From assembly GCA_011390785.1 (NCBI GenBank), contig JAABRR010000001.1, positions 124,001-188,000 on the forward strand: 64,000 nt of DNA, read 5' to 3'. Within the stretch, counting starts at the first letter, position 1, and each line of letters opens with the position of its first letter. The notes under the pieces were generated by a model. The model was not told where the DNA came from, searched no databases, and saw nothing but the letters and a program-made list of their open reading frames with translations. Shown piece after piece: positions 1-64,000 of this stretch. Source of the DNA: Sphingobacteriia bacterium (lineage in GTDB: Bacteria > Bacteroidota > Bacteroidia > Bacteroidales > UBA7960). Both the position numbers and the translations under genes were made by a program.

Positions 1-1509
1 AAAATCTTCTACCAAGTAAAGGTCTGTAACTTCCTCAACACGGTCGATGGCTTCTATCCTAACATTGTCAATAACAACGCGGTCGTTATCTGTAGAGTTA
101 AAATGGCGGAAAGCCACACGGATATTCTGACTCTGATAGCCTGACAATTCAACCATACGGGGTTGATATACCCAATTAGGATCCTGTGAGCTGAGCGTTT
201 CTTCAAAAATCATCTCGTAATCTTCGGCATCAAACTCTTGCTGGTCATCCGTAACAGATGCTACCCACACACTGTATGTTTCATCGCGATGTTGAGCGTT
301 TCCAGATGTTGATGCAACATCCCATTTCAGGTAGAGGTTATCGTAAACATCGGGAATTTCATTCAATTCCACATTGATGAACAGGTTGGCATCCAAAACT
401 TTGAAAGAGCCTGCTGTATCAAAAAATAAATCCTTTACCACGGTATAGGTATAATAACCAGGGGTAAGATTGAATACATTCTCATTTACTGGACCAGATT
501 CTCCATTAACAGTGATTATAAAGTCATTCAATAATTCTCCTTCGGTATCCAGGATTGTAAACGTAACAGCATATTCAGGGTCGGTTCCGGCATCGAGGGT
601 AACATCTACTGTAATACCCTCATCATCAACGGTAAAAGTACCGTTATAGGTTAAAAACCCATCTTTCTGAACGAAAAACTCATACTCGCCAGGGAAATAC
701 TGGAAATCAGTCTGCCCCTGATCGTAGGTAACTCCTTCTATGGAAACGATTTCAGTGCCATTGGCATCGGTTATATTGAAATCGACATCAAATTTGGATT
801 CCACAATTCGGAAATCATCAAAATAAAACAGCACATCCTCGGTTGTACCATCCACATCGCGGGTTATATGAAAAGAATCAAAATAAAAATGACCGGCACC
901 ATCGGCATTCAAATCCATTTCACCATTACCATTAACCCAGCCAAATACATTTGCTGCGTCATTATAATCCCATGTAAGTCTTTTCCAGCCTGTCCAATCA
1001 ACGGTTATCCATTCTGAACCTTCCAGGTTAAACAAGGCATCACGAACCATAAACTTAAACCGGTTTCCTTTTCCATCACCATAAAGAAAAACTTCTATGG
1101 CTTCGCCAGGAAAAAATCTTTTCCCCACAACATTTGCCATATCAGGATTAGAATACAACCTAACATAGTGACTGGCAAAACCACCGGCGGTGGGTTCGAA
1201 CCATTCAAGGGTATCTGATGTATTCCAAACAATTCCCAACTCCAATGAGCCTGTACTTTCTGTATCCGGATTTACAACTTCAACATTATGATTGCGGTAA
1301 GTTATGTATAGGCCATCTTCATCCTGGAAGATAACTCCGGTAGTTTGGCCAGACCCGCCCGGGTCTCTAAAAAAGTTAGCCCCTTCTGGTGTTTCAAAAT
1401 CGGCTATGGTGCGAAACGATCTGGTATCGACAACCTGTGCCATTATGCTATTACTGATTGTTGCAAATAAGAACACCAATAAAAATAAATTTGTAATTCG
1501 TTTTGTCAT
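1..1509 (-). CDS. Partial exported multidomain protein, related to the neighbouring amidase
   Basis: An open frame of 503 codons runs off the left edge, so the C-terminus is missing. The start ATG at 1509 is followed by a signal peptide ending in SIMAQ. Residues about 30-200 form a beta-sandwich-like domain with the motifs FLYGDGKGNRFKFMVRD and EWITVDWTGWKRLTWD; the same motifs occur in the amidase just upstream (1591-5385). Two carboxypeptidase-regulatory-like repeats follow (about 230-390), then a choice-of-anchor-J/cleaved-adhesin-like domain ending near RVAFRHFNSTDNDRVVIDNV. No catalytic motif is visible in the part present. It is probably the last gene of the leftward peptidoglycan block, 81 bases after the amidase. 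Family knowledge suggests a surface carbohydrate- or cell-wall-binding role, and a T9SS tail may lie outside the window (inference). Confidence 0.8.
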   Translation of the reverse strand, partial: MTKRITNLFLLVFLFATISNSIMAQVVDTRSFRTIADFETPEGANFFRDPGGSGQTTGVIFQDEDGLYITYRNHNVEVVNPDTESTGSLELGIVWNTSDTLEWFEPTAGGFASHYVRLYSNPDMANVVGKRFFPGEAIEVFLYGDGKGNRFKFMVRDALFNLEGSEWITVDWTGWKRLTWDYNDAANVFGWVNGNGEMDLNADGAGHFYFDSFHITRDVDGTTEDVLFYFDDFRIVESKFDVDFNITDANGTEIVSIEGVTYDQGQTDFQYFPGEYEFFVQKDGFLTYNGTFTVDDEGITVDVTLDAGTDPEYAVTFTILDTEGELLNDFIITVNGESGPVNENVFNLTPGYYTYTVVKDLFFDTAGSFKVLDANLFINVELNEIPDVYDNLYLKWDVASTSGNAQHRDETYSVWVASVTDDQQEFDAEDYEMIFEETLSSQDPNWVYQPRMVELSGYQSQNIRVAFRHFNSTDNDRVVIDNVRIEAIDRVEEVTDLYLVEDF

Positions 1510-1590
1510 GACTATTTGATTTTAGTTTGTAATTTGGATTGTATGAAATGTGATTATACCGGCTAATACTATTCTTTGCCGGCTATTTAG

Positions 1591-4500
1591 TTATCGAACT
1601 ATTTGGATTTTATGATAAGTAATATTCACTCCGGTAGATAACCTGACAAGGTAGAGTCCTTCTGGCAAATGGCTTACATCAATTGTTTTTCTTGTTCCAT
1701 CGAACGTAAGTAAATGTTCTCCAGTAATACTAATTAGCACAATTTCGCTAATCCCGTTTTGGTTTTCAGCAATAAAGAGCTTATCCTGAACTGGATTAGG
1801 ATAAATATGCTGCGCTTTCACCTGAATAGTCTCTACATCTATAGTAGAAGAAAAATGTGCAGTAAAAGTAATATCAGAAGCAGGTATGGTATAAGAAAAG
1901 AAATCGCTGGTGTTGATAATGTTTTCATTTTCGTCTGTCCAGTGCACAAATATATAGTTTTGCGACGGTGTAGCCGAAATAAAAACCTGGGTTCCTTCTT
2001 CATATTGCCCTTCCCCGGAAACGATTCCCCCTTCTGCGGGTTCTGCCAAAAGAGATAAATTATGAAACACCGGAAGCAATTCAAAATTTGCGATAATTTC
2101 ATAGTTATTGCCAGGCATTGAGAAAGTAAAACTGGCTTCGGTTGATAGAACATCGCCCTGACGGTTGGTCCAGTTGGTAAACAAATAACCATCAGCAGCT
2201 GTAGCTTCAGCCGTTATCTGCTCGGTAAACAAGTAAGTACCTGCACCGGTGGCAGTTCCCCCATCTTCAGGAAAAACATTAACGACCAAATCATATTGCC
2301 CTGTTTCAAATACTGCGGTAATACCAATATCATCACCCGGCATTATAAAGCTATAGGGAGATTCTGTTGATAGTGTGTTTCCTTCGTTATCTTCCCATCT
2401 TGCAAATACATAGCCTTGTTCGGGCTGTGCGGTAAGGGTAACTTGCTGCCCTTCGGCAAACTCACCTGCTCCACTTACATTTCCTGTTCCTTCTGGTAAT
2501 ACTATAGTGATTACGGCATAAACAGGTGCATCGCCCACTTCAATCTTATCGAGCATAAGCATATAATCATCTTCCGAAACATACTGAATGGCAAACCGGT
2601 AAACTTCACCGGCATAATCGCCCAGGAACCATGAATAATGGGTCCAGACATCGGGTACTTCAATAAAGGCACTATCAGAAATCTGAATGAAATTCTCTGG
2701 ATCGAATTCAAACGTTTCGTTATCATCCAGAGAAATATAGACATTTATTCTTTCCGGGCCAAAGGTTTCTTCATCAACTATAATAGATTTAGCAAAAAAG
2801 CTTAATTCAGTGAAATTGGTAGCGCGAAGCTGGGGTGAAATCAGCCATTTATCTTCTCCAATCTTTTGCGACATCATAGCAATCAAATACTTATCTCCAT
2901 CATAAGCAGGATGATTCCCTTCAATAGGCGGGGTAGTTTCAGAAGGGTTCATCACTTTCCATGCATATGGCTCGCCTGCTCCAGGGAAGGTGAAACCTGC
3001 AGGATTCCAGGTAATTTCACCATCTTCATCAACAGTGCGCCAGGGAAACAGGTCGGTGGAAAAGTCTTCGTAATCCTGCCAGTTCTCAAAAAGGGTGGTT
3101 GAATATTGGGTTTCATCTTTTCTCACAAAGTGCAAATGATCAAAATAGATTGCTCCGACACTCTCTGCATTCTCCCCAGCCGTAACATGGAATCCATCCA
3201 TATAAAAATTGCTTCCTTCCAAAATGCCATTTCCTCCAACACCAGCCCATGGGAAAGCCTGATCGTTGGCCAGGTCCCAGGCTACCAACTTCCATCCCAA
3301 CCAGTCGAGGGTAACCCATTCCTGGGTTTCGAGCTGATTGAGACCATCGCGGATCATCAATCGCACTTTATTTCCAGATCCATCACCAAAAACATATACC
3401 TGCAAAACATCGCCAATATTAAATCTGACTCCATTTTGTGGGGCTGTTGGGGGTAAATACTGCCGGATATATGGAATTCCAATGTATCCAGAATCCCAGC
3501 CATAGCTCAGTTTCATACTGCCGGTGCTTCCCACAGCATGATTCACTATATTGGTATTAAAGCTGCGCGATGTAAGCTCGGCTAATACTCCTACTGTTTG
3601 GCCAGCCTGCAGTGGACCCCACCAATCAGAAACACCGGAATCAAATCCATCGATAAGTCCGCTTTGAAGAATGGGTTCATCAATAATATAAAAACGGAGA
3701 GACTGCTCTTCCGAGAGATTATAAAACTCATCGCTAAGCCCTGCAGCAATTGTAACGTAATATACCAAACCGGGTTGAAGATCTTCTACGGGAAAAAAGT
3801 GAATTACACTCTGCTCGTTAATTACCTGGTGATCAACTAAACCACTCACGGGTTCGGATTCGCTCCCTGTAGAAAGCACTACCGTATTTTGCTGTATGGT
3901 TTGATCCAATATCATTTCGTCGTAAACCAGCCTGATAACCGGACGCAATGTTCGCACAGGAGTATCTTCGGTGGGTGAAAAGTCTATTATCGCTGGTGCA
4001 TCAGTGTCTTCATCAGACATGGTGATCTGGAAAACATAGTCGCCCCCTTCTACTCCATCCCCATCGCCATCAAGAAACTGTTCGGTGAGAGAATTTTTGG
4101 CTATATTTCCATCGAAAGTGAGCGTATAATCTTGCAGATAAGCAAATTCTGTGGTTTGTATAACTAGCTCAAAATCACTTTCCCATGAAACGGAATAATT
4201 AGCTGGTGGATCAATGGACAAAGCATCTTCTGTGGCTTCCTGATCCATGATGCGGCTAAACCGCACATTCAGGGGTGTGCCGGGAACCAACTCAATAAGC
4301 TCCTCTGCCGGATTAACAGAAACCACTACCGGGGGGATGAGCGAAACCATCATTGGATCGAGAAAGCTCAGGTTTTCTTCGGTAAGTCCGTTAGGATTGG
4401 AAACAATATCAAGATCAACTGTAAGAGTATCATAATTGGCCCTGGCAAACTCAACCGTAACGGTGGTATTGGGTATAAGACTATCGATGAAGAAAAATCC

Positions 4501-5385
4501 GTTGCGCAACTGATTTGGGTTGCTGGAGTAGTTATTGAAAAGCGATTCGTATCCATCTGTTACGTAGGTTTTATCCCCAATAGTAACAGTAACATCGTTC
4601 AGAGGCAAATCGGTTTCTAAGTCGCGAATAATTCCAGTTGCCAAACCAATGGCTGGCCGGTCGATATCATGCCATTGCAGGAAAGAACGAAAGGCAGACA
4701 AGGCTTCGAGCACCTTCCACTCGGCATTCATATTGAGCATTTGCTGGCCGGGGTTTGTGTGAAACCCTGCTTCGCTGAGCAATGATGCCATATTGGTTGT
4801 ACGATTTACGTGCAGATAAGGCCATTGATTGGTATGATTATGAATATCTCCCTGATAAAAAACACGGTCGGCAAAATTACCTCTTCGCCCGATGCGCATG
4901 GCACCGGTAAGATCAAAATCAAGAATAGCACCGTAAGCGCCACCTCCTTCGGGGGTTTTCTCAACCAGTACGCCGTTGCTTTTCCAGCCTCCATAAAGCA
5001 TCAAAGTAAGATTTGTTGCCGGAGAAACGGCCGCATCGCTATGGATAGAATAATAGAAATCGGCACCCAGCGTATTCGCCAATGCTGTGCGACCTTCCAG
5101 CGAAATGTTATCCTGATCGGTCATACGCGCCATGAAAACAGTATCAATATCGGTTTGCTCAAGAAACATTCCACGTAAAGCAAGGCCTACACGTAGCACC
5201 TTCTGCGCTTCAGAATAATTGAAGAGACCCATATTTTCCGTTTGCGAGTGGCCGGGATCAATAAAAAGTGTCCAGTTATTTAACCCGGTAATTTCCTGTG
5301 CGGTAGCATCTCTTGCATTCCCCAGCATAAGAAAAACCAGCAGTGCTGCTAATATATGTCTTGATAGTAATAGTTGGGTTTTCAT
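1591..5385 (-). CDS. T9SS-exported N-acetylmuramoyl-L-alanine amidase (Amidase_3), multidomain
   Basis: A 1264-residue secreted enzyme expected to cut the amide bond between MurNAc and L-Ala of the stem peptide. I chose the ATG at 5385 because it gives a clean signal peptide (MKTQLLLSRHILAALLVFLM, cleavage after DATAQ); the longer frame adds a lysine-rich leader. The Amidase_3 domain spans about 36-240 with the full zinc/catalytic set: H46 (DPGHSQ), E59 (YSEAQ), H115 (YSIHSDA) and E205 (LLSEAGFHTNP). Next come a carboxypeptidase-regulatory-like domain, two Big_5/Ig-like domains, a beta-sandwich shared with the neighbour at 1-1509, a cleaved-adhesin-like domain, and three divergent InlB-type repeats each ending near IxxxFE. 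The C-terminus (IYPNPVQDKLFIAE to the end) is a type A T9SS sorting domain. The size and modules are far beyond a housekeeping amidase and point to a surface or released enzyme acting on external or shed cell wall. Confidence 0.9.
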   Translation of the reverse strand: MKTQLLLSRHILAALLVFLMLGNARDATAQEITGLNNWTLFIDPGHSQTENMGLFNYSEAQKVLRVGLALRGMFLEQTDIDTVFMARMTDQDNISLEGRTALANTLGADFYYSIHSDAAVSPATNLTLMLYGGWKSNGVLVEKTPEGGGAYGAILDFDLTGAMRIGRRGNFADRVFYQGDIHNHTNQWPYLHVNRTTNMASLLSEAGFHTNPGQQMLNMNAEWKVLEALSAFRSFLQWHDIDRPAIGLATGIIRDLETDLPLNDVTVTIGDKTYVTDGYESLFNNYSSNPNQLRNGFFFIDSLIPNTTVTVEFARANYDTLTVDLDIVSNPNGLTEENLSFLDPMMVSLIPPVVVSVNPAEELIELVPGTPLNVRFSRIMDQEATEDALSIDPPANYSVSWESDFELVIQTTEFAYLQDYTLTFDGNIAKNSLTEQFLDGDGDGVEGGDYVFQITMSDEDTDAPAIIDFSPTEDTPVRTLRPVIRLVYDEMILDQTIQQNTVVLSTGSESEPVSGLVDHQVINEQSVIHFFPVEDLQPGLVYYVTIAAGLSDEFYNLSEEQSLRFYIIDEPILQSGLIDGFDSGVSDWWGPLQAGQTVGVLAELTSRSFNTNIVNHAVGSTGSMKLSYGWDSGYIGIPYIRQYLPPTAPQNGVRFNIGDVLQVYVFGDGSGNKVRLMIRDGLNQLETQEWVTLDWLGWKLVAWDLANDQAFPWAGVGGNGILEGSNFYMDGFHVTAGENAESVGAIYFDHLHFVRKDETQYSTTLFENWQDYEDFSTDLFPWRTVDEDGEITWNPAGFTFPGAGEPYAWKVMNPSETTPPIEGNHPAYDGDKYLIAMMSQKIGEDKWLISPQLRATNFTELSFFAKSIIVDEETFGPERINVYISLDDNETFEFDPENFIQISDSAFIEVPDVWTHYSWFLGDYAGEVYRFAIQYVSEDDYMLMLDKIEVGDAPVYAVITIVLPEGTGNVSGAGEFAEGQQVTLTAQPEQGYVFARWEDNEGNTLSTESPYSFIMPGDDIGITAVFETGQYDLVVNVFPEDGGTATGAGTYLFTEQITAEATAADGYLFTNWTNRQGDVLSTEASFTFSMPGNNYEIIANFELLPVFHNLSLLAEPAEGGIVSGEGQYEEGTQVFISATPSQNYIFVHWTDENENIINTSDFFSYTIPASDITFTAHFSSTIDVETIQVKAQHIYPNPVQDKLFIAENQNGISEIVLISITGEHLLTFDGTRKTIDVSHLPEGLYLVRLSTGVNITYHKIQIVR

Positions 5386-5616
5386 GCGTTTGTGGTTTGA
5401 TGGGTTAATTTGTTTTTTGTTCTTTGTTTTTTGTTTCTTGTTATTCAACCGTCGATTGTATTGCGCTGACATTTATATTCTATTACTGATCAACTTTCTT
5501 CTGCAGCGCTAAAATCCGATATGCAATTATAACTATAAAGATTATCGCCCCTCATGGGACTACAGCAGTACTCAAAGGTGTTTGGATGAACAAATATTCC
5601 AAAAACCACCTGACGT

Positions 5617-5646
5617 CTTCGGTCTCCCGACTTCGGTCTTCGGTCT
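5617..5646. repeat. Short CTTCGGTCT repeat cluster
   Basis: Three copies of CTTCGGTCT lie at 5617-5625, 5631-5639 and 5638-5646, the last two overlapping, in the gap between the PD40 gene and the amidase. No hairpin or T-run makes it a clear terminator. It may be a slippage-prone microrepeat or part of a family of intergenic repeats; only a genome-wide search could tell. Confidence 0.4.
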
Positions 5647-5651
5647 TCCAA

Positions 5652-6644
5652 CTAATCTAACGCCAATCTATAAATTACGCCATCCTCCGGGCTATCAAAA
5701 AGAACATATTTGCCATTGGGAGAAACGGCTGGTTTGAGTGTAGTGTGGGAAATGTTGGCAGTGAGTGGGTATGACTCTCCGGTATTCACATCAACAGCAT
5801 AAAGCTCAGCCCCAGTAATATTGTAACCATCATCATCAGCAACCGAAACAATCACATATTTTTCTCCGGGTAACCAGGCAGCCTTTTCACCACGACCCAA
5901 AGAAATCAGGTTTTCGCCATTTGCATCCATTACATATAGTCCCAAGCCCTGCACCTGGAAAGATATCTTGTTCCCTTCCGGCGATGGGCTGAGATTAAAT
6001 AAAACTCTTCCTTCAAAGTTTCCCACCTCTTTTGATGATTTGCTGGCTTCGTCAAAGAGAAAAATCTTATCGAGATGAGAATACAAAACAGATTTTGGGG
6101 TTAAACCTGTTCTTTGCAATTTGTTCCATGTAACAGTTTCCATTTTGCCACTTCTTACAAAAACCACTTCCGTACCTGTGGATGACCATACAGGTAAACT
6201 GTTTATGCCCCGGGTTTTCTCCACTAATATTTCGTAGGAAGCATTACGAACATCATAAATTTTGATTTGATGCAGTCGCCTGCGGTTTTCCGTAATAGCA
6301 CTCCGGCCCAGAATATATGCACCATCGGGCGACCATGAAAATCCGAAACCAACACTCTGATCGGTTGTTAAAATGCGAATATTGGTTCCGTTAGAATCGG
6401 CGAGCCATATCCCATTATAATTGTCCGATGTAAATGCAACGGTTTTAGCATCGGGCGACCATTGCGCGCTCATTACAGTTTGCCCGGGTAGCGAGATAAA
6501 GACTTCCGCTGATTCGGCAGGTTTGGGTTGAGAATATGTGGGTTTAGCAAAAGCAATCAAGAATAATAATACAATCCAAAGTGGTTTTTGTACCGCCACA
6601 AAGCTACGGGAACAAATCTTCCTGTTTTTTATCAGACAGCTCAT
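5652..6644 (-). CDS. Exported PD40/TolB-like beta-propeller protein
   Basis: 330 residues. A signal sequence with a long basic n-region precedes a hydrophobic stretch (WIVLLFLIAFA) and cleavage near TYSQ. The rest is a WD40-like PD40 propeller. Repeats show the typical SPDG-type turns: AQWSPDAKTVAFTSD, FSWSPDGAYILGRS, VWSSTGTEVVFVRS, SPSPEGNKISFQV and VSPNGKYVLFDSPEDG. There is no enzymatic motif. Such propellers bind proteins or ligands in the periplasm; the TolB C-terminal domain is the best known case, but the TolB N-terminal domain is absent. It lies between the DigH-like hydrolase and the amidase on the same strand (102 and 266 bases away), so it probably belongs to the peptidoglycan block. 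A binding or sensing role is inference. Confidence 0.8.
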   Translation of the reverse strand: MSCLIKNRKICSRSFVAVQKPLWIVLLFLIAFAKPTYSQPKPAESAEVFISLPGQTVMSAQWSPDAKTVAFTSDNYNGIWLADSNGTNIRILTTDQSVGFGFSWSPDGAYILGRSAITENRRRLHQIKIYDVRNASYEILVEKTRGINSLPVWSSTGTEVVFVRSGKMETVTWNKLQRTGLTPKSVLYSHLDKIFLFDEASKSSKEVGNFEGRVLFNLSPSPEGNKISFQVQGLGLYVMDANGENLISLGRGEKAAWLPGEKYVIVSVADDDGYNITGAELYAVDVNTGESYPLTANISHTTLKPAVSPNGKYVLFDSPEDGVIYRLALD

Positions 6645-6746
6645 ATTCTATTTGTTTTAAATTCTTACTAAATGAAATATAATCATCATCTTTCTTTACA
6701 ACTACTTTGCCGCCCGCGATGGATTAAAACAGCAAAGAATAGTTTT

Positions 6747-9191
6747 TTAAGGTGATTTCACAAGCCTGCCAACAAATTTTTTCCCATTGCTGGTTTTCAC
6801 ATGAATAAAATAAAATCCTGGGGCAACACCAGAAAGATCAAATTCTTCGCTATCGGTGGCCTGATTTCTGGAATATTGAGCAATTACCCTGCCCCTTGAA
6901 TCATGCAGTTGAATTATTCTGTTCTCAAGAATTTGGGGATAAATTACCTGGCATTTCTGATGAACAGGGTTGGGATAGACTTTTATTACAGTGGAGGGTT
7001 TATTTTCTGCAATACCCAAAGAACCCACATAAAAATTCACCACAGCAGACCACTGCGCCCCCCCGCAATTATTTACCCCTCTTACACGGGCAAAATAATC
7101 CTGATTTGCCTCGGACAGCGATGCAGTATAAAGATTAAAACTAACGGGGTGTTGATCAACAACCAGAGATTCCTCCGAAAAAGTATTATCAGTAGCAATC
7201 TGAATCTGGTAATGGCTGATATCGGGTACTGAATTCCACTGAAAGCTTACGGATAGATTTGTAGTCTGCATTCCGTTGGCAGGTGAATTGATTTGAGTTG
7301 CTGTGGGTTGCCCGGTAAAGAAACTCCCCTGATCAGACCAGGAAACCGATGTGCCCGATACTGCTTTAATCCGGTAAACATAATCCTGTTGCCCGGCCAG
7401 CAAGCCATCGGGCATTAGAAAAGATGTTTCTGTTAATAGATGTGAATTATAAATTATTGAGCCCGGACTTTGTGCCAATGCTACCTGCACCTGGTAAAAT
7501 TCGCTGTCTTCAACAGGCTGCCACGAAAATGCAAATCCATCACAGACTGTTTCGTTAACTGGACTGGAAACAACAGCCGACATAAGGTAATCATATCCAA
7601 CAAAAGAAGACTGATTGCCAGTAAAACGGTTAGGCATGAATTCCTGCACAGAGAAAAAAGCTTTGTTAAGATGGTGAAAAGTAGAAAAATCTTTTCCAAA
7701 AACAACCTGCAAAAACTCCGGGTCATTTTTATCTTCTTTGGTGGGAAGCTGGTCAGCCCCATACAATAAAAACCGCTGAACCGGAGAGTTAATGATGTTC
7801 ATAGCAGCAACATCCTGTTCAGAACCTGCGATAACGCCAATTTCAGCAATTTGAGGTGCTCCGGGTTGAATTTCCGGAAGCCATTCCATTTCTGGAAAAA
7901 TGGCCTTCTCTGCGTACAAATCTCCAGAAAGGTAAGCTGCCAGATCTTTAGAAGGATCAACCGTGCTGCGTGTGTTGTAAAAAATCATTCCCTGTGCCAG
8001 GTTGTTGGGACTGTTGCGGTTGGCAATAATCTGATTGCCAATTTCTGTAAGCGGCCAGTTGCTCTTTTCAGTAAAGTCGCCCGTTTTTAAAGCCAGTACT
8101 TCATGTATAGCTGCTCTATATTTTTCTGATTCCGGATCATCTGCATTTTTACCATCAAACAAACGATAAGAACCCATACTGGGATAATGATGTCTGTCAT
8201 ATCGTTTGGCTTCGTTGCCCCACCATTGAGTAAGAGTAACGAAATCCTGGGCACCACCCATTAACCAGTATAGCTGAGGTGAAATGTAATCAACCGATTG
8301 ATCGCGTAACCAGGCCAGGGGATCGCAGTTAATTGCATTGTAATTATCATTACCGGTTATGCCTGCAGGTAGAGTTGTGCCCCACTGCGTGGCAGCAGAA
8401 CTTTGGGTAGAATAAATTCCGGCAGGGCTCACCCCAAAGATAACTCCGGGGTTTACAGACTTTATCGTATCATATACTTCACGAATCATATTGTTTACTG
8501 AAGCTCTGCGAAAGTTCCCTCTGTTAAGATTGCTGTACCACTGCCCCACAAACTCCTGAGTAGCATAAGCATCATAGGTTTGCTGATCATATGATGTGGG
8601 AAGATTGGATGGATAGAAATAATCATCAAATAAAACGCCATCCAACTCATAATGAGTAATTAGATCGGCTACAATGCTTTTTATTAGCTGAGTAGTAGCC
8701 GGTAGCCCAGGATCGAAATACGTTTTTCCGTTATAGGAAATTATAAGTTCAGGATGTGTTTGGGAATAGTTGCCAGGTTTTCCGGCATATTCGCCGGCTG
8801 TATTTTCAAAACGATAAGGGTTGAGCCAGGCATGTACTTCCATACCGCGCTTATTGGCTTCCTGAAGCAGAAAAGCAAGGGGATCATAAGAAGGCTGCTG
8901 CCCCCGGTTGCCGGTAATCCATGCTGACCAGGGCTCGTAAGATGACAGGTAAAGAGCATCGGCATTGGGCCGTACCTGGAACATCACAGCGTTAAAATTG
9001 GCTGCCTGTAACTTATCCAGAATGGTAATCAAACGGGCTTGTTGTGCAGCCGCAGAAACACCGGTGCTTTGAGGCCAGTCAATATTATAAACGCTGGTAA
9101 GCCAGACCGAACGTAATTCGCGTTCGGGCTGAGCATGAATAGCGGTTATTGATAGTAATGCTAAGAATAAGGTTAGGTAGAGTTGTTTCAT
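6747..9191 (-). CDS. DigH/YngK-like family-10 glycosyl hydrolase with T9SS tail
   Basis: 814 residues with signal peptide MKQLYLTLFLALLSITAIHA. Residues about 24-400 form the GHL10 (DUF187) barrel: RSVWLTSVYNIDWP, MFQVRPNADALY, VHAWLNPYR, DGVLFDDYFYP (D189/D190, likely active-site region) and VDYISPQLYWL. E. coli DigH (YngK) of this family cuts glycan strands that have lost their stem peptides. Two fibronectin-III-like domains follow (about 545-720). The C-terminus, from VIKVYPNPVHQ through GFYFIHVKTSNGKK, is a type A T9SS sorting domain. The pairing with an amidase in the same block is logical: the amidase makes the denuded glycan that DigH prefers. Substrate is inferred from family and context. 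The spacing to the upstream PKD lipoprotein is 221 bases, so it could have its own promoter. Confidence 0.88.
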   Translation of the reverse strand: MKQLYLTLFLALLSITAIHAQPERELRSVWLTSVYNIDWPQSTGVSAAAQQARLITILDKLQAANFNAVMFQVRPNADALYLSSYEPWSAWITGNRGQQPSYDPLAFLLQEANKRGMEVHAWLNPYRFENTAGEYAGKPGNYSQTHPELIISYNGKTYFDPGLPATTQLIKSIVADLITHYELDGVLFDDYFYPSNLPTSYDQQTYDAYATQEFVGQWYSNLNRGNFRRASVNNMIREVYDTIKSVNPGVIFGVSPAGIYSTQSSAATQWGTTLPAGITGNDNYNAINCDPLAWLRDQSVDYISPQLYWLMGGAQDFVTLTQWWGNEAKRYDRHHYPSMGSYRLFDGKNADDPESEKYRAAIHEVLALKTGDFTEKSNWPLTEIGNQIIANRNSPNNLAQGMIFYNTRSTVDPSKDLAAYLSGDLYAEKAIFPEMEWLPEIQPGAPQIAEIGVIAGSEQDVAAMNIINSPVQRFLLYGADQLPTKEDKNDPEFLQVVFGKDFSTFHHLNKAFFSVQEFMPNRFTGNQSSFVGYDYLMSAVVSSPVNETVCDGFAFSWQPVEDSEFYQVQVALAQSPGSIIYNSHLLTETSFLMPDGLLAGQQDYVYRIKAVSGTSVSWSDQGSFFTGQPTATQINSPANGMQTTNLSVSFQWNSVPDISHYQIQIATDNTFSEESLVVDQHPVSFNLYTASLSEANQDYFARVRGVNNCGGAQWSAVVNFYVGSLGIAENKPSTVIKVYPNPVHQKCQVIYPQILENRIIQLHDSRGRVIAQYSRNQATDSEEFDLSGVAPGFYFIHVKTSNGKKFVGRLVKSP

Positions 9192-9247
9192 TAATCAAAT
9201 ATTAGGTTAGTGGGTTTAAATTGTTATATTGTGAGAGGGCCACTTTG

Positions 9248-9363
9248 AGTGACCCCGTCACTGGTTTATATTTTAAATGTCAGTCGCCCCGTGCCCGCAA
9301 CCAATAATCGTTTTTGCTTAATTTAATTCTGTTTCGCTGTATTAACAAGAGTCACGGGGTGAC
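9248..9363. repeat. Pair of GTGAC/GTCAC inverted-repeat units
   Basis: Two small palindromic units lie in the gap upstream of the DigH-like gene: AGTGAC-ccc-GTCACT at 9248-9262 and GTCAC-ggg-GTGAC at 9351-9363. Each can fold on itself, and one is nearly the reverse complement of the other. They resemble dispersed REP-like intergenic elements; no T-run supports a terminator. The function is unknown. Confidence 0.4.
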
Positions 9364-9412
9364 GAAGATGGAAGATATTTCGGACTTCCAGCTTCTTACT
9401 TCAGGCATCAGA

Positions 9413-11020
9413 CTATCTCTTTACCGGATCCAGCCCCATTCCGTATGAGATAACCCCGGTAACATAAAATTCGGGTTCTTCACTGCCATCAATTTTCCAG
9501 CGTTTGATTCCGGAAAGACTGCCATCGCCAATTATCTCGCCAGCAAAGTTTATATCATTCTCATGACGGAACGGATAATAGAGATATCCACCATCCGGGT
9601 CCACAACCATTTCGGTTACAAAGGTTCGTTCACCTTCGCCACCCTGCATGGAAAAATCTACCATGGGGTCAATTAATTGAATATCTGTACCATCAATATT
9701 ACAAACATAAATACCCGGATCGAAGCCCCCGGCAGCTTGGTTTACAGCAAGATATATTTTGTTATTAACCGTATCCACTTCAAAGGTTCTGATTTTGAGA
9801 TCAAACAAGGGGTCTATCTTGGCAATGAATGCACCTTCAGTAGTAAATCTGTATAAACCTTTACCCGTACCATGTTTACTGTACCAAAGTTCGCCATTCA
9901 CAATACGCACAGCACCATCAGTCCATCCAAAAGCAGAGGCAACACCTAATGCAGCGGCCAGTTCAGAGCCTTCGCTTGCCTGATCGAACACATAAGGATC
10001 GGGGTATTCTGCATCCTGCTCAGTAATATTAAGACGACGGGCGCCCTGGAAACGATCGAGCCAGTAAACGGTGCCATCGGGGCCCACGGTACCCACAAAG
10101 GGATCGAATCTGTAATCATAATCAGGATTGGTGGTAGTAATGGTATAACGGTTGCCACCCGAAAGGTTGGTAGTGAAAATATACCCGTCAGGTAACGGGG
10201 GGGGATCATTGGCGAAGCGAATATTTTGCCCGGCCACAGTTACCACAATCCTTTCCTTGTGTACAGAAACAGAAAGAGCATGCAAACCCAAGTCAACCCC
10301 CATATTTTCATGTGGCAGATCAGTGCCGGAATAGAGCATTTTCTTGTAAAGGCTTTGATTGATAGCATTGGTAAAATAGAGTGTTTTCGCAATCTCAGCC
10401 TGTACAGTAATGGTAAGGCTGGTTGTAAGAGTTTCCACGCCGTCAAAAATTTCGAGACCAACGGTATACTCACCTGGCGGGTTATAAGTTGTTTGTGGTG
10501 AAGCAATATTGGAAGTTTGTCCGTTACCCAAATCCCAGTTGAAAGTAACCTGGTCCTGAAGTTCGGAATATTGAAAATAGGTAACATTGAAGGTTACCGT
10601 ATCATCATAAACGATACCTGCTGGTTCGAAGGTAATCTGTGGGTTTGGTTTCTTTACAGTAAAGTTTTGTTTGAATTCGCGTTCTTCGCCATTGGCCGTA
10701 ACCCAAAGGGTAGCTTCGTAATCACCAGGTAATGGATAAAATACGCTTTCGGGCTGTATTTCGGTAGAGGTGGAATCGTTGGTAACCAGATTATTTTTCA
10801 TGATCTGACCTTGCGGAAAATGCCAGCGATACTCTTCACCATACTTTGAATTGTTAATAAACAGCACCTCGGCAGGAGCATTAAGATCTTCTACATCTAC
10901 AATGGTAAAACCAATGGTTGGCTCACCCCAGCTTTTTTCCTCTTCTTCATCGCAAGCCGTAAAAGCAACAGCCAGAATTGCCAGGGTAAAGAATATGCGG
11001 AATATTGATAATTTCTTCAT
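9413..11020 (-). CDS. PKD-domain lipoprotein with beta-propeller C-terminus
   Basis: 535 residues. The N-terminus is a lipoprotein signal ending AVAFTAC, followed directly by acidic residues (DEEEE), the usual surface-lipoprotein export signal in Bacteroidota. Two PKD-like Ig domains occupy about 35-125 and 128-210 (WHFPQGQ, TFNWDLGNGQTSN, PPGEYTVGLEIFDG). Residues 213-535 look like an NHL/six-bladed propeller (TLYFTNAINQSLYKKML, GTVGPDGTVYWLDRFQGARR, FEVDTVNNKIYLAVN, GYLYYPFRHEND). It starts 19 bases after the preceding lipoprotein, in the position where SusE/SusF-like binding proteins lie in many SusCD operons. A role as surface glycan- or peptide-binding lipoprotein is inference; no catalytic residues are recognised. 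Confidence 0.8.
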   Translation of the reverse strand: MKKLSIFRIFFTLAILAVAFTACDEEEEKSWGEPTIGFTIVDVEDLNAPAEVLFINNSKYGEEYRWHFPQGQIMKNNLVTNDSTSTEIQPESVFYPLPGDYEATLWVTANGEEREFKQNFTVKKPNPQITFEPAGIVYDDTVTFNVTYFQYSELQDQVTFNWDLGNGQTSNIASPQTTYNPPGEYTVGLEIFDGVETLTTSLTITVQAEIAKTLYFTNAINQSLYKKMLYSGTDLPHENMGVDLGLHALSVSVHKERIVVTVAGQNIRFANDPPPLPDGYIFTTNLSGGNRYTITTTNPDYDYRFDPFVGTVGPDGTVYWLDRFQGARRLNITEQDAEYPDPYVFDQASEGSELAAALGVASAFGWTDGAVRIVNGELWYSKHGTGKGLYRFTTEGAFIAKIDPLFDLKIRTFEVDTVNNKIYLAVNQAAGGFDPGIYVCNIDGTDIQLIDPMVDFSMQGGEGERTFVTEMVVDPDGGYLYYPFRHENDINFAGEIIGDGSLSGIKRWKIDGSEEPEFYVTGVISYGMGLDPVKR

Positions 11021-11039
11021 AATCAGTATTTTTCATTTA

Positions 11040-11843
11040 TTAGATTACTCTGAATGTACGTTGTGATTTGGCGCCTAAGGTTGCACCTTTAAGAATGGCT
11101 TCCGTTTCTATGGTTACACGGGTATTATCTGAAACAGTGGCACCGTCAAGAAAATCGTTAAGCCTTTCGCGGGTTATATTTTCCAGAAAATAGGCTACTC
11201 CGGCAGGCTTGAGATTATTGGTAAAGTTACCTTCGCTGTCAAACTCAAAATAAGTAACATTAAAAGGGCTCAGATTGGGGAAGATGGTAACCATTAATGG
11301 CCGGTTCATTACCTTACCAAGGGTATCTGTGATGAAAGAATAAACAGTTTCATTAAGGGCAAGAATTAATTCACCATCAACTTCCTTGCTAATCTTGTAT
11401 TGATCAGGAACAATAAATTCGTGGACAATAACATAAGCATTTTCAAGTGTTTGATAATATTGATCAAGACTTTGTCCGTTCTCTGGATATTGAGCAAATC
11501 TTTGGGCTTCAAAAAGTATTGAATCTTCAGCAAAAATATATTCCATTTCGTAAGTTTCGCTTACTCCATTTAAATCAGTTTCTACAGAAAAGGCAAATTC
11601 ATAGTTGCGCAGTTTGAATCCCCGATGGAAAAACGATACATTTTCGATGTTATCATCTATGGCCCATGCAACGTTACGCAGGTTAAGAGTATCGCCGGCG
11701 GCAGCATCGGCCATTTGGGCCAAAAGGTTGAAGGGTACCGAATTTCCGGTAAGGGTTCCCTGTTCGGCCAGGGGGTCATTTTTTTCACAACCCCACAGTG
11801 CCGTTATAAAAACAATCAGTAATATTTTTATTGATCTTTTCAT
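11040..11843 (-). CDS. Lipoprotein of unknown function in SusCD operon
   Basis: 267 residues from the ATG at 11843; the longer frame to 11885 adds a polar leader and would overlap susD, while this start gives a proper lipoprotein signal (MKRSIKILLIVFITALWGC). The mature part is beta-rich with no recognised motif (NLRNVAWAIDDNIENVSFF, MEYIFAEDSILFEAQR, PLMVTIFPNLSPFNVTYFE). It sits 13 bases after the susD-like gene and 19 before the PKD lipoprotein, so the four genes are almost certainly co-transcribed. Position suggests an accessory surface lipoprotein of the SusCD complex; nothing in the sequence fixes its ligand. Confidence 0.75.
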   Translation of the reverse strand: MKRSIKILLIVFITALWGCEKNDPLAEQGTLTGNSVPFNLLAQMADAAAGDTLNLRNVAWAIDDNIENVSFFHRGFKLRNYEFAFSVETDLNGVSETYEMEYIFAEDSILFEAQRFAQYPENGQSLDQYYQTLENAYVIVHEFIVPDQYKISKEVDGELILALNETVYSFITDTLGKVMNRPLMVTIFPNLSPFNVTYFEFDSEGNFTNNLKPAGVAYFLENITRERLNDFLDGATVSDNTRVTIETEAILKGATLGAKSQRTFRVI

Positions 11844-11856
11844 CGTGAAGTGGGAT

Positions 11857-13344
11857 TTATTGGTTAAACAATGTTGAATTTTCAATCCACCAGAAAGGTG
11901 TTACTACCCACTGATCATCACGCGCACCAAGTCTTTCAATTTCATTGGGGTTGTAAATATATTCAGTTTGGGGGTCGTAGGGTAAACGTACAATCCACTT
12001 CCCTTCATACTCATCAAGTGCCTTTTCAGGGTATTCCAATCCAGGGTAGGCTTGTTGCGAATAACCATACCGGCGCATATCTACCCAGGTTTCAGGATGG
12101 AGATACAGGGCAATATATTTCTGCATCATTATATCAGCAATTGTAAGCTCATCAACACTTTGAGCCATTGCCTGAGATTGTTGATACGTCTGAAAATCTG
12201 CTCCCACACCCAGTCGTGAAAAATTCCGTGAAACGCCATTTACGTAAGCATCAAAAGCTCTTTGCCTGTTATTGGCATAAAAGGCGGCTTCGGCTTCAAT
12301 GAAATACAACTCTTCATCCGGAATAAAAACGTAGGGAGAGTCATCTTTGGTCCAATACCCATTATACAAAACTGCAAAATCATCAAGTTCGAGAGCACCT
12401 CGCCCGGTACTTGCCGGCACAGAGAGATAATTTCCATTGCTGCCCGGGGTAGTAAGCTTAAACAATCGTGGATCAGGATTTCCGGAAAGCGTCATGGCAT
12501 CCATAAAAAAAGTGGTATGGATAGAAGAATTTAAAGAATTTCGGATCTCTGCAAAGTCCCATTGCGGACTTGGTCTTGAAGGCCCCCACAAATTGCGGAA
12601 CCAATCGCTGTCGGCATTGGTTACAAAAGCGTACAACGGCTCAGCCCAATTATCCCTGGCCAGATCAACATTGGTTAACACTTCATCATAACTTCCCTGG
12701 AAATTGGCTGTATGGAGATTCATACGAGCCTTTATGGCATAAGCAAAGGAGAGCCATTTCTGGATATCGCCATGATAAATATGATCTTCGGATGAAGTCA
12801 TGGAACGATTCGTTAATGGATCAGCCTTTTTAAGAGCTTCAATACCTTCATCAAGCATTTTTTCTACCTCAAGATAAACAATTTCCTGCGAGTCATAGGT
12901 TGGATTATAAATGCCGGTCAGAGCTTCAAGAATGGGCATATCTCCAAACATATCGGTTGTGGTGAGAAATGAATAAGCCATCATTACTTTACCCACTCCA
13001 ACATAATTATCAGAGCCTTCGTCTTCCGCAAAAATGATCATCTTATTGGCATTACCTGCAACATCAAAGTAGTGACGGCGCCAATGCCCTACACGCAATA
13101 CACTGCGATAATCCCAATAATCTTTAACCGCATTAAACCCAAACTCTGTTGTAACGTATTGGGTAATGTAGGCGGTAGTTTCGGCCTGGCCATAATGGGC
13201 GTAAGCCATGTTCCCAAGCACGGCCGGTAACATGTAATTGGGGGTTGTTCTCTGATCATTGTCAACGGATTCGTTGACATCGAGAAAGTCTTCACAGCCC
13301 CAGAAAATGAACGTAAACAAGAAAAGTGCAATATATTTTTTCAT
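11857..13344 (-). CDS. SusD/RagB-like nutrient-binding outer-membrane lipoprotein (SusD_2 type)
   Basis: 495 residues from the ATG at 13344, which gives the lipoprotein signal MKKYIALFLFTFIFWGC followed by EDFLDVN, the standard SusD mature start. RTTPNYMLPAVLGNMAYAHY fits the SusD-like_2 subfamily. The helical TPR-like core and C-terminal features (IPDEELYFIEAEAAF, MMQKYIALYLHPETWVDMRRYGY) match the family. SusD proteins cap the SusC barrel from outside and bind the substrate. It follows susC by 45 bases. With murK/murQ upstream and two wall hydrolases downstream, the likely cargo is muropeptides or MurNAc-containing glycan fragments (inference from context). Confidence 0.93.
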   Translation of the reverse strand: MKKYIALFLFTFIFWGCEDFLDVNESVDNDQRTTPNYMLPAVLGNMAYAHYGQAETTAYITQYVTTEFGFNAVKDYWDYRSVLRVGHWRRHYFDVAGNANKMIIFAEDEGSDNYVGVGKVMMAYSFLTTTDMFGDMPILEALTGIYNPTYDSQEIVYLEVEKMLDEGIEALKKADPLTNRSMTSSEDHIYHGDIQKWLSFAYAIKARMNLHTANFQGSYDEVLTNVDLARDNWAEPLYAFVTNADSDWFRNLWGPSRPSPQWDFAEIRNSLNSSIHTTFFMDAMTLSGNPDPRLFKLTTPGSNGNYLSVPASTGRGALELDDFAVLYNGYWTKDDSPYVFIPDEELYFIEAEAAFYANNRQRAFDAYVNGVSRNFSRLGVGADFQTYQQSQAMAQSVDELTIADIMMQKYIALYLHPETWVDMRRYGYSQQAYPGLEYPEKALDEYEGKWIVRLPYDPQTEYIYNPNEIERLGARDDQWVVTPFWWIENSTLFNQ

Positions 13345-13389
13345 CCTTTTAATATTTATATGATTAACAGAATCCAATTCAAAGAGAGC

Positions 13390-16300
13390 TTAAAAACTAA
13401 GATTCAAACCCATGGTAACTGCCTTACGATGAGGAACCTGGAAATAATCCACTCCCATAGTTCCGGCACCACTTGCACCACCGCCGGGACCGGCATTGTT
13501 AACTTCCGGATCGCCACCGGAGTAGTTTGTCCATAATGCAACATTCTGAAAATTAATATTTACGGAAGCATCTTTAATTCCCAATCGGGCAATAAATTGC
13601 TCCGGGAGATGATAAATCAGATTGATATTTCTTAAACGAAGCCAATAAACTTCCTCCACAAAATTTGTTCCTGCAAGGTTGTAATAATTCTGAAAAAATA
13701 CCCGATCCAGAATAATGGGGGTTTCATTTTCAACATATACTCCATCTTCTACCTCTACAACCCCATCAAAAACAAATTCCTGTAAACGGTATTCTTCCAG
13801 CATAGAGTGGTTACCACTTGATATCAGAAACTGACTTGTGGCGTTCATGATCTGCGCGCCATAGGAACCATCAAGCAGAAAAGATATCTCAAAGTCCTTA
13901 TATCTGAAGTTATTATTCAATCCATAGTACAACTGAGGTTCGCGGTTGCCTATGTATCTTTTCTCTGAATCAATGATCGGGTATCCATCTTCATTAACGA
14001 TTACCCTACCATCTTCATTCCTTTCATAATCGGTTCCAACAATACCAAAAAGAGGTTCACCCAACCATGAACTGGCAATGGCCTGCGAAGAAACCTGGCC
14101 ATAGGTAACTGGAAATTCAACCAGATCGCCAAACAACTTGGTGAGACGCGAACGGTTGCCAAACAGGTTGAGAGATGTTTCCCAACGCATATTATCTGTG
14201 CGGATCAAATTGGTAGTAATTAATGCTTCAATCCCTTTGTTTTCAACAGAGCCTGAATTTACCGTTTGCAAAATGGCGCCCGTAACCGGAGTTACACGTG
14301 GTTGAATGATCTGATCATCAGATTTTCTTTCGTAGTAGGTAACATCAATATTAAATAAACCATTCCAGAGCCTGAAGTCGGCACCTATTTCCAATTCAGT
14401 GGTAATTTCAGGTTTCAGAATTGGGTTTCCTGCAAAAGGATCATTTCTCCAGCCACTATTGATACCAAAAAACTGTGTAAGTGTTTGGGAGAGGCGATGG
14501 GGTGGTGCATCTTTACCCACCTGAGCATAACTTGCTCTGAATTTGGCAAAAGAGAAGACATCGGCCAGCTGCCCCTGTAAAAACTCAGAGGGAATAAGGG
14601 CAAAACTGTACGATGGATAGAAAAAAGAACGATTTTCAAGGGGAAGGGTTGACGACCAGTCATTTCTGGCAGTAAGCCCAAAAACAATCCAGCGGTTATA
14701 GTCGATGGTAATGTCACCAAACAAACCAATGATCCTTCGACGGGCAGTTGACTGCGAATTCCTGATTTCCTGAAGGTTGTTAATAGAATGCAGGGTAGGA
14801 TTTCTGAATCGTTCGCCTTCAACAATGGTATTTCGGGCAAAATCAGACTGGATATTATTTCCTACCAATGCAGTAACAGTAAGCTCGTCGGTAACTTTAC
14901 CATCAGCAGTAAGAATAATGGTAGAAGTAATTTTTTCACTCTCGCGGTTAAATTCCCTTATGGCCCCTTCATGAGCATTGCTCCCGGCAGTACCCCATTC
15001 GCTAACTGCTTTAAAATGCTGCTGAAAATAGTCGCGCCCGGCAATATAATTCAGGTTGAGCCAATCGGTGATGCTGTAATTGAAATTCATGGAAGCTATG
15101 GTGCGGTCAACTTCATCTTTTCTGATGTTATGATTGGCTACCCAAAGTGGATTATCCGGCACATCTGCCAGATTGCCTGTTACCGGGATCCAGACATTGC
15201 GTTCGCTGCCATCGGGATTGTAAACTTCTTCCATATTATCCCAGCGGGGCCATCTGTAAACATTGGCCATCCAGCCACCTGATGCGTTAACAATACCATA
15301 GGCATTGTTGGATTTTATAATATTGGCTGTGGTGGTAAGAGACATTCTCTCGGTTATTTTTGCCGAACCGGTAAACAAGCCCGACAACCTGCCATAATTG
15401 GTATTGGGCACAATCCCCTCATCACCAAGACTTGACATAGCCAGATAATATGTAAGCTTTTCTGTACCTCCACTCACATTGGCATCAAATTTTGCTGAAA
15501 CACCCGTTTGAAAGAAGTTATTCAGATTGTCATACACATTGTCGCTTCTTCTGAAGAGCGGCCCCCAATGCGAGAATGTTCTTGGATTGTACAGACCACC
15601 GGCTCCGGTTGTAAAAGTGTTTTGCAGGCCATGCAAAGAACCCACCTGCGATAAGGTGGTGGAAGTATTCAGGCCAACTGTTACAGCCCCTTCCTTCCCT
15701 CTTTTTGTAGTAATAATGATGGCCCCATTGGCAGCATCAATACCATAAAGTGCGGCTGCTGCAGCTCCTTTCAGGATCGACATCGATTCAATGTCGTTGG
15801 GGTTGATATCGGCGGCACGGTTGGTGGTTCCACTTACCGATGCATTAGAAATGGGTACGCCATCAATTACAAAGAGGGGTTGGTTATCGCCATCAACAGA
15901 AGTTGCACCGCGGAGAATAATTTCAGATGCCGCACCGGGAGCTCCACTTGTAGAGGTAATCTGCACACCGGAAACTCTTCCCTGCAGAGCATTAACGAGA
16001 TTCTCCTGCCGTGAAGAAACAATATCTTCAGACTGAACACTTTGTACGTTGTATGTGAGCGTTCTCTCTTCCCGTTTAATGCCCAGTGCAGTTACCACAA
16101 CCTGATCCAGTGTGGCAACATCGGGCTGCAGGGTGATATCAATAATTTGCTGGTCGCCGACAGTCACTTCCTGCGAAGTCATGCCAATAAACCGAAAAAC
16201 CAGAATGTCACCTTCACTGGCTGTCAACTGGTATCGTCCGTCAATATCAGTAGTAGTACCCTGGATGGTTCCTTTGATCATTACAGTTACCCCTATCAAA

Positions 16301-16416
16301 GGTGTATCGTCGGTAATGTCTGTTACAAGACCGGATATTTGCTTTGTTTGTGATAGCCCGGAGATGGCAATTAACAATAGCAAACCGGTTAAATACAGGA
16401 TTTTTCTCATATGCAT
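13390..16416 (-). CDS. SusC/RagA-like TonB-dependent outer-membrane transporter
   Basis: 1008 residues. A signal peptide (MRKILYLTGLLLLIAISGLSQ) can start at 16416 or two codons later at 16410. It is followed by a carboxypeptidase-regulatory-like domain (about 27-110: ISGLVTDITDDTPLIGVTV), a TonB-box-like stretch (LDQVVVTALGIKREER), the plug (about 120-235: LQGRVSGVQITSTSGAPG, NPNDIESMSILKGAAAAALYG) and a 22-strand-type barrel ending in VTMGLNLSF, the expected C-terminal phenylalanine. There is no STN domain, so signalling through an anti-sigma factor is unlikely. It lies 150 bases after murQ on the same strand and 45 before susD. It should import peptidoglycan fragments into the periplasm with TonB energy; substrate is inferred. 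Confidence 0.95.
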   Translation of the reverse strand: MHMRKILYLTGLLLLIAISGLSQTKQISGLVTDITDDTPLIGVTVMIKGTIQGTTTDIDGRYQLTASEGDILVFRFIGMTSQEVTVGDQQIIDITLQPDVATLDQVVVTALGIKREERTLTYNVQSVQSEDIVSSRQENLVNALQGRVSGVQITSTSGAPGAASEIILRGATSVDGDNQPLFVIDGVPISNASVSGTTNRAADINPNDIESMSILKGAAAAALYGIDAANGAIIITTKRGKEGAVTVGLNTSTTLSQVGSLHGLQNTFTTGAGGLYNPRTFSHWGPLFRRSDNVYDNLNNFFQTGVSAKFDANVSGGTEKLTYYLAMSSLGDEGIVPNTNYGRLSGLFTGSAKITERMSLTTTANIIKSNNAYGIVNASGGWMANVYRWPRWDNMEEVYNPDGSERNVWIPVTGNLADVPDNPLWVANHNIRKDEVDRTIASMNFNYSITDWLNLNYIAGRDYFQQHFKAVSEWGTAGSNAHEGAIREFNRESEKITSTIILTADGKVTDELTVTALVGNNIQSDFARNTIVEGERFRNPTLHSINNLQEIRNSQSTARRRIIGLFGDITIDYNRWIVFGLTARNDWSSTLPLENRSFFYPSYSFALIPSEFLQGQLADVFSFAKFRASYAQVGKDAPPHRLSQTLTQFFGINSGWRNDPFAGNPILKPEITTELEIGADFRLWNGLFNIDVTYYERKSDDQIIQPRVTPVTGAILQTVNSGSVENKGIEALITTNLIRTDNMRWETSLNLFGNRSRLTKLFGDLVEFPVTYGQVSSQAIASSWLGEPLFGIVGTDYERNEDGRVIVNEDGYPIIDSEKRYIGNREPQLYYGLNNNFRYKDFEISFLLDGSYGAQIMNATSQFLISSGNHSMLEEYRLQEFVFDGVVEVEDGVYVENETPIILDRVFFQNYYNLAGTNFVEEVYWLRLRNINLIYHLPEQFIARLGIKDASVNINFQNVALWTNYSGGDPEVNNAGPGGGASGAGTMGVDYFQVPHRKAVTMGLNLSF

Positions 16417-16566
16417 TAATTTTTGCTTCGAACTATTGGAAGTTGTTTTTTATTAAGGTTTGGCTTATAAATGTAATTGAAAAATATTTTTTAAAAAAGT
16501 TAATAATATAAAGTAATTAAATCTTATTCTGCAAAAGTCTAACTGGTTTGGTGCAGCGTAAAAAGC

Positions 16567-17415
16567 TTATTTCTCCTGAAAATTATCATTATATGCTTCA
16601 ATAGCTTTTTTTACAGAACCATACTGTAACAAAAGTTCATGGGCTGTATTTTCATCAAGCTGCAATTCTTCCATGATCATTCGGGTGCCGCGCTTTACGA
16701 GTTTTTTATTGGTCAGTTGCATATTAACCATGCGGTTTCCCTTTACACGACCCATTTTAATCATAATGGTTGTTGTTATCATATTGAGAACCATCTTCTG
16801 TGCGGTTCCTGCTTTAAGGCGTGTACTTCCGGTAACAAACTCGGGCCCTACAATCACCTCTATTGGATGCTCAGCTTCAAGGGCTACTATAGAACCAGGA
16901 TTGCAGGTAATACAACCAGTTAAAATTCCATTTTCTCTTGCTCTCTTTAAACCGCCCACTACGTAGGGTGTTGATCCGGATGCTGCAATTCCAATTACTG
17001 TATCAAGTTCATTGATATTGCGCTCTTTGAGCTCTTCCCAGGCTTTTTCGGGATCATCTTCGGCATGTTCAACGGCCTTACGCAGGGCAACATCACCACC
17101 GGCAATCAATCCAATTACAAGCGTATCAGGCACTCCGAAGGTTGGTGGAAGTTCTGATGCATCCAACACACCCAGTCGCCCGCTGGTTCCGGCACCCAGG
17201 TAAAAAATACGGCCTCCCTGACACATACGGGTCAGAATCAACTCTACCAGTGTTTCAATCTGCGGTAGCGCATCTCTTACTGCCTGGTGAACCTTAGCAT
17301 CTTCTTGATTTATAGCCGTAACCAATTCACTAACCGGCATCTTTTCCAGATTCTCAAATTCAGAAGAAGATTCTGTAATGCTTAAGGTAAATTTTTCATT
17401 CCCGGATTCTGACAT
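16567..17415 (-). CDS. murQ: N-acetylmuramic acid 6-phosphate etherase
   Basis: 282 residues, SIS-domain enzyme that cleaves the lactyl ether of MurNAc-6-P to give GlcNAc-6-P and D-lactate in the cytoplasm. Family signatures are clear: YLGAGTSGRLGVLDASELPP, GLIAGGD, GIAASGSTPYVVGGL and TGSTRLKAGTAQKMVLNM. By alignment with E. coli MurQ, the two catalytic glutamates (E83 and E114 there) are E88 (DASE) and E119 (EHAED). The length is slightly short of the E. coli protein (298), the difference being at the C-terminus. It starts 29 bases after the kinase gene, so kinase and etherase are one unit. Confidence 0.96.
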   Translation of the reverse strand: MSESGNEKFTLSITESSSEFENLEKMPVSELVTAINQEDAKVHQAVRDALPQIETLVELILTRMCQGGRIFYLGAGTSGRLGVLDASELPPTFGVPDTLVIGLIAGGDVALRKAVEHAEDDPEKAWEELKERNINELDTVIGIAASGSTPYVVGGLKRARENGILTGCITCNPGSIVALEAEHPIEVIVGPEFVTGSTRLKAGTAQKMVLNMITTTIMIKMGRVKGNRMVNMQLTNKKLVKRGTRMIMEELQLDENTAHELLLQYGSVKKAIEAYNDNFQEK

Positions 17416-17444
17416 ATCGACGATATATTCAATTATTAAACTAA

Positions 17445-18287
17445 CTATTTTTCAGAGATATGATATTGAATAAGTCCTTCCATGGGGTCAGCATTTAGCC
17501 TACCCAACTTAAAATTATGATCAATGGCAACACTTTCAAGAATTGAATGAAAATGCCATGCTATGCTACCCGTAAAATTAACAGGCAAATCGAAAGCCTT
17601 TTCGTATTGAGCAACATTTCTCGTGAAAAACTCCGAAAAACTATCATATATTATCTTTCTTACTTCAGGTTGACTTTGATGAGTATTCAAAAACCTGGTA
17701 AAGGAAGCCATGTACCTGTTGGGATAAGGCTTTCGGTAACAATTTTCGAGGATTTCTGCAGCAGTTGTATCGTATGTTTCAAAAAACAGTTTAATCAATT
17801 GTTGAGGAAGCTGTTTTTTTAAAACATCTGCGAGTAACTTTTTACCCAATACGGCACCACTGCCTTCGTCCCCCAGAATATACCCCAGGGGGGAAACGTT
17901 GGATATAACAGAATGTCCGTTGTAGTAACAGGAATTGGAACCCGTGCCCAAAATGGCCACAATGCCTTCTTTATTACCACAAAGAGAATGTGCAGCGGCA
18001 AGCAGATCACTCTCAATATATATCTTATTAATTCCGAAAAACGACTCCAGGGCAATATAAAGCTCCCTTTTCTTAATTTCATTGGTGGCACCGGCTCCAT
18101 AAAAATAAACCGACGTCAGATTATCGCGACTTAATGTAAACTCTTTCTCCAGAGTTTTTACAATTTCTGAACTTTGTTGAAAAAAGGGATTGATTCCTGA
18201 AGTAACACAATCAGTTGCCACCTTTATTGAATCAGCAAAAAGATGCCATTTGGTTTTTGTTGACCCACTGTCGGCAATTAACTTCAT
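17445..18287 (-). CDS. murK: BadF/BadG-type N-acetylhexosamine kinase, probably MurNAc kinase (MurK-like)
   Basis: 280 residues, ASKHA fold. The phosphate-1 loop is at the start (DSGSTKTKWH, D6), with later nucleotide-binding motifs AILGTGSNSC and GDEGSGAVLG. The family contains GlcNAc kinases and the MurNAc kinase MurK known from Tannerella forsythia, which makes MurNAc-6-P for MurQ. Being 29 bases upstream of murQ favours MurNAc as substrate, although GlcNAc kinase (NagK-like) activity cannot be excluded from sequence. It is the first leftward gene of the peptidoglycan block; its promoter should lie in the 228-base divergent gap with the golvesin-type amidase. Confidence 0.85.
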   Translation of the reverse strand: MKLIADSGSTKTKWHLFADSIKVATDCVTSGINPFFQQSSEIVKTLEKEFTLSRDNLTSVYFYGAGATNEIKKRELYIALESFFGINKIYIESDLLAAAHSLCGNKEGIVAILGTGSNSCYYNGHSVISNVSPLGYILGDEGSGAVLGKKLLADVLKKQLPQQLIKLFFETYDTTAAEILENCYRKPYPNRYMASFTRFLNTHQSQPEVRKIIYDSFSEFFTRNVAQYEKAFDLPVNFTGSIAWHFHSILESVAIDHNFKLGRLNADPMEGLIQYHISEK

Positions 18288-18369
18288 AAAGGTTGGTTTT
18301 TAGTTACTTAAATCCTTAAAGTTAATGAATTGGCTTTCATTCGGATTTTAAAAACTTATTGCTGCTATG

Positions 18370-18377
18370 CAAATGTA
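18370..18377 (-). promoter_or_regulatory. Possible -7 element for the murK-murQ-sus operon
   Basis: On the minus strand the sequence reads TACATTTG, a perfect match to the Bacteroidota -7 consensus TAnnTTTG, about 83 bases upstream of the murK start. The base group 19 positions further upstream is a poor -33 match, so the site is tentative. Confidence 0.4.
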
Positions 18378-18427
18378 AAAATAAAAACATAACATTAATA
18401 ATATTTTTTAAAAACCTGAAAATAATT

Positions 18428-18458
18428 TTCGTTAATTTAAAAACTTATCCTACTTTTG
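18428..18458 (+). promoter_or_regulatory. Bacteroidota-type promoter for the golvesin-type amidase operon
   Basis: TTCG at 18428-18431, a 19-base spacer and TACTTTTG at 18451-18458 match the consensus TTTG-N19-TAnnTTTG in all but one base. Transcription would start near 18465, about 50 bases before the amidase ATG at 18516. It faces away from the murK side of the same gap. Confidence 0.65.
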
Positions 18459-18515
18459 AAAGTAAAATAAGGATTAATCAATCAATCTGATGATAAGGCA
18501 AAATCTTCTATTCTA

Positions 18516-21500
18516 ATGTTTTTCAGACTCTTACAATTTTTTTTCTTTATATTCCTGTTCATATTGTTTTTGGGCTTGCAATCAGCACACGCGCAGAGTA
18601 CTGACCGACGTACGGTAAGAATGACAAACCTTGCAGAGAAAAAAACCAGCGAACTCCCCACTTTCTTTTCTCCCTGGAATCATGTGGGTAGAGTTTCTCT
18701 TGACAGCATAATAATTCAAAGAGACAACAAACTCATTTTATTCTATTTCAACAATAACATCACCCATATTCCCATTCGTTATCCCTGGTTGCAATCTCTC
18801 GAAACACAAATCAGAAATATGTTGGGATGGAGATTTCGCAAGTATGAAATTAAATTATTTGCCCCCGGAAAACTACTAAGTGAGTTCATTCCCAATTATT
18901 ATCGTGATAACTACCTGCCAGCAGACAGTTCGCGCATAAGGCCATCAAAACCTATTGAAACACCGCTGGTAAAAAGGATTCCTGCCGAAAATATTACTCA
19001 TGGCCTTTACGGTAATCATATTGCCTTGTGGCATAGCCACGGGTATTATTATAACGCATCTAAAGATCGCTGGCAATGGCAAAGAGCCAGACTATTTGAA
19101 ACCGTAGAAGATATTTTTCCTGCTACTTATGTTCTGCAATATATTGCTCCAATGCTTGAAAATGCCGGAGCCAATGTATTTATTCCAAGAGAAAGAGACT
19201 CACAAGTTCACGAAGTAGTGGTTGACAATGATTTTAGCACCGGAGATTCGCAACTTATTATCCAGAACGGAAACAATGAGTGGATAAATATTCCCGGTGG
19301 TTTTAAGAAAAAGGATACTCTTTTCGATGGTGATAACCCTTTTTTAATGGGTTCACATTTATCTGTTAAGGCCAATACTGGTGCATCATTAATTTATGTC
19401 CCCTATATTCCTGAAAACGGAGATTATGCCGTTTATGTTTCATGGGCAAAAAGTGATGATAATATTCCTGATGCCTTATATACAGTTAATTACGCCGGAG
19501 GAAGTGCTTCCTTCCAGGTGAAGCAACAGATGGGCTTTGGAACCTGGATCTACCTGGGAACCTTTTATTTTGAACAGGGCCGGCAAGCTGGAAATGGAAG
19601 TGTTACTCTGTATACCCATTCAGAAGCACAGGGCACTGTTACATCGGATGCTGTTCGTTTTGGCGGAGGGATGGGTAATGTTGCCCGACGCCCTCTACCA
19701 ACGGGTATGGCCAACCAAAGATCAGCAACCGACACCGGGAGTTTTCAAAATGATGAAAGAAATATTGATCCGAATTTCGGACAAAAGACATGGAAGACTT
19801 CTGGTCGTGCAAGATGGACAGAAGGGTCACGTTATTACCTTCAGTACGCAGGCATGCCAGATACATTGATTTATTCACTTAACTCTGGTAAAAACGACTA
19901 CAACGATGATTTTATGTCACGAGGTGAGTGGTTAAATTATCTCCAGGGAAGCCCCAATGGTCCTCAAAAAGAAAGAGACAATCCGGGTTTAGGTATTCCC
20001 ATTGATCTTTCGCTGGCATTTCATACCGACGCCGGTATAACACCCAACGATTCAGTTATTGGAACCCTTGCGATTTATAGTTCGCAGCGGGATGAAGGTA
20101 TTTTTCCTGATGGTATATCCCGAATGGCCAGCCGCGACTTGACCGATATTGTTCAGGATCAGATAGTACATGATATACGAAACCTGTATAACCCCAACTG
20201 GACCCGCCGGGCACTTTGGGACAGGCAATACTCTGAAGCATGGCGTCCCAATGTACCGGCTATGTTGCTCGAGTTATTATCGCACCAAAACATGGCAGAT
20301 ATGCAATATGGACTCGATCCCCATTTTCAGTTTGACGTAAGCCGGGCAATTTACAAAGGAATTACCCGGTTCCTGACTCACCAGGAAGGCAAAGAAGCCG
20401 TTATTCAACCCCTGCCACCCGAATCATTGATGATGAAAATAACTGGTGAACGAACCATTACCTTATCCTGGCAACCTACTGAGGATTTGCTGGAACCATC
20501 CGCCATTGCTGAAAACTATATTGTATTTATCCGAGAGGAAGGAAAAGGATTTGATCAGGGAACCATTACTTCCAATCCGTATATGGAAATTGAGTTGCCA
20601 TCATGGAATAAAATATACAGCTTTAAGGTTACGGCGACAAATAGTGGTGGCGAAAGTTTTCCTTCAGAAATTCTTTCAGCATCTTTTACCCCCTGGCAGA
20701 ATAATACCATTCTTATTGTGAACGGTTTTGATCGTATAAGCCGACCCTTATCTTTTGATTTAGAATACCTTGCTGGCCACACATGGTGGGACGACCATGC
20801 CATACCCTACATCTCTTCTTCGAATTACACAGGATTACAGTATGATTTTGACCGCAACTCTCCCTGGCTCGATGACGACAGCCCTGGCTGGGGTGCCAGC
20901 TATGCCAATTATGAAGGGGAAGTAATAGCCGGAAATACCTTTGATTACCCCTATATTCATGGGCAATCAACCAGAAATGCAGGATATTCATTTATTTCAA
21001 CAAGCCGTAAAGCCTTTGAAAAAACAGAGGATATTCTCTCCAGTCAATTCATGGCTGTAAATCTGATCATGGGAAAACAAAAAGGGATTCCGGCACTCAA
21101 CCAAAAAGACTCATTAATTTTTAAGGTGTTTACTCCTTCCCTAATCAAAGTTTTAGAGAATTATTCACAAACCGGAGGAAATATTTTTATCTCTGGAGCA
21201 TACATTAGTACGGATAACAACAATCAAGAAGATAGTCTCGCTTTAAAATTTACAGAAAAGGTATTGGGGTATAAATGGCGAACCAACAATGCCACAACCA
21301 AAAAACAAATATACTTAACAGATAATGCTCCGGTTGATTTTCCGAAACTGCTGGAGTTTGCAACTCTGCCCAATTCAATTATATACCACGTGGAAGCTCC
21401 TGATGGCATTGAACCATTTGGGGAAACAAGCAAAACCATTTACCGTTATAACGAAAATAACGTGAGCGCCGGAGTAGTTCATCAATCCGCCCATAAAATT

Positions 21501-21590
21501 GTATCACTAGGGTTTCCTTTTGAATCCATTATAACACAAGAAGGCAGAGATGAATTAATGAAAGCAATACTTAAGTTTTTTAATGAATAA
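18516..21590 (+). CDS. N-acetylmuramoyl-L-alanine amidase with inserted golvesin-like domain
   Basis: 1024 residues with a signal peptide (hydrophobic stretch 6-22, cleavage after AHAQ). The Amidase_3-like catalytic set is split: His of WHSHGYYY (H173/H175) and E195 (RLFETVED) come before, H503 (LAFHTDAG) and E586 (LLELLSHQN) after, an inserted beta domain at about 238-388. That insert matches golvesin/xanthan-lyase-type binding domains (NGDYAVYVSWAKS, TVNYAGGSASFQV, GTWIYLGTFYF, TSDAVRFGGG). A fibronectin-III domain follows (about 640-735). The last 290 residues (ILIVNGFDRISRP, TGGNIFISGAYISTD, KIVSLGFPFESI) resemble a class-I glutamine-amidotransferase-like fold without a clear active site. 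There is no T9SS tail, so it is probably periplasmic or otherwise anchored. It is divergent from murK and first in the rightward unit with the glycosyltransferase (34-base gap). Confidence 0.85.
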   Translation: MFFRLLQFFFFIFLFILFLGLQSAHAQSTDRRTVRMTNLAEKKTSELPTFFSPWNHVGRVSLDSIIIQRDNKLILFYFNNNITHIPIRYPWLQSLETQIRNMLGWRFRKYEIKLFAPGKLLSEFIPNYYRDNYLPADSSRIRPSKPIETPLVKRIPAENITHGLYGNHIALWHSHGYYYNASKDRWQWQRARLFETVEDIFPATYVLQYIAPMLENAGANVFIPRERDSQVHEVVVDNDFSTGDSQLIIQNGNNEWINIPGGFKKKDTLFDGDNPFLMGSHLSVKANTGASLIYVPYIPENGDYAVYVSWAKSDDNIPDALYTVNYAGGSASFQVKQQMGFGTWIYLGTFYFEQGRQAGNGSVTLYTHSEAQGTVTSDAVRFGGGMGNVARRPLPTGMANQRSATDTGSFQNDERNIDPNFGQKTWKTSGRARWTEGSRYYLQYAGMPDTLIYSLNSGKNDYNDDFMSRGEWLNYLQGSPNGPQKERDNPGLGIPIDLSLAFHTDAGITPNDSVIGTLAIYSSQRDEGIFPDGISRMASRDLTDIVQDQIVHDIRNLYNPNWTRRALWDRQYSEAWRPNVPAMLLELLSHQNMADMQYGLDPHFQFDVSRAIYKGITRFLTHQEGKEAVIQPLPPESLMMKITGERTITLSWQPTEDLLEPSAIAENYIVFIREEGKGFDQGTITSNPYMEIELPSWNKIYSFKVTATNSGGESFPSEILSASFTPWQNNTILIVNGFDRISRPLSFDLEYLAGHTWWDDHAIPYISSSNYTGLQYDFDRNSPWLDDDSPGWGASYANYEGEVIAGNTFDYPYIHGQSTRNAGYSFISTSRKAFEKTEDILSSQFMAVNLIMGKQKGIPALNQKDSLIFKVFTPSLIKVLENYSQTGGNIFISGAYISTDNNNQEDSLALKFTEKVLGYKWRTNNATTKKQIYLTDNAPVDFPKLLEFATLPNSIIYHVEAPDGIEPFGETSKTIYRYNENNVSAGVVHQSAHKIVSLGFPFESIITQEGRDELMKAILKFFNE

Positions 21591-21624
21591 AAAAAATATT
21601 ACCAAATCATAACATAAAAAATCT

Positions 21625-23103
21625 ATGACTGAAAAAATTACTTGTTTTATTCCTGCCGGAGAAATTAAGGATATGAGAATAACCTTGAAGGAACTCAATG
21701 AAAATCCTCTGGTTAAAGAAATTTTTATCACGGGTAAAAACACTATAAAGGGATTTGAAATACCAGAAAAAGCCTGTTTCTCAGAAATTGAAAATATACA
21801 AAGCACTGCCGGAGTAAAGAAAATGGCTGAATTATCAAAAACAGTTTTTACTTTAATTTATACCAAGACTCTTCCTTTAAAATTGGGTGCCTGGGCTCTG
21901 GAGAGAATGATTCAGGTGGCTGAAAACACTTTCGCAGGGATGATTTATTCTGATCATTATCAAATGAGAGAAGAAAAACTATTACCATCTCCGGTAATTG
22001 ATTATCAGGACGGTAGCCTGCGCGACGACTTCAATTTTGGATCACTCCTGTTATTTAATACGCAATTGCTGGGCCGTGCAGTATGGAATATGATCCACGA
22101 ATACCAGTTTGCCGCACTTTATGAACTCAGGCTTAAAATTTCGCAGCACAACCGCTTGTTTCGTATCCCGGAATTTCTATACACTGAAATGGAAACCGAT
22201 ACACGCCAAACAGGAGAAAAAATATTTGATTATGTTGATCCAAAGAACCGGAATGTGCAAATCGAAATGGAAAAAGTTTGCTCGCAGCATCTTAAAGATA
22301 TAGGAGCCTGGCTAGAACCTGACTTTACGGATGTAAAATTTACGGAAGCCGATTTCCCAGTGGAAGCATCAGTTATTATTCCGGTAAGAAACAGGATAAA
22401 AACTATTGAAGATGCTATTCGCTCGGTTTTCAGTCAAAAAACTGATTTTGCATTTAACCTGATTGTAGTTGACAATCATTCTTCTGATGGCACAACAGAA
22501 TTGCTGCAAAATCTTGCGATTGAAGACCAGAGACTAATACACGTTACTCCAGAGCGCAATGATCTGGGAATTGGTGGTTGCTGGAATGAAGGTATTTACC
22601 ATAAAATGTGCGGTAAGTTTGCCATTCAGCTGGATAGTGATGACCTGTACATCAACGACAATGTGTTGCAACAAATCGTTGATGCCTTTTACAGGCAAAA
22701 TTGTGCCATGGTTGTGGGAAGTTATCAGATGGTAAACTTTAAACTGGAAGAGATACCCCCCGGTCTGATCGACCACCGGGAATGGACACCAGATAATGGT
22801 CGCAATAATGCATTACGGATTAATGGATTAGGAGCGCCCAGAGCCTTTTATACTCCAGTAATTCGTAACATCAGGGTTCCCAATGTAAGTTACGGCGAAG
22901 ATTATGCACTGGCACTGGCCATTTCGCGTCATTATCAGATTGGTAGAATATATGAGCCCTTGTATTTATGCCGGCGCTGGGATGACAATACTGATGCATC
23001 GCTTAACGTAAGCAAAATGAATGAGCATAATACCTATAAAGATCGCATCAGAACAATTGAATTATGGGCTAGAAAAGAATTAGTGAAAAAGCTGACCTCA
23101 TAA
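21625..23103 (+). CDS. Tandem GT-A family-2 glycosyltransferase
   Basis: 492 residues, no signal peptide or membrane helix, so cytoplasmic. The C-terminal half (about 255-490) is a normal GT2 domain: SVIIPVRNRIKTIEDAIRSV, VVDNHSSDGTTELL, the DxD-type LDSDDLY, and GEDYALALA as the likely catalytic-base region. The N-terminal half (1-210) looks like a second, degenerate GT-A unit (VKEIFITGKN, FAGMIYSDHYQM, IPEFLYTEMETD). The sugar donor and acceptor cannot be read from the sequence. It is 34 bases after the amidase and 64 before the DUF4922 gene, so co-transcription is likely. A glycosyltransferase inside a wall-salvage cluster suggests reuse of recovered sugar, but this is inference. Confidence 0.82.
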   Translation: MTEKITCFIPAGEIKDMRITLKELNENPLVKEIFITGKNTIKGFEIPEKACFSEIENIQSTAGVKKMAELSKTVFTLIYTKTLPLKLGAWALERMIQVAENTFAGMIYSDHYQMREEKLLPSPVIDYQDGSLRDDFNFGSLLLFNTQLLGRAVWNMIHEYQFAALYELRLKISQHNRLFRIPEFLYTEMETDTRQTGEKIFDYVDPKNRNVQIEMEKVCSQHLKDIGAWLEPDFTDVKFTEADFPVEASVIIPVRNRIKTIEDAIRSVFSQKTDFAFNLIVVDNHSSDGTTELLQNLAIEDQRLIHVTPERNDLGIGGCWNEGIYHKMCGKFAIQLDSDDLYINDNVLQQIVDAFYRQNCAMVVGSYQMVNFKLEEIPPGLIDHREWTPDNGRNNALRINGLGAPRAFYTPVIRNIRVPNVSYGEDYALALAISRHYQIGRIYEPLYLCRRWDDNTDASLNVSKMNEHNTYKDRIRTIELWARKELVKKLTS

Positions 23104-23167
23104 AACCACCCTTTTGAAAAAACAAAATAATTGTCAGTGTCCTGATTCAAATTAATATGAATATAAA

Positions 23168-24115
23168 ATGCAGCAGCAATTACAAAACAGAGTAAATCAA
23201 CTGCTTAAAAGTCAGATACAGGAATGGGAGCTGGCTGCAAAGAACTACCTTGGGCTATCCGGTGCATTGAAAAAGCATTTTTTACTGGGAGGTGATGTCG
23301 GTGTTGATGTGCAGTATAATCCTGAGCGCATCTATTCATCTTCTGCCAAAGTTGATACAAAATCTATCACCGAACGAAAATGTTTTCTTTGCCCCGCCCA
23401 TCTACCTTCACAGCAAAAGAGTGTTGGGCTTGGCAAAGATTATCTGATATTAGTCAATCCCTTCCCTATTTTCCCCAGGCATCTTACTATACCCCATAGA
23501 AATCATCAACCCCAGCTGATTTTGGGGAATTTCGGCACAATGCTCAATCTGGCCAGAGAACTCGATGAATTTGAAATCTTTTACAATGGCCCTCGATGTG
23601 GTGCCTCGGCACCTGATCACTTCCACTTTCAGGCTGGCAACAAAGGGTTTATGCCCATCCTTGAAGATTTCCTGACCGTTCACAGAACCGTAATAAAGGG
23701 GAATAAAGATGCAAGAGCCATGTATTTCGACAAATACATAAGAAAGTGTATTATTCTGCAGAGTAATGAGAAGCAGATTCTAACCCATTGGTTTGACCAA
23801 TTGTATCAGATCATGGCACAAATGACCGGACACGAGCCTGAGCCCATGATGAATATTCTGGCTTCCTGGGATAAAGGACAATGGCTGGTATTCATATTCC
23901 CAAGAATGTTGCATCGTCCCTGGCAATATTTTGACGAAACGCAACAAAAAATCCTGCTCAGTCCGGCATCGGTAGATCTGGGTGGCGTGCTCATTACTCC
24001 GCGTGAAGAAGATTTTAAGAAGATTACCCCGTCAGATATTATTGATATCTTTGGTCAGGTAACCTGGAATGATTCTAACTTTGAAAAACTCATTGAATTG
24101 TTTTCTAAAACGTAA
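23168..24115 (+). CDS. DUF4922 protein, GalT/HIT-superfamily nucleotidyltransferase or phosphorylase
   Basis: 315 residues, cytoplasmic. The histidine motif DHFHFQ (H151, H153, Q155) is the HxHxQ form found in galactose-1-phosphate uridylyltransferase, Ap4A phosphorylase and GDP-L-galactose phosphorylase, rather than the HxHxH form of HIT hydrolases; the middle histidine should carry the nucleotidyl group. A CFLC pair (C72, C75) resembles a metal site or the cysteine pair of other HIT proteins. ILVNPFPIFPRHLTIPHRNH is the conserved strand region. These families move NMP to or from a sugar phosphate or phosphate. In this position a role in activating or breaking down a nucleotide sugar linked to wall salvage is possible. 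Substrate unknown. Confidence 0.8.
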   Translation: MQQQLQNRVNQLLKSQIQEWELAAKNYLGLSGALKKHFLLGGDVGVDVQYNPERIYSSSAKVDTKSITERKCFLCPAHLPSQQKSVGLGKDYLILVNPFPIFPRHLTIPHRNHQPQLILGNFGTMLNLARELDEFEIFYNGPRCGASAPDHFHFQAGNKGFMPILEDFLTVHRTVIKGNKDARAMYFDKYIRKCIILQSNEKQILTHWFDQLYQIMAQMTGHEPEPMMNILASWDKGQWLVFIFPRMLHRPWQYFDETQQKILLSPASVDLGGVLITPREEDFKKITPSDIIDIFGQVTWNDSNFEKLIELFSKT

Positions 24116-24130
24116 CAAAAAGCTAAAGGC

Positions 24131-24445
24131 ATCAAGCATGCTATAACTATTACGGAAGGCTGGCCTGATGATTTGGGTAAGGCGGCAGAATTTCTCAACC
24201 GCAACTTCACTTTCGACAATATCAATGAAGAGCTGCTTTGCGAAAAACTCTGGGACGACCCTTATCCTGATCCCGACCTGTTTTTTACTGCCCGTGTTGG
24301 AGAAAAAACAGCAGGGTTTCTGTATTGTGTTATGCGTTCGATGAGCGATGTACAAACCGGTTACGTTAAGCTGATGGCTGTTGATGAGAATTACCAACGC
24401 AGTGGTATTGGCACACAGCTTTACAAAAGAAATATTCACATTTAA
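24131..24445 (+). pseudogene. Decayed GNAT N-acetyltransferase fragment
   Basis: The frame right after the DUF4922 stop continues open as a GNAT-like protein: KHAITITEGWPDDLGKAAEF, then AGFLYCVMR, GYVKLMAVDENYQRSGIGTQL (CoA-binding motif A). There is no ATG; the codon where one would expect a start (24131-24133) reads ATC. The protein stops 7 residues after motif A, so the last third of a GNAT fold is missing. A TTG at 24173 could start a 90-residue product, but that would lack both ends. I read this as a remnant that lost its start and 3' end. No mobile element is seen beside it. Confidence 0.6.
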
Positions 24446-24516
24446 GCTAATCAAATAAAAGTAAACATGTAAATTTGATCTCAGGTTAGTCTTATAATCA
24501 CTTAAATCGAGGAGCC

Positions 24517-25857
24517 ATGCAACCCACCATTAACGTAGGCATTTTATTCGCCCCTTCAATCCATTTTTTTCTTAGTGAAGAATTTGAGTGTAGTGCTCTT
24601 AAAAAACCGATTTCAGGCCCTGTAATTGTAGAAAAATCTTCAAAAGAGAAAGCAATGTTGATTTTTGATAAGAATGAAAGGCTCGAGATTCAACTTCCTG
24701 TCTCATTTCAACCCAAAGACCCTGAGAAGGCATCATTCGATTTGATGGATGTTACCATTGGAATCAACTTTCACTGGGAGCGAAAAGAGAACCAGCGGTT
24801 TACCGGAGAGTTAACCATTATAGACGAGAAAAAGCACTTCACTGCCATCAACAAGTTACCCCTTGAAGAATATCTTAAAAGTGTAATAAGTTCAGAAATG
24901 AGTGCCACATCGAGTAAGGAATTACTCAAAGCCCACGCAGTAGTATCGAGAAGCTGGTTATTGGCCCAGATTGAAAAAGGTGAAGCACTTAAAAAAACAG
25001 GTAAACAAATTTCGGGGTATGATAACGATGAAGAACATATAAGATGGTATGATCGTGAAGATCATGAAAACTTCCATGTTTGTGCAGATGATCATTGTCA
25101 ACGATACCAGGGCATTACAAAAACAACTACCGATCTGGTAAATACGGCAATTGATGAAACATTCGGGCAGGTATTAACCTATAACGACCAAATTTGCGAT
25201 GCGCGGTATTCCAAGTGTTGTGGTGGTATTACAGAAGTATTTGAAAATGTTTGGGAGCCCGTTTATCATCCTTACCTGGCAAAAGTGATTGACAATGACA
25301 ACCCCCCTTCAGGTTTTGATACAGAATTAGATACAGAAGACAGAGTGCAGCATTGGATCACTGAAAATCCGGATGCGTTTTGCAACACAACTGACAAAGA
25401 AATACTGGCTCAGGTGTTAAACGATTACGACCAGGAAACGCCTAATTTTTATCGTTGGAAAGAAGAATTTACCCAGCAGGAGCTGGCATCCTTGCTAAAA
25501 AAACGTCTCGGCTTATTAGTGGGAGCTATTAAAGAACTTGTTCCCATTGAGCGGGGGACATCGGGTCGGTTGGTAAAATTAAAAATCGTTGGAACAGAGA
25601 AAACCATTACCATTGGGAAAGAACTTGAAATACGAAAAGCTTTTTCCAACTCTCATCTGTATAGCTCAGCCTTTATTATTGAAAGCAAAAACAGTATTGA
25701 TGGTGTCCCCCAAAATTTCACCTTCAGGGGTGCCGGCTGGGGCCATGGTGTAGGGTTTTGCCAGATTGGCGCTGCGGTAATGGGTGCGAAAAACTACTCT
25801 TACATAGAAATTCTGACACATTATTTCAAAGGAGCTGAACTGGAACGGAAGTATTAG
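24517..25857 (+). CDS. SpoIID/LytB-domain protein, putative lytic transglycosylase, no signal peptide
   Basis: 446 residues. The SpoIID core is clear: NKLPLEEYLKSVISSEM with E127 as the likely catalytic acid (equivalent to the conserved Glu of Bacillus SpoIID), then LKAHAVVSRSWLLA, and the C-terminal AGWGHGVGFCQIGAAVMG motif. SpoIID cuts glycan strands that have no stem peptides, leaving anhydroMurNAc ends. Unusually, the N-terminus (MQPTINVGILFAPSIHFFLS) is not a signal peptide. A long insert (about 150-340) with several Cys and His (CADDHC, SKCCGG) lies between the two core motifs. The start at 24517 is supported by GAGGAG just upstream. It is the last gene of the rightward unit, followed by a strong terminator. 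Either it acts on imported glycan in the cytoplasm or export is non-classical. Confidence 0.85.
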   Translation: MQPTINVGILFAPSIHFFLSEEFECSALKKPISGPVIVEKSSKEKAMLIFDKNERLEIQLPVSFQPKDPEKASFDLMDVTIGINFHWERKENQRFTGELTIIDEKKHFTAINKLPLEEYLKSVISSEMSATSSKELLKAHAVVSRSWLLAQIEKGEALKKTGKQISGYDNDEEHIRWYDREDHENFHVCADDHCQRYQGITKTTTDLVNTAIDETFGQVLTYNDQICDARYSKCCGGITEVFENVWEPVYHPYLAKVIDNDNPPSGFDTELDTEDRVQHWITENPDAFCNTTDKEILAQVLNDYDQETPNFYRWKEEFTQQELASLLKKRLGLLVGAIKELVPIERGTSGRLVKLKIVGTEKTITIGKELEIRKAFSNSHLYSSAFIIESKNSIDGVPQNFTFRGAGWGHGVGFCQIGAAVMGAKNYSYIEILTHYFKGAELERKY

Positions 25858-25896
25858 GGTGATAATAGTCTTTTTTTCTATTAAAATATAGCCATA

Positions 25897-25931
25897 AAAA
25901 AACCGCTCATCAAAAGAGAGAGCGGTTTTTT
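25897..25931. terminator. Bidirectional intrinsic terminator
   Basis: A perfect 12-bp stem (AAAAAACCGCTC at 25897-25908 with GAGCGGTTTTTT at 25920-25931) and an 11-base loop. It has T-runs in both directions and lies between the convergent SpoIID-like gene and tonB, so it should serve both. Confidence 0.9.
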
Positions 25932-25951
25932 GATATTTTTTTCAAAAAGAT

Positions 25952-26626
25952 TTAATTCAATACGAAACGTATAGGTAAGTTAAACTGAACCCTTACACTT
26001 TGACCTCTCTGGCGACCAGGGGTCCATTCCGGCATTCTTTCAACTACCCTGATAGCTTCTTCGTCAAGTCCACCACCTACACCTCTGAGAACTCTCACAT
26101 CGGTAATGCTTCCATCACGTTCAACAACAAAAGTTACAAATACGGTGCCCTGGATACCGGCTTCACGGGCCATTGTAGGATATTTCAGATTAGATTGCAG
26201 ATATTGCATTAAAGCTCCCTGACCGCCAGGAAATTCCGGATCATCTTCCACAATAGTAAAGATCTGCTCCTCTTCTACTTCTTCTTCTTCAACAATAATA
26301 GGTGTAAATTCTTGAACCTCAGTAAAAACTGTTGCTTCTACGTCAATTATAAATTCTTCTTCAACTTCAACATCATCGTCTACAATAATTAATTCGGTAG
26401 AAGGTTCTGGTGGAGGTGGGGGTGGAGGTGTTTCCTGCCTGGTGATCGGAATATCTTCTTCCTCAATAATTTCTATATCAAGAACACCAAGATCTACGAC
26501 AGATCTTTCATAGGTTTTCCATTCAAAAGCTGTCCATACAGCCACCATGGCCAGGATAATACCTATTTGCAGGAATAACCGCTTTTTGTTCTCAAGATCA
26601 GCTTTTGTTGATTTTTTTGCTTCCAT
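25952..26626 (-). CDS. tonB: TonB energy-transducing protein
   Basis: 224 residues from the ATG at 26626; the longer frame adds 33 residues upstream that do not fit the family. A single membrane helix (about 17-34, FLQIGIILAMVAVWTAF) is followed by a proline run (ETPPPPPPPEP), an acidic periplasmic spacer rich in Val and Glu, and the TonB C-terminal domain (about 140-224: PEFPGGQGALMQYLQSNLKY, GTVFVTFVVERDGSI, PEWTPGRQRGQSVRVQFNLP). It couples the proton-driven ExbBD motor to receptors such as the SusC proteins here. It is last in the gcvH-vanZ-tonB direction, 95 bases after vanZ, and ends at the shared terminator. Confidence 0.93.
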   Translation of the reverse strand: MEAKKSTKADLENKKRLFLQIGIILAMVAVWTAFEWKTYERSVVDLGVLDIEIIEEEDIPITRQETPPPPPPPEPSTELIIVDDDVEVEEEFIIDVEATVFTEVQEFTPIIVEEEEVEEEQIFTIVEDDPEFPGGQGALMQYLQSNLKYPTMAREAGIQGTVFVTFVVERDGSITDVRVLRGVGGGLDEEAIRVVERMPEWTPGRQRGQSVRVQFNLPIRFVLN

Positions 26627-26721
26627 AATAATGCTTATGTTATTTAAAAATTTACGAGCAAATACCTTTAAAATTCTGGCAGCTAATATACGAAAAAATA
26701 AAGTTTCATTAAAACATATTA

Positions 26722-27114
26722 TCATTCAAGTAAAAAAGAATGATAAAATCTTTTCCATAAACCAAAGAACACCCAACCTATAATGCATCCGGCAATGTCG
26801 AACAATAAATCAACCAAATCGCCCGAACGCCCAATAGCTAAATAATTCTGAAGCAACTCTGTACCTATACCTGTTAAAACGCCTAAGAGCATGGATATAG
26901 TATAATGACAGCGATGAAGTTCGATCATTTTCTGCTTGTAAAACCCAAAATTGAGTAAGATTACAAAAACAGAAAACAGAAACAGATGCACAACTTTATC
27001 AAAGTGTGGAATATTTAAGAACGGTGTTTTGGGTATGCTGCTGGCGGGCATACTCAAAAGTAATGAGATAACTATCAACCATAAAATTGAAGGAAGCAGG
27101 TATCTTAGCTTCAT
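26722..27114 (-). CDS. VanZ-like membrane protein
   Basis: 130 residues with four predicted membrane helices (about 5-22, 42-60, 74-92, 105-122) and the VanZ-type motifs FDKVVHLFLFSVFVILL and GTELLQNYLAIGRSGDLVDLLFDIAGCIIGW. VanZ proteins give low-level teicoplanin resistance in enterococci; in Bacteroidota most have no known role. It sits between gcvH and tonB on the same strand, an order I believe is common in this phylum. Confidence 0.85.
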   Translation of the reverse strand: MKLRYLLPSILWLIVISLLLSMPASSIPKTPFLNIPHFDKVVHLFLFSVFVILLNFGFYKQKMIELHRCHYTISMLLGVLTGIGTELLQNYLAIGRSGDLVDLLFDIAGCIIGWVFFGLWKRFYHSFLLE

Positions 27115-27212
27115 CAGAAGATATTAAATAAAAAAATCTGCATTAGTTATACACCAGCTTGCCAAAATTAAGAATGTACAGGAGATTCAATATAAACCCG
27201 AAAATAGAAAAT

Positions 27213-27587
27213 TTACAGTAAATCTTTGTAAGCTGCTGCATCGAGTAAATCATTTACCTCGTCGGCATTTGTTAGTTTAATTTTCACAATCCAGCCTTCC
27301 CCGTAAGGATCTTTGTTTACTATTTCAGGATTACTCTCAAGATTGTCATTAAACTCAACAACTTCGCCTGAAACAGGCATAAAAAGATCTGAAACAGTTT
27401 TTACAGCTTCAATGGTTCCGAAAGTTTCCTCCTGTTCAAGTGTCTCACCTACGGTATTCACTTCAATATAAACGATATCACCCAATTCATTCTGGGCAAA
27501 ATCTGTTACACCAATAAAGGCAGTATCTCCTTCCAATCTAATCCATTCGTGATCTTTTGTATACTTTAACTCTTCCGGGATATTCAT
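27213..27587 (-). CDS. gcvH: Glycine cleavage system H protein
   Basis: 124 residues, full length. The lipoyl-domain fold is complete, with the lipoylated lysine at K63 in [18 protein letters not shown]; the conserved DHEWI and [13 protein letters not shown] stretches flank it. It carries the aminomethyl group between the P, T and L proteins in the cytoplasm. The genes for those partners are not in this window, as is often the case when gcvH stands alone. It is 98 bases upstream of vanZ and divergent from the serpin gene. Confidence 0.97.
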
Positions 27588-27728
27588 AATTTGTCTTTTT
27601 TTATAAATATTTTTTATGCTTTTTCTTAACAGGCCAAAAATACAACCTTTTTTTCAACAAAAAAACATGACACCAAAAAAATACAAAAATCAAACTGAAT
27701 CTTTATCTTTACAAGAAAAAACAGAAAA

Positions 27729-28994
27729 ATGAAGCGAATTGTCTGGATTATAATAACGGTAACTTTAATACTAACTTTTGCCTGCAAAACTCAGAAAAAT
27801 GCAGATCAAATTAACGAATCATATTCTATTTCTGATGATGGAACTGCATCGTACGACGATGTAAGCAATATGTTGGTAAAAGTTAATGAGTTTTCGTTTG
27901 ATTTTTTTAGTGAGATAAGCCAGCAGTATTCCAACGATAATATTGCTTTCTCTCCTGCTTCACTCAACCTGGTAATGGGTGTGGTATATTCAGGTGCCCG
28001 TGGAAAAACACGCAACGAAATATCGAAGACAATCGGATTTCCTGATTCACCAGATATTTTTCATCCGTTATATTATGCATGGTACACTGAAATTCAAAAT
28101 ATGGCAAGTGATACGCTGGTTGAATTTAGCATGGCCAATAGAGTATTTGTTGAAGAATCTTATCCGGTTTCCGAAACCTATAAGCAAGATGTAAAAAGAT
28201 GGTTTGGTGGTGCCTTTGATACCACTAATTTTATTCATGATCCGCGCCAATCTGAATTTGAGATTAATAAATGGGTTGAAGAGATTACCCGAAACAGAAT
28301 TACTGATCTTATACCACAGGGGTCGTTGACTCAACTCACACGACTTGTAATGGTTAATGCTCTCTACATAAAATCATCCTGGAAATATCCTTTTGATGAA
28401 GCCAAATCTACAGAAAAAGATTTTACAGCTTTAGGGGGAGAGACTTTTCCGGCAACTTTTATGATTCAACAAGCTAAGGGAATTCCCTTTTACGAAAATG
28501 ATAAGTTTTCAGCTGTAGAGCTTCCCTACGTAACTCCTGAACTATCCCTGCTTATAATCAGACCCAATATAAAAATAGTGAATGACATAACAGATTATAT
28601 TCCTGATAGCGAAAGCTACAAAACTATTCTTAATGAACTTACCCGCAGTGAAGTAGCTATGGAAATACCTCGTCTGAAAATAGACTCGAAATTTTCGCTT
28701 TCTCAAAATCTGAAACGCAAAGGTATTAAGACTGCACTTTCAAACCGAGCCGATTTTTCTGGCATTAGCTCACTGAATGACCTATCAGTCAGCAATGTTT
28801 TTCAGAAAGTTTTTTTTGAGATGGATGAAAAGGGATCAGAAGCAGCGGCGGCTACCGGAGCAGTTATGGTAACTACATCCTTACCGGTAAATCCACCTGA
28901 GCCCAAACAGTTTATTGCTGACAGGCCATTTTTGTTTATTCTGAAAGAAAACCGCTATAACACACCCTTGTTTATTGGGCAATACGTTAGGTAG
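27729..28994 (+). CDS. Serpin-family protease inhibitor, lipoprotein
   Basis: 421 residues. A lipoprotein signal ends in TLILTFAC (C19). The serpin fold is complete from NEFSFDFFSEISQ to the C-terminal NTPLFIGQYVR. The reactive-centre hinge is EKGSEAAAATGA, with the small residues needed for loop insertion, so it should be an inhibitor rather than a non-inhibitory member. Alignment to alpha-1-antitrypsin puts the P1-P1' bond near T-S in VMVTTSLP, which would fit elastase- or subtilisin-like proteases more than trypsin-like ones (inference). Outer-membrane anchoring could protect the cell from host or competitor proteases, or from its own. It is a single gene, divergent from gcvH. Confidence 0.93.
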   Translation: MKRIVWIIITVTLILTFACKTQKNADQINESYSISDDGTASYDDVSNMLVKVNEFSFDFFSEISQQYSNDNIAFSPASLNLVMGVVYSGARGKTRNEISKTIGFPDSPDIFHPLYYAWYTEIQNMASDTLVEFSMANRVFVEESYPVSETYKQDVKRWFGGAFDTTNFIHDPRQSEFEINKWVEEITRNRITDLIPQGSLTQLTRLVMVNALYIKSSWKYPFDEAKSTEKDFTALGGETFPATFMIQQAKGIPFYENDKFSAVELPYVTPELSLLIIRPNIKIVNDITDYIPDSESYKTILNELTRSEVAMEIPRLKIDSKFSLSQNLKRKGIKTALSNRADFSGISSLNDLSVSNVFQKVFFEMDEKGSEAAAATGAVMVTTSLPVNPPEPKQFIADRPFLFILKENRYNTPLFIGQYVR

Positions 28995-29062
28995 TACCTG
29001 TTGAAAAATACTAAAAATCTGTTCTGCCCTGCAAAAGTTAACAAAGCCTGTCAGAGTATGCT

Positions 29063-29842
29063 TTATTTCCCTTCCTTACTTTTGGCTTCATTCCAAAAAA
29101 CATCCATCTCAACAAGTGACATACGGTGCATGTCTTTTCCTGCCTGTTTGGTTTTTTCTTCCAAATACTCAAAACGCCTGATAAATTTTTTATTGGTTCT
29201 TTCCAGTGCATTTTCTGGATTTACATCAATAAAACGAGCATAATTGATTAAAGCAAACACCAGGTCACCAAATTCATCTTCAATTCTTTGGGGTGATATC
29301 TGGTTATCCACTTCGTATTTTAGTTCTTGTAATTCTTCCTGCACTTTGTCCCACACCTGATGTGGTTTTTCCCAATCAAAGCCAACACCACGGGCCTTTT
29401 CCTGTATCCGATAGGCTTTTACCATAGCAGGAAGCGATTTAGGAACACCAGAAAGAACTTTTTTGCTTCCTTCGCGAAGTTTTATTTTTTCCCAGTTCTC
29501 CTTTACCTGTTCATCTGTTTCAGCATTTACATCGCCGTAAATATGTGGATGTCTTATTATTAATTTCTTATTAATAGATTCAATTACATCCTGAATATCA
29601 AAAGCCTTTTTTTCTTCACCAATTTTTGCATAGAAAACCACATGAAGCAATAAATCACCAAGCTCTTTTTTAATCTCATCAAGATCATTTTCGATAATTG
29701 CATCGGCCAGTTCATAAGTTTCTTCAATAGTAAGATGCCGCAAAGATTCAAGGGTTTGTTTCTTATCCCAGGGGCATTGGTTTCGCAAAGTATCCATTAT
29801 TTCCAAAAGCTCAGCAAAGGCTTTGAGACGCAAATCTTCCAT
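29063..29842 (-). CDS. mazG: Nucleoside triphosphate pyrophosphohydrolase MazG
   Basis: 259 residues, the full two-domain length. The first MazG domain carries CPWDKKQTLESL and EETYELADAI followed by KKELGDLLLHVVFYA (the ExxE-12-28-ExxD metal site). The second carries EEELQELKYEV-like and EDEFGDLVFALINYAR motifs. It hydrolyses NTPs to NMP and pyrophosphate in the cytoplasm, a house-cleaning and (p)ppGpp-linked role. It starts 85 bases after the histidine kinase on the same strand, but the two are functionally unrelated as far as is known. Confidence 0.95.
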   Translation of the reverse strand: MEDLRLKAFAELLEIMDTLRNQCPWDKKQTLESLRHLTIEETYELADAIIENDLDEIKKELGDLLLHVVFYAKIGEEKKAFDIQDVIESINKKLIIRHPHIYGDVNAETDEQVKENWEKIKLREGSKKVLSGVPKSLPAMVKAYRIQEKARGVGFDWEKPHQVWDKVQEELQELKYEVDNQISPQRIEDEFGDLVFALINYARFIDVNPENALERTNKKFIRRFEYLEEKTKQAGKDMHRMSLVEMDVFWNEAKSKEGK

Positions 29843-29927
29843 ATTTTTTTTTGCGCAAAGGTAAGAAAGTAATCTTAAAGATGCTTAAGGCAGCCTGTCG
29901 ATTGCAAAGATCAATACAAAAATTGTA

Positions 29928-32900
29928 TCAAACTTCTTTAAACGGTAGGTCAATCTTTATCCAGAAGGCAGAACCCTTATGGTGCTCACTGGAAACGCCA
30001 ATATCACCATCCATAAGCTTTATAAGTTCACGACAAATTGATAAGCCGACACCAATACCTTCATATTCGCGGGTATATGAGCTATCAACCTGGGTAAATT
30101 TTTCAAATAGAATGGAAAGTTTTTCTTTTTCAATGCCAATACCTGTATCTTCCACCCTGATATGCAACTGCATATTGGTAGAATTTATTCTGTTTGTTTT
30201 CACTATAGCTTCAACCTTACCACCTGGTGGAGTAAATTTAATAGCATTACCAATCAGATTTCCAATGATTTGTCTTATTCTGAATTCATCGCCAATGAGC
30301 ATAATATTAGATGGAGAGTCATCAGTAAGCAATAGGTCAAGACTTTTCTGTAAGGCAGATGCCCGGAAAATACTGATGCTCTTTTCCATCATTGTGGCAA
30401 TATGGAAAGGACTTTTCTGAATATATATTCCTTTGTTTTCCAGCCTCGATAATTCATGAATGCTACTTATAAGATCAAGTAAAGTATCAGAAGACTCTTT
30501 AACTACTTTAAGCATTTCATTTTGTTGTTCATTTAACCGGGTATGAAGCAAAATATCAGTCATGCCTATTATACCACTAAGTGGAGTGCGCATCTCATGG
30601 CTCATATTATCGAGAAAAAGCTCTTTCGCTTTTGCGGTTTTTTGCATAATCTCCATTTGCTTATCATTCTCCTGTTTCTGCTTTTCCAGAGTAACATCTT
30701 TGGAAATACGACATAGAAATCTTTGTTGGTTGGCAACAAAGACGAAACTGGTAACAGACAGATACCTTATTTCATTCTGAGTAGTACGAATGATAATTTC
30801 AGTTTGAAAAGGCTTTTGCGAAAGATTGGATTCAAAGAAATTAAAAAATCTATTTTTCAATTTTTCTGGAGGTTGCTGCGGATGATTTTTTCGAATAAAC
30901 GGATTAAACAAAATAGATGATTCAATATCCCAGGCATATTTACCAATTACCTGATCAGGATCGAGCCCCGTTATTTCTTTTGCCTGTTTATTCCATTCCG
31001 TAATTACACCGTCTTCTTTAATAACTACGATAGCATCTAATGATTGTTCTACCAGATTTTGAAACTTCAGTTCACTCTCCCAAAGGTTTTTCTCAACTTT
31101 CTTTATTTCACTGATATCCTGGGCAACGCCCCTTATCTTTTTCTGCTTTACTACCTGTCCACGCGTATAGATATGAATAGCCTTACCTATAGAAGGTAAA
31201 AGAGTAAATTCCAGTTCAATAGAAGATTTATCCTTTTTCCTGTTTTTATAAGCTTCTTCCAGAAGTTCATTTATTCTTTTTCTGTCCGTAATTCTAATAT
31301 AGCGACTTAAAAACTCGTCCAGAGAAATATAAATATTATCTTTCTTACTGGCAATAGCTGCTTCGGGGTCAATCTTTTTATATAATTTTTTACTAATACA
31401 GAATTCCCTGTCCTGAAAGTCATATTCCCATGAGCCAATACGAGCCAAACGAGCCGCATCAGCCAATGTATTGGTTGTTTTTTTGAGCCTTTTACCCATT
31501 TCAAACCCGTTAAGTGCACTTGAAATTAGTCGGGCGTAGGTTTCCATTACATAAATGTTGATATCGTTGTCGGAGCGAAATAAAAACCCAATGTTTCCGT
31601 ATAGTTCTTCATTTACGAAAAGACCACAACTGAATAATCTGGAAATACCTAATATTTTTTCAATTTTTTGAGCAACAGGTTTGGCAAGGGAGCCATGAAA
31701 AAGTTCATATAGCCCATCTTTCATTTCTTTAGATCGTACGCTAAGTACTTCCTTGTACATATCGCTTTCTAATTCCAGGGGATAGGTTCTGTTCAAAGGA
31801 TGTTTCCCTAAAAGCTGCTCAATTTTATCCATCGAGTCATCTATACCTTTTGTATATACTGTTTTTAAGTACCCCCTGGAAGGGAAATATTTATTCACAA
31901 TAACTACAGAATCATTTGCCAATGAATGGGCAGTTTCTCCAATAAAATGAAATATATTTTCAAGATTTCTTTCGGGAGAAATTAGTTCAATGGCAGCTTC
32001 ATTGATCTTTTTCATCTGCAAATTGAGACTTTTTTCTGCCTTTTCATAATTGGCAATAGGGGTAATATCATTGATACTCAGAACTACCCTTGATGCTTTT
32101 TTTACAGGATTAATGCTACCGTTTAAGTAGCGATTATTGTGAGTTAGGGTAAAATCCTTTATTAAAAGCTTGTGTTCAGCTGAAAAAAAATCAGTGATGT
32201 TATATCCGTTGTTTTGAAATACCTTGAAAACAGTACTGGTAAGAATGTCATCTTTTCTAGGCGTATTGAACAAATCATAAATACGAATATTGCCATATAT
32301 AAACTTTTGAGTAACCGTATCAAACAAGGCAATACCAAAGGGAAGATTTCCAAATACCTGGTTGAAAAAATGAATAGATTCGCTTTCCATTTGCAAAGCA
32401 GGCAATGGTGGATGGACTTTAGTTTGTGGTTTGCTTTTCCTATGGTTTACTTTTAATATCAAACTCTTGAAAAGCTCTCCAATAACTTCCAGCGATTGTA
32501 TGGTTTGATCGTTCCAAATGTTTGTTGATTCATAATTACGTAAAAATGCAATAAACCCGATAATCTCATTATCAAATATTAAGGCTTTTTGCAAAAATGA
32601 CCGGCATTGGATATCTCTTAAAAGTTTACTAGCGAAAGGATAAGATTCCGGGATGTATTCAGTATCAGGAATAAGGAGGCTTTGCTTATGATAATCAAAC
32701 TTCCCCCATATCATATAGTCTCTGAAGAAAATCGATTGTAGTTTTCTCTTTAACGAAAACTGCTCTTCGGGGTGCCATTCCCAGGCTTCAGAAAAACCAC
32801 TCTTTTTTGGATCAACAAGCAAAATTAAAGCCCTGTCAGCATTAAAAAAATCACTTAATTCTTTAAGGCTATCATTAATAATTCTTTCAAGCAAATCATT

Positions 32901-32966
32901 GTCATTAACTATCAACGAGTTAGATAGTCTTACTATTATTTCATTATATTTTGATAGATTCTCCAA
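29928..32966 (-). CDS. Soluble multi-sensor histidine kinase (GAF/PAS)
   Basis: 1012 residues with no membrane helix, so cytoplasmic. Order: GAF (about 20-175), PAS-like (205-315), second GAF-like (325-500), PAS (505-625), PAS (630-760), HisKA with phospho-acceptor H790 (NMSHEMRTPLSG), and HATPase_c (about 885-1005) with N box NLIGNAIKFTPPGG, G1 DTGIGI, F box FEKFTQ and G2 GIGVGLSICREL. There is no receiver or HPt domain and no response-regulator gene beside it, so its partner lies elsewhere. It is divergent from the HlyD-ABC-FtsX operon across a 444-base gap. The signal is not predictable; four to five sensor domains suggest several intracellular inputs. Confidence 0.92.
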   Translation of the reverse strand: MENLSKYNEIIVRLSNSLIVNDNDLLERIINDSLKELSDFFNADRALILLVDPKKSGFSEAWEWHPEEQFSLKRKLQSIFFRDYMIWGKFDYHKQSLLIPDTEYIPESYPFASKLLRDIQCRSFLQKALIFDNEIIGFIAFLRNYESTNIWNDQTIQSLEVIGELFKSLILKVNHRKSKPQTKVHPPLPALQMESESIHFFNQVFGNLPFGIALFDTVTQKFIYGNIRIYDLFNTPRKDDILTSTVFKVFQNNGYNITDFFSAEHKLLIKDFTLTHNNRYLNGSINPVKKASRVVLSINDITPIANYEKAEKSLNLQMKKINEAAIELISPERNLENIFHFIGETAHSLANDSVVIVNKYFPSRGYLKTVYTKGIDDSMDKIEQLLGKHPLNRTYPLELESDMYKEVLSVRSKEMKDGLYELFHGSLAKPVAQKIEKILGISRLFSCGLFVNEELYGNIGFLFRSDNDINIYVMETYARLISSALNGFEMGKRLKKTTNTLADAARLARIGSWEYDFQDREFCISKKLYKKIDPEAAIASKKDNIYISLDEFLSRYIRITDRKRINELLEEAYKNRKKDKSSIELEFTLLPSIGKAIHIYTRGQVVKQKKIRGVAQDISEIKKVEKNLWESELKFQNLVEQSLDAIVVIKEDGVITEWNKQAKEITGLDPDQVIGKYAWDIESSILFNPFIRKNHPQQPPEKLKNRFFNFFESNLSQKPFQTEIIIRTTQNEIRYLSVTSFVFVANQQRFLCRISKDVTLEKQKQENDKQMEIMQKTAKAKELFLDNMSHEMRTPLSGIIGMTDILLHTRLNEQQNEMLKVVKESSDTLLDLISSIHELSRLENKGIYIQKSPFHIATMMEKSISIFRASALQKSLDLLLTDDSPSNIMLIGDEFRIRQIIGNLIGNAIKFTPPGGKVEAIVKTNRINSTNMQLHIRVEDTGIGIEKEKLSILFEKFTQVDSSYTREYEGIGVGLSICRELIKLMDGDIGVSSEHHKGSAFWIKIDLPFKEV

Positions 32967-33094
32967 ATTAATAGTTTATGAAAAGATTGATTGTCTTCCT
33001 TTATTTATTTTTATTAAATAGGTCGGATATCATGCCCCATCTTTCTGAGATAACTCATGTTTGCTAGTTTAAATTGTATTAATATTTTAAAAAG

Positions 33095-33106
33095 CGAACA
33101 TGTTCG
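33095..33106. promoter_or_regulatory. Perfect palindrome CGAACATGTTCG, possible operator
   Basis: Twelve-base dyad CGAACA/TGTTCG in the gap between the histidine kinase and the HlyD operon. It resembles the Gram-positive LexA box (GAAC-N4-GTTC), but the spacing here is two bases, not four. The half-site recurs at 33297-33302. The binding protein is unknown. Confidence 0.45.
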
Positions 33107-33360
33107 TTTTACCTGATCAATTATGATATAACGGTAAAAATCAATATTTTTGAAAACTGAATTACTTATGCATATGTTTTTTATTGGTATCAATCAGCAA
33201 ATTTAGCATTTTAATCCATAAAAAAACCATATTTTTTCACTTATAACTATTTGCATCAAATACCTGTACGCTTATGTGGCAATAAGTGAACGCAAACGAA
33301 CACATTTCCAACTAAATTTCTTTTATTTATTTATAAATACTTGGTTATCAATATTTAGTA

Positions 33361-33388
33361 TTTGGTGGCATAAATTTGGCTAATTTTG
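33361..33388 (+). promoter_or_regulatory. Possible promoter of the HlyD-ABC-FtsX operon
   Basis: TTTG at 33361 and TAATTTTG at 33381-33388 match the two consensus boxes, but the spacer is 16 rather than 19 bases. A second TAAATTTG lies at 33371-33378. The start would be close to the ATG at 33411, leaving a very short leader. Confidence 0.35.
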
Positions 33389-33410
33389 GCACAAAGTAGA
33401 AAAATCAATT

Positions 33411-34661
33411 ATGGACAAAATCATCGAAAAGAAAAAATGGCCGGCCCGAAGAATCGGAACCATTATTGGTGCAATTCTCCTGTTGTTTTTAGTCCTTTAC
33501 CTGTTATTTTTTCGCGATAACAGAAGCCGTATCTATTTAGGTAAAGATAAAGTAACTCTGGCTACTGCCGAGATGTCTGAATTTCAGGAATTTATTCCTG
33601 TGGATGGTATTGTACAACCCCTGGTAACTATTTATATTGATGCTATTTTTGGTGGAAGAGTAGAAGAGATATTTGTTCGCGATGGTGCAATCGTAGAAAA
33701 AGACCAACCTATAATAAAATTGAGTAATGCTACCATTGAGAAAGAATATATGTTTCAGGAGAATCAGGCACTCGAGGTTTTGAATAATTATCAGAATACG
33801 CAGCTTAACATAGAAAGAAATAAATTTACCCTTGAAAGAGAAATGGCCGATCTGGAATATCAGAAAGAGATTGCTACAGCAGACTTTCGTCGTAAAAAAG
33901 AGTTATACGAGGCAGGGCATATGGCCGAGGAGGAATTCGAGACATCCCAAAGAAACTATCGCATTGCAGAAAGAAGATACGATATTGCCTACAGAGCCAT
34001 GCAACACGATTCTGTTTATACCCAAACGCAAATGGTACAGATCAAAGAATCAATTGACAGGATGCAGGATAACCTGAAAGTACTCAATGAGAATTTAAAT
34101 AATCTTACCATCACGGCGCCAATTTCAGGTCAGTTATCTTCATTTCAATCAGAAATAGGAGAAACGGTAAAAGCAGGAGATAATCTTGGACAACTCGATG
34201 TGCTTGATGGGTTTAAGATTAAAGCCCGTATTGATGAAAGATACATTACCCGAACATTTGTTGGACAAGGAGCACGGTTTAATTATGCAGGTAAAAATTA
34301 TGAATTGCATATACAAAAGATCTACAGTAATATAACAGGCGGAACCTTCGAAGTAGATATGTTCTTTGTTGATGCTGTTCCGCAAGGAATAAGAAGAGGC
34401 CAAACTTTACAATTAAGATTGGAATTCAGCAGTAAATCAGATGCAATAATTATACCCAGAGGAGGGTTTTATCAAAAAACCGGTGGAAACTGGATCTATG
34501 TGCTTAACGAATCTGAGACCCAGGCAACCAAAAGAGAAATAAAGATTGGCCGTCAGAATATTCATTCGTATGAAGTTTTGCAAGGTCTCGAGCCAGGAGA
34601 AAAGATTATTGTATCCTCTTATGAGTTGTTTGGCGACAAAGACAAAATAATATTCCAATAA
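33411..34661 (+). CDS. HlyD/RND-type periplasmic adaptor subunit
   Basis: 416 residues. A cytoplasmic basic stretch, one membrane helix (about 17-36, IGTIIGAILLLFLVLYLLFF), a biotinyl-lipoyl-like half (VDGIVQPLVTIYIDAIFGG, IFVRDGAIVEKDQPIIKL), a long helical hairpin (about 105-235, heptad pattern), the second lipoyl half (ITAPISGQLSSFQSEIGETV) and beta-barrel plus membrane-proximal domains to the end. It bridges an inner-membrane transporter to the outer membrane. The ABC ATPase follows after 37 bases and the FtsX permease after that: a MacA-MacB-like arrangement with split ATPase and permease. No TolC-like gene is present in the window. Confidence 0.9.
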   Translation: MDKIIEKKKWPARRIGTIIGAILLLFLVLYLLFFRDNRSRIYLGKDKVTLATAEMSEFQEFIPVDGIVQPLVTIYIDAIFGGRVEEIFVRDGAIVEKDQPIIKLSNATIEKEYMFQENQALEVLNNYQNTQLNIERNKFTLEREMADLEYQKEIATADFRRKKELYEAGHMAEEEFETSQRNYRIAERRYDIAYRAMQHDSVYTQTQMVQIKESIDRMQDNLKVLNENLNNLTITAPISGQLSSFQSEIGETVKAGDNLGQLDVLDGFKIKARIDERYITRTFVGQGARFNYAGKNYELHIQKIYSNITGGTFEVDMFFVDAVPQGIRRGQTLQLRLEFSSKSDAIIIPRGGFYQKTGGNWIYVLNESETQATKREIKIGRQNIHSYEVLQGLEPGEKIIVSSYELFGDKDKIIFQ

Positions 34662-34698
34662 ATTTTTCATTATAAACTAATTTTTAAACCAGAATATC

Positions 34699-35406
34699 AT
34701 GATCAAGACCAATAATTTAACAAAAATATTTCGTACAGAAGAAGTTGAGACTACTGCTTTAAATAATGTTTCTTTTGAAATAAAAGAAGGTGAATTTGTT
34801 GCTATTATGGGTCCGTCGGGATGCGGGAAATCAACATTATTAAATATTTTAGGACTTCTGGATAACCCGTCAGAAGGAGATTATAATTTCCTGGGCACTA
34901 ATGTATCAGGACATTCAGAAAAGCAAAGAGCAAATCTTAGAAAAAAGAACATTGGCTTTGTATTTCAGAACTTTAACCTGATTGACGAACTTAGCGTGTA
35001 TGAAAATGTAGAATTGCCCCTGATTTATTTGGGTTACAGCTCGTCAGAAAGACGTAAAAGAGTGGAAGAAGTTCTCAACACTATGCAGATAATGCACAGA
35101 AAAAATCATTTCCCGCTGCAGTTATCTGGCGGGCAACAGCAGCGGGTTGCTGTTTGCCGGGCCGTTGTTGCAAAACCACATATAATACTGGCCGATGAGC
35201 CAACGGGTAATCTTGACTCAACGCATGGCGATGAGGTTATGAACATGCTCGAAGAACTTAACAAAAATGGCACAACCATTATTATGGTTACCCACTCGCA
35301 ACGCGACGCATCTTATGCCCAAAGAATCATAAGGCTTTTTGACGGTCAAATTGTAACTGAAGATAAAACCACCGACTTTGTTCTTACTGCGGTTTCAGAA
35401 AAATAA
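34699..35406 (+). CDS. MacB/LolD-type ABC transporter ATPase
   Basis: 235 residues, complete nucleotide-binding domain: Walker A GPSGCGKST, Q-loop FVFQNFNL, signature LSGGQQQRVAVCRA, Walker B IILADEPTGNLDS, H-loop VTHS. It closely fits the LolD/FtsE/MacB subfamily, whose members power mechanotransmission through FtsX-like permeases rather than a classical channel. It lies between the adaptor and the permease genes. The cargo (lipoprotein, peptide or drug) cannot be told from sequence. Confidence 0.95.
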   Translation: MIKTNNLTKIFRTEEVETTALNNVSFEIKEGEFVAIMGPSGCGKSTLLNILGLLDNPSEGDYNFLGTNVSGHSEKQRANLRKKNIGFVFQNFNLIDELSVYENVELPLIYLGYSSSERRKRVEEVLNTMQIMHRKNHFPLQLSGGQQQRVAVCRAVVAKPHIILADEPTGNLDSTHGDEVMNMLEELNKNGTTIIMVTHSQRDASYAQRIIRLFDGQIVTEDKTTDFVLTAVSEK

Positions 35407-35503
35407 CAGTTGATTGATCTAAGCATCACGGTTAAAAATTTCTTTAAACTGGAATTTTTACAATAAGATAGAGTAATTTTCCGGTACAGAAAACTAATTT
35501 GTT

Positions 35504-37909
35504 ATGATCCAAAATTATTTACTTACTGCCTGGCGCAATATTCTTCGCAACAAACTATACGCTGCCATTAATATTTTTTGCCTTTCGGTCGGTATTACCG
35601 GAGCAATTCTTATTGCAATGCTGCTAAATCACGAGATGTCTTTTGATAAATATCACAACAATTATCAAGACCTTTATCTCCTTAACGGGGAGTATACAAT
35701 TGGTGGAAGTACAGACCATCTGGCCATTACATCAACCCCACTTGGACCTGCTTTAAAAGATGAATTCAGCGAAATAAAAGAATATATAAGATTTCGCTCT
35801 TATATGAATTTAGGAGTTAGAACCGAAAGCACTGAATTTATTGAAGATCAGTTTCTGTATACTGATTCAACCGTATTTGATGTATTTTCTTACACCTTTG
35901 TTGCAGGTGCCCCGCAAGGAGCCCTCGCCGATCCACGCACCATAGTGCTAACCCGGTCTACCGCCAAAAAATATTTCGGAACAACTGATGTTATTGGCAA
36001 AAGCCTTCGTATTAACCAGGACCCGTTTTTAGTAACAGCCGTAATTGAAGACGTTCCTGATAATACTATTATCCGTTTTGATGCCCTTCTATCTATATCC
36101 ACCAGTGAATATGCCTATACTGCAGATCCGTTTTCCTTTTGGAACATATCAACGCTATACACATTTATTCAGATGCATGAGGGGCAGAATATTGATGCCG
36201 TTTTGGACAATATGGATTTTTTTATGGAAAAATACCTGAAACCAGCCGGAGAAATGTTTGGGGCCACGGCAAAATTTAATGCTGTGCCCGTTCATAAAGC
36301 CCGGTTCCAGAAAGTACCCATGTCTATGCATACAGCCAGCAAAACATCTTTGCTGATACTATTGGTCGTAGCAATCTTTTTGGTTGTAATTGCCGCGGTA
36401 AATTATACCAATCTTGCCACTGCCCGCGCCGGATTACGTGCCCGCGAAATTGGTGTCAGAAAAGTATCGGGAGCCACAGCAAACCAGATTATCTGGCAAT
36501 TTCTTTCTGAATCAATGCTGGTAGCTATTTTCTCATTTCTATTATCAATGTTGCTTGTAGAAATTCTATTGCCGGGATTCAATATGCTTGCAGAAAAATC
36601 ATTTGTGATCCAGGACCTTTTCAATGGAAACATTTTTATTCAGATATTACTCATTACCCTTATTACAGGATTGCTTGCCGGGGCCTACCCTGCTTTTTAC
36701 CTTAGCTCGTTACAACCCGCCAACATTCTTAAACCCGGACATCAAAAAAGAAGCGGACCTGCCGCTCTGCGCAAAGGGCTGGTAATTCTTCAATTTGCCA
36801 TTTCTATTATGATGGTTGCCGGCACCCTTACAGTCCGTATGCAGCTTAATTACATTCATAACAAGGACTTGGGAATGAATGTACAAGACCGGCTGGTTTT
36901 AAACTTAGGAAATAATCTCAACAATGAAAAATTACAACAACTGGAAAATGAATTGCATCAAAATCCAATGATTTTGGGCACTACCAAAACATCTTCAATC
37001 CCTGGTGGTGGCTTTAACACTGTTGCCATTTCATCTGAAGCAGATTTTGGTAATAACGATGGGAAAATATCAGTAAATATTGTGGATCAACGATTTCTTG
37101 ATTTTTTTGAAATTGACCTGATTGATGGTAGAAATTTCATAAAGGACCAGGCCTCTGACCAACTAACTGCCGGCATTATCAACCAAACAGCAGCAGACTA
37201 TCTGGGATGGCATGATAATGCCATTGGCAAAACAATTAAATGGTATTTTGATGATGAAGGAACACCACACCGAACTGTAAAAATAATTGGGGTAATGAAA
37301 GATCATAATTATGCCAACCTGGAAGCACCCATTACTCCGTTAATGCTTTACATGCCGGGTGAAGATGACAATTGGAGAAACATCCTGATTCATTTCTCTC
37401 CAGGCAACAAAGATGCTGTTATTAGCTTCCTTGATCAAAAAACCAAAGAATTTTATCCGGATTACATCCCCAACATTTATTTTGTGCAAGAAGGATTTTA
37501 TGAATCATTCTCTTACCAGGAAAAACTGGGTCGCATTTTTGGTGTGTTTGCTATTGTATGTATTTTTCTCTCCTTTCTGGGCCTTTTCGGATTGTCTTCA
37601 TTTATGACTGAGCAAAGAAAACGCGAAGTAGGCATTAGAAAAGTATTGGGCGCAACAGGTTGGGGAATTCTTAGTCTGTTTTACCGCGAGTTTTCGATGC
37701 TGATTTTAATTGCTATTGGTTTAGCTGCTCCCATATCATGGTTACTTCTCGACTGGTGGCTGAAAGGGTTTGTATATCATACAACTATGAACCCAATGCC
37801 ACTGATTACCGCAGCATCCATAGCTGTAGCGGTAACCTTTTTAACGGTTAGTTATCATACTCTGCGAACCGCTGCAATAAATCCTACGGAAAGCATAAGG
37901 GCAGACTAA
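35504..37909 (+). CDS. FtsX/MacB-like ABC permease (two FtsX units)
   Basis: 801 residues. An N-terminal helix (about 21-42) and a large MacB_PCD-type periplasmic domain are followed by a first FtsX unit with three helices (about 283-400: LLILLVVAIFLVVIAAVNYT, REIGVRKVSGA), a linker helix (REG near 425: VILQFAISIMMVAGTL), a second periplasmic domain and a second FtsX unit (about 675-795: REVGIRKVLGATGWGIL). This 'double' layout is the common Bacteroidota form of MacB-like permease. It is 97 bases after the ATPase and ends 9 bases before the convergent recG. Confidence 0.92.
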   Translation: MIQNYLLTAWRNILRNKLYAAINIFCLSVGITGAILIAMLLNHEMSFDKYHNNYQDLYLLNGEYTIGGSTDHLAITSTPLGPALKDEFSEIKEYIRFRSYMNLGVRTESTEFIEDQFLYTDSTVFDVFSYTFVAGAPQGALADPRTIVLTRSTAKKYFGTTDVIGKSLRINQDPFLVTAVIEDVPDNTIIRFDALLSISTSEYAYTADPFSFWNISTLYTFIQMHEGQNIDAVLDNMDFFMEKYLKPAGEMFGATAKFNAVPVHKARFQKVPMSMHTASKTSLLILLVVAIFLVVIAAVNYTNLATARAGLRAREIGVRKVSGATANQIIWQFLSESMLVAIFSFLLSMLLVEILLPGFNMLAEKSFVIQDLFNGNIFIQILLITLITGLLAGAYPAFYLSSLQPANILKPGHQKRSGPAALRKGLVILQFAISIMMVAGTLTVRMQLNYIHNKDLGMNVQDRLVLNLGNNLNNEKLQQLENELHQNPMILGTTKTSSIPGGGFNTVAISSEADFGNNDGKISVNIVDQRFLDFFEIDLIDGRNFIKDQASDQLTAGIINQTAADYLGWHDNAIGKTIKWYFDDEGTPHRTVKIIGVMKDHNYANLEAPITPLMLYMPGEDDNWRNILIHFSPGNKDAVISFLDQKTKEFYPDYIPNIYFVQEGFYESFSYQEKLGRIFGVFAIVCIFLSFLGLFGLSSFMTEQRKREVGIRKVLGATGWGILSLFYREFSMLILIAIGLAAPISWLLLDWWLKGFVYHTTMNPMPLITAASIAVAVTFLTVSYHTLRTAAINPTESIRAD

Positions 37910-37918
37910 GCAAGATAT

Positions 37919-40027
37919 TTAGCTTATTTTGCTCCACCTTTCACCCCCGATTTGTTTGCTTTGCAGGGTTTTTAGAAGAATTTGATTTTCGGGCAATCTC
38001 AAAAACGGATCTTTATCTAAAATTTCTTCTGCTTTTTTTCTGGCATATTTCAAGATCTTCTCATCCCGGGTAATGTTAGCGATCTTCAGATCGAGTATGC
38101 CACTTTGCTGTGTACCATGTATATCGCCGGGACCACGCAATTCCATATCAGTTTCAGCAATTATAAACCCATCATTGGTACTCACCATGGTTTGAATCCG
38201 TTTTTTTGCATCGGCAGAAAGTTTGTAATCTGTCATAAGAATACACCACGATTGATCGGCACCCCTCCCCACCCTGCCGCGGAGCTGATGCAACTGAGAA
38301 AGACCAAACCGCTGGGCACTTTCAATTACCATAACACTGGCATTGGGAACGTTAATACCAACTTCTATAACCGTTGTGGCTACCATGATTTGCGTTTCTC
38401 CTTTAACAAAACGTTGCATTTCATAATCCTTATCAGCAGGTTTCATCTGCCCATGCACAATACTCACCGCATAATCTGGGAGTGGAAACTCGCGCACAAT
38501 GCTCTCATAACCATCCATGAGGTCTTTCAAATCCAGCGTTTCAGATTCATTAATCAACGGATAAACTACATAGATCTGTCTTCCCAGTTTTATCTGTTCA
38601 CGCATAAAGCCAAACACTTTTAGCCGGTTGCTGTCGTATTGGTGGATGGTTTTGATGGGTTTTCTGCCAGGTGGCAATTGGTCAATTACCGAAATCTCCA
38701 AATCACCATACAAAGTCATGGCAAGGGTACGAGGAATGGGAGTAGCAGTCATTACCAGAACATGGGGCGAAATAATATTTTTTTTCCAGAGCTTTGCCCT
38801 TTGAGCTACACCAAAGCGGTGTTGCTCATCAATAACCACCAATCCAAGGTCATGAAAAACCACCACATCTTCAATCAAAGCATGGGTTCCAATTAAAATA
38901 TTAAGATTTCCACTGGCAAGTGCTTCATGGATTACTCTTCGCTTTGCCTTGCGGGTTGATCCGGTTAATAAGCTTATATTGATATCAAGATTGGCAAGCA
39001 TGGCACTTAATGATTCAAAATGCTGATTGGCAAGCACTTCAGTAGGAGCCATCAAACAAGCCTGAAAACCATTATCAATAGCTATAAGCATTACCAGAAG
39101 GGCAACAATGGTTTTGCCGCTTCCCACATCGCCCTGTAAAAGGCGGTTCATTTGTTTTCCGGTAAGAGTATCAGAACGAATTTCTTTGATGACCCTTTTT
39201 TGGGCATCAGTAAGCTCAAATGTTAAATGGTTTTTATAGAAATCGTGAAATTGATTACCGACTACTTTAAAAATCTGCCCTTTCGATTCTCTGGTTCGGT
39301 TATTTTTTAAGGATAAAATTTTAAGTTGAATAAAGAACAATTCTTCAAACTTAAGCCGTGCCTGGGCCCGGGCCAAGGATTGGTTATTTTCAGGAAAATG
39401 AATATTTACCAAAGATTGGCGCAAGCCGGGCAATTTAAGCTCATCTCTCAGGTATTCGGGCAGGGTTTCATTAATATAATTTTTTACCTGGGGTATAAGA
39501 GTTTTTAACAACCGGCTGATACCTTTCCCATCAAGACCCCTTGATTTTAGCTTTTCGGTTGAATTGTAAACCGGATGCATGGCAGATTGCTGGGTAATTG
39601 CAGCCGAACTCACTTCTTCAATATCAGGGTGGGCAATATTAAATTTTCGCCCATAACGAGTAGGTTTTCCAAAAACAATATACTCTTTACCTGGCAAGAA
39701 CAACCCCTTTAAAAATTTAAACCCGTTAAACCAAATCAGTTCAAGTTTATACCCCTGATCATCATTAAGCACGGCAGTCATTCGGGTTGTACGTTTCTGT
39801 CCATGTAATTCTATATCAGAAATATATCCACGAATCTGCACCCAGGGCATATCTTCGGTTATTTCCCTGATTTTATAAAACCTACTCTTATCAACATAGC
39901 GAAAGGGGTAAAAATAGAGTAAGTCCTCAAAAACGAATATCTGAAGTTCTTTTTTCAGTAATTCAGCTTTTTGAGGACCTACTCCCCTTAAAAATTCAAT
40001 AGGTGTTTTCAGTATATCAACCGCCAT
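37919..40027 (-). CDS. recG: ATP-dependent DNA helicase RecG
   Basis: 702 residues, full length. The OB-fold wedge domain (about 55-150) recognises branched DNA; the helicase core has Walker A GDVGSGKT (299-306), DEQH box (400-403, VVIDEQHRFG) and motif III MTATPIPRT (427-435). Motifs IV-VI follow (STRK, VVYPLINE, TTVIEVGINVPNA, QLRGRVGRG), and the C-terminal TRG region includes FIIAETDMELRGPGDIHGTQQSG. It reverses stalled replication forks and migrates Holliday junctions. It is monocistronic here, convergent with the permease and divergent from the TonB receptor. Confidence 0.97.
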   Translation of the reverse strand: MAVDILKTPIEFLRGVGPQKAELLKKELQIFVFEDLLYFYPFRYVDKSRFYKIREITEDMPWVQIRGYISDIELHGQKRTTRMTAVLNDDQGYKLELIWFNGFKFLKGLFLPGKEYIVFGKPTRYGRKFNIAHPDIEEVSSAAITQQSAMHPVYNSTEKLKSRGLDGKGISRLLKTLIPQVKNYINETLPEYLRDELKLPGLRQSLVNIHFPENNQSLARAQARLKFEELFFIQLKILSLKNNRTRESKGQIFKVVGNQFHDFYKNHLTFELTDAQKRVIKEIRSDTLTGKQMNRLLQGDVGSGKTIVALLVMLIAIDNGFQACLMAPTEVLANQHFESLSAMLANLDINISLLTGSTRKAKRRVIHEALASGNLNILIGTHALIEDVVVFHDLGLVVIDEQHRFGVAQRAKLWKKNIISPHVLVMTATPIPRTLAMTLYGDLEISVIDQLPPGRKPIKTIHQYDSNRLKVFGFMREQIKLGRQIYVVYPLINESETLDLKDLMDGYESIVREFPLPDYAVSIVHGQMKPADKDYEMQRFVKGETQIMVATTVIEVGINVPNASVMVIESAQRFGLSQLHQLRGRVGRGADQSWCILMTDYKLSADAKKRIQTMVSTNDGFIIAETDMELRGPGDIHGTQQSGILDLKIANITRDEKILKYARKKAEEILDKDPFLRLPENQILLKTLQSKQIGGERWSKIS

Positions 40028-40477
40028 GCTTTAAAACCAGTTATATTGGGATTAAAGATATACAATGAAATTGTAAAAACAAAAAATATGAATTTAGGCC
40101 CAATACGGTGATACATTTATTTTTCTGGTATTATTTTCTGCTTTATATATGATAAACCGGGTATGCTTCATTTAGTTAAGCTCTCATTTTGTGCAGAATT
40201 TACTTGCAGAACTACATATTCGAATTCCACCTTTTTCTAATGGTTGTTTTGTCAGAAATTTTAAATATAACAACAATCATCTTTGATTCAAATCATGATC
40301 TATTAAAAAGAAGCTGTTCGGAATTGAACATTTTAGTATTCTTTCCGAACAAGTTTCGGAGAATTTCAACAAAACTGGCATATTAAAATATAGTCATATT
40401 CATCTCATTTACAACTACATAGAACTAGTGGCACATGTTTGGCATATGCCCTTAACATCTATTAAAACTTTTTTACC
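40028..40477. other. 450-base divergent intergenic region
   Basis: Gap between recG and the TonB receptor. It holds a 9-bp inverted repeat at 40315-40351 and a perfect 10-base palindrome GGCATATGCC at 40441-40450, 28 bases before the receptor start. A 65-codon frame at 40189-40386 has no protein-like features and I do not count it as a gene. No strong promoter match was seen. Confidence 0.5.
40315..40351. repeat. Inverted repeat TGTTCGGAA / TTCCGAACA
   Basis: TGTTCGGAA at 40315-40323 and its exact complement TTCCGAACA at 40343-40351, separated by 19 bases, with an inner GAA/TTC that could extend the stem. It shares the GAACA half-site with the palindrome at 33095-33106. It could be an operator pair or an RNA hairpin; no T-run follows. 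Confidence 0.45.
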
Positions 40478-42814
40478 ATGCAAACAATTATAACCCGATT
40501 ATCATTTTTAATTTTTTGTTTATGCTCTTTTGCTCTCATGGCTGAAACCCAAACCGGCATAAACGGACATATAAAGGATGCAGCCACCGGAGAAGACCTG
40601 ATTGGAGCAACTATTTATATTAGTGAAACGGGCACCGGCACTACTACCAATGTTTACGGGTATTACAGCCTTGCCATTGAGCCCGGAAAATACAACATCA
40701 GGGCTTCCTTTATGGGGTATGAAACAAAACATTTCGAGTTGAATATTGTGAGCACCCATGTATTGAACATTGAACTGGAAAGCGCCTATAAACAGCTTGG
40801 CGAAATTACGATTACCGGCGACAGGCCCGACGAGCATGTTAAACAGGTTAGAATGAGCTCCAACAACCTGAGCATGGAAACCGTAAAATCTCTTCCGGCT
40901 TTTATGGGCGAAACAGACGTAATGAAATCGTTGATGCTGCTGCCAGGAGTAAGCTCAGGTGGCGAAGGATCAAGCGGAATTTTTGTACGGGGTGGTAATG
41001 TTGACCAGAATCTGGTGCAGCTCGATGAGGCCACTGTTTACAATGTTTCTCATTTGATGGGGTTTTTCAGCGTTTTTAATGCAGATGCCATTAAAGATGT
41101 ACAAATTTATAAAGGGGGTATGCCTGCAAATTATGGTGGACGATTATCGTCGGTTGTTGATCTGCGCATGAAAGATGGTAACTCAAGAAAATTTGCTGCT
41201 ACAGGGGGCATCGGGTCTATCTCGAGCCGCTTAACCGTTGAAGGTCCTTTGCAGAAAAATGTAAGCAGCTTTATTCTTTCGGGCAGGCGCACCTATGCCG
41301 ACCTTTTTCTGCTGCTTGCATCCGATAGCCTTATCCGCAACAACCAGCTATTTTTCTACGACCTTAACACAAAGGCAAATTACCGGTTCAGCGACAAAGA
41401 CAGGGTGTTTTTCAGCGGTTACTTTGGGCGCGACCTGCTTAGGGTAAATGAAGAATTCAAAATGGGATGGGGCAATGAAACAGCCACCGTAAGATGGAAC
41501 CACATTTTTAACAGCCGCATTTTCTCAAACTTCACACTTGTCTATTCTAATTTTGATTATCTGCTGGGATTCAATTACGGAGTAAACTCTTTCGATTGGA
41601 TTTCCGACATACGCGATTATACCGGGAAAGCCGATTTTACCTTCTATCTGAATTCACAAAACACCATTAAGTTTGGGGCTCAAAGCCAGTACCATCAGTT
41701 TAATCCGGGCCAGGTAAAAGGAAAAGGCAGCAACTCAGGTATCAACGACTTTAGCCTTTCGAGACAAAATGCACTGGAGCACGCCCTCTATACTTCCAAC
41801 GAACAAAAACTGGGAGATGCTCTTACGCTGGAGTATGGGGTGCGCTACTCACTTTTTCAGAGTATTGGCGAAAGCTCATCTTATGCTTTCAACGAAAATT
41901 ATGATGTTACTGATACCCTACATTTTGGAAAGGGGGAAATCTATCATACCGACCATGGCCTGGAACCACGATTGGCCCTGGTATATTCACTCGAAGGAAA
42001 TCAAAGCATAAAAGCCAGCTACAACCGCACACGTCAGTATTTACAGCAAACCAATGTGTCAACAGCAGGCACACCGCTTGACGTATGGTTTCCGGCAAGC
42101 CCCAATGTTAAAGCACAAAAAGCCGATCAATGGGCAGCAGGATATTTTCGAAATTTCCTTAATAACACGCTCGAAAGCTCAGTGGAAGTTTACTATAAAG
42201 ACATGAAAAACCAACTCGATTTTCGCGATGGGGCGAACATACTACTGAATCCACTTATGGAAGCAGATCTACGCGTTGGCGATGCCTGGGCATATGGTGT
42301 TGAATTTATGTTTAACAAGACCAAAGGAGATTTCACCGGCTGGTTCAGCTATACCTGGTCAAAGGCATGGCAACAGATTGATGGAATAAACCAGGGAGAA
42401 AAATACCCTGCAGCTTTCGATCGTCCGCACGATATTTCACTGGTACTCTCCTACGCCATCAATCCAAGACTTAACATCTCTGCCAACTGGGTTTACCAAA
42501 CCGGCAAACCGGTTACCCTACCCGTAGGGCGCTATGAATATGGCGGAGTAGTAATTCCTGTGTATGCCAATCGCAACGGATCAAGAATGCCCGACTATCA
42601 TCGTTTGGATCTTTCTGCCACCTGGCAGACCAGAAAAAGACCGGAGAGAAGCTGGCAGGGTAGCTGGAATTTCTCAATCTACAATGCCTATTACAGAAAA
42701 AACACATTTTCCTACTCCTTCAGACAAAACGAAGCAAATCAGCATCAAACCGATGTTTATAAACTTTACCTGTTTGGTATAGTGCCATCTGTAACTTATA
42801 ATTTTAGTTTTTGA
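40478..42814 (+). CDS. TonB-dependent receptor (DUF4249-associated type)
   Basis: 778 residues. The signal peptide is followed by a carboxypeptidase-regulatory-like domain (about 27-112: GINGHIKDAATGEDLIGATI), a TonB-box-like ITITGDRP, and a plug domain (LLPGVSSGGEGSSGIFVRGG, DATVYNVSHL-like, IYKGGMPANYGGRLSSVVD). The outer-membrane barrel ends in PSVTYNFSF. It is shorter than SusC proteins and has no SusD partner; instead a DUF4249 lipoprotein follows after 62 bases, a recurring pair in Bacteroidota whose cargo is unknown (metal complexes or peptides are candidates). Divergent from recG. Confidence 0.92.
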   Translation: MQTIITRLSFLIFCLCSFALMAETQTGINGHIKDAATGEDLIGATIYISETGTGTTTNVYGYYSLAIEPGKYNIRASFMGYETKHFELNIVSTHVLNIELESAYKQLGEITITGDRPDEHVKQVRMSSNNLSMETVKSLPAFMGETDVMKSLMLLPGVSSGGEGSSGIFVRGGNVDQNLVQLDEATVYNVSHLMGFFSVFNADAIKDVQIYKGGMPANYGGRLSSVVDLRMKDGNSRKFAATGGIGSISSRLTVEGPLQKNVSSFILSGRRTYADLFLLLASDSLIRNNQLFFYDLNTKANYRFSDKDRVFFSGYFGRDLLRVNEEFKMGWGNETATVRWNHIFNSRIFSNFTLVYSNFDYLLGFNYGVNSFDWISDIRDYTGKADFTFYLNSQNTIKFGAQSQYHQFNPGQVKGKGSNSGINDFSLSRQNALEHALYTSNEQKLGDALTLEYGVRYSLFQSIGESSSYAFNENYDVTDTLHFGKGEIYHTDHGLEPRLALVYSLEGNQSIKASYNRTRQYLQQTNVSTAGTPLDVWFPASPNVKAQKADQWAAGYFRNFLNNTLESSVEVYYKDMKNQLDFRDGANILLNPLMEADLRVGDAWAYGVEFMFNKTKGDFTGWFSYTWSKAWQQIDGINQGEKYPAAFDRPHDISLVLSYAINPRLNISANWVYQTGKPVTLPVGRYEYGGVVIPVYANRNGSRMPDYHRLDLSATWQTRKRPERSWQGSWNFSIYNAYYRKNTFSYSFRQNEANQHQTDVYKLYLFGIVPSVTYNFSF

Positions 42815-42876
42815 CATTGAGCCCATTTGTAAATAAAAAGAGATAAAAGAATTCCGCCAACATAATTCACATTACC

Positions 42877-43698
42877 ATGAAAACATTAGAATGTATTTTT
42901 AAAATTATTGCAGTTATTTTAACCATCTTATTGGTTTCCTGCGAAGAATTAACCGAACTTCCTATCAATGACAATGACACCAAAACACTCGTTGTTGATG
43001 GAATGATTACCAACGATACTATGCCCCAGGTGGTAAACTTATCCCTTACAGGCAGTTTTTATATGGAAAACGAAGCCCCCAGGGCAACCGGCGCTGAGGT
43101 AACCATTACCGACAACCTGGGAAATGAGTTCCCCCTTTACGAATCGATTCCGGGAAAATACGTTACCCCAACCAACATTGCCGGCATCATTGGCAACACT
43201 TATACACTAACCATTAACTACGAAGGAGAAACCTACACGGCCCAAAGTACCATGCCCCGCATGGCTGACATAGATTCTCTATCCTTTAGATGGGATAACT
43301 TTATGGAAACTCATAGAATACTGCTATTTGCACAGGAACCCGAAGGAAAAGGAGACAACTACATGTGGCAACTAAGCAGAAACGGAGAATTATTAACAAC
43401 CGACATAAGCCAGATGATGATAGTTAACGATGAATTTGTAGACGGAAACTACATCAAAGGGTTGGAAGTGGACTTCTGGGAAATGGAATACAACATTCTG
43501 GCAGGCGACACCATTACTGTTATGCAATACTCAATATCTAAAAGGGCTCTCGACTTTTTTGCGGGCGTTCTATCCGAATACAACAGCGGCCAGGTTGCCA
43601 TGCGCCCCCCCGCCAATGTGGCATCAAACATAAGTAATGGAGCTATGGGCCTGTTTCATGCAGCTTCTGCAAGCAGGAAAACCATCATTATAGAATAA
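42877..43698 (+). CDS. DUF4249 lipoprotein
   Basis: 273 residues with lipoprotein signal ending ILLVSC and an acidic mature start (EELTELPINDND). The Ig-like first half has the family pattern TLVVDGMITNDTMPQVVNLS and GAEVTITDNLGNEFPLYE; it ends with NISNGAMGLFHAASASRK, the typical DUF4249 closing motif. The family is known almost only next to TonB receptors of the type found 62 bases upstream. It may act as surface accessory subunit, as SusD does for SusC (inference). Confidence 0.9.
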   Translation: MKTLECIFKIIAVILTILLVSCEELTELPINDNDTKTLVVDGMITNDTMPQVVNLSLTGSFYMENEAPRATGAEVTITDNLGNEFPLYESIPGKYVTPTNIAGIIGNTYTLTINYEGETYTAQSTMPRMADIDSLSFRWDNFMETHRILLFAQEPEGKGDNYMWQLSRNGELLTTDISQMMIVNDEFVDGNYIKGLEVDFWEMEYNILAGDTITVMQYSISKRALDFFAGVLSEYNSGQVAMRPPANVASNISNGAMGLFHAASASRKTIIIE

Positions 43699-43791
43699 AC
43701 ATGCAGTGAACTTTTTTGCTCATCAGTCATTTATTGTGTGCAAACTTCATTTTTTAACTAATTTTGCTCACATATTTCCAATTGCAGATTG

Positions 43792-44763
43792 ATGACCCTT
43801 AACGAAATAAAGGCCCCGGTTGACCATCACCTTGAAGAGTTTGAAAAACAATTCAGGCTTTCCATGAAAAGCAAGGTTCCCTTGCTCGACAAAATAACCC
43901 GGTATATTGTAAAAAGGAAAGGCAAACAGATGCGCCCGCTGTTTGTCTTTTTTACCGCTCAGTTGTGCGGGGGCATCACCGAAAAAACCTATCGCGCCGC
44001 TTCACTCATTGAGCTGCTGCACACCGCAACATTGGTTCACGACGATGTGGTTGACGACAGCAACGAACGCCGTGGGTTTTTCTCGCTCAATGCCCTGTGG
44101 AAAAACAAGATCAGCGTTCTGGTGGGCGATTATCTCCTTTCGCGCGGCCTGCTCCTTTCGTTGGATAATGATGATTTTGAATTGCTGAAAATCGTTTCCC
44201 GCTCCGTAAAACAAATGAGCGAAGGAGAGCTGCTTCAGTTGGAAAAAGCTCGCAACCTCGACATAAAAGAAGATATTTATTTCGAGATCATCACCAAGAA
44301 AACCGCATCTTTGATTGCATCCTGCTTTGAATGTGGTGCAGCATCATCAGGGGCCGACAAAGAAACCCAGGAAAAACTCCGGCTCATGGGCGAATATACC
44401 GGCATCGCTTTCCAGATAAAAGACGATCTGCTCGATTTCAACAATGGAAAAAATACCGGAAAACCAGCAGGTGGCGACATCAAAGAGCGAAAACTAACCC
44501 TGCCCCTCATTTATCTGCTCGACAAATCATCCTATTTCGAAAAACGCCAGATAATCAACACTGTAAAAAACCACGGAAACGACCCCGACAAAGTTGCCGA
44601 TCTCATTGAAAAAGCACGCAAAAGTGGTGGCATAGATTACTCGCGCAAGATGATGCAAACCTACCTCAATAAGGCATTCGAAATACTGAACAGTTTCCCC
44701 GAATCAGCCTGGAGAACATCACTCCACGATCTGGTGCAGTTTACCATTGAGCGGGAAAATTAG
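43792..44763 (+). CDS. Polyprenyl diphosphate synthase (IspB-like)
   Basis: 323 residues from the ATG at 43792 (a TTG one codon upstream is less likely). All trans-prenyltransferase motifs are present: GKQMRPL, first Asp-rich motif DDVVD (84-88) in LVHDDVVDDSNERRG, GDYLLSRG, KTASLI, and second Asp-rich motif DDLLD (211-215) in FQIKDDLLDFN, then GKPAGGDIKERKLTLPLI. It makes the all-trans side chain of menaquinone by adding isopentenyl diphosphate units; the chain length cannot be read with certainty. The 93-base gap to the DUF4249 gene suggests separate control. Confidence 0.93.
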   Translation: MTLNEIKAPVDHHLEEFEKQFRLSMKSKVPLLDKITRYIVKRKGKQMRPLFVFFTAQLCGGITEKTYRAASLIELLHTATLVHDDVVDDSNERRGFFSLNALWKNKISVLVGDYLLSRGLLLSLDNDDFELLKIVSRSVKQMSEGELLQLEKARNLDIKEDIYFEIITKKTASLIASCFECGAASSGADKETQEKLRLMGEYTGIAFQIKDDLLDFNNGKNTGKPAGGDIKERKLTLPLIYLLDKSSYFEKRQIINTVKNHGNDPDKVADLIEKARKSGGIDYSRKMMQTYLNKAFEILNSFPESAWRTSLHDLVQFTIEREN

Positions 44764-44860
44764 GCAAGCTCCCTTTTTCCAATCACTTGTTTTATAGCGG
44801 CTCCAAAATCCTCTGTCCTTAAATTTTTTGCCCATTACCACCTTTAGGTCTAAGCATTGA

Positions 44861-45445
44861 TTACAAAGGAGTTGTAAGATCAAATTCTGCTTTGAATACG
44901 ATTTCGCCTTTGTAGCCGAGTTCGTATCTCATTTTGGATAGGTCTTCTGATAGCACCACACTCCAAACCCTGTCCAGATCATCATCAAGAAGATTGTTGG
45001 TATAATCATCAGCCGGGAAAGATTGTTGAAAGGCAGTACCATTGCCATCAGCATATCCGCCATATAGTGTTAAATCTTCGGGTGTACCATCAGCATGGCG
45101 GTGATCATGCCGGAAGCGAAGTTTTCCATCCTCATTCATAAACATCCATGTGCGCGATTGGTCATCGTCAATATGAAAGGGAACATGAATCAGGTCGGGT
45201 TCACAAACGGTAAAAAAAATAACCATCGACCTGTCAGCCCAGCTATCACGTCCATCTTTTGAATAGGTTTCCTTGCCGGCAAACGATTTACCACATAGTG
45301 AAGCCAGATTATCAATAAATGCCTGTTCTTCATCCGAAAGGCTTTGTGCAGGGGCGTCCTTTGTATCAGTTTGTTTTTCCCTGGTGGGGTTTTTACAGGA
45401 AACGAACAAAAACGAAACAAGGAAAATCAGTAGTAAATTTTTCAT
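44861..45445 (-). CDS. Small lipoprotein of unknown function
   Basis: 194 residues from the ATG at 45445, which gives the lipoprotein signal MKNLLLIFLVSFLFVSC; the longer frame to 45517 adds an unlikely leader. The mature protein begins with a polar linker (KNPTREKQTDTKDAP). A compact domain follows with FAGKETYSKDGRDSWADRSM, VPFHIDDDQSRTWMFM, LRFRHDHRHADGTPEDLTLYG and YELGYKGEIVFKAEFDL. I do not recognise the family. The HDHRHADG stretch is histidine-rich and could bind metal, but that is a guess. It is a single gene facing the second sus locus. Confidence 0.8.
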   Translation of the reverse strand: MKNLLLIFLVSFLFVSCKNPTREKQTDTKDAPAQSLSDEEQAFIDNLASLCGKSFAGKETYSKDGRDSWADRSMVIFFTVCEPDLIHVPFHIDDDQSRTWMFMNEDGKLRFRHDHRHADGTPEDLTLYGGYADGNGTAFQQSFPADDYTNNLLDDDLDRVWSVVLSEDLSKMRYELGYKGEIVFKAEFDLTTPL

Positions 45446-45646
45446 GGTTGTGAGATGTTTAGGTTGTGAGAAAAGTTTGGATACATAAATTTTTAGGGGA
45501 AAAATGAAAATTACCATCTATAAAACCCAATTGGAAAAGAGATGAACTAAACATCTAACATAAACTTAACAGAACCAAGATTCGATTAAACATTTAATTA
45601 AACAAATAATAAAATTATGATAACAATAGATGGTAACTAAACCTGC

Positions 45647-45654
45647 TATTTTTG
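45647..45654 (+). promoter_or_regulatory. Likely -7 element of the second sus operon
   Basis: TATTTTTG matches TAnnTTTG exactly. Transcription would start near 45660, placing the two leader hairpins (45670-45784) right at the head of the RNA. The -33 position 19 bases upstream matches poorly, which would fit a promoter needing an activator. Confidence 0.5.
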
Positions 45655-45669
45655 GTCTGTATTAAAGCA

Positions 45670-45784
45670 AGCCGGAGAAACGGCCATTTCTCCGGCTCAA
45701 AGTTTAAATAAACTATTCAGAATTTGAAATTAACACCCGGATTGCAGGTACCAATTAGTCATTGCACCTACTCCGGTTTTTTTT
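45670..45784 (+). promoter_or_regulatory. Leader with tandem hairpins and intrinsic terminator, possible attenuator of susC
   Basis: Hairpin 1 has a perfect 11-bp stem (AGCCGGAGAAA 45670-45680 with TTTCTCCGGCT 45687-45697) and a 6-base loop. Hairpin 2 pairs CCGGA (45737-45741) with TCCGG (45772-45776) and AGGT (45746-45749) with ACCT (45766-45769), followed by eight T (45777-45784), as in an intrinsic terminator. The ATG of susC comes 25 bases later. The CCGGAG arm of hairpin 1 can also pair with CTCCGG of hairpin 2, so the two states can exclude each other. This is the layout of a transcription attenuator or riboswitch-like leader. No known riboswitch class is recognised. Confidence 0.6.
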
Positions 45785-45809
45785 ACTCAAAAACTAAACA
45801 AACAAATTT

Positions 45810-48800
45810 ATGAAAAAAAAGTCTACCCCGCACTCTTTCCTGAGAAAGATTAACCCTCATGGATTAGGACGGTTATTTCCAACCATGATTTTGCTGCTAC
45901 TGATGGGGGTTAATTTCAGTTATGCAACAAAGCAAATTGACAGTAACTCTTTACCAGTAACCGGCCAGGTAACTGATGCCGAAACGGGCGAAACCCTGCC
46001 TGGCGTAAACGTTATTATTGAAGGCACAACTATTGGAACCACCACTACCATTGATGGCACCTATGAAATTGAGATCTCAGATAGTGAAAACATCTCGATC
46101 ATTTTTTCATTTCTGGGCTATGAGGCGCAAACTGTAGCAGTTGATGGCCGCACAATTATAAACATCGCACTTGAGCCAGACAACCGACAGTTAGATGAAG
46201 TTGTGGTGGTGGGTTATGGCACCCAAAAACGTGTAAATCTTTCGGGAGCAGTTGACCAGATAAGGATGGAAGACATACAGCGCAGACCACTTTCTTCACT
46301 TTCACAAGGGTTACAGGGTGTGATCCCCAACCTGAACATCGATTTCAATGAAGGTTCGCCCGGTGCTGAGCCTACAGTAAACATAAGGGGTTTTACCAGT
46401 ATTAACGAAGGAGAACCCCTTATTTTGATTGACGGAATCCCATCAAGTACCCGTGAAATGACACGACTGGAACCTCAGGATGTAGAAAGCATTTCTGTAT
46501 TGAAAGATGCAGCATCAGCAGCCATTTACGGTGCACGTGCATCCTTTGGTGTTATTCTTATTCAAACCAAACAGGGCAGCCGTGAGGGGATGAATATCAA
46601 CTATACTTCCCGTGCTTCGTGGGACAGGCCAACCGTATTGCCCAATAAGACCACCGATCCCTACATTTACATGCGGCTTCAGGATATTTCGGCTAGTAAC
46701 ACACCCTGGAATTATATCTCATTCTCTGATGATGAATACCTATGGGCAAAACAGCGTTCCGAAAACCCTTCTGCAACACCAGCCGTGCGCGAAGACCCTA
46801 ACAATCCCGGAACATGGCAATATATGGGTGACCGCGACTGGATCAACTATTTCCTGTCAGATTTTGGATTTTCTACCAATCATACCCTTAGTCTTGATGG
46901 CCGTAATGAAAAAACAAGTTATTATCTATCCGGATCATACGACCGCCAGGATGGGGCACTGCAAATTGCTGATGACCGATTTGAAAGACTCAGCATGCGG
47001 AGCAGGGTAAGCTATCAACCCTATACCTGGTTGCAAATAGGAAATAATACGGTTATCAACCTGAGTGACAGGGTAATGCCTTCGCGCTGGTCGTGGGGAT
47101 CAAATGCCATGGCGGCATTCTATGAACATGCTCCCATGGCGTGGGATGTAAATCCTGATGGCACCTGGGCCAACACCACAGTAGGTCACCAGGCCGCCCA
47201 ATTAACCCAAGGGGGTGATCTTATTGATGGCAGACAGGCATTTCAAACCACATTCAACCTTGTTGCACCCATTATTGCAAATTTCCTGACTTTCAACGCC
47301 GATTATACACTGCGCAAAGAGCTGAGAAATTACAACTACGATTACAAGAAATACCAGATAGGACACGGTCCCGACGACATAAGAGAACATGGGTCAACTT
47401 CGGTTTACCGAAACCGAACCACTTATGATTACAATGTATTTAACGTTTATGGAAACCTGTCTCTACCCATGGGCCGTCATAATATATCGTCAGTAGTGGG
47501 TTTTAACCAGGAATACAGCAAAGATTATGCTGTTATAACAAGTATTGCCAATGTGATCTCTTCAGAACTACCATCGCTTTCACTTTCTACCGGCGACCCC
47601 AATACCAGCGACAGCTACTACGACTGGGTTATCCGGGGGGCATTCTTCCGATTGAATTACATGTTCGACAATAAATACATTGTAGAATTCAATGGCAGAT
47701 ATGACGGTTCATCGCGCTTTCCTGCAGAAAACAGGTTTGGGTTTTTCCCATCTGCTTCACTGGCATGGCGCCTGGATCAGGAAGCCTTTTTGCAGGGTTT
47801 CGAATGGCTGGATATGCTAAAGATACGTGGTTCATACGGTGCACTGGGCAACCAATCGGTAGCAGCTTACGGTTATATTCCCGTTATGTCACCAGGTCGC
47901 TCAGGTTATCTTATCGGAGATTCGCGTCCATTGGCCATTTCATCACCCGGACTGGTTTCACCTGACTATACCTGGGAAAGGGTAAATACACAAAACATAG
48001 GGTTTGATATCGATTTGTTTGGAAGCCGTATTAGCGCCAGTTTCGACGGGTACACACGCCAAACGTTGGGAATGTTAACCCTTGGTAAAGAATTGCCTGC
48101 TGTTTTGGGTGCTTCTGAACCGCTCGAAAACGCTGCTGACCTGGAAACAAAAGGGTGGGAAATGACCCTTGCCTATCGCGATGCCGTTCAGTTGGCCGGA
48201 AAACCTTTCGGATTCCGCACCCGTTTTATTCTGGCCGACAGCCGCTCTTTCATAACCAGCTTTGACAACCCCGACAAAACACTGAACCAATACTATGAAG
48301 GGATGGAGATAGGTGAAATATGGGGTTTTGAGTTTGATGGATTATTCCAAAATGAAGAAGAAATTGCCCAATTAGATCAATCCAATATTATTCCCTGGGG
48401 AGCGCTTTCTATTGTTCCCGGCTGGCCAAAATTTGTCGATCAGAATGGTGATGGTGCAATTTTGCAGGGTTTTACTGTTGACAATCCGGAAGACCTGAAA
48501 ATCATTGGCAATTCACAAGCCCGCTACCGTTTTGGCTTTAGCTTCGATTTCGATTTCTACAATTTTGATTTTAGCGCCTTTTTGCAGGGGGTTTTCAAAC
48601 GCGACTACTATCCACGCCATTATCTGTACTGGAGTTATTTCCAGCAGCCCTACCAGGGTGGATATATTCATGCCTTCGATTTTTACCGCCCCAACAATGA
48701 CAACGATGTTCTCATGGCTCAACATTCACAATCCTATATTGATGCCGGGCTTGCAAATGCCAATACCGATGCTAAATTCCCCATCATGCAGGCATGGCTG

Positions 48801-49085
48801 GCTGACAATAGGGAGCCAGGAATCGGCAGCATCCCCAACACAGGATATATGCTCAACGGTGCATACCTGAGATTAAAGAACATCACTCTTGGTTATACCT
48901 TGCCCAGACAATTCACCCAACGCTTTGGGGTGCAAAACCTGAGATTATTCGTAAGTGGTGAAAACCTGTATGAATGGTCGGAGCTGAAACAATTCTTTGA
49001 CCCCGAAGCAGTTACCGACAATGGTCTTGGTTACCGGTATCCGTTCCAGAGAAGATACTCTGCCGGCATAAACCTGGGTTTTTAA
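45810..49085 (+). CDS. SusC/RagA-like TonB-dependent transporter (second locus)
   Basis: 1091 residues. A long basic n-region and hydrophobic stretch (FPTMILLLLMGVNFSYA) precede the carboxypeptidase-regulatory-like domain (about 50-130: VTGQVTDAETGETLPGVNVI). The TonB-box region LDEVVVVGYGTQKR leads into the plug (LSQGLQGVIPNLNIDFNEGS, LEPQDVESISVLKDAASAAIYG) and the barrel ends RRYSAGINLGF. There is no STN domain and no sigma/anti-sigma pair nearby, so regulation may rest on the leader described at 45670-45784. It is followed by a SusD-like gene and two phosphoesterases, which suggests import of a phosphate-containing compound (inference). Confidence 0.95.
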   Translation: MKKKSTPHSFLRKINPHGLGRLFPTMILLLLMGVNFSYATKQIDSNSLPVTGQVTDAETGETLPGVNVIIEGTTIGTTTTIDGTYEIEISDSENISIIFSFLGYEAQTVAVDGRTIINIALEPDNRQLDEVVVVGYGTQKRVNLSGAVDQIRMEDIQRRPLSSLSQGLQGVIPNLNIDFNEGSPGAEPTVNIRGFTSINEGEPLILIDGIPSSTREMTRLEPQDVESISVLKDAASAAIYGARASFGVILIQTKQGSREGMNINYTSRASWDRPTVLPNKTTDPYIYMRLQDISASNTPWNYISFSDDEYLWAKQRSENPSATPAVREDPNNPGTWQYMGDRDWINYFLSDFGFSTNHTLSLDGRNEKTSYYLSGSYDRQDGALQIADDRFERLSMRSRVSYQPYTWLQIGNNTVINLSDRVMPSRWSWGSNAMAAFYEHAPMAWDVNPDGTWANTTVGHQAAQLTQGGDLIDGRQAFQTTFNLVAPIIANFLTFNADYTLRKELRNYNYDYKKYQIGHGPDDIREHGSTSVYRNRTTYDYNVFNVYGNLSLPMGRHNISSVVGFNQEYSKDYAVITSIANVISSELPSLSLSTGDPNTSDSYYDWVIRGAFFRLNYMFDNKYIVEFNGRYDGSSRFPAENRFGFFPSASLAWRLDQEAFLQGFEWLDMLKIRGSYGALGNQSVAAYGYIPVMSPGRSGYLIGDSRPLAISSPGLVSPDYTWERVNTQNIGFDIDLFGSRISASFDGYTRQTLGMLTLGKELPAVLGASEPLENAADLETKGWEMTLAYRDAVQLAGKPFGFRTRFILADSRSFITSFDNPDKTLNQYYEGMEIGEIWGFEFDGLFQNEEEIAQLDQSNIIPWGALSIVPGWPKFVDQNGDGAILQGFTVDNPEDLKIIGNSQARYRFGFSFDFDFYNFDFSAFLQGVFKRDYYPRHYLYWSYFQQPYQGGYIHAFDFYRPNNDNDVLMAQHSQSYIDAGLANANTDAKFPIMQAWLADNREPGIGSIPNTGYMLNGAYLRLKNITLGYTLPRQFTQRFGVQNLRLFVSGENLYEWSELKQFFDPEAVTDNGLGYRYPFQRRYSAGINLGF

Positions 49086-49234
49086 CCTTTAGGCCTTATG
49101 TTCATCTATTCAATATGACAATCAATAATTGAAAAAAAATAAATACAATGAAACTTATATGAGCCCTGGTCTCAAAAAAGAATTAATAAGATTATTCATG
49201 TAAGTTCCATCTGACCAATAACTTAAAAAATTTT

Positions 49235-51055
49235 ATGCAGATGAAAAAAATAATGATTATTGCCTTTGCGTCACTTTTTCTTATGACCTTTCAGGCATGC
49301 AATGATGACTTTATGGATCGCTTTCCTCAAACCGAAATTGGCAGGGAAAACTTCTTCAATACCCGTGAAGACCTCCAGATTTACATCAACAGTCTCATAA
49401 ATTGGGAAAACTTCGGATGGTCATCCGGGATTTTCATAGAGGCCTCAGATGATGCGCACTCAACCGGGAATATAGAATTCCGTACCATCATGCAACAACC
49501 GGCATCTTCAGCTACCATAAGCGGTGGCTGGAACTGGGGAAGACTACGCAGCATCAATTTTTTCCTTGAAAACTTTGAAAAAGCCAGTATTCCTGAAAGT
49601 GATCTCAATCATTTTGAAGGGGTGGCAAGGTTTCACCGGGCCAGGTTTTATATGGATATGGTTAGACGATTTGGAGATGTGCCCTGGTACGACAAAGTCC
49701 TCTCCACAGATGATGCTGATTTGTTTAAACCCCGAGATCCGCGTAGCTTGGTTATCGAAAAGGTGTTTGAAGATTTCGAATTTGCAGCTCAACATGTAAA
49801 CAATAGTGGCCAGGTAGGTGAAGTAACAAGTTGGGTAGTTAAAGCATACATCGTCCGCGAAGCGCTATATGAAGGCACTTTTCGCAAATACCATGATTAT
49901 CTGGGGCTTCCCTGGCAACCTTTTGTTGAAATGGCCAGAGACTATGCACAGGACATAATGCAGAATGGCGGTTATACACTACATAACACAGGCAATCCAC
50001 AACAAGATTATGCAGCTCTTTTTGCCAACACCAACCTTGTGGGTAACCCCGAAGTGATTGTTCTTAACCGTAGCATAGAAGGAGAACGCAATGCAGCCTG
50101 GCCACCCACCGTTTTTGGCGGCTACGAGCAATCGCCAACCCGCGACCTGGTTCAGGCTTACTTAATGGCTGATGGATCTTTCTATTCTGCACAGGAAAAC
50201 TGGGAAACATTCACATTTGTTGAAGAATTTCAGAATCGTGACCCCCGTATGTATCAAACCCTGGCTTACCCCGGATGGATTATTTACAATACCGGCACCT
50301 ATGCTGCAGGCGAGGCTGGTGAACCCTATATCCAACAGTTCAACAAAAATTTTACCGGCTATCATGCCATAAAATATTTTGTGAATAATCCTGATCCTAT
50401 AGTACATAACAGTATTGATATCCCTGTTTTTCGCTATGCAGAAATATTGCTCACTTACGCTGAAGCAAAAGCAGAACTGGCAGAACTCACACAAACAGAT
50501 CTTGATGTAAGCTTAAACCTGGTAAGACAACGGGCCGGAATGCCTGCTCTTACATTGAATCCTCAGGTTGATCCTATACAACAGGCAAGATACCCGGGTA
50601 TTGAGTCATCTACTACCCAATGGCGCGAACTGCTTGAAATACGTCGTGAACGCAGAGTGGAACTCACACACGAAAGCAGAAGATTTACCGATATAATGAG
50701 ATACAAGGCAGGAAAAATATTGGAAAAGAAACCAGAAGGATTGTATTTCCCATCTTTGGGCAACTACGATCTTAGCGGTGATGGACATGCAGATGTGAAA
50801 CTCATTGGCCAGAGTGATGTGATTCCCGCATTTGATGACCGCGAAAAAAATGAATTGGGCGTAACACTGGTTTATTACCGCACCGGCCCTTTAAATTCAG
50901 ATGCAACGGTTTACCTTGAAAACGATACAAGCGGCTCCATTGAAGTGATTGCAAGTATGGGTACCTTTGAAGACCCTAAGCACTATTACCGGCCTATTCC
51001 TCAGCAACATGTGGTGGTTAACCCACAATTGAAGCAGATATATGGCTGGGAATAG
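49235..51055 (+). CDS. SusD/RagB-like outer-membrane lipoprotein (second locus)
   Basis: 606 residues. The start may be 49235 or two codons later (49241); both give a lipoprotein signal ending MTFQAC followed by NDDFMDRFPQTEIG, the classic SusD N-terminal region. Later family marks include FLENFEKASIPESDLNHFEG-type helices, ARFHRARFYMDMVRRFGDVPW, YAEILLTYAEAKAEL and LLEIRRERRVELTHESRRFTDIMRY. It is longer than the first SusD here (495), belonging to the main RagB/SusD group rather than SusD_2. It lies 149 bases after susC and should cap that barrel. Confidence 0.95.
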   Translation: MQMKKIMIIAFASLFLMTFQACNDDFMDRFPQTEIGRENFFNTREDLQIYINSLINWENFGWSSGIFIEASDDAHSTGNIEFRTIMQQPASSATISGGWNWGRLRSINFFLENFEKASIPESDLNHFEGVARFHRARFYMDMVRRFGDVPWYDKVLSTDDADLFKPRDPRSLVIEKVFEDFEFAAQHVNNSGQVGEVTSWVVKAYIVREALYEGTFRKYHDYLGLPWQPFVEMARDYAQDIMQNGGYTLHNTGNPQQDYAALFANTNLVGNPEVIVLNRSIEGERNAAWPPTVFGGYEQSPTRDLVQAYLMADGSFYSAQENWETFTFVEEFQNRDPRMYQTLAYPGWIIYNTGTYAAGEAGEPYIQQFNKNFTGYHAIKYFVNNPDPIVHNSIDIPVFRYAEILLTYAEAKAELAELTQTDLDVSLNLVRQRAGMPALTLNPQVDPIQQARYPGIESSTTQWRELLEIRRERRVELTHESRRFTDIMRYKAGKILEKKPEGLYFPSLGNYDLSGDGHADVKLIGQSDVIPAFDDREKNELGVTLVYYRTGPLNSDATVYLENDTSGSIEVIASMGTFEDPKHYYRPIPQQHVVVNPQLKQIYGWE

Positions 51056-51179
51056 ATTTTGGCACAAATAAAATTCAAAGATGCTTATAAATCTTTATAT
51101 TTAAATGTCCTTACGGAAGATCAGAGTTAATTTATTCTCTGATCTTCTGATTTTATCAGGCAAACAAAAAACAAAACCC

Positions 51180-52088
51180 ATGAACAGAAAACTGAAAAGA
51201 ATAACAATAACCATGGCACTTATGGCTGGTATATTGGCCTGTAACAACCCCGAAACAACTCAAAGAGTCGAAGCAGAGGACAAACCTTCTGCTGATAGTT
51301 TCTCCTTCGTGTTCATTACCGATCTCCATTTAAATAATCATCGCCCTGAATCATTTGATGCTTTCGTACAGGCAGTTGACATTGCCGTAGTAGCAAATGT
51401 AGATTTTATCATAACAGGAGGCGACAACGTGGATGTTGATGGCATGGGAAGCGAAAGAATGGACGAAGCACGGTCACTTTTCCAAAAATATAAAGAAACA
51501 ATCGATGCAACCGGCGCTATTGTTAAGCTCACCATCGGAAATCATGACCGCTACTGGCATTCTGAAAAAGCTCAGGAAACCCATGGTTCAGAATTGTTTA
51601 CCGAGTTCTTTGGCGAAACCTATTATTCCTGGGATCACAAAGGGGTAAGGTTTATACACATAAACACTGCTGAAGTATGTGATGGGAGTTATTGCATCTC
51701 TGATTTGCAAAGGCAATGGTTTCAACAAACTCTGGATCAAACTCCCAAAACTCAACCCCTTGTAATAATAGCCCACGTGCCATTTCTTTCACTCTACTAT
51801 CCCGCACTGGAAGGATATTATACACATACCGATGTATTTTCAGGATTTAAAGACGTTTGGGATATGTTTGCTGCACACAACATACAACTTGTTCTTCAGG
51901 GGCACATGCATTTATTCGAAGAAATAAACGTATTGGGAACTCAGTTCATTACCGGAGGAGCCCTATCGGCCAATTGGTGGGGTGGCAGTTTTTATGGCAC
52001 CGAAGAAGGTTTTGTGATGGTTAACTGGGACGGAACCGAAATGAGTTGGGAATACGTTGATATTGGCTGGGAAGCGGAAAAAAGGTAA
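51180..52088 (+). CDS. Calcineurin-like metallophosphoesterase lipoprotein
   Basis: 302 residues from the ATG at 51180, which gives a lipoprotein signal ending GILAC (C21). All metallophosphoesterase blocks are present: TDLHL (D48, H50), GGDNVD (D82), IGNHDRYWH, VIIAHVPF and VLQGHMHL. It should hydrolyse phosphomono- or diesters using a two-metal centre, outside the cytoplasm, held by a lipid anchor. It lies 125 bases after susD and 67 before the PHP-domain gene, in one unit. The substrate is not predictable from the motifs, which occur in enzymes acting on nucleotides, glycerophosphodiesters and other esters. Confidence 0.93.
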   Translation: MNRKLKRITITMALMAGILACNNPETTQRVEAEDKPSADSFSFVFITDLHLNNHRPESFDAFVQAVDIAVVANVDFIITGGDNVDVDGMGSERMDEARSLFQKYKETIDATGAIVKLTIGNHDRYWHSEKAQETHGSELFTEFFGETYYSWDHKGVRFIHINTAEVCDGSYCISDLQRQWFQQTLDQTPKTQPLVIIAHVPFLSLYYPALEGYYTHTDVFSGFKDVWDMFAAHNIQLVLQGHMHLFEEINVLGTQFITGGALSANWWGGSFYGTEEGFVMVNWDGTEMSWEYVDIGWEAEKR

Positions 52089-52155
52089 ATCAGGCAAACT
52101 ACCGCGTTTAATCCATAATGAATTGAATTTAGAACTTTTAAAATTGACCATAAAA

Positions 52156-53280
52156 ATGAAAAATCTTTATCTATTTGGCCTTTTAACATTTCTCGTGGCG
52201 GGCTCTTTTGCTCAAAATCCAAACAGGGTAAAAGAACCCACTATGCTTAACAACCCCACAAGAAGAGAAATTCTGCTTCCTGAAATACCGGGCTACGAAA
52301 TCATAAAAAGCGATTTTCATATGCATACGGTTTTTTCTGATGGACACGTTTGGCCAACCATAAGAGTGGAAGAAGCCTATTATGAAGGGTTGGATGCCAT
52401 TGCCATTACTGAGCATATTGAATACCGTCCTCATCGCGAACTGGTAAAAGGCGATCATAACAGTGCCTGGGAAATTGCCAAACCCAGGGCTGATCAGCTC
52501 AATATTATGTTGGTAAAGGCAGGAGAAATATCCCGATCAATGCCTCCGGGACATATTATAGCCCTGTTTATTGATGATGCCAACAAACTCGAGACACCCG
52601 AATACATGGATGCCCTTAGGGAAGCCCGCAGTCAGGGAGCGTTCATTTTTTGGGCTCATCCCGGCTGGGATGCCCAGCAACCCGACACTACAATGTGGTG
52701 GGAACAGCACCAGCAAATGCTCGACAATGATCTGCTTCATGGGCTGGAAGTTTTCAACTGGGATGAATGGTACCCGATTTCCATGGGATGGGCCAAAGAC
52801 AAAAACCTTACCTGGCTTGCTAATTCTGATATTCACATTGTAGCATCGCACCGGTTCAATCTTCAGGAATATTTCCGGCCCATGAATCTTGTACTGGCAC
52901 GCGAAAGAACCATGGAATCTTTAAAAGAAGCAATGTTTGCCAATCAGTCTGTAGCGTTTTTTCTGGATAATCTGGCCGGTACGGAAGAGTTGCTGCAAAA
53001 ATTATTTCAACATTCTGTAGAAGTGAGCAAACCATTCTTTACCGCCGAAAACGGTAACCGATTGGTAGAACTTAAAAACAAAACAGATCTTACCTTCAAA
53101 CTTGAAAATACAGAATCAGGAAATGGAGCCACTCAAAAACTGAATATACTTCCCAGAAGTTCGGTTATTATGACAATCCCACCATCCGAAAATGGGGAAA
53201 GGGTTCTGATTTATAAAGGAACCAACCTGCATACGGGTATGTATGAGAATGCTTCGATTCAAATTCGTATTGAGCCGTAA
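52156..53280 (+). CDS. Secreted PHP-domain phosphoesterase
   Basis: 374 residues from the ATG at 52156; the longer frame overlaps the previous gene. Signal peptide MKNLYLFGLLTFLVAGSFAQ. The PHP metal motifs are KSDFHMHTVFSDG (H55, H57), AIAITEHIEYRPH (E86, H87), LVKAGEISR, FIFWAHPGWD and LANSDIH. A C-terminal beta-sandwich (about 275-374) follows. Secreted PHP enzymes of this kind include phosphodiesterases. Together with the metallophosphoesterase just upstream, the pair could strip a diester to a monoester and then to phosphate, in either order. It ends the transcription unit ahead of a likely terminator. Confidence 0.9.
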   Translation: MKNLYLFGLLTFLVAGSFAQNPNRVKEPTMLNNPTRREILLPEIPGYEIIKSDFHMHTVFSDGHVWPTIRVEEAYYEGLDAIAITEHIEYRPHRELVKGDHNSAWEIAKPRADQLNIMLVKAGEISRSMPPGHIIALFIDDANKLETPEYMDALREARSQGAFIFWAHPGWDAQQPDTTMWWEQHQQMLDNDLLHGLEVFNWDEWYPISMGWAKDKNLTWLANSDIHIVASHRFNLQEYFRPMNLVLARERTMESLKEAMFANQSVAFFLDNLAGTEELLQKLFQHSVEVSKPFFTAENGNRLVELKNKTDLTFKLENTESGNGATQKLNILPRSSVIMTIPPSENGERVLIYKGTNLHTGMYENASIQIRIEP

Positions 53281-53302
53281 TGGAATTAAAAAACCAACTG
53301 AT

Positions 53303-53348
53303 CATAACCCCTAATCGTATAATTTAAATGGTTATGGGGGTATTTTTT
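53303..53348 (+). terminator. Likely terminator after the phosphoesterase sus operon
   Basis: CATAACC (53303-53309) can pair with GGTTATG (53330-53336), followed by GGGG and a run of six T (53343-53348). An alternative pairing of CCCC with GGGG would bring the stem closer to the T-run. It lies 22 bases after the PHP gene stop. Confidence 0.45.
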
Positions 53349-53454
53349 ATATTCAACAAGCATTTAATTATGTAATTTTTTAACTTTATGGCAAGTTTTA
53401 ACACTCTATAAATGAGCTCATTTAAACAAATTTAACTTTTAAATAACCGGTATT

Positions 53455-53865
53455 ATGACCAACGATGCACGAAAACTAAGCGGTATTATTTTGTTAACAG
53501 TGCCAACGATCATTTATGGTGGGTACTTTTTGTTATCGATCTTAAGTGGTAAGATGGATCATCTGGGGCTAACTGACTTCCAAAAGGCAATGTTTCGGGC
53601 AGGCCATGCTCATGCAGGTGTTCTTGTGATTCTATCCCTGATTGTGCAGGTGCTTGCTGACCATGCAAACCTGTCTAAAACATGGAAATGGATATCGAGA
53701 CTCTTGTTCCCAATCTCGGCCATTTTGGTTAGTGGTGGTTTTTTCGCTTCTGCTGCAGGCAATAATATTACCGAGCCCACACCCATGATCTTTATCCTCT
53801 ATTCCGGAATATTTACACTGGTGGCAGGATTACTGGTTCTTGGTATTGGGCTTATAAATAATTAA
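53455..53865 (+). CDS. Four-helix membrane protein of unknown function
   Basis: 136 residues with four predicted membrane helices (about 9-29, 47-65, 78-98, 109-132). The motif FRAGHAHAGVLVILSL places two histidines at the start of the second helix, and ASAAGNNITEPTPM lies in the loop before the last. I recognise no family with a known role. It is 37 bases upstream of another small membrane protein on the same strand, suggesting a pair. Confidence 0.75.
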   Translation: MTNDARKLSGIILLTVPTIIYGGYFLLSILSGKMDHLGLTDFQKAMFRAGHAHAGVLVILSLIVQVLADHANLSKTWKWISRLLFPISAILVSGGFFASAAGNNITEPTPMIFILYSGIFTLVAGLLVLGIGLINN

Positions 53866-53902
53866 ACCTGATTTTTTATTATCAAATCCAAAAATACAAA
53901 TT

Positions 53903-54289
53903 ATGAAATTTCTCAAAAAAACCATTCTGCCGATCCTGCTTGCATCCATTTGGATCAGCGTTTCAGAGTTCGCCCGCAATGAGTTCCTTGTAAAGCATTA
54001 CTGGACCAATCATTATGAAGGCCTGGGCCTTACCTTCCCTTCGGAACCTGTTAATGGCGCCGTGTGGGGTCTTTGGTCGTTGCTTTTTGCCATAGCCATA
54101 TTTGTTATCTCACGGAAATTCAGCCTATTGCAAACTACCTTTCTCTCATGGTTTGTGGGTTTTGTACTGATGTGGGTAGTTGTATGGAACATGGCTGTAT
54201 TTCCTGTTGAAATTCTGGTTTACGCACTTCCCTTAAGTCTGCTCGAAGCCTGGCTGGCAACAGTCATTATCAAACACTTTTCTCGCTGA
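53903..54289 (+). CDS. Small membrane protein of unknown function
   Basis: 128 residues with about four membrane helices (7-24, 50-68, 76-95, 101-123). Notable stretches are ISVSEFARNEFLVKHYWTNH after the first helix, FPSEPVNGAVWGLWSLLF, and WVVVWNMAVFPVEILVYALP. No known family was recognised. It follows the other small membrane protein by 37 bases, so both are likely co-transcribed. Confidence 0.75.
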   Translation: MKFLKKTILPILLASIWISVSEFARNEFLVKHYWTNHYEGLGLTFPSEPVNGAVWGLWSLLFAIAIFVISRKFSLLQTTFLSWFVGFVLMWVVVWNMAVFPVEILVYALPLSLLEAWLATVIIKHFSR

Positions 54290-54347
54290 TATACTGCCGG
54301 TTAGGCACCTATTCCTGTAAGAAGAATAAGGAACACAAAGATTTTTT

Positions 54348-54617
54348 TCAGTACCTTAATGCCATCTTTATAGTAGAGTTTTCAAGCTAAGGAGGTGGCA
54401 TTTCTGTATCAATTTTTGTTCTTATAATTGTTTGAATATCAAAAGTCTTCTAATCAACTATTCCTGAGATCTTCCTGATCAATTCAGTTTCTTCAGCACG
54501 ATAAAGTATTCCATCTTTCCGGAATTTTTCATAAAACCACTGCTCCGGGTCTGATCCATCTTAATCAACATCATCCCCAGACATACTTGGAATGGCTGCT
54601 TCCACAATTTCAATAAA
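54348..54617 (-). pseudogene. Degenerate reading frame of unknown origin
   Basis: On the minus strand one frame reads as protein-like sequence broken by three stops: a first piece ends SGDDVD, the second contains DGSDPEQWFYEKFRKDGILY and AEETELIRKISGIVD, and two short pieces follow (IIRTKIDTEMPPP, NSTIKMALRY). There is no start codon upstream of the first piece. The even continuation of the frame past each stop suggests a decayed gene rather than chance. The family is not recognised. It fills most of the 481-base gap between the small membrane protein and the TonB receptor. Confidence 0.4.
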
Positions 54618-54654
54618 TTAAGGTACAATTAACATGAGCAGTCTATCATATTGT

Positions 54655-54662
54655 TAAATTTG
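54655..54662 (+). promoter_or_regulatory. Possible -7 element for the TonB receptor operon
   Basis: TAAATTTG matches TAnnTTTG. It lies about 109 bases upstream of the receptor ATG at 54771, and a 6-bp hairpin (GGTGTT 54662-54667 with AACACC 54677-54682) follows at once. No good -33 box is seen. Confidence 0.35.
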
Positions 54663-54770
54663 GTGTTTATTACTTTAACACCCAAACCACTGACAAACAG
54701 TTATATATTTAATTATATTAAGATATTTTTTCATAACTGATTTTTTGTGCAAACGCCAACCTTGCCAATC

Positions 54771-57161
54771 ATGATTTTCAGGTACCATTTCCTTATTTTT
54801 CTGGCTCTAACCCATCTGTTCACATCCCAGGCGTATTCCCAGGAGCTCAACCAAACCATTCGGGGCATCATTACCGAAGCTCACACAGAAATGCCCTTGC
54901 CTGGGGCAACCGTTATCCTTATTACTGGTGAACAAACCACCGGTACAACTTCAGATGCCAATGGCCGGTTTCAGTTTGCGGCAATACCACTCGGCAGGCA
55001 TCACATCAAAGTGAGCTATGTGGGATATAAGCCCTATGAGCAACAAAACTTAAGCCTGAATAGTGGCAAGGAGCTATTCTTGGAAATCAGGTTGGAAGAA
55101 TCAACTCTTGAGCTCGAAGCATTTGAATTTACCTACCAAACAGCCAAAGAGAGCCCACTCAATGAGATGGCATTGGTAAGCGCCCGTATGTTTACCATCG
55201 AAGAAACCGAACGATATGCCGGCAGCATTGGTGATCCAGCACGTATGGCTTCCAACTTTGCCGGCGTAGGAAGCATCAACGACCAAAGCAATGATATTTC
55301 AATACGGGGCAATTCACCCTATGGTATGCTATGGATGCTCGAAGGGGTTGACATCCCCAACCCCAGCCACTTTGGAACTATGGGTGGAACCGGTGGAGCC
55401 ATCAGCATGCTCAACAACAATACACTCAGCAACAGCGACTTCTTTACAGGTGCGTTTCCTGCCCAATATGGTAATGCACTAAGTGGCGTTTTTGATCTAA
55501 ACCTACGCAATGGCAACTCCCAAAAGTTTGAATTCCTGGGTCAGGTAGCCTTCAATGGTTTTGAAATTGGGATGGAAGGTCCGCTATCACGAAAAAACAA
55601 CACTTCATTTATAGCGAACTACCGATACTCAACCATGGCAGTACTCGATAAATTCGTGGGTTTGGAGAATCTCTCCCTGATGGTGGTTCCCTATTATCAG
55701 GATCTCTCTTTCAAATCCACTTTTTACAGGGGAAAACTTGGTACTCTCTCTCTTTTTGCTCTTGGGGGCATCAATCATATCAACATGGATGAAAGTGATA
55801 CTGATCCTGAACAATGGACACATGAACTAATCGGGCAGAAAATGCAGTTGAATGCTGCATCGGGTTCAGCAGGCTTAAAACATGTAATAAATCCTGGCCC
55901 CGGAACCAAACTGGAAACAACATTGGCCTTTACGCATTCATCATATGGATTCACATCGGATACCCTAACCCGGCAAAACCCGCAGCTTTTTCCACAACAC
56001 AGGCACAACGATAAGGAAAACTCCGTTGTACTCCGATCACACCTTACCTGGAAAATGAATGCCAGGAATATAGTCTCTACAGGATTTTATATCCAGCCCA
56101 TGCAATTTCAGTTTGTTGATAGCATTTACCGCTCATCCCTGGGTAGTTTTCTAACCTTCAACAATCTGGAAGGGAACTATACCCTTTCGAAATTTTTCGG
56201 TCAGTGGAAACATAATTTCAGCGACAACATTTCGCTTGTTGCTGGTTCTCACTTTATGCATTTTAGCGGCACCAATGATTTTTCGGTTGAACCTCGCCTG
56301 GCATTCCGTTATGGTTTTGAAAAAGGGCGCGCACTCAGCTTTGCAGCCGGATTGCACGCTCACCTGGCACCCCGCCTTTTTTACGTTTACCAATCATTCA
56401 ATCCTGCAAGCGAATCATTCACCACATCGGGCGATAATCTCAGATTTACCCGAAGCGCACATTTTATAGCGGGCTACGATCATATGTTAAATGCCGGCAC
56501 ACGCCTAAAGATTGAAACATACTATCAATATCATTACAATGTGCCGGTGACTTCAAGCATACCTGGCTGGTCGCTGCTCAACTATGGTGCCGATTGGGTT
56601 GATTTCATTGCCCCAATTGAAAATCTGGAAAACAAGGGCACCGGTCAAAACTACGGAGTGGAGCTTACCCTTGAGCGCTTCCTTTCAAAAGGGTATTATT
56701 ACCTCATTACCGGATCTCTTTATGAAGCTAAATACAAAGGCTATGATCAAATAGAGCGCAACAGTATATTTAGTGGCAACTTTATCCTGAATGCTTTGGT
56801 TGGAAAGGAATTTACCATCCGGAAGCATAATGTACTAAGTATTGATGCAAAAATGGTCTATGCGGGGAGCAAACGTTACCTTCCCTTCACTTTTTACCAG
56901 ATATCTGATTATCATTTTGAAAGGATTGATGACTGGGATCAGGCTTACCTAAACCGATTAAAGGATTTCTTCCGAATAAATCTGAGAATAGGTTACCGGA
57001 TCAATTTCAGGGGCACCACGCATGAAATCGCAATGGATGTTTACAACCTTACCAACCGGAAGAACATTTTTCTGGAAAACTTTGATCCATACACCGGCAA
57101 AACCGAAACCTATTACCAGTTCCCTTTTTTCCCGGTAGCCATGTACCGCATTCAATTTTAA
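54771..57161 (+). CDS. TonB-dependent receptor
   Basis: 796 residues from the ATG at 54771; the upstream GTG is less likely because the ATG gives a clean signal peptide (hydrophobic core FLIFLALTHLF, cleavage near AYSQ). It has a carboxypeptidase-regulatory-like domain (about 30-110: IRGIITEAHTEMPLPGATV) and a plug (DPARMASNFAGVGSINDQSN, SIRGNSPYGMLWMLEGVDIP, FTGAFPAQYGNALSGVFDL). The barrel ends in PVAMYRIQF. There is no SusD-like partner. It is followed after 28 bases by a CrtI-like oxidoreductase and then a small membrane protein, an unusual set. The ligand is unknown; iron complexes, cofactors or lipid-like molecules are possible. Confidence 0.9.
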   Translation: MIFRYHFLIFLALTHLFTSQAYSQELNQTIRGIITEAHTEMPLPGATVILITGEQTTGTTSDANGRFQFAAIPLGRHHIKVSYVGYKPYEQQNLSLNSGKELFLEIRLEESTLELEAFEFTYQTAKESPLNEMALVSARMFTIEETERYAGSIGDPARMASNFAGVGSINDQSNDISIRGNSPYGMLWMLEGVDIPNPSHFGTMGGTGGAISMLNNNTLSNSDFFTGAFPAQYGNALSGVFDLNLRNGNSQKFEFLGQVAFNGFEIGMEGPLSRKNNTSFIANYRYSTMAVLDKFVGLENLSLMVVPYYQDLSFKSTFYRGKLGTLSLFALGGINHINMDESDTDPEQWTHELIGQKMQLNAASGSAGLKHVINPGPGTKLETTLAFTHSSYGFTSDTLTRQNPQLFPQHRHNDKENSVVLRSHLTWKMNARNIVSTGFYIQPMQFQFVDSIYRSSLGSFLTFNNLEGNYTLSKFFGQWKHNFSDNISLVAGSHFMHFSGTNDFSVEPRLAFRYGFEKGRALSFAAGLHAHLAPRLFYVYQSFNPASESFTTSGDNLRFTRSAHFIAGYDHMLNAGTRLKIETYYQYHYNVPVTSSIPGWSLLNYGADWVDFIAPIENLENKGTGQNYGVELTLERFLSKGYYYLITGSLYEAKYKGYDQIERNSIFSGNFILNALVGKEFTIRKHNVLSIDAKMVYAGSKRYLPFTFYQISDYHFERIDDWDQAYLNRLKDFFRINLRIGYRINFRGTTHEIAMDVYNLTNRKNIFLENFDPYTGKTETYYQFPFFPVAMYRIQF

Positions 57162-57189
57162 CAATAGAGAACATTACAATCCACAGAAA

Positions 57190-58749
57190 ATGACAGGACA
57201 ATATGACATGATTATTATTGGTGCAGGCCTTACAGGACTAAGCACTGCACTGGCCTGGAAAAAAATCCATCCCCAACCCGAAAGCCGGGTACTTGTGCTG
57301 GAGCGAAATCCAATACCGGGAGGTTGTGTCACCACTTTTGCCCGGCAGGGTTTCAAATTCGACACCACACAGATCATCCCCAACGTAAATGATCTTCTTG
57401 AATTCTTTGATATTGATATTCCACTTAAGCGGTTTGAAGGATACTATGCCCGTCATTTTATGGTTGACCCAACCCATAAAACAGTACCGATTTACAACAT
57501 ACCTTCATCAGTAGCCGAATTCAGCCAATCACTTCAGGAAAAATATCCTGAAGATGCTCCTGCGATAAAGAAATTCTTTGATTATTGTGTGGCAATGTAT
57601 GCCGAGCTACAATGGTTGAAAACCGAACCCAGGTGGCATCAGCTACCTTCCATACTAATTCATTGCCCGAAAATAATTGCCAACTCATCCAAAACGTATC
57701 AGCAATTTTTGATGAAATTTGGCTTTAAGAACAAAGAAGTAACCCGTATTTTGGATACATTTTCATCTTTCAGCGGACTGTCGGGCGATAGATGCGCAGC
57801 CCTGCTTACTGCCTGTGCCATGATTACTACTCTCAATGGCAGCTACCGGCCCGAAAAAGGATTTATCCAGTTTCCGGTAGCATTAAAAAAGAAGGCCGAA
57901 GAATTTGGGGTAGAATTTAGATTCAGAACAACGGTGAAGCAAATCCTGGTAAACGGAAACAAGGTGCTTGGCGTTATTACCGAAAAGGGTGGAGAGTTGC
58001 TTGCCCACCATGTTGTTTGTACAGCCGATACCAAGGTTGCCTATCGCGACCTGCTTGGATATGATATTCTGAAAAAACTCAGTACCAGGTTTCATAAAAA
58101 GGTGCATGAAGCGGCCATGTCGCCAAGTGGCTTCTCCATTCATCTGGGACTTGATGATGACATCAACCTTGCTGCACTCGGTTTCAATTGTGGATACAAT
58201 GTCCTGACTTCCGGTGCAGACGCCCTTTCGCAGCTTTTTGAAGGCTGGGACAGAGATGAGCTCATTCAGTCAGACAACTGTTTTCATATTGCCGCCATTT
58301 GCCCCTCTTTGATGACAGGCGGTAAAAACACACTGATTTTACATGTTGTGCCGGTACCTGCCAATTACTGGATCAGGCTTAAGCAGGAAAACAGAATGCT
58401 ATATGACCAACAAAAGCAAACCGTTGCCGCATTCTACATTAATAAGATTGAACAATACATGATTCCTGATCTGAAAAAACATATCCTTTTTACCGACATT
58501 TCTACACCCGCTACCTATTTGCATTATTTGGGCACACCAACAGGATCACAATATGATATGTTGCCGGTTCCTTCCAATTTTGGTAAAAACCGCCTTCCTA
58601 CCCGCACCCCTGTAAAAGGGTTGTTTGTGCCGAAATTTAGTCATGGCATTTGGCCCTGCATGCAGGCAGGGCTTCAGGTTACAGATATGATCACCGGCGG
58701 GAAAATTATGAAAGGCAACTCATCCTATTCACATCCAAAAAGCAAGTGA
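57190..58749 (+). CDS. CrtI/carotene-isomerase-like FAD-dependent oxidoreductase
   Basis: 519 residues. The N-terminal Rossmann motif is MIIIGAGLTGLSTALAW, followed by the flavin-binding VLVLERNPIPGGCVTTF. RPEKGFIQFPVALKKKAEE and the C-terminal VPKFSHGIWPCMQAGLQVTDMI fit the phytoene desaturase / carotenoid isomerase / retinol saturase group of amine-oxidase-like flavoproteins. These act on polyene or other lipid-soluble double bonds. There is no carotenoid synthesis gene (crtB, crtY) in the window, so the substrate may differ. It is 28 bases after the TonB receptor and 39 before a membrane protein. Confidence 0.85.
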   Translation: MTGQYDMIIIGAGLTGLSTALAWKKIHPQPESRVLVLERNPIPGGCVTTFARQGFKFDTTQIIPNVNDLLEFFDIDIPLKRFEGYYARHFMVDPTHKTVPIYNIPSSVAEFSQSLQEKYPEDAPAIKKFFDYCVAMYAELQWLKTEPRWHQLPSILIHCPKIIANSSKTYQQFLMKFGFKNKEVTRILDTFSSFSGLSGDRCAALLTACAMITTLNGSYRPEKGFIQFPVALKKKAEEFGVEFRFRTTVKQILVNGNKVLGVITEKGGELLAHHVVCTADTKVAYRDLLGYDILKKLSTRFHKKVHEAAMSPSGFSIHLGLDDDINLAALGFNCGYNVLTSGADALSQLFEGWDRDELIQSDNCFHIAAICPSLMTGGKNTLILHVVPVPANYWIRLKQENRMLYDQQKQTVAAFYINKIEQYMIPDLKKHILFTDISTPATYLHYLGTPTGSQYDMLPVPSNFGKNRLPTRTPVKGLFVPKFSHGIWPCMQAGLQVTDMITGGKIMKGNSSYSHPKSK

Positions 58750-58788
58750 TCCATTAACTTAATTTGTATTATTTTTGAGCCAAAAACC

Positions 58789-59166
58789 ATGAACGATTCA
58801 ACTCTACTTATCATTTGCATTGCGCTACTATCGGCCACTCTGGTATTTCACACATTGGTGATGCTGCGTATTATACCCTACAGCATTGTGTGGGGTGGGC
58901 GGCTACAGTCAATACAGCAGCTCTATCGGTTTGGTTCCGTATCCATTATTCTGAACCTAATATTTGTAACCACACTACTTGCTTATGGAAATTACATTTC
59001 GGTACCTGTAAGTGACCTTGTTATAAGGGGAATGATGTGGTTTATGGCCGGGTTGTTTGCCTTGAACACCCTTGGGAATCTTACATCCAAAAGTAAACTC
59101 GAAAAGATACTTTTTACCCCTATGACCATAATAATGACGGTCTTACTGATTCTAATCCTGCTTTAA
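58789..59166 (+). CDS. Four-helix membrane protein of unknown function
   Basis: 125 residues with four membrane helices (about 5-27, 48-68, 78-97, 106-125). The loop MLRIIPYSIVWGGRLQSIQQ is the most distinctive part. I recognise no known role. It lies 39 bases after the CrtI-like gene, probably in the same unit, and 58 before the AraC-GyrI regulator. Confidence 0.7.
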   Translation: MNDSTLLIICIALLSATLVFHTLVMLRIIPYSIVWGGRLQSIQQLYRFGSVSIILNLIFVTTLLAYGNYISVPVSDLVIRGMMWFMAGLFALNTLGNLTSKSKLEKILFTPMTIIMTVLLILILL

Positions 59167-59224
59167 TATCTGCTCTTTCATCAAAGGAAGAATCCGTAAA
59201 GCTCACCGAAAAACGAAACCAGTC

Positions 59225-60160
59225 ATGTCGCAAACAACAAAGAATGAATATATCCAACGCATCAACAAAGCCCTTGATTATATTGAGCGAAACATGGATA
59301 AATCCTTTACGCTGGATGAACTGGCTGCCGTAGCAAACTTCTCCAAATTCCATTTCAACCGTATTTTCTGCGCTATGGTGGGCGAAACTCCCTTTGGTTT
59401 TATCAACCGTGTTCGTATTGAACGGGCTGCTACACTCCTTCTATCACCGGGATTTGAAACGGTTACCGATGTGGCCTTCAAGGTAGGATTCACGGATCAA
59501 TCAGTATTTTCAAGATACTTTAAGAACCATTTCCAGCTCTCCCCTACCCAATATCGCGCACAAAAAAAGCACAATAGCAATATTGGTCAAATGGATAGCA
59601 ACCATGGTAAAATCATTACGGAACCAACAGGGTACTTTTGCTCCCGTACTCAAACATTTAAATGGAAAAATACCATGGAACTAAACAAAAGTATCGAGAT
59701 CAAGGATCTCCCAAAGCTTAACCTGGCGTACATTCGCCACACCGGCCCCTATCAGGGTAATGAAAACCTTTTTGAAGGATTGTGGAACCGTCTGTTTGCA
59801 TGGGCCGGACCACGCAACCTTATCGGTGGCCCCGATTTTAAATCGCTGATCATCTATCATGATGACCCGAACATTACCGATGAGAACAAATTGCGCATGA
59901 GTGTGTGCATAACTGTGCCCGAAGGCACCAAAACCGATGGTGAAGTGGGTAACATGGAACTGGAAGCAGCACGCTATGTAATTGCCCGGTTCGACGTGGA
60001 TGCAACACAATTTGGCCAGGCGTGGCAATGGCTCTACGGGCAATGGTTTCCACAAAGTGGTTACCAACCCGATGACAAACCCTGCTTCGAGATGTACCCC
60101 GAAGAGCCGAAAGATGGCCGTTTTATCGTTGACATTTGTGTGCCGGTAAAACCCTTGTAA
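59225..60160 (+). CDS. AraC-family regulator with GyrI-like effector domain
   Basis: 311 residues. An N-terminal AraC double helix-turn-helix (about 8-108: YIERNMDKSFTLDELAAVAN, VTDVAFKVGFTDQSVFSRYF) is joined to a C-terminal GyrI-like/BacR-type ligand-binding domain (about 155-311: LAYIRHTGPYQGN, ARYVIARFDVDATQFGQAW, DGRFIVDICVPVKPL). Proteins with this layout, such as Rob and TipA relatives, sense small hydrophobic or toxic molecules and turn on efflux or stress genes. It follows the membrane protein by 58 bases and is followed by a terminator. Confidence 0.93.
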   Translation: MSQTTKNEYIQRINKALDYIERNMDKSFTLDELAAVANFSKFHFNRIFCAMVGETPFGFINRVRIERAATLLLSPGFETVTDVAFKVGFTDQSVFSRYFKNHFQLSPTQYRAQKKHNSNIGQMDSNHGKIITEPTGYFCSRTQTFKWKNTMELNKSIEIKDLPKLNLAYIRHTGPYQGNENLFEGLWNRLFAWAGPRNLIGGPDFKSLIIYHDDPNITDENKLRMSVCITVPEGTKTDGEVGNMELEAARYVIARFDVDATQFGQAWQWLYGQWFPQSGYQPDDKPCFEMYPEEPKDGRFIVDICVPVKPL

Positions 60161-60173
60161 AGTCCTTTGTTTC

Positions 60174-60208
60174 CGGGTGCACCATTTAGGTTGCACCCGA
60201 TTTTATTT
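60174..60208 (+). terminator. Intrinsic terminator between AraC-GyrI and GNAT-YoaP genes
   Basis: A perfect 8-bp stem (CGGGTGCA 60174-60181 with TGCACCCG 60192-60199), extended inside by a CC/GG pair, then TTTTATTT. It ends only 16 bases before the next start codon, so it could also act as an attenuator for that gene. Confidence 0.75.
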
Positions 60209-60223
60209 CCAAAACCGTTTGAT

Positions 60224-60976
60224 ATGGAAGCTCAGAAAATCATCAAACTTACCAACGAAAACATTGACAGTGAGCATATTTGCTGTGCTTTTTCTGACAA
60301 GAAATGTGCTGAAGGATACCAGGCCAAAAAAGAATGGCTGAAGGAGCAGTTCAAAAATGGTTATACATTTCGGAAATTGGATGTACGCGGCAAGGTTTTC
60401 ATCGAATACTTACCGGCAGAGCATGCCTGGGTGCCTATTGACGCTAATGGATATATGCACATCAACTGCTTTTGGGTATCAAGCCAGTTTAAAGGTGCGG
60501 GATACGGGAAAGCGCTGTTGGAAGCATGTGAAAAAGATGCTGAGCAAATGGATGGATTAACGGTTATTGTGGCTTCCAAAAAACAGCCGTTTATGTCTGA
60601 TAAGAAGTTCTTTGTCAAAAACGGTTTTAAGGTTTGCGATTCAGCTCCCCCCTATTTTGAGTTGTTATATAAGCCCCTAAGAGAAGGTGCACCTGTTCCA
60701 TCCATAAAACCCACAGCCAAAAATGCTACCTGCGATATTGAAGAAGGGTTGGTATTGTATTACACCCACGGGTGCCCGTTCAACGATTACTATTCCAAAG
60801 AGCTTGAGAATATAGCTTTAAAGAAGGGTTACAAATTCACACGAATACAGATTGACACAATGGAAAAGGCACAAAATCACTTTGTGCCTCACACTTTGTA
60901 TTCCATATTTCAAAACGGCAAATTTGTAACCCAGGATATACTCAACGAGAATTATTTTGAGAAGTTTATAGGATGA
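60224..60976 (+). CDS. GNAT acetyltransferase with C-terminal YoaP domain
   Basis: 250 residues from the ATG at 60224; the longer frame would run through the terminator stem. Residues 1-160 are a GNAT domain with CoA-binding motif SSQFKGAGYGKALLEACEKD. Residues about 175-250 match the YoaP-like domain (VLYYTHGCPFNDYYSKELEN, RIQIDTMEKAQNHFVPHTLY, FQNGKFVTQDILNENYFEKF), a thioredoxin-fold-like module. The substrate is unknown. It lies just after the AraC-GyrI regulator, and regulator and enzyme may form a stress-response pair, but the terminator between them suggests separate control. Confidence 0.88.
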   Translation: MEAQKIIKLTNENIDSEHICCAFSDKKCAEGYQAKKEWLKEQFKNGYTFRKLDVRGKVFIEYLPAEHAWVPIDANGYMHINCFWVSSQFKGAGYGKALLEACEKDAEQMDGLTVIVASKKQPFMSDKKFFVKNGFKVCDSAPPYFELLYKPLREGAPVPSIKPTAKNATCDIEEGLVLYYTHGCPFNDYYSKELENIALKKGYKFTRIQIDTMEKAQNHFVPHTLYSIFQNGKFVTQDILNENYFEKFIG

Positions 60977-61061
60977 GTTCCTTCACCTGGGTCAGGCTTT
61001 ATCGGACTCTGCCAACTTCATTTAAAAATGACTTATTCGGGTTATAAATCATGCCTTACAG

Positions 61062-62246
61062 TCACTTCTTAATACTCTGATAACCATCCGTTCCCCCTAC
61101 CCTTTTCATTCCGAACAACACCCTGAGAACATTTACCTTTTTTATAAACAGGTACATGATAATGGATGTGGAAATAGCCACCGTTGCAATAATTGCAAAC
61201 TTGAGTCCGATAGCCATATTCCATTTTATCACATAGTATCCGAATACAATAATCAGGGTTTGATGAAGGATATAAACCGGCAATATGGCATTATTGAAAG
61301 AAAGCAACACCGGGTGTTTGAAGTTGAGCCTTTTGGCTGATAGCGCCACAAAAAACATAACCCAGCTAAATGAAATCATTACTGCCAAAAAACTAAGGTA
61401 AAGATGAATAAGGCTATACCCCGGATTCGAATTCAGTTGCATATTTTCAGGGCTGGCTGATACAAAATAGAGCAATAGCACACTTCCCAAAATTCCGAGA
61501 TTGAGAAAAAGCCACATTTGCCTTTTTACCAGATCAACAAATTTTGGATTTCGAATAAAAACAAAACCATATACAAACATCCATAGGTAGGTGAAAAAAT
61601 CGGCCCAGTCGGTATAGAATGGAAAGAGCGGTTTTAATGCATAGCGCGATACCAGCATGGGAACAACCAGTAAAAACAGCCCCCAGGGAGTAAGGATGAC
61701 CTTGTTTAACCAGGTAATGCTGAAGTTTACTTTTTTCAGCCATTTGTAAAGGAAAACCACAGGAATCGTCATTACAAAAAGGTAAGGAAGGTAATAAATA
61801 TGTGCCCCAAGATGTCCGAACCAAAGCAAAACGCTGGCCCCGAAATTATTTGAGAAAGCGATCCCAGGCCAGTCTTTCAGGAAATCGAAAAAACTACCCT
61901 CATACCCATGAAAAGAAATACCTTCTAAATATTTCTGTGGTGGGATAATGAGTATGATCCCAAAAATAAAAGGAACGATCAACCGTTTCAGCCTGTCAGA
62001 CAAAAACAATGATTTTCGCGAATGCATGGCAAACCAGGTTCCCACACCCGAAACCAGAAATATGAGATCCATTCGCCAACCATGAACAAACAAGGTTAGG
62101 TAGTCGAAAAAATTGCTTTGTACTGCATTTTTAATATGCCATCCGAAATGGTCGAAGGGCCTCCATGCATGAAAAACAAATAATAATGTAAAGGCCAGAA
62201 CCCTGAGCCAGTCAATGTAGTGCAATCGTGTACTTTGAGTTTCCAT
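61062..62246 (-). CDS. Acyltransferase-3 family membrane protein
   Basis: 394 residues with about ten membrane helices. The N-terminal motif LHYIDWLRVLAFTLLFVFHAW, with a histidine at the end of the first helix, and WRMDLIFLVSGVGTWFA followed by RLKRLIVPFIFGI are typical of the acyl_transf_3 (OpgC/OafA-like) family, which O-acylates glucans, lipopolysaccharide or other sugars at the membrane. The acceptor is unknown; no polysaccharide gene is nearby. It ends 85 bases from the convergent GNAT-YoaP gene, and lies 120 bases after the AraC-type gene on the same strand. Confidence 0.9.
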   Translation of the reverse strand: METQSTRLHYIDWLRVLAFTLLFVFHAWRPFDHFGWHIKNAVQSNFFDYLTLFVHGWRMDLIFLVSGVGTWFAMHSRKSLFLSDRLKRLIVPFIFGIILIIPPQKYLEGISFHGYEGSFFDFLKDWPGIAFSNNFGASVLLWFGHLGAHIYYLPYLFVMTIPVVFLYKWLKKVNFSITWLNKVILTPWGLFLLVVPMLVSRYALKPLFPFYTDWADFFTYLWMFVYGFVFIRNPKFVDLVKRQMWLFLNLGILGSVLLLYFVSASPENMQLNSNPGYSLIHLYLSFLAVMISFSWVMFFVALSAKRLNFKHPVLLSFNNAILPVYILHQTLIIVFGYYVIKWNMAIGLKFAIIATVAISTSIIMYLFIKKVNVLRVLFGMKRVGGTDGYQSIKK

Positions 62247-62366
62247 AAGATTTTATTTTAAATATTTATGCAAACTTACGCGGCACCTTTTTGTGAATCG
62301 CCCGGGCGTGAAAGGTTGAACCTCCGCCTGTAAAGCCGGACGTTCAATCATTTGAAAAACAATAAA

Positions 62367-63533
62367 TTAAGCGTTGTAATTTTGTGCAAATTCAGAGGGA
62401 GTTTTGCCTGTATATTCCTTGAAAATGGTATTGAAGGATGATTTGGAGTTGAATCCACAATCATAGGCAAGAGCCAGTATCTTGAATTTCTGGCTTGCAG
62501 GGTCACAGAGCTGTGACTTTGCCTTTTCAACCCTGTATTCATTTACAAACCGAAAAAAGTTTTTGCCAGCATATTGATTGATAGCCTGTGAAAGATGATT
62601 GACACTTACACCCATTTTATCGGCCACTGACTTTATGGAAAGCTTTCCATCGAGATACAACTCTTCTCCTTCCACAAGTTTTACAATTTCTGAATAGAGT
62701 TTTTCAGCTTCTACCTCCTGTAATCCCGATTTTTCGTATCGAGCTTTTATGGGCTGCTGAATTTCGGCCTGTAATAATCCGGCAGAATCCAGTAAGGAAA
62801 TATTCTCTTTCCCATTTCTCTCCTGAAAAATCAATTTTTGCCTAAACCCTTTATAACCAATAAAAAACACCAGTGCCACATTGGTCGCATGAACGAAATT
62901 GTCAGCCGTTTGATAAGTAAATACCGGCATGATATCGCTTAGGATGTTGGATAGAATCATGATCACATTTACCACCAATACCAGCGAAAAAACACCTTTA
63001 AGCCATTTCAGGCTGATCCCTTCTGTATAGGAAAAGGTTGAACCGATATTGTGGCTATGTTTTCGCAATCGGATAAGACTCAATACTGCATAAAAAGGGC
63101 CGCTGAATATCAGAAAAAACTCTGCAGCATAAATCATTGGCCATGGATTGCTGGTTGCTTCCCGGTAATACTCCACTTTCTGGTTAACCGGCAGAAAGTA
63201 GTATGTGGCCATGAAGTAAATTACAAAAATAAAAAACGGAAGTACTAACCACCCGGTTGCCGGCTGAAATTTTTGACCGGGTGAGGTAAGCAACACAACA
63301 TAAAAAAACATCAACGGAGCGATAAGCATGGGCAAACAATAGGTGATGCCCCAATACTGTGGCCATGTTTCATAAAAACCTGTGTTGCGAAGGTAATTGT
63401 CCACGAATACCAATCCCAGCAAAAACAAAAACAACATCAGGACATAGTCTGAAAGTTGTTTCTGTGTTCTGGAGTTGAAAAGCAACAGGTAGAAAAAAGT
63501 CTGAACTGCGCCGATAAGGGAAATTATTTCCAT
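62367..63533 (-). CDS. Membrane-bound AraC-family transcriptional regulator
   Basis: 388 residues. About seven membrane helices fill residues 1-230 (starting IISLIGAVQTFFYLLLF). A linker follows, then an AraC helix-turn-helix at about 280-385 (LYLDGKLSIKSVADKMGVSV, ILALAYDCGFNSKSSFNTIF, KEYTGKTPSEFA). This 7TM-plus-AraC form is common in Bacteroidota; it presumably senses a signal in or across the membrane and binds DNA from there. The acyltransferase gene next to it on the same strand is a possible target. Confidence 0.92.
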   Translation of the reverse strand: MEIISLIGAVQTFFYLLLFNSRTQKQLSDYVLMLFLFLLGLVFVDNYLRNTGFYETWPQYWGITYCLPMLIAPLMFFYVVLLTSPGQKFQPATGWLVLPFFIFVIYFMATYYFLPVNQKVEYYREATSNPWPMIYAAEFFLIFSGPFYAVLSLIRLRKHSHNIGSTFSYTEGISLKWLKGVFSLVLVVNVIMILSNILSDIMPVFTYQTADNFVHATNVALVFFIGYKGFRQKLIFQERNGKENISLLDSAGLLQAEIQQPIKARYEKSGLQEVEAEKLYSEIVKLVEGEELYLDGKLSIKSVADKMGVSVNHLSQAINQYAGKNFFRFVNEYRVEKAKSQLCDPASQKFKILALAYDCGFNSKSSFNTIFKEYTGKTPSEFAQNYNA

Positions 63534-63605
63534 GATTATTCTTAAGTCAACATACAGATTTTGAAAAGCAATGAATGATTCAAATCTACTTAAAATTGGC
63601 TTATC

Positions 63606-64000
63606 TCAGTGTTGAATTTTTTGTCTGTCTGGCAACATAGCTGTGAGCACCAGAATTATCAGCCCGGCAGCTGCAGTAGCGGGCTGCATCCACGATACAT
63701 ATCCAATGATAGCGATTTGTGTCATCAACCAGACAAAAAGGATCAAAACCAGGCTATTGGACAGGGTTTTGGCATAAGGAGACCTGATGAATACCCCAAC
63801 TGCTGCCGAGAGCGACATACCACCAACCACTACAAACAATATCAGGCTGGGGATGAAATAGTTTTTGAAAGGGCTGTCTTCGAGCAGTTCCGGTGGTACA
63901 CCTTCTGCTCCACTCATGCCATAATATCCACCCCCAAATGCATTTATTGCAAGGAAAGCGAGCAGTAATCCCAGTGAAATTCTTACAGTTTTGTGACCTA
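63606..64000 (-). CDS. Partial small membrane protein (5' end outside window)
   Basis: The frame is open to the right edge, so the start is missing. An internal ATG at 63917 would give 103 residues, but the frame continues upstream with a membrane helix (ISLGLLLAFLAINAFGGGYY), so that ATG is probably internal. The visible part has four membrane helices, the first before MSGAEGVPPELLEDSPFKNY and the last ending near ILVLTAMLPDR. Unknown function. Its 72-base gap to the AraC-type gene allows co-transcription. Confidence 0.7.
   Translation of the reverse strand, partial: GHKTVRISLGLLLAFLAINAFGGGYYGMSGAEGVPPELLEDSPFKNYFIPSLILFVVVGGMSLSAAVGVFIRSPYAKTLSNSLVLILFVWLMTQIAIIGYVSWMQPATAAAGLIILVLTAMLPDRQKIQH

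Follow-up and report, generated by a model that had tools for sequence, protein, structure and literature searches.

A candidate locus for peptidoglycan glycan use, with a SusC/SusD pair, in a Bacteroidales genome

Gene content of the locus

From our analysis of the window (the whole stretch of 64,000 nucleotides), all the genes named in the original prediction were found at their places by profile matches. On the minus strand, genes for a MurK-type kinase (BadF/BcrAD family, predicted MurNAc 6-kinase; 17445-18287; PF01869, 31.6 bits against a cut-off of 31.5) and MurQ, the N-acetylmuramic acid 6-phosphate etherase (16567-17415; TIGR00274 equivalog, 319 bits against 302), lie upstream of genes for a SusC-like TonB-dependent outer-membrane transporter (13390-16416; Plug, TonB_dep_Rec_b-barrel, and CarbopepD_reg_2) and a SusD-like surface lipoprotein (11857-13377; SusD-like_2, PF12771, 147 bits), and these matches bear out the arrangement that had been described. 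The gap of about 156 bp between MurQ and SusC means that the two need not share one transcript. The likely start of SusD is an internal ATG at about 13344, with a lipobox just after it by eye.

The closest solved structures to the kinase are 1zxo, 1zbs, 8oqk, 8ow7, 8oqw, and 8ow9; those beyond 1zxo and 1zbs are entries titled GlcNAc or putative MurNAc kinases, two of which appear by name in the available parts of a Tannerella MurK paper. In an alignment with 29 relatives and with 8oqw, whose residue numbering led us to regard it as MurK, the window kinase keeps the catalytic Asp and the S-P-L triplet at the lactyl pocket, which is present in most, not all, of the 29. Excerpts of PMC10465942 link this triplet to MurNAc specificity and also state that MurNAc binding is not readable from sequence alone; the assignment as a MurNAc 6-kinase is a prediction. 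MurQ has 4s12 as a solved relative.

Two further lipoprotein genes follow SusD on the same strand. Lp281 (11040-11885) belongs to no known family: scans against Pfam and NCBIfam at E 0.001 gave nothing. AlphaFold2 models it as an Ig-like sandwich with a helical insert (pLDDT 87.9). The Foldseek search of the model gave no match at E<=0.001, and reading a function from the fold was abandoned, as only common Ig-like folds were retrieved (the best at Z 10.9 across 109 residues, a value shared by antibody domains); Lp281 is likely an auxiliary surface protein. The second lipoprotein combines PKD repeats with a beta-propeller (9413-11020; PF18911, 45.4 bits; AlphaFold2 pLDDT 89.1), its structure matches are propellers in general, and the acidic residues that follow its lipid cysteine, as judged by eye, point to exposure at the surface.

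Further along the minus strand lie a DigH-like GHL10 glycosidase with fn3 and a type IX secretion (T9SS) tail (6747-9191; PF02638, 202.8 bits against a cut-off of 27.9; PF18962, 40.7 bits), whose sole solved match by sequence is Cwp19 (5oq2), a TolB-like beta-propeller with a signal peptide by eye (5652-6644; partial TIGR02800 match, 54.8 bits against a cut-off of 343), found at the same position in L032, L037, and L042, and an Amidase_3 N-acetylmuramoyl-L-alanine amidase (1591-5385; PF01520, 50.7 bits; PF18962, 43 bits). The open reading frame of this amidase spans 1591-5472, and a start at 5385 appears more likely by eye, given the signal-peptide-like stretch that comes next. Four Amidase_3 positions are kept in 8/8 sequences. 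The T9SS tails of the amidase and the DigH-like enzyme were confirmed as type A (PF18962 and TIGR04183 over cut-off), and the genome itself encodes the T9SS component SprA (SprA_N, 583.6 bits); both enzymes are predicted to be secreted.

The plus-strand block begins with a second amidase, in which Amidase_3 is split by Golvesin_C (18516-21590; Golvesin_C, 68.3 bits). Its Amidase_3 score of 26.0 bits is below the Pfam gathering cut-off of 27, and the four Amidase_3 positions, which we take to be the zinc-ligand and catalytic positions of the family, are kept in 9/9 sequences, window included. A signal peptide was seen by eye in this protein and no T9SS tail was found. A GT2-family protein (21625-23103; PF00535, 77.8 bits) and a DUF4922 protein (23168-24115; PF16269, 199 bits), the latter weakly similar to Ap4A phosphorylase, belong to the conserved core and also lie near MurKQ in relatives. 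The last gene encodes a SpoIID-domain protein (24517-25857; PF08486, over cut-off, and TIGR02669) that is probably cytosolic, with no signal peptide or membrane anchor by eye in any of the 14 sequences that have an N-terminus, window included. Lacking a signal peptide, the SpoIID protein thus appears not to be one of the secreted wall hydrolases.

Among the 17 Pfam-scanned genes of positions 1-27587 we found no regulator (ECF sigma/anti-sigma, HTCS, or similar); in a Membranihabitans relative, the region upstream of SusC holds genes for FecR and a sigma-70 region 4 protein. A sensor histidine kinase at 29928-32966, about 4 kb past SpoIID, is not tied to the locus. The Bacteroidota promoter consensus matched five times across the window against 4.39 expected; neither the interval separating MurK from the divergent amidase nor the stretch ahead of SusC contained a match, and the search was uninformative.

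MurT, AmpG, and NamZ are absent from the block itself; the same genome encodes two NamZ, a MurT-like, an AmpG-like, and four GH3 genes, all outside it, and NamZ and AmpG are contiguous with the same block in two other genomes (G022 and G040). A search of the genome for AnmK was negative, and the catabolite to be expected is therefore MurNAc, not anhydro-MurNAc. The sole PF01182 match was rejected as NagB, since the gene next to it resembles G6PDH by eye and the match probably encodes 6-phosphogluconolactonase; NagB was thus not found through PF01182 in this genome.

Conservation of gene order and of the SusC/SusD neighbourhood

The search of related genomes for the same gene set and order, proposed with the original prediction, recovered MurK-MurQ-SusC-SusD-Lp281-PKD-DigH in six other genomes of the window's family. 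The order is also the same in a locus of another family (L046), where the PKD protein and the SusC/SusD pair (34 and 31% identity) are more distant, and such conservation over families led us to reject chance proximity of the locus genes. The adjacent susC and susD, with the co-located lipoproteins and degradative enzymes, are conserved as a set. Within the window's family, a true MurQ is present in 14/47 genomes and the SusD orthologue in 13/47, many of these genomes being incomplete. SusC lies beside MurQ in 12 of the 14, one of these (G043) having just a contig-end fragment of SusC, and MurQ directly adjoins DigH in G004 and G008. Across 147 genomes the SusD orthologue occurs in 15, and in 11 of them it is no more than about 4 kb from MurQ; in one more it is on another contig, with a contig-end SusC adjoining MurQ, in G117 it lies away from MurQ and about 7 kb from NamZ, and in two of the 15 MurQ was not found. 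The neighbourhoods examined cover the 34 genomes with a true MurQ except four (G092, G103, G133, and G135).

We then placed the window SusD in a tree of 98 rows, estimated by a quick method under LG+G4 after dropping SusD pieces shorter than 380 residues. It falls inside a 60-row clade with 100% SH-aLRT support, and the clade is present in four Bacteroidota orders; L085 falls outside it with weak support, and the deep branches are flagged for long-branch effects. The neighbourhood survey of GTDB genomes covered the matches listed, 80 of 96 confirmed relatives (62 clade and 18 outgroup loci), along with 20 of about 30 weaker SusD hits as controls, which are paralogous SusD of the same order. 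Among these listed matches, at least one of five markers (MurQ, MurK, DigH, NamZ, or AmpG) lies within 10 kb of SusD in 47/62 clade, 2/18 outgroup, and 0/20 paralogue loci, one of the two outgroup positives (L084) being a fragment at a contig edge that belongs to the window's own family. The control loci have less flanking sequence (median of the total, 9.8 kb against 19.9 kb), and the counts were therefore repeated for loci flanked by 6 kb or more on each side, giving 34/40 clade, 1/9 outgroup, and 0/8 paralogue loci among the matches listed, or 31/37 clade loci with the window's family excluded. Of these 40 well-flanked clade loci, 19 have MurQ and 31 have DigH within 10 kb, and six have no marker (L074, L079, L080, L082, L107, and L111). 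These counts come from related rows and are not independent, the loci behind the SusD query (A1) had been chosen for lying beside MurQ, and the HMMs used to call the markers were derived in this work from the same MurQ-side loci and applied at self-set thresholds. Lp281 was detected with our own profile in 24 of the 80 listed loci. The prediction had named pairing of susCD with an unrelated substrate in relatives as evidence against it; the neighbour analysis came out favourable on balance.

The genes beside the SusC/SusD clade differ among lineages: DigH and a T9SS amidase in the window, NamZ, GH18, and GH3 in Pedobacter-type loci, and DigH with NAGPA in Paludibacter. NamZ and MurQ occur together in L076, L078, and L086, the last also with a GH3-beta-lactamase gene, and L075 has DigH and MurQ with an SSF symporter. 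Genera with named strains among the matches listed are Pedobacter, Sphingobacterium, Parapedobacter, Pontibacter, Membranihabitans, Portibacter, and Dysgonomonas.

Relation to known systems

The comparison with the literature drew on PMC5790795, PMC7670621, PMC12288456, PMC10465942, and PMC6987092. The window shares MurK and MurQ with the nine-gene salvage cluster of Tannerella forsythia (Tanf_08345-08385; AmpG, MurT, MurK, and MurQ), in which, according to the available passages of PMC7670621, AmpG imports peptide-free disaccharides. Tannerella-type clusters in L048, L050, and L051 combine GT2, SpoIID, and mostly DUF4922 with AmpG-like, NamZ, MurT-like, MurK, and MurQ genes, and the MurKQ, GT2, DUF4922, and SpoIID genes of the window resemble them. 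The window adds SusC/SusD, two lipoproteins, and T9SS-tailed hydrolases, and is without on-site MurT, AmpG, and NamZ. SusC/SusD is absent from the Tannerella cluster description in the passages available, no SusC or SusD was among the matches in 20 kb of L048, and the passages and term searches of the Tannerella papers cover MurNAc scavenging from the inner membrane inward, with no outer-membrane importer.

With Bacteroidota SusC/SusD polysaccharide utilisation loci the window shares the adjacent SusC/SusD, the lipoproteins, and co-located secreted degradative enzymes; it differs in degradative and catabolic genes indicative of peptidoglycan, its T9SS-tailed degradative enzymes, and in that no on-site regulator was found. 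The glycosidase shares GHL10 with E. coli DigH (YddW) and resembles C. difficile Cwp19 in sequence, and adds the T9SS tail and fn3. Of the control genomes, E. coli too gives a match to the GHL10 family model. No paper tying SusC/SusD to peptidoglycan was met in the titles and abstract openings searched, a weak absence given that most subscription journals lay outside this scope; PMC6987092 describes, in the parts at hand, a SusC/SusD locus that targets xylan and does not include the NagZ-like GH3. The resemblance of the MurKQ, GT2, DUF4922, and SpoIID genes to Tannerella-type clusters leaves the SusC/SusD outer-membrane module as the new part.

Proposed route and alternatives

We consider it probable that the window encodes a polysaccharide-utilisation-style locus for peptidoglycan glycan, in which a MurNAc-salvage core is joined to a dedicated outer-membrane import module. 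The recurrence of SusC/SusD orthologues near MurQ, MurK, DigH, NamZ, or AmpG in other families and orders supports the predicted utilisation system. We infer the SusC/SusD substrate, its origin in foreign rather than shed wall, and the order of steps, the last from the biochemistry of the families. The T9SS-secreted amidase would remove stem peptides from extracellular wall material and the DigH-like enzyme would then cut the peptide-free glycan, after which SusC/SusD, with Lp281 and the PKD/propeller protein, would bind the fragments and pass them to the periplasm. There, the fragments would be trimmed by NamZ and GH3 enzymes encoded elsewhere; transfer of MurNAc or the disaccharide to the cytosol would fall to a MurT-like or AmpG-like carrier, and MurK would phosphorylate MurNAc to MurNAc-6-P, from which MurQ would yield GlcNAc-6-P and lactate. 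Glycan may also reach the cytosol as an oligomer, with the SpoIID-type enzyme acting there.

It is unlikely, though the most plausible of the alternatives, that SusC/SusD imports some other GlcNAc glycan, such as chitin oligomers or N-glycans, and that MurKQ and DigH are mere neighbours in an amino-sugar region. GH18 is the gene after PKD, behind the same SusC/SusD, Lp, and PKD set, in all seven scanned Sphingobacteriales/Cytophagales loci (L074, L075, L076, L078, L080, L082, and L086), three of which have none of the five markers and four of which also have MurQ. GH9 occurs in L076 and L078, the six markerless loci among the 40 well-flanked ones point the same way, and the SusD profile distantly matches 8j0p (55.5 bits), a PDB entry titled chitin-binding SusD-like protein. 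GH18 is compatible with chitin-like glycans and with peptidoglycan alike; its presence in every scanned locus of these orders makes the peptidoglycan readings slightly less probable and another glycan more so, and another GlcNAc glycan is possible in those loci. Against this, the Pfam scan found no GH18, GH19, or GH20 in the window block, MurQ, NamZ, and MurK belong to families of MurNAc enzymes, and the association recurs with differing partner genes in several orders.

Own-wall recovery or cell separation, with the amidase and DigH acting on septal or shed wall and SusC/SusD retrieving leakage, appears less probable still. It would accord with the role of E. coli DigH in cell separation on denuded glycans (PMC12288456, in part) and with the resemblance of the core to a recycling cluster (PMC7670621, in part); the T9SS tails, however, would place both enzymes past the outer membrane, away from the cell's own wall, and a true MurQ in 14 and the SusD orthologue in 13 of the 47 family genomes, many incomplete, would be odd for housekeeping. 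That the T9SS-tailed amidase and glycosidase are weapons against neighbours in predation or competition, with uptake a by-product, we regard as very improbable, given their co-conservation with transport and MurNAc catabolism.

Returning to peptidoglycan glycan import, we lean slightly towards the broader proposal that the distinct SusC/SusD clade and its two co-inherited lipoproteins form a peptidoglycan-glycan importer in at least four Bacteroidota orders, serving as the outer-membrane step of MurNAc scavenging with differing local toolkits. As a polymer, peptidoglycan is common in every place where bacteria grow and die. A SusC/SusD clade tied to MurNAc scavenging, if true, would name the outer-membrane step of this process and open that step to tests in the genera with named strains listed above.

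Gene content and layout of the block

The original prediction was of a SusCD-based peptidoglycan-utilisation locus, and ORF and domain calls bore out every gene that it had named. On the minus strand, the order of transcription is a MurK-type kinase, MurQ, SusC, SusD, a lipoprotein (Lp281, 11040..11885) without a match in Pfam or NCBIfam, a PKD/propeller lipoprotein (PKD, 9413..11020), a GHL10 (DigH-like) enzyme with a T9SS tail (6747..9191), a TolB-like propeller, an Amidase_3 protein with a T9SS tail and, lastly, an adhesin-like protein truncated by the window start. The intergenic gaps from MurK outward, measured from start codons judged likely, are 29, 156, 45, 13, 19, 221, 102, 266 and 81 bp, and several transcripts are therefore possible. 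The divergent plus-strand block encodes a Golvesin-interrupted Amidase_3 protein, GT2, DUF4922 and SpoIID proteins. A serpin gene (27729-28994; Pfam, 312.9 bits) lies next to gcvH and mazG genes.

No inner-membrane carrier was found among the scanned genes of the block. Elsewhere in the genome (4.8 Mb, 158 contigs) we found two NamZ and four GH3 genes, the type IX secretion component SprA, an AmpG-like gene lying at the edge of a contig, and a MurT-like gene adjoining a second GHL10 gene, where the MurT label is based on the query gene's place between NamZ and MurK in locus L048 and a weak DUF5009 match; AnmK was not found in this genome. In genomes G022 and G040, NamZ and AmpG are part of the same block, and G083 carries NamZ-AmpG-SpoIID-DUF4922-GT2-amidase-MurK-MurQ without SusCD. 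On contig C95 of the window's genome (L186, 8549-14257), NamZ is next to a T9SS-tailed NAGPA and Golvesin protein and a PIG-L-like protein. Contig C150 (positions 1-16000) holds a further SusCD, accompanied by two genes for GHL10 enzymes, two for ROK proteins, one for a DUF4623 protein and one of DUF5009/MurT-like type. The SusD of this locus scores only 94 bits against the window's SusD model, which is indicative either of repeated joining of GHL10 to SusCD or of a sister system.

Conservation of the SusCD neighbourhood

We searched GTDB genomes with a SusD profile and mapped the best 80 of 96 relatives, all of which were from Bacteroidota, among them Membranihabitans and Portibacter (Saprospirales), Pontibacter (Cytophagales), Pedobacter, Parapedobacter and Sphingobacterium (the last looked up as Sphingobacteriales), Paludibacter (Bacteroidales), Dysgonomonas and Muribaculaceae. 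In these best 80, at least one of five markers (MurQ, MurK, DigH, NamZ, AmpG) was within 10 kb in 47/62 loci of the orthologue clade holding the window's SusD and in 2/18 outgroup loci (L084, a contig-edge fragment from the window's own family, and L125, with NamZ), compared with 0/20 paralogous SusD loci from the window's order. With at least 6 kb on both sides, markers were present in 34/40 clade loci of the same best 80 (DigH in 31, MurQ in 19), 1/9 outgroup and 0/8 paralogous loci, and in 31/37 clade loci once the window's family was left out. On balance, this neighbour analysis favours the original prediction: orthologous SusCD mostly lies near MurNAc/wall markers and the paralogous SusD loci do not, with kinship among rows making these counts exaggerate the independent evidence. 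A rapid phylogeny built from 98 SusD sequences placed 60 of 61 clade rows from the best 80 on a single branch (100% SH-aLRT), L085 falling elsewhere with weak support. Marker presence requires 14 changes on this tree, which is indicative that the neighbourhood is retained yet often reshaped.

True MurQ (E below 1e-40) was found in 34 of 147 genomes (the window's and relatives), including 14/47 in the window's family; weaker matches look like other SIS proteins. Regions were compared for 29 of the 33 genomes besides the window's own. SusC is beside MurQ in 12 of the family's 14 MurQ genomes, the window counted, being only a contig-end fragment in G043 (L040). In the remaining two (L007 in G004, L035 in G008), no SusCD was seen and MurQ abuts DigH. 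In these two congeners, no MurK was found next to MurQ either. The complete order MurK-MurQ-SusC-SusD-Lp281-PKD-DigH recurs in six further family genomes (L031, L032, L037, L039, L041, L042), and from MurQ onward in L043. Outside the family, 1/16 fetched MurQ loci has the window's order (L046; SusC 34%, SusD 31% identity), and in L051 the arrangement differs, DigH and part of a SusC being 7-9 kb away from MurQ. SusD orthologues (E below 1e-130) occur in 15/147 genomes, 11 of them within about 4 kb of MurQ. In G005, contig ends separate SusD from MurQ, which SusC adjoins; in G117, SusD is away from MurQ and about 7 kb from NamZ; in G003 and G009 (each 83% complete), MurQ was not found.

The toolkits beside the SusCD set bear on whether it imports another GlcNAc glycan. 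A GH18 follows PKD in 7/7 scanned loci of Sphingobacteriales/Cytophagales type (L074, L075, L076, L078, L080, L082, L086), and three of these (L074, L080, L082) have 0/5 markers, as do L079 and L111, and also L107, where the next gene is a FadL-like porin; all six count against the peptidoglycan reading. In the Sphingobacteriales loci L076, L078 and L086, the SusC-SusD-Lp-PKD set is flanked by NamZ and MurQ, with GH9 in L076 and L078, a polysaccharide deacetylase in L076 and a GH3-beta-lactamase in L086. The Pontibacter locus L075 combines DigH and MurQ with an SSF symporter; all four loci carry a metallophosphatase-PQQ protein. In L090 (Paludibacter), a NAGPA protein is two genes past DigH. 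A CHAT-domain protein (17173-19773) is the next long gene past DigH in L071 (Membranihabitans marinus).

Enzyme roles and known systems

The four Amidase_3 positions, which we take to have the functional roles assigned in the family, are conserved in 8/8 sequences of the T9SS amidase and 9/9 of the Golvesin amidase (18516-21590). In the latter, an inserted Golvesin_C domain splits Amidase_3 in two. For the SpoIID protein (24517-25857), a signal peptide was seen by eye in 0/14 sequences with an N-terminus, which speaks against a role as a secreted hydrolase and suggests that the protein should be cytosolic. Such an enzyme is unexpected in the cytosol, and the form without a signal peptide is retained near GT2, DUF4922 and often AmpG. 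The sole solved relative of the DigH-like enzyme by sequence is Cwp19, a lytic transglycosylase, and anhydro products are therefore possible. E. coli DigH is specific for denuded glycan, according to the available part of PMC12288456. The window kinase retains S-P-L at the lactyl pocket, which the accessible text of PMC10465942 links to MurNAc specificity; PDB 8oqw was taken as MurK because the residue numbering fits.

T. forsythia has a nine-gene cluster including AmpG, MurT, MurK and MurQ, and its AmpG imports peptide-free disaccharides, as given in the available portions of PMC7670621 and PMC5790795, with which an amidase-first route fits. In that portion of PMC7670621, TonB and porin are absent, and 'outer membrane' and 'susc' occur once each, in the reference list only; our literature search found no SusCD system for peptidoglycan. 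The catabolic core is thus already known, and no description of its SusCD-type extension is apparent in the literature searched. In essence, the observation behind the original prediction is confirmed and its interpretation is supported, with corrections such as a probably cytosolic SpoIID, and we infer that SusCD functions in peptidoglycan use.
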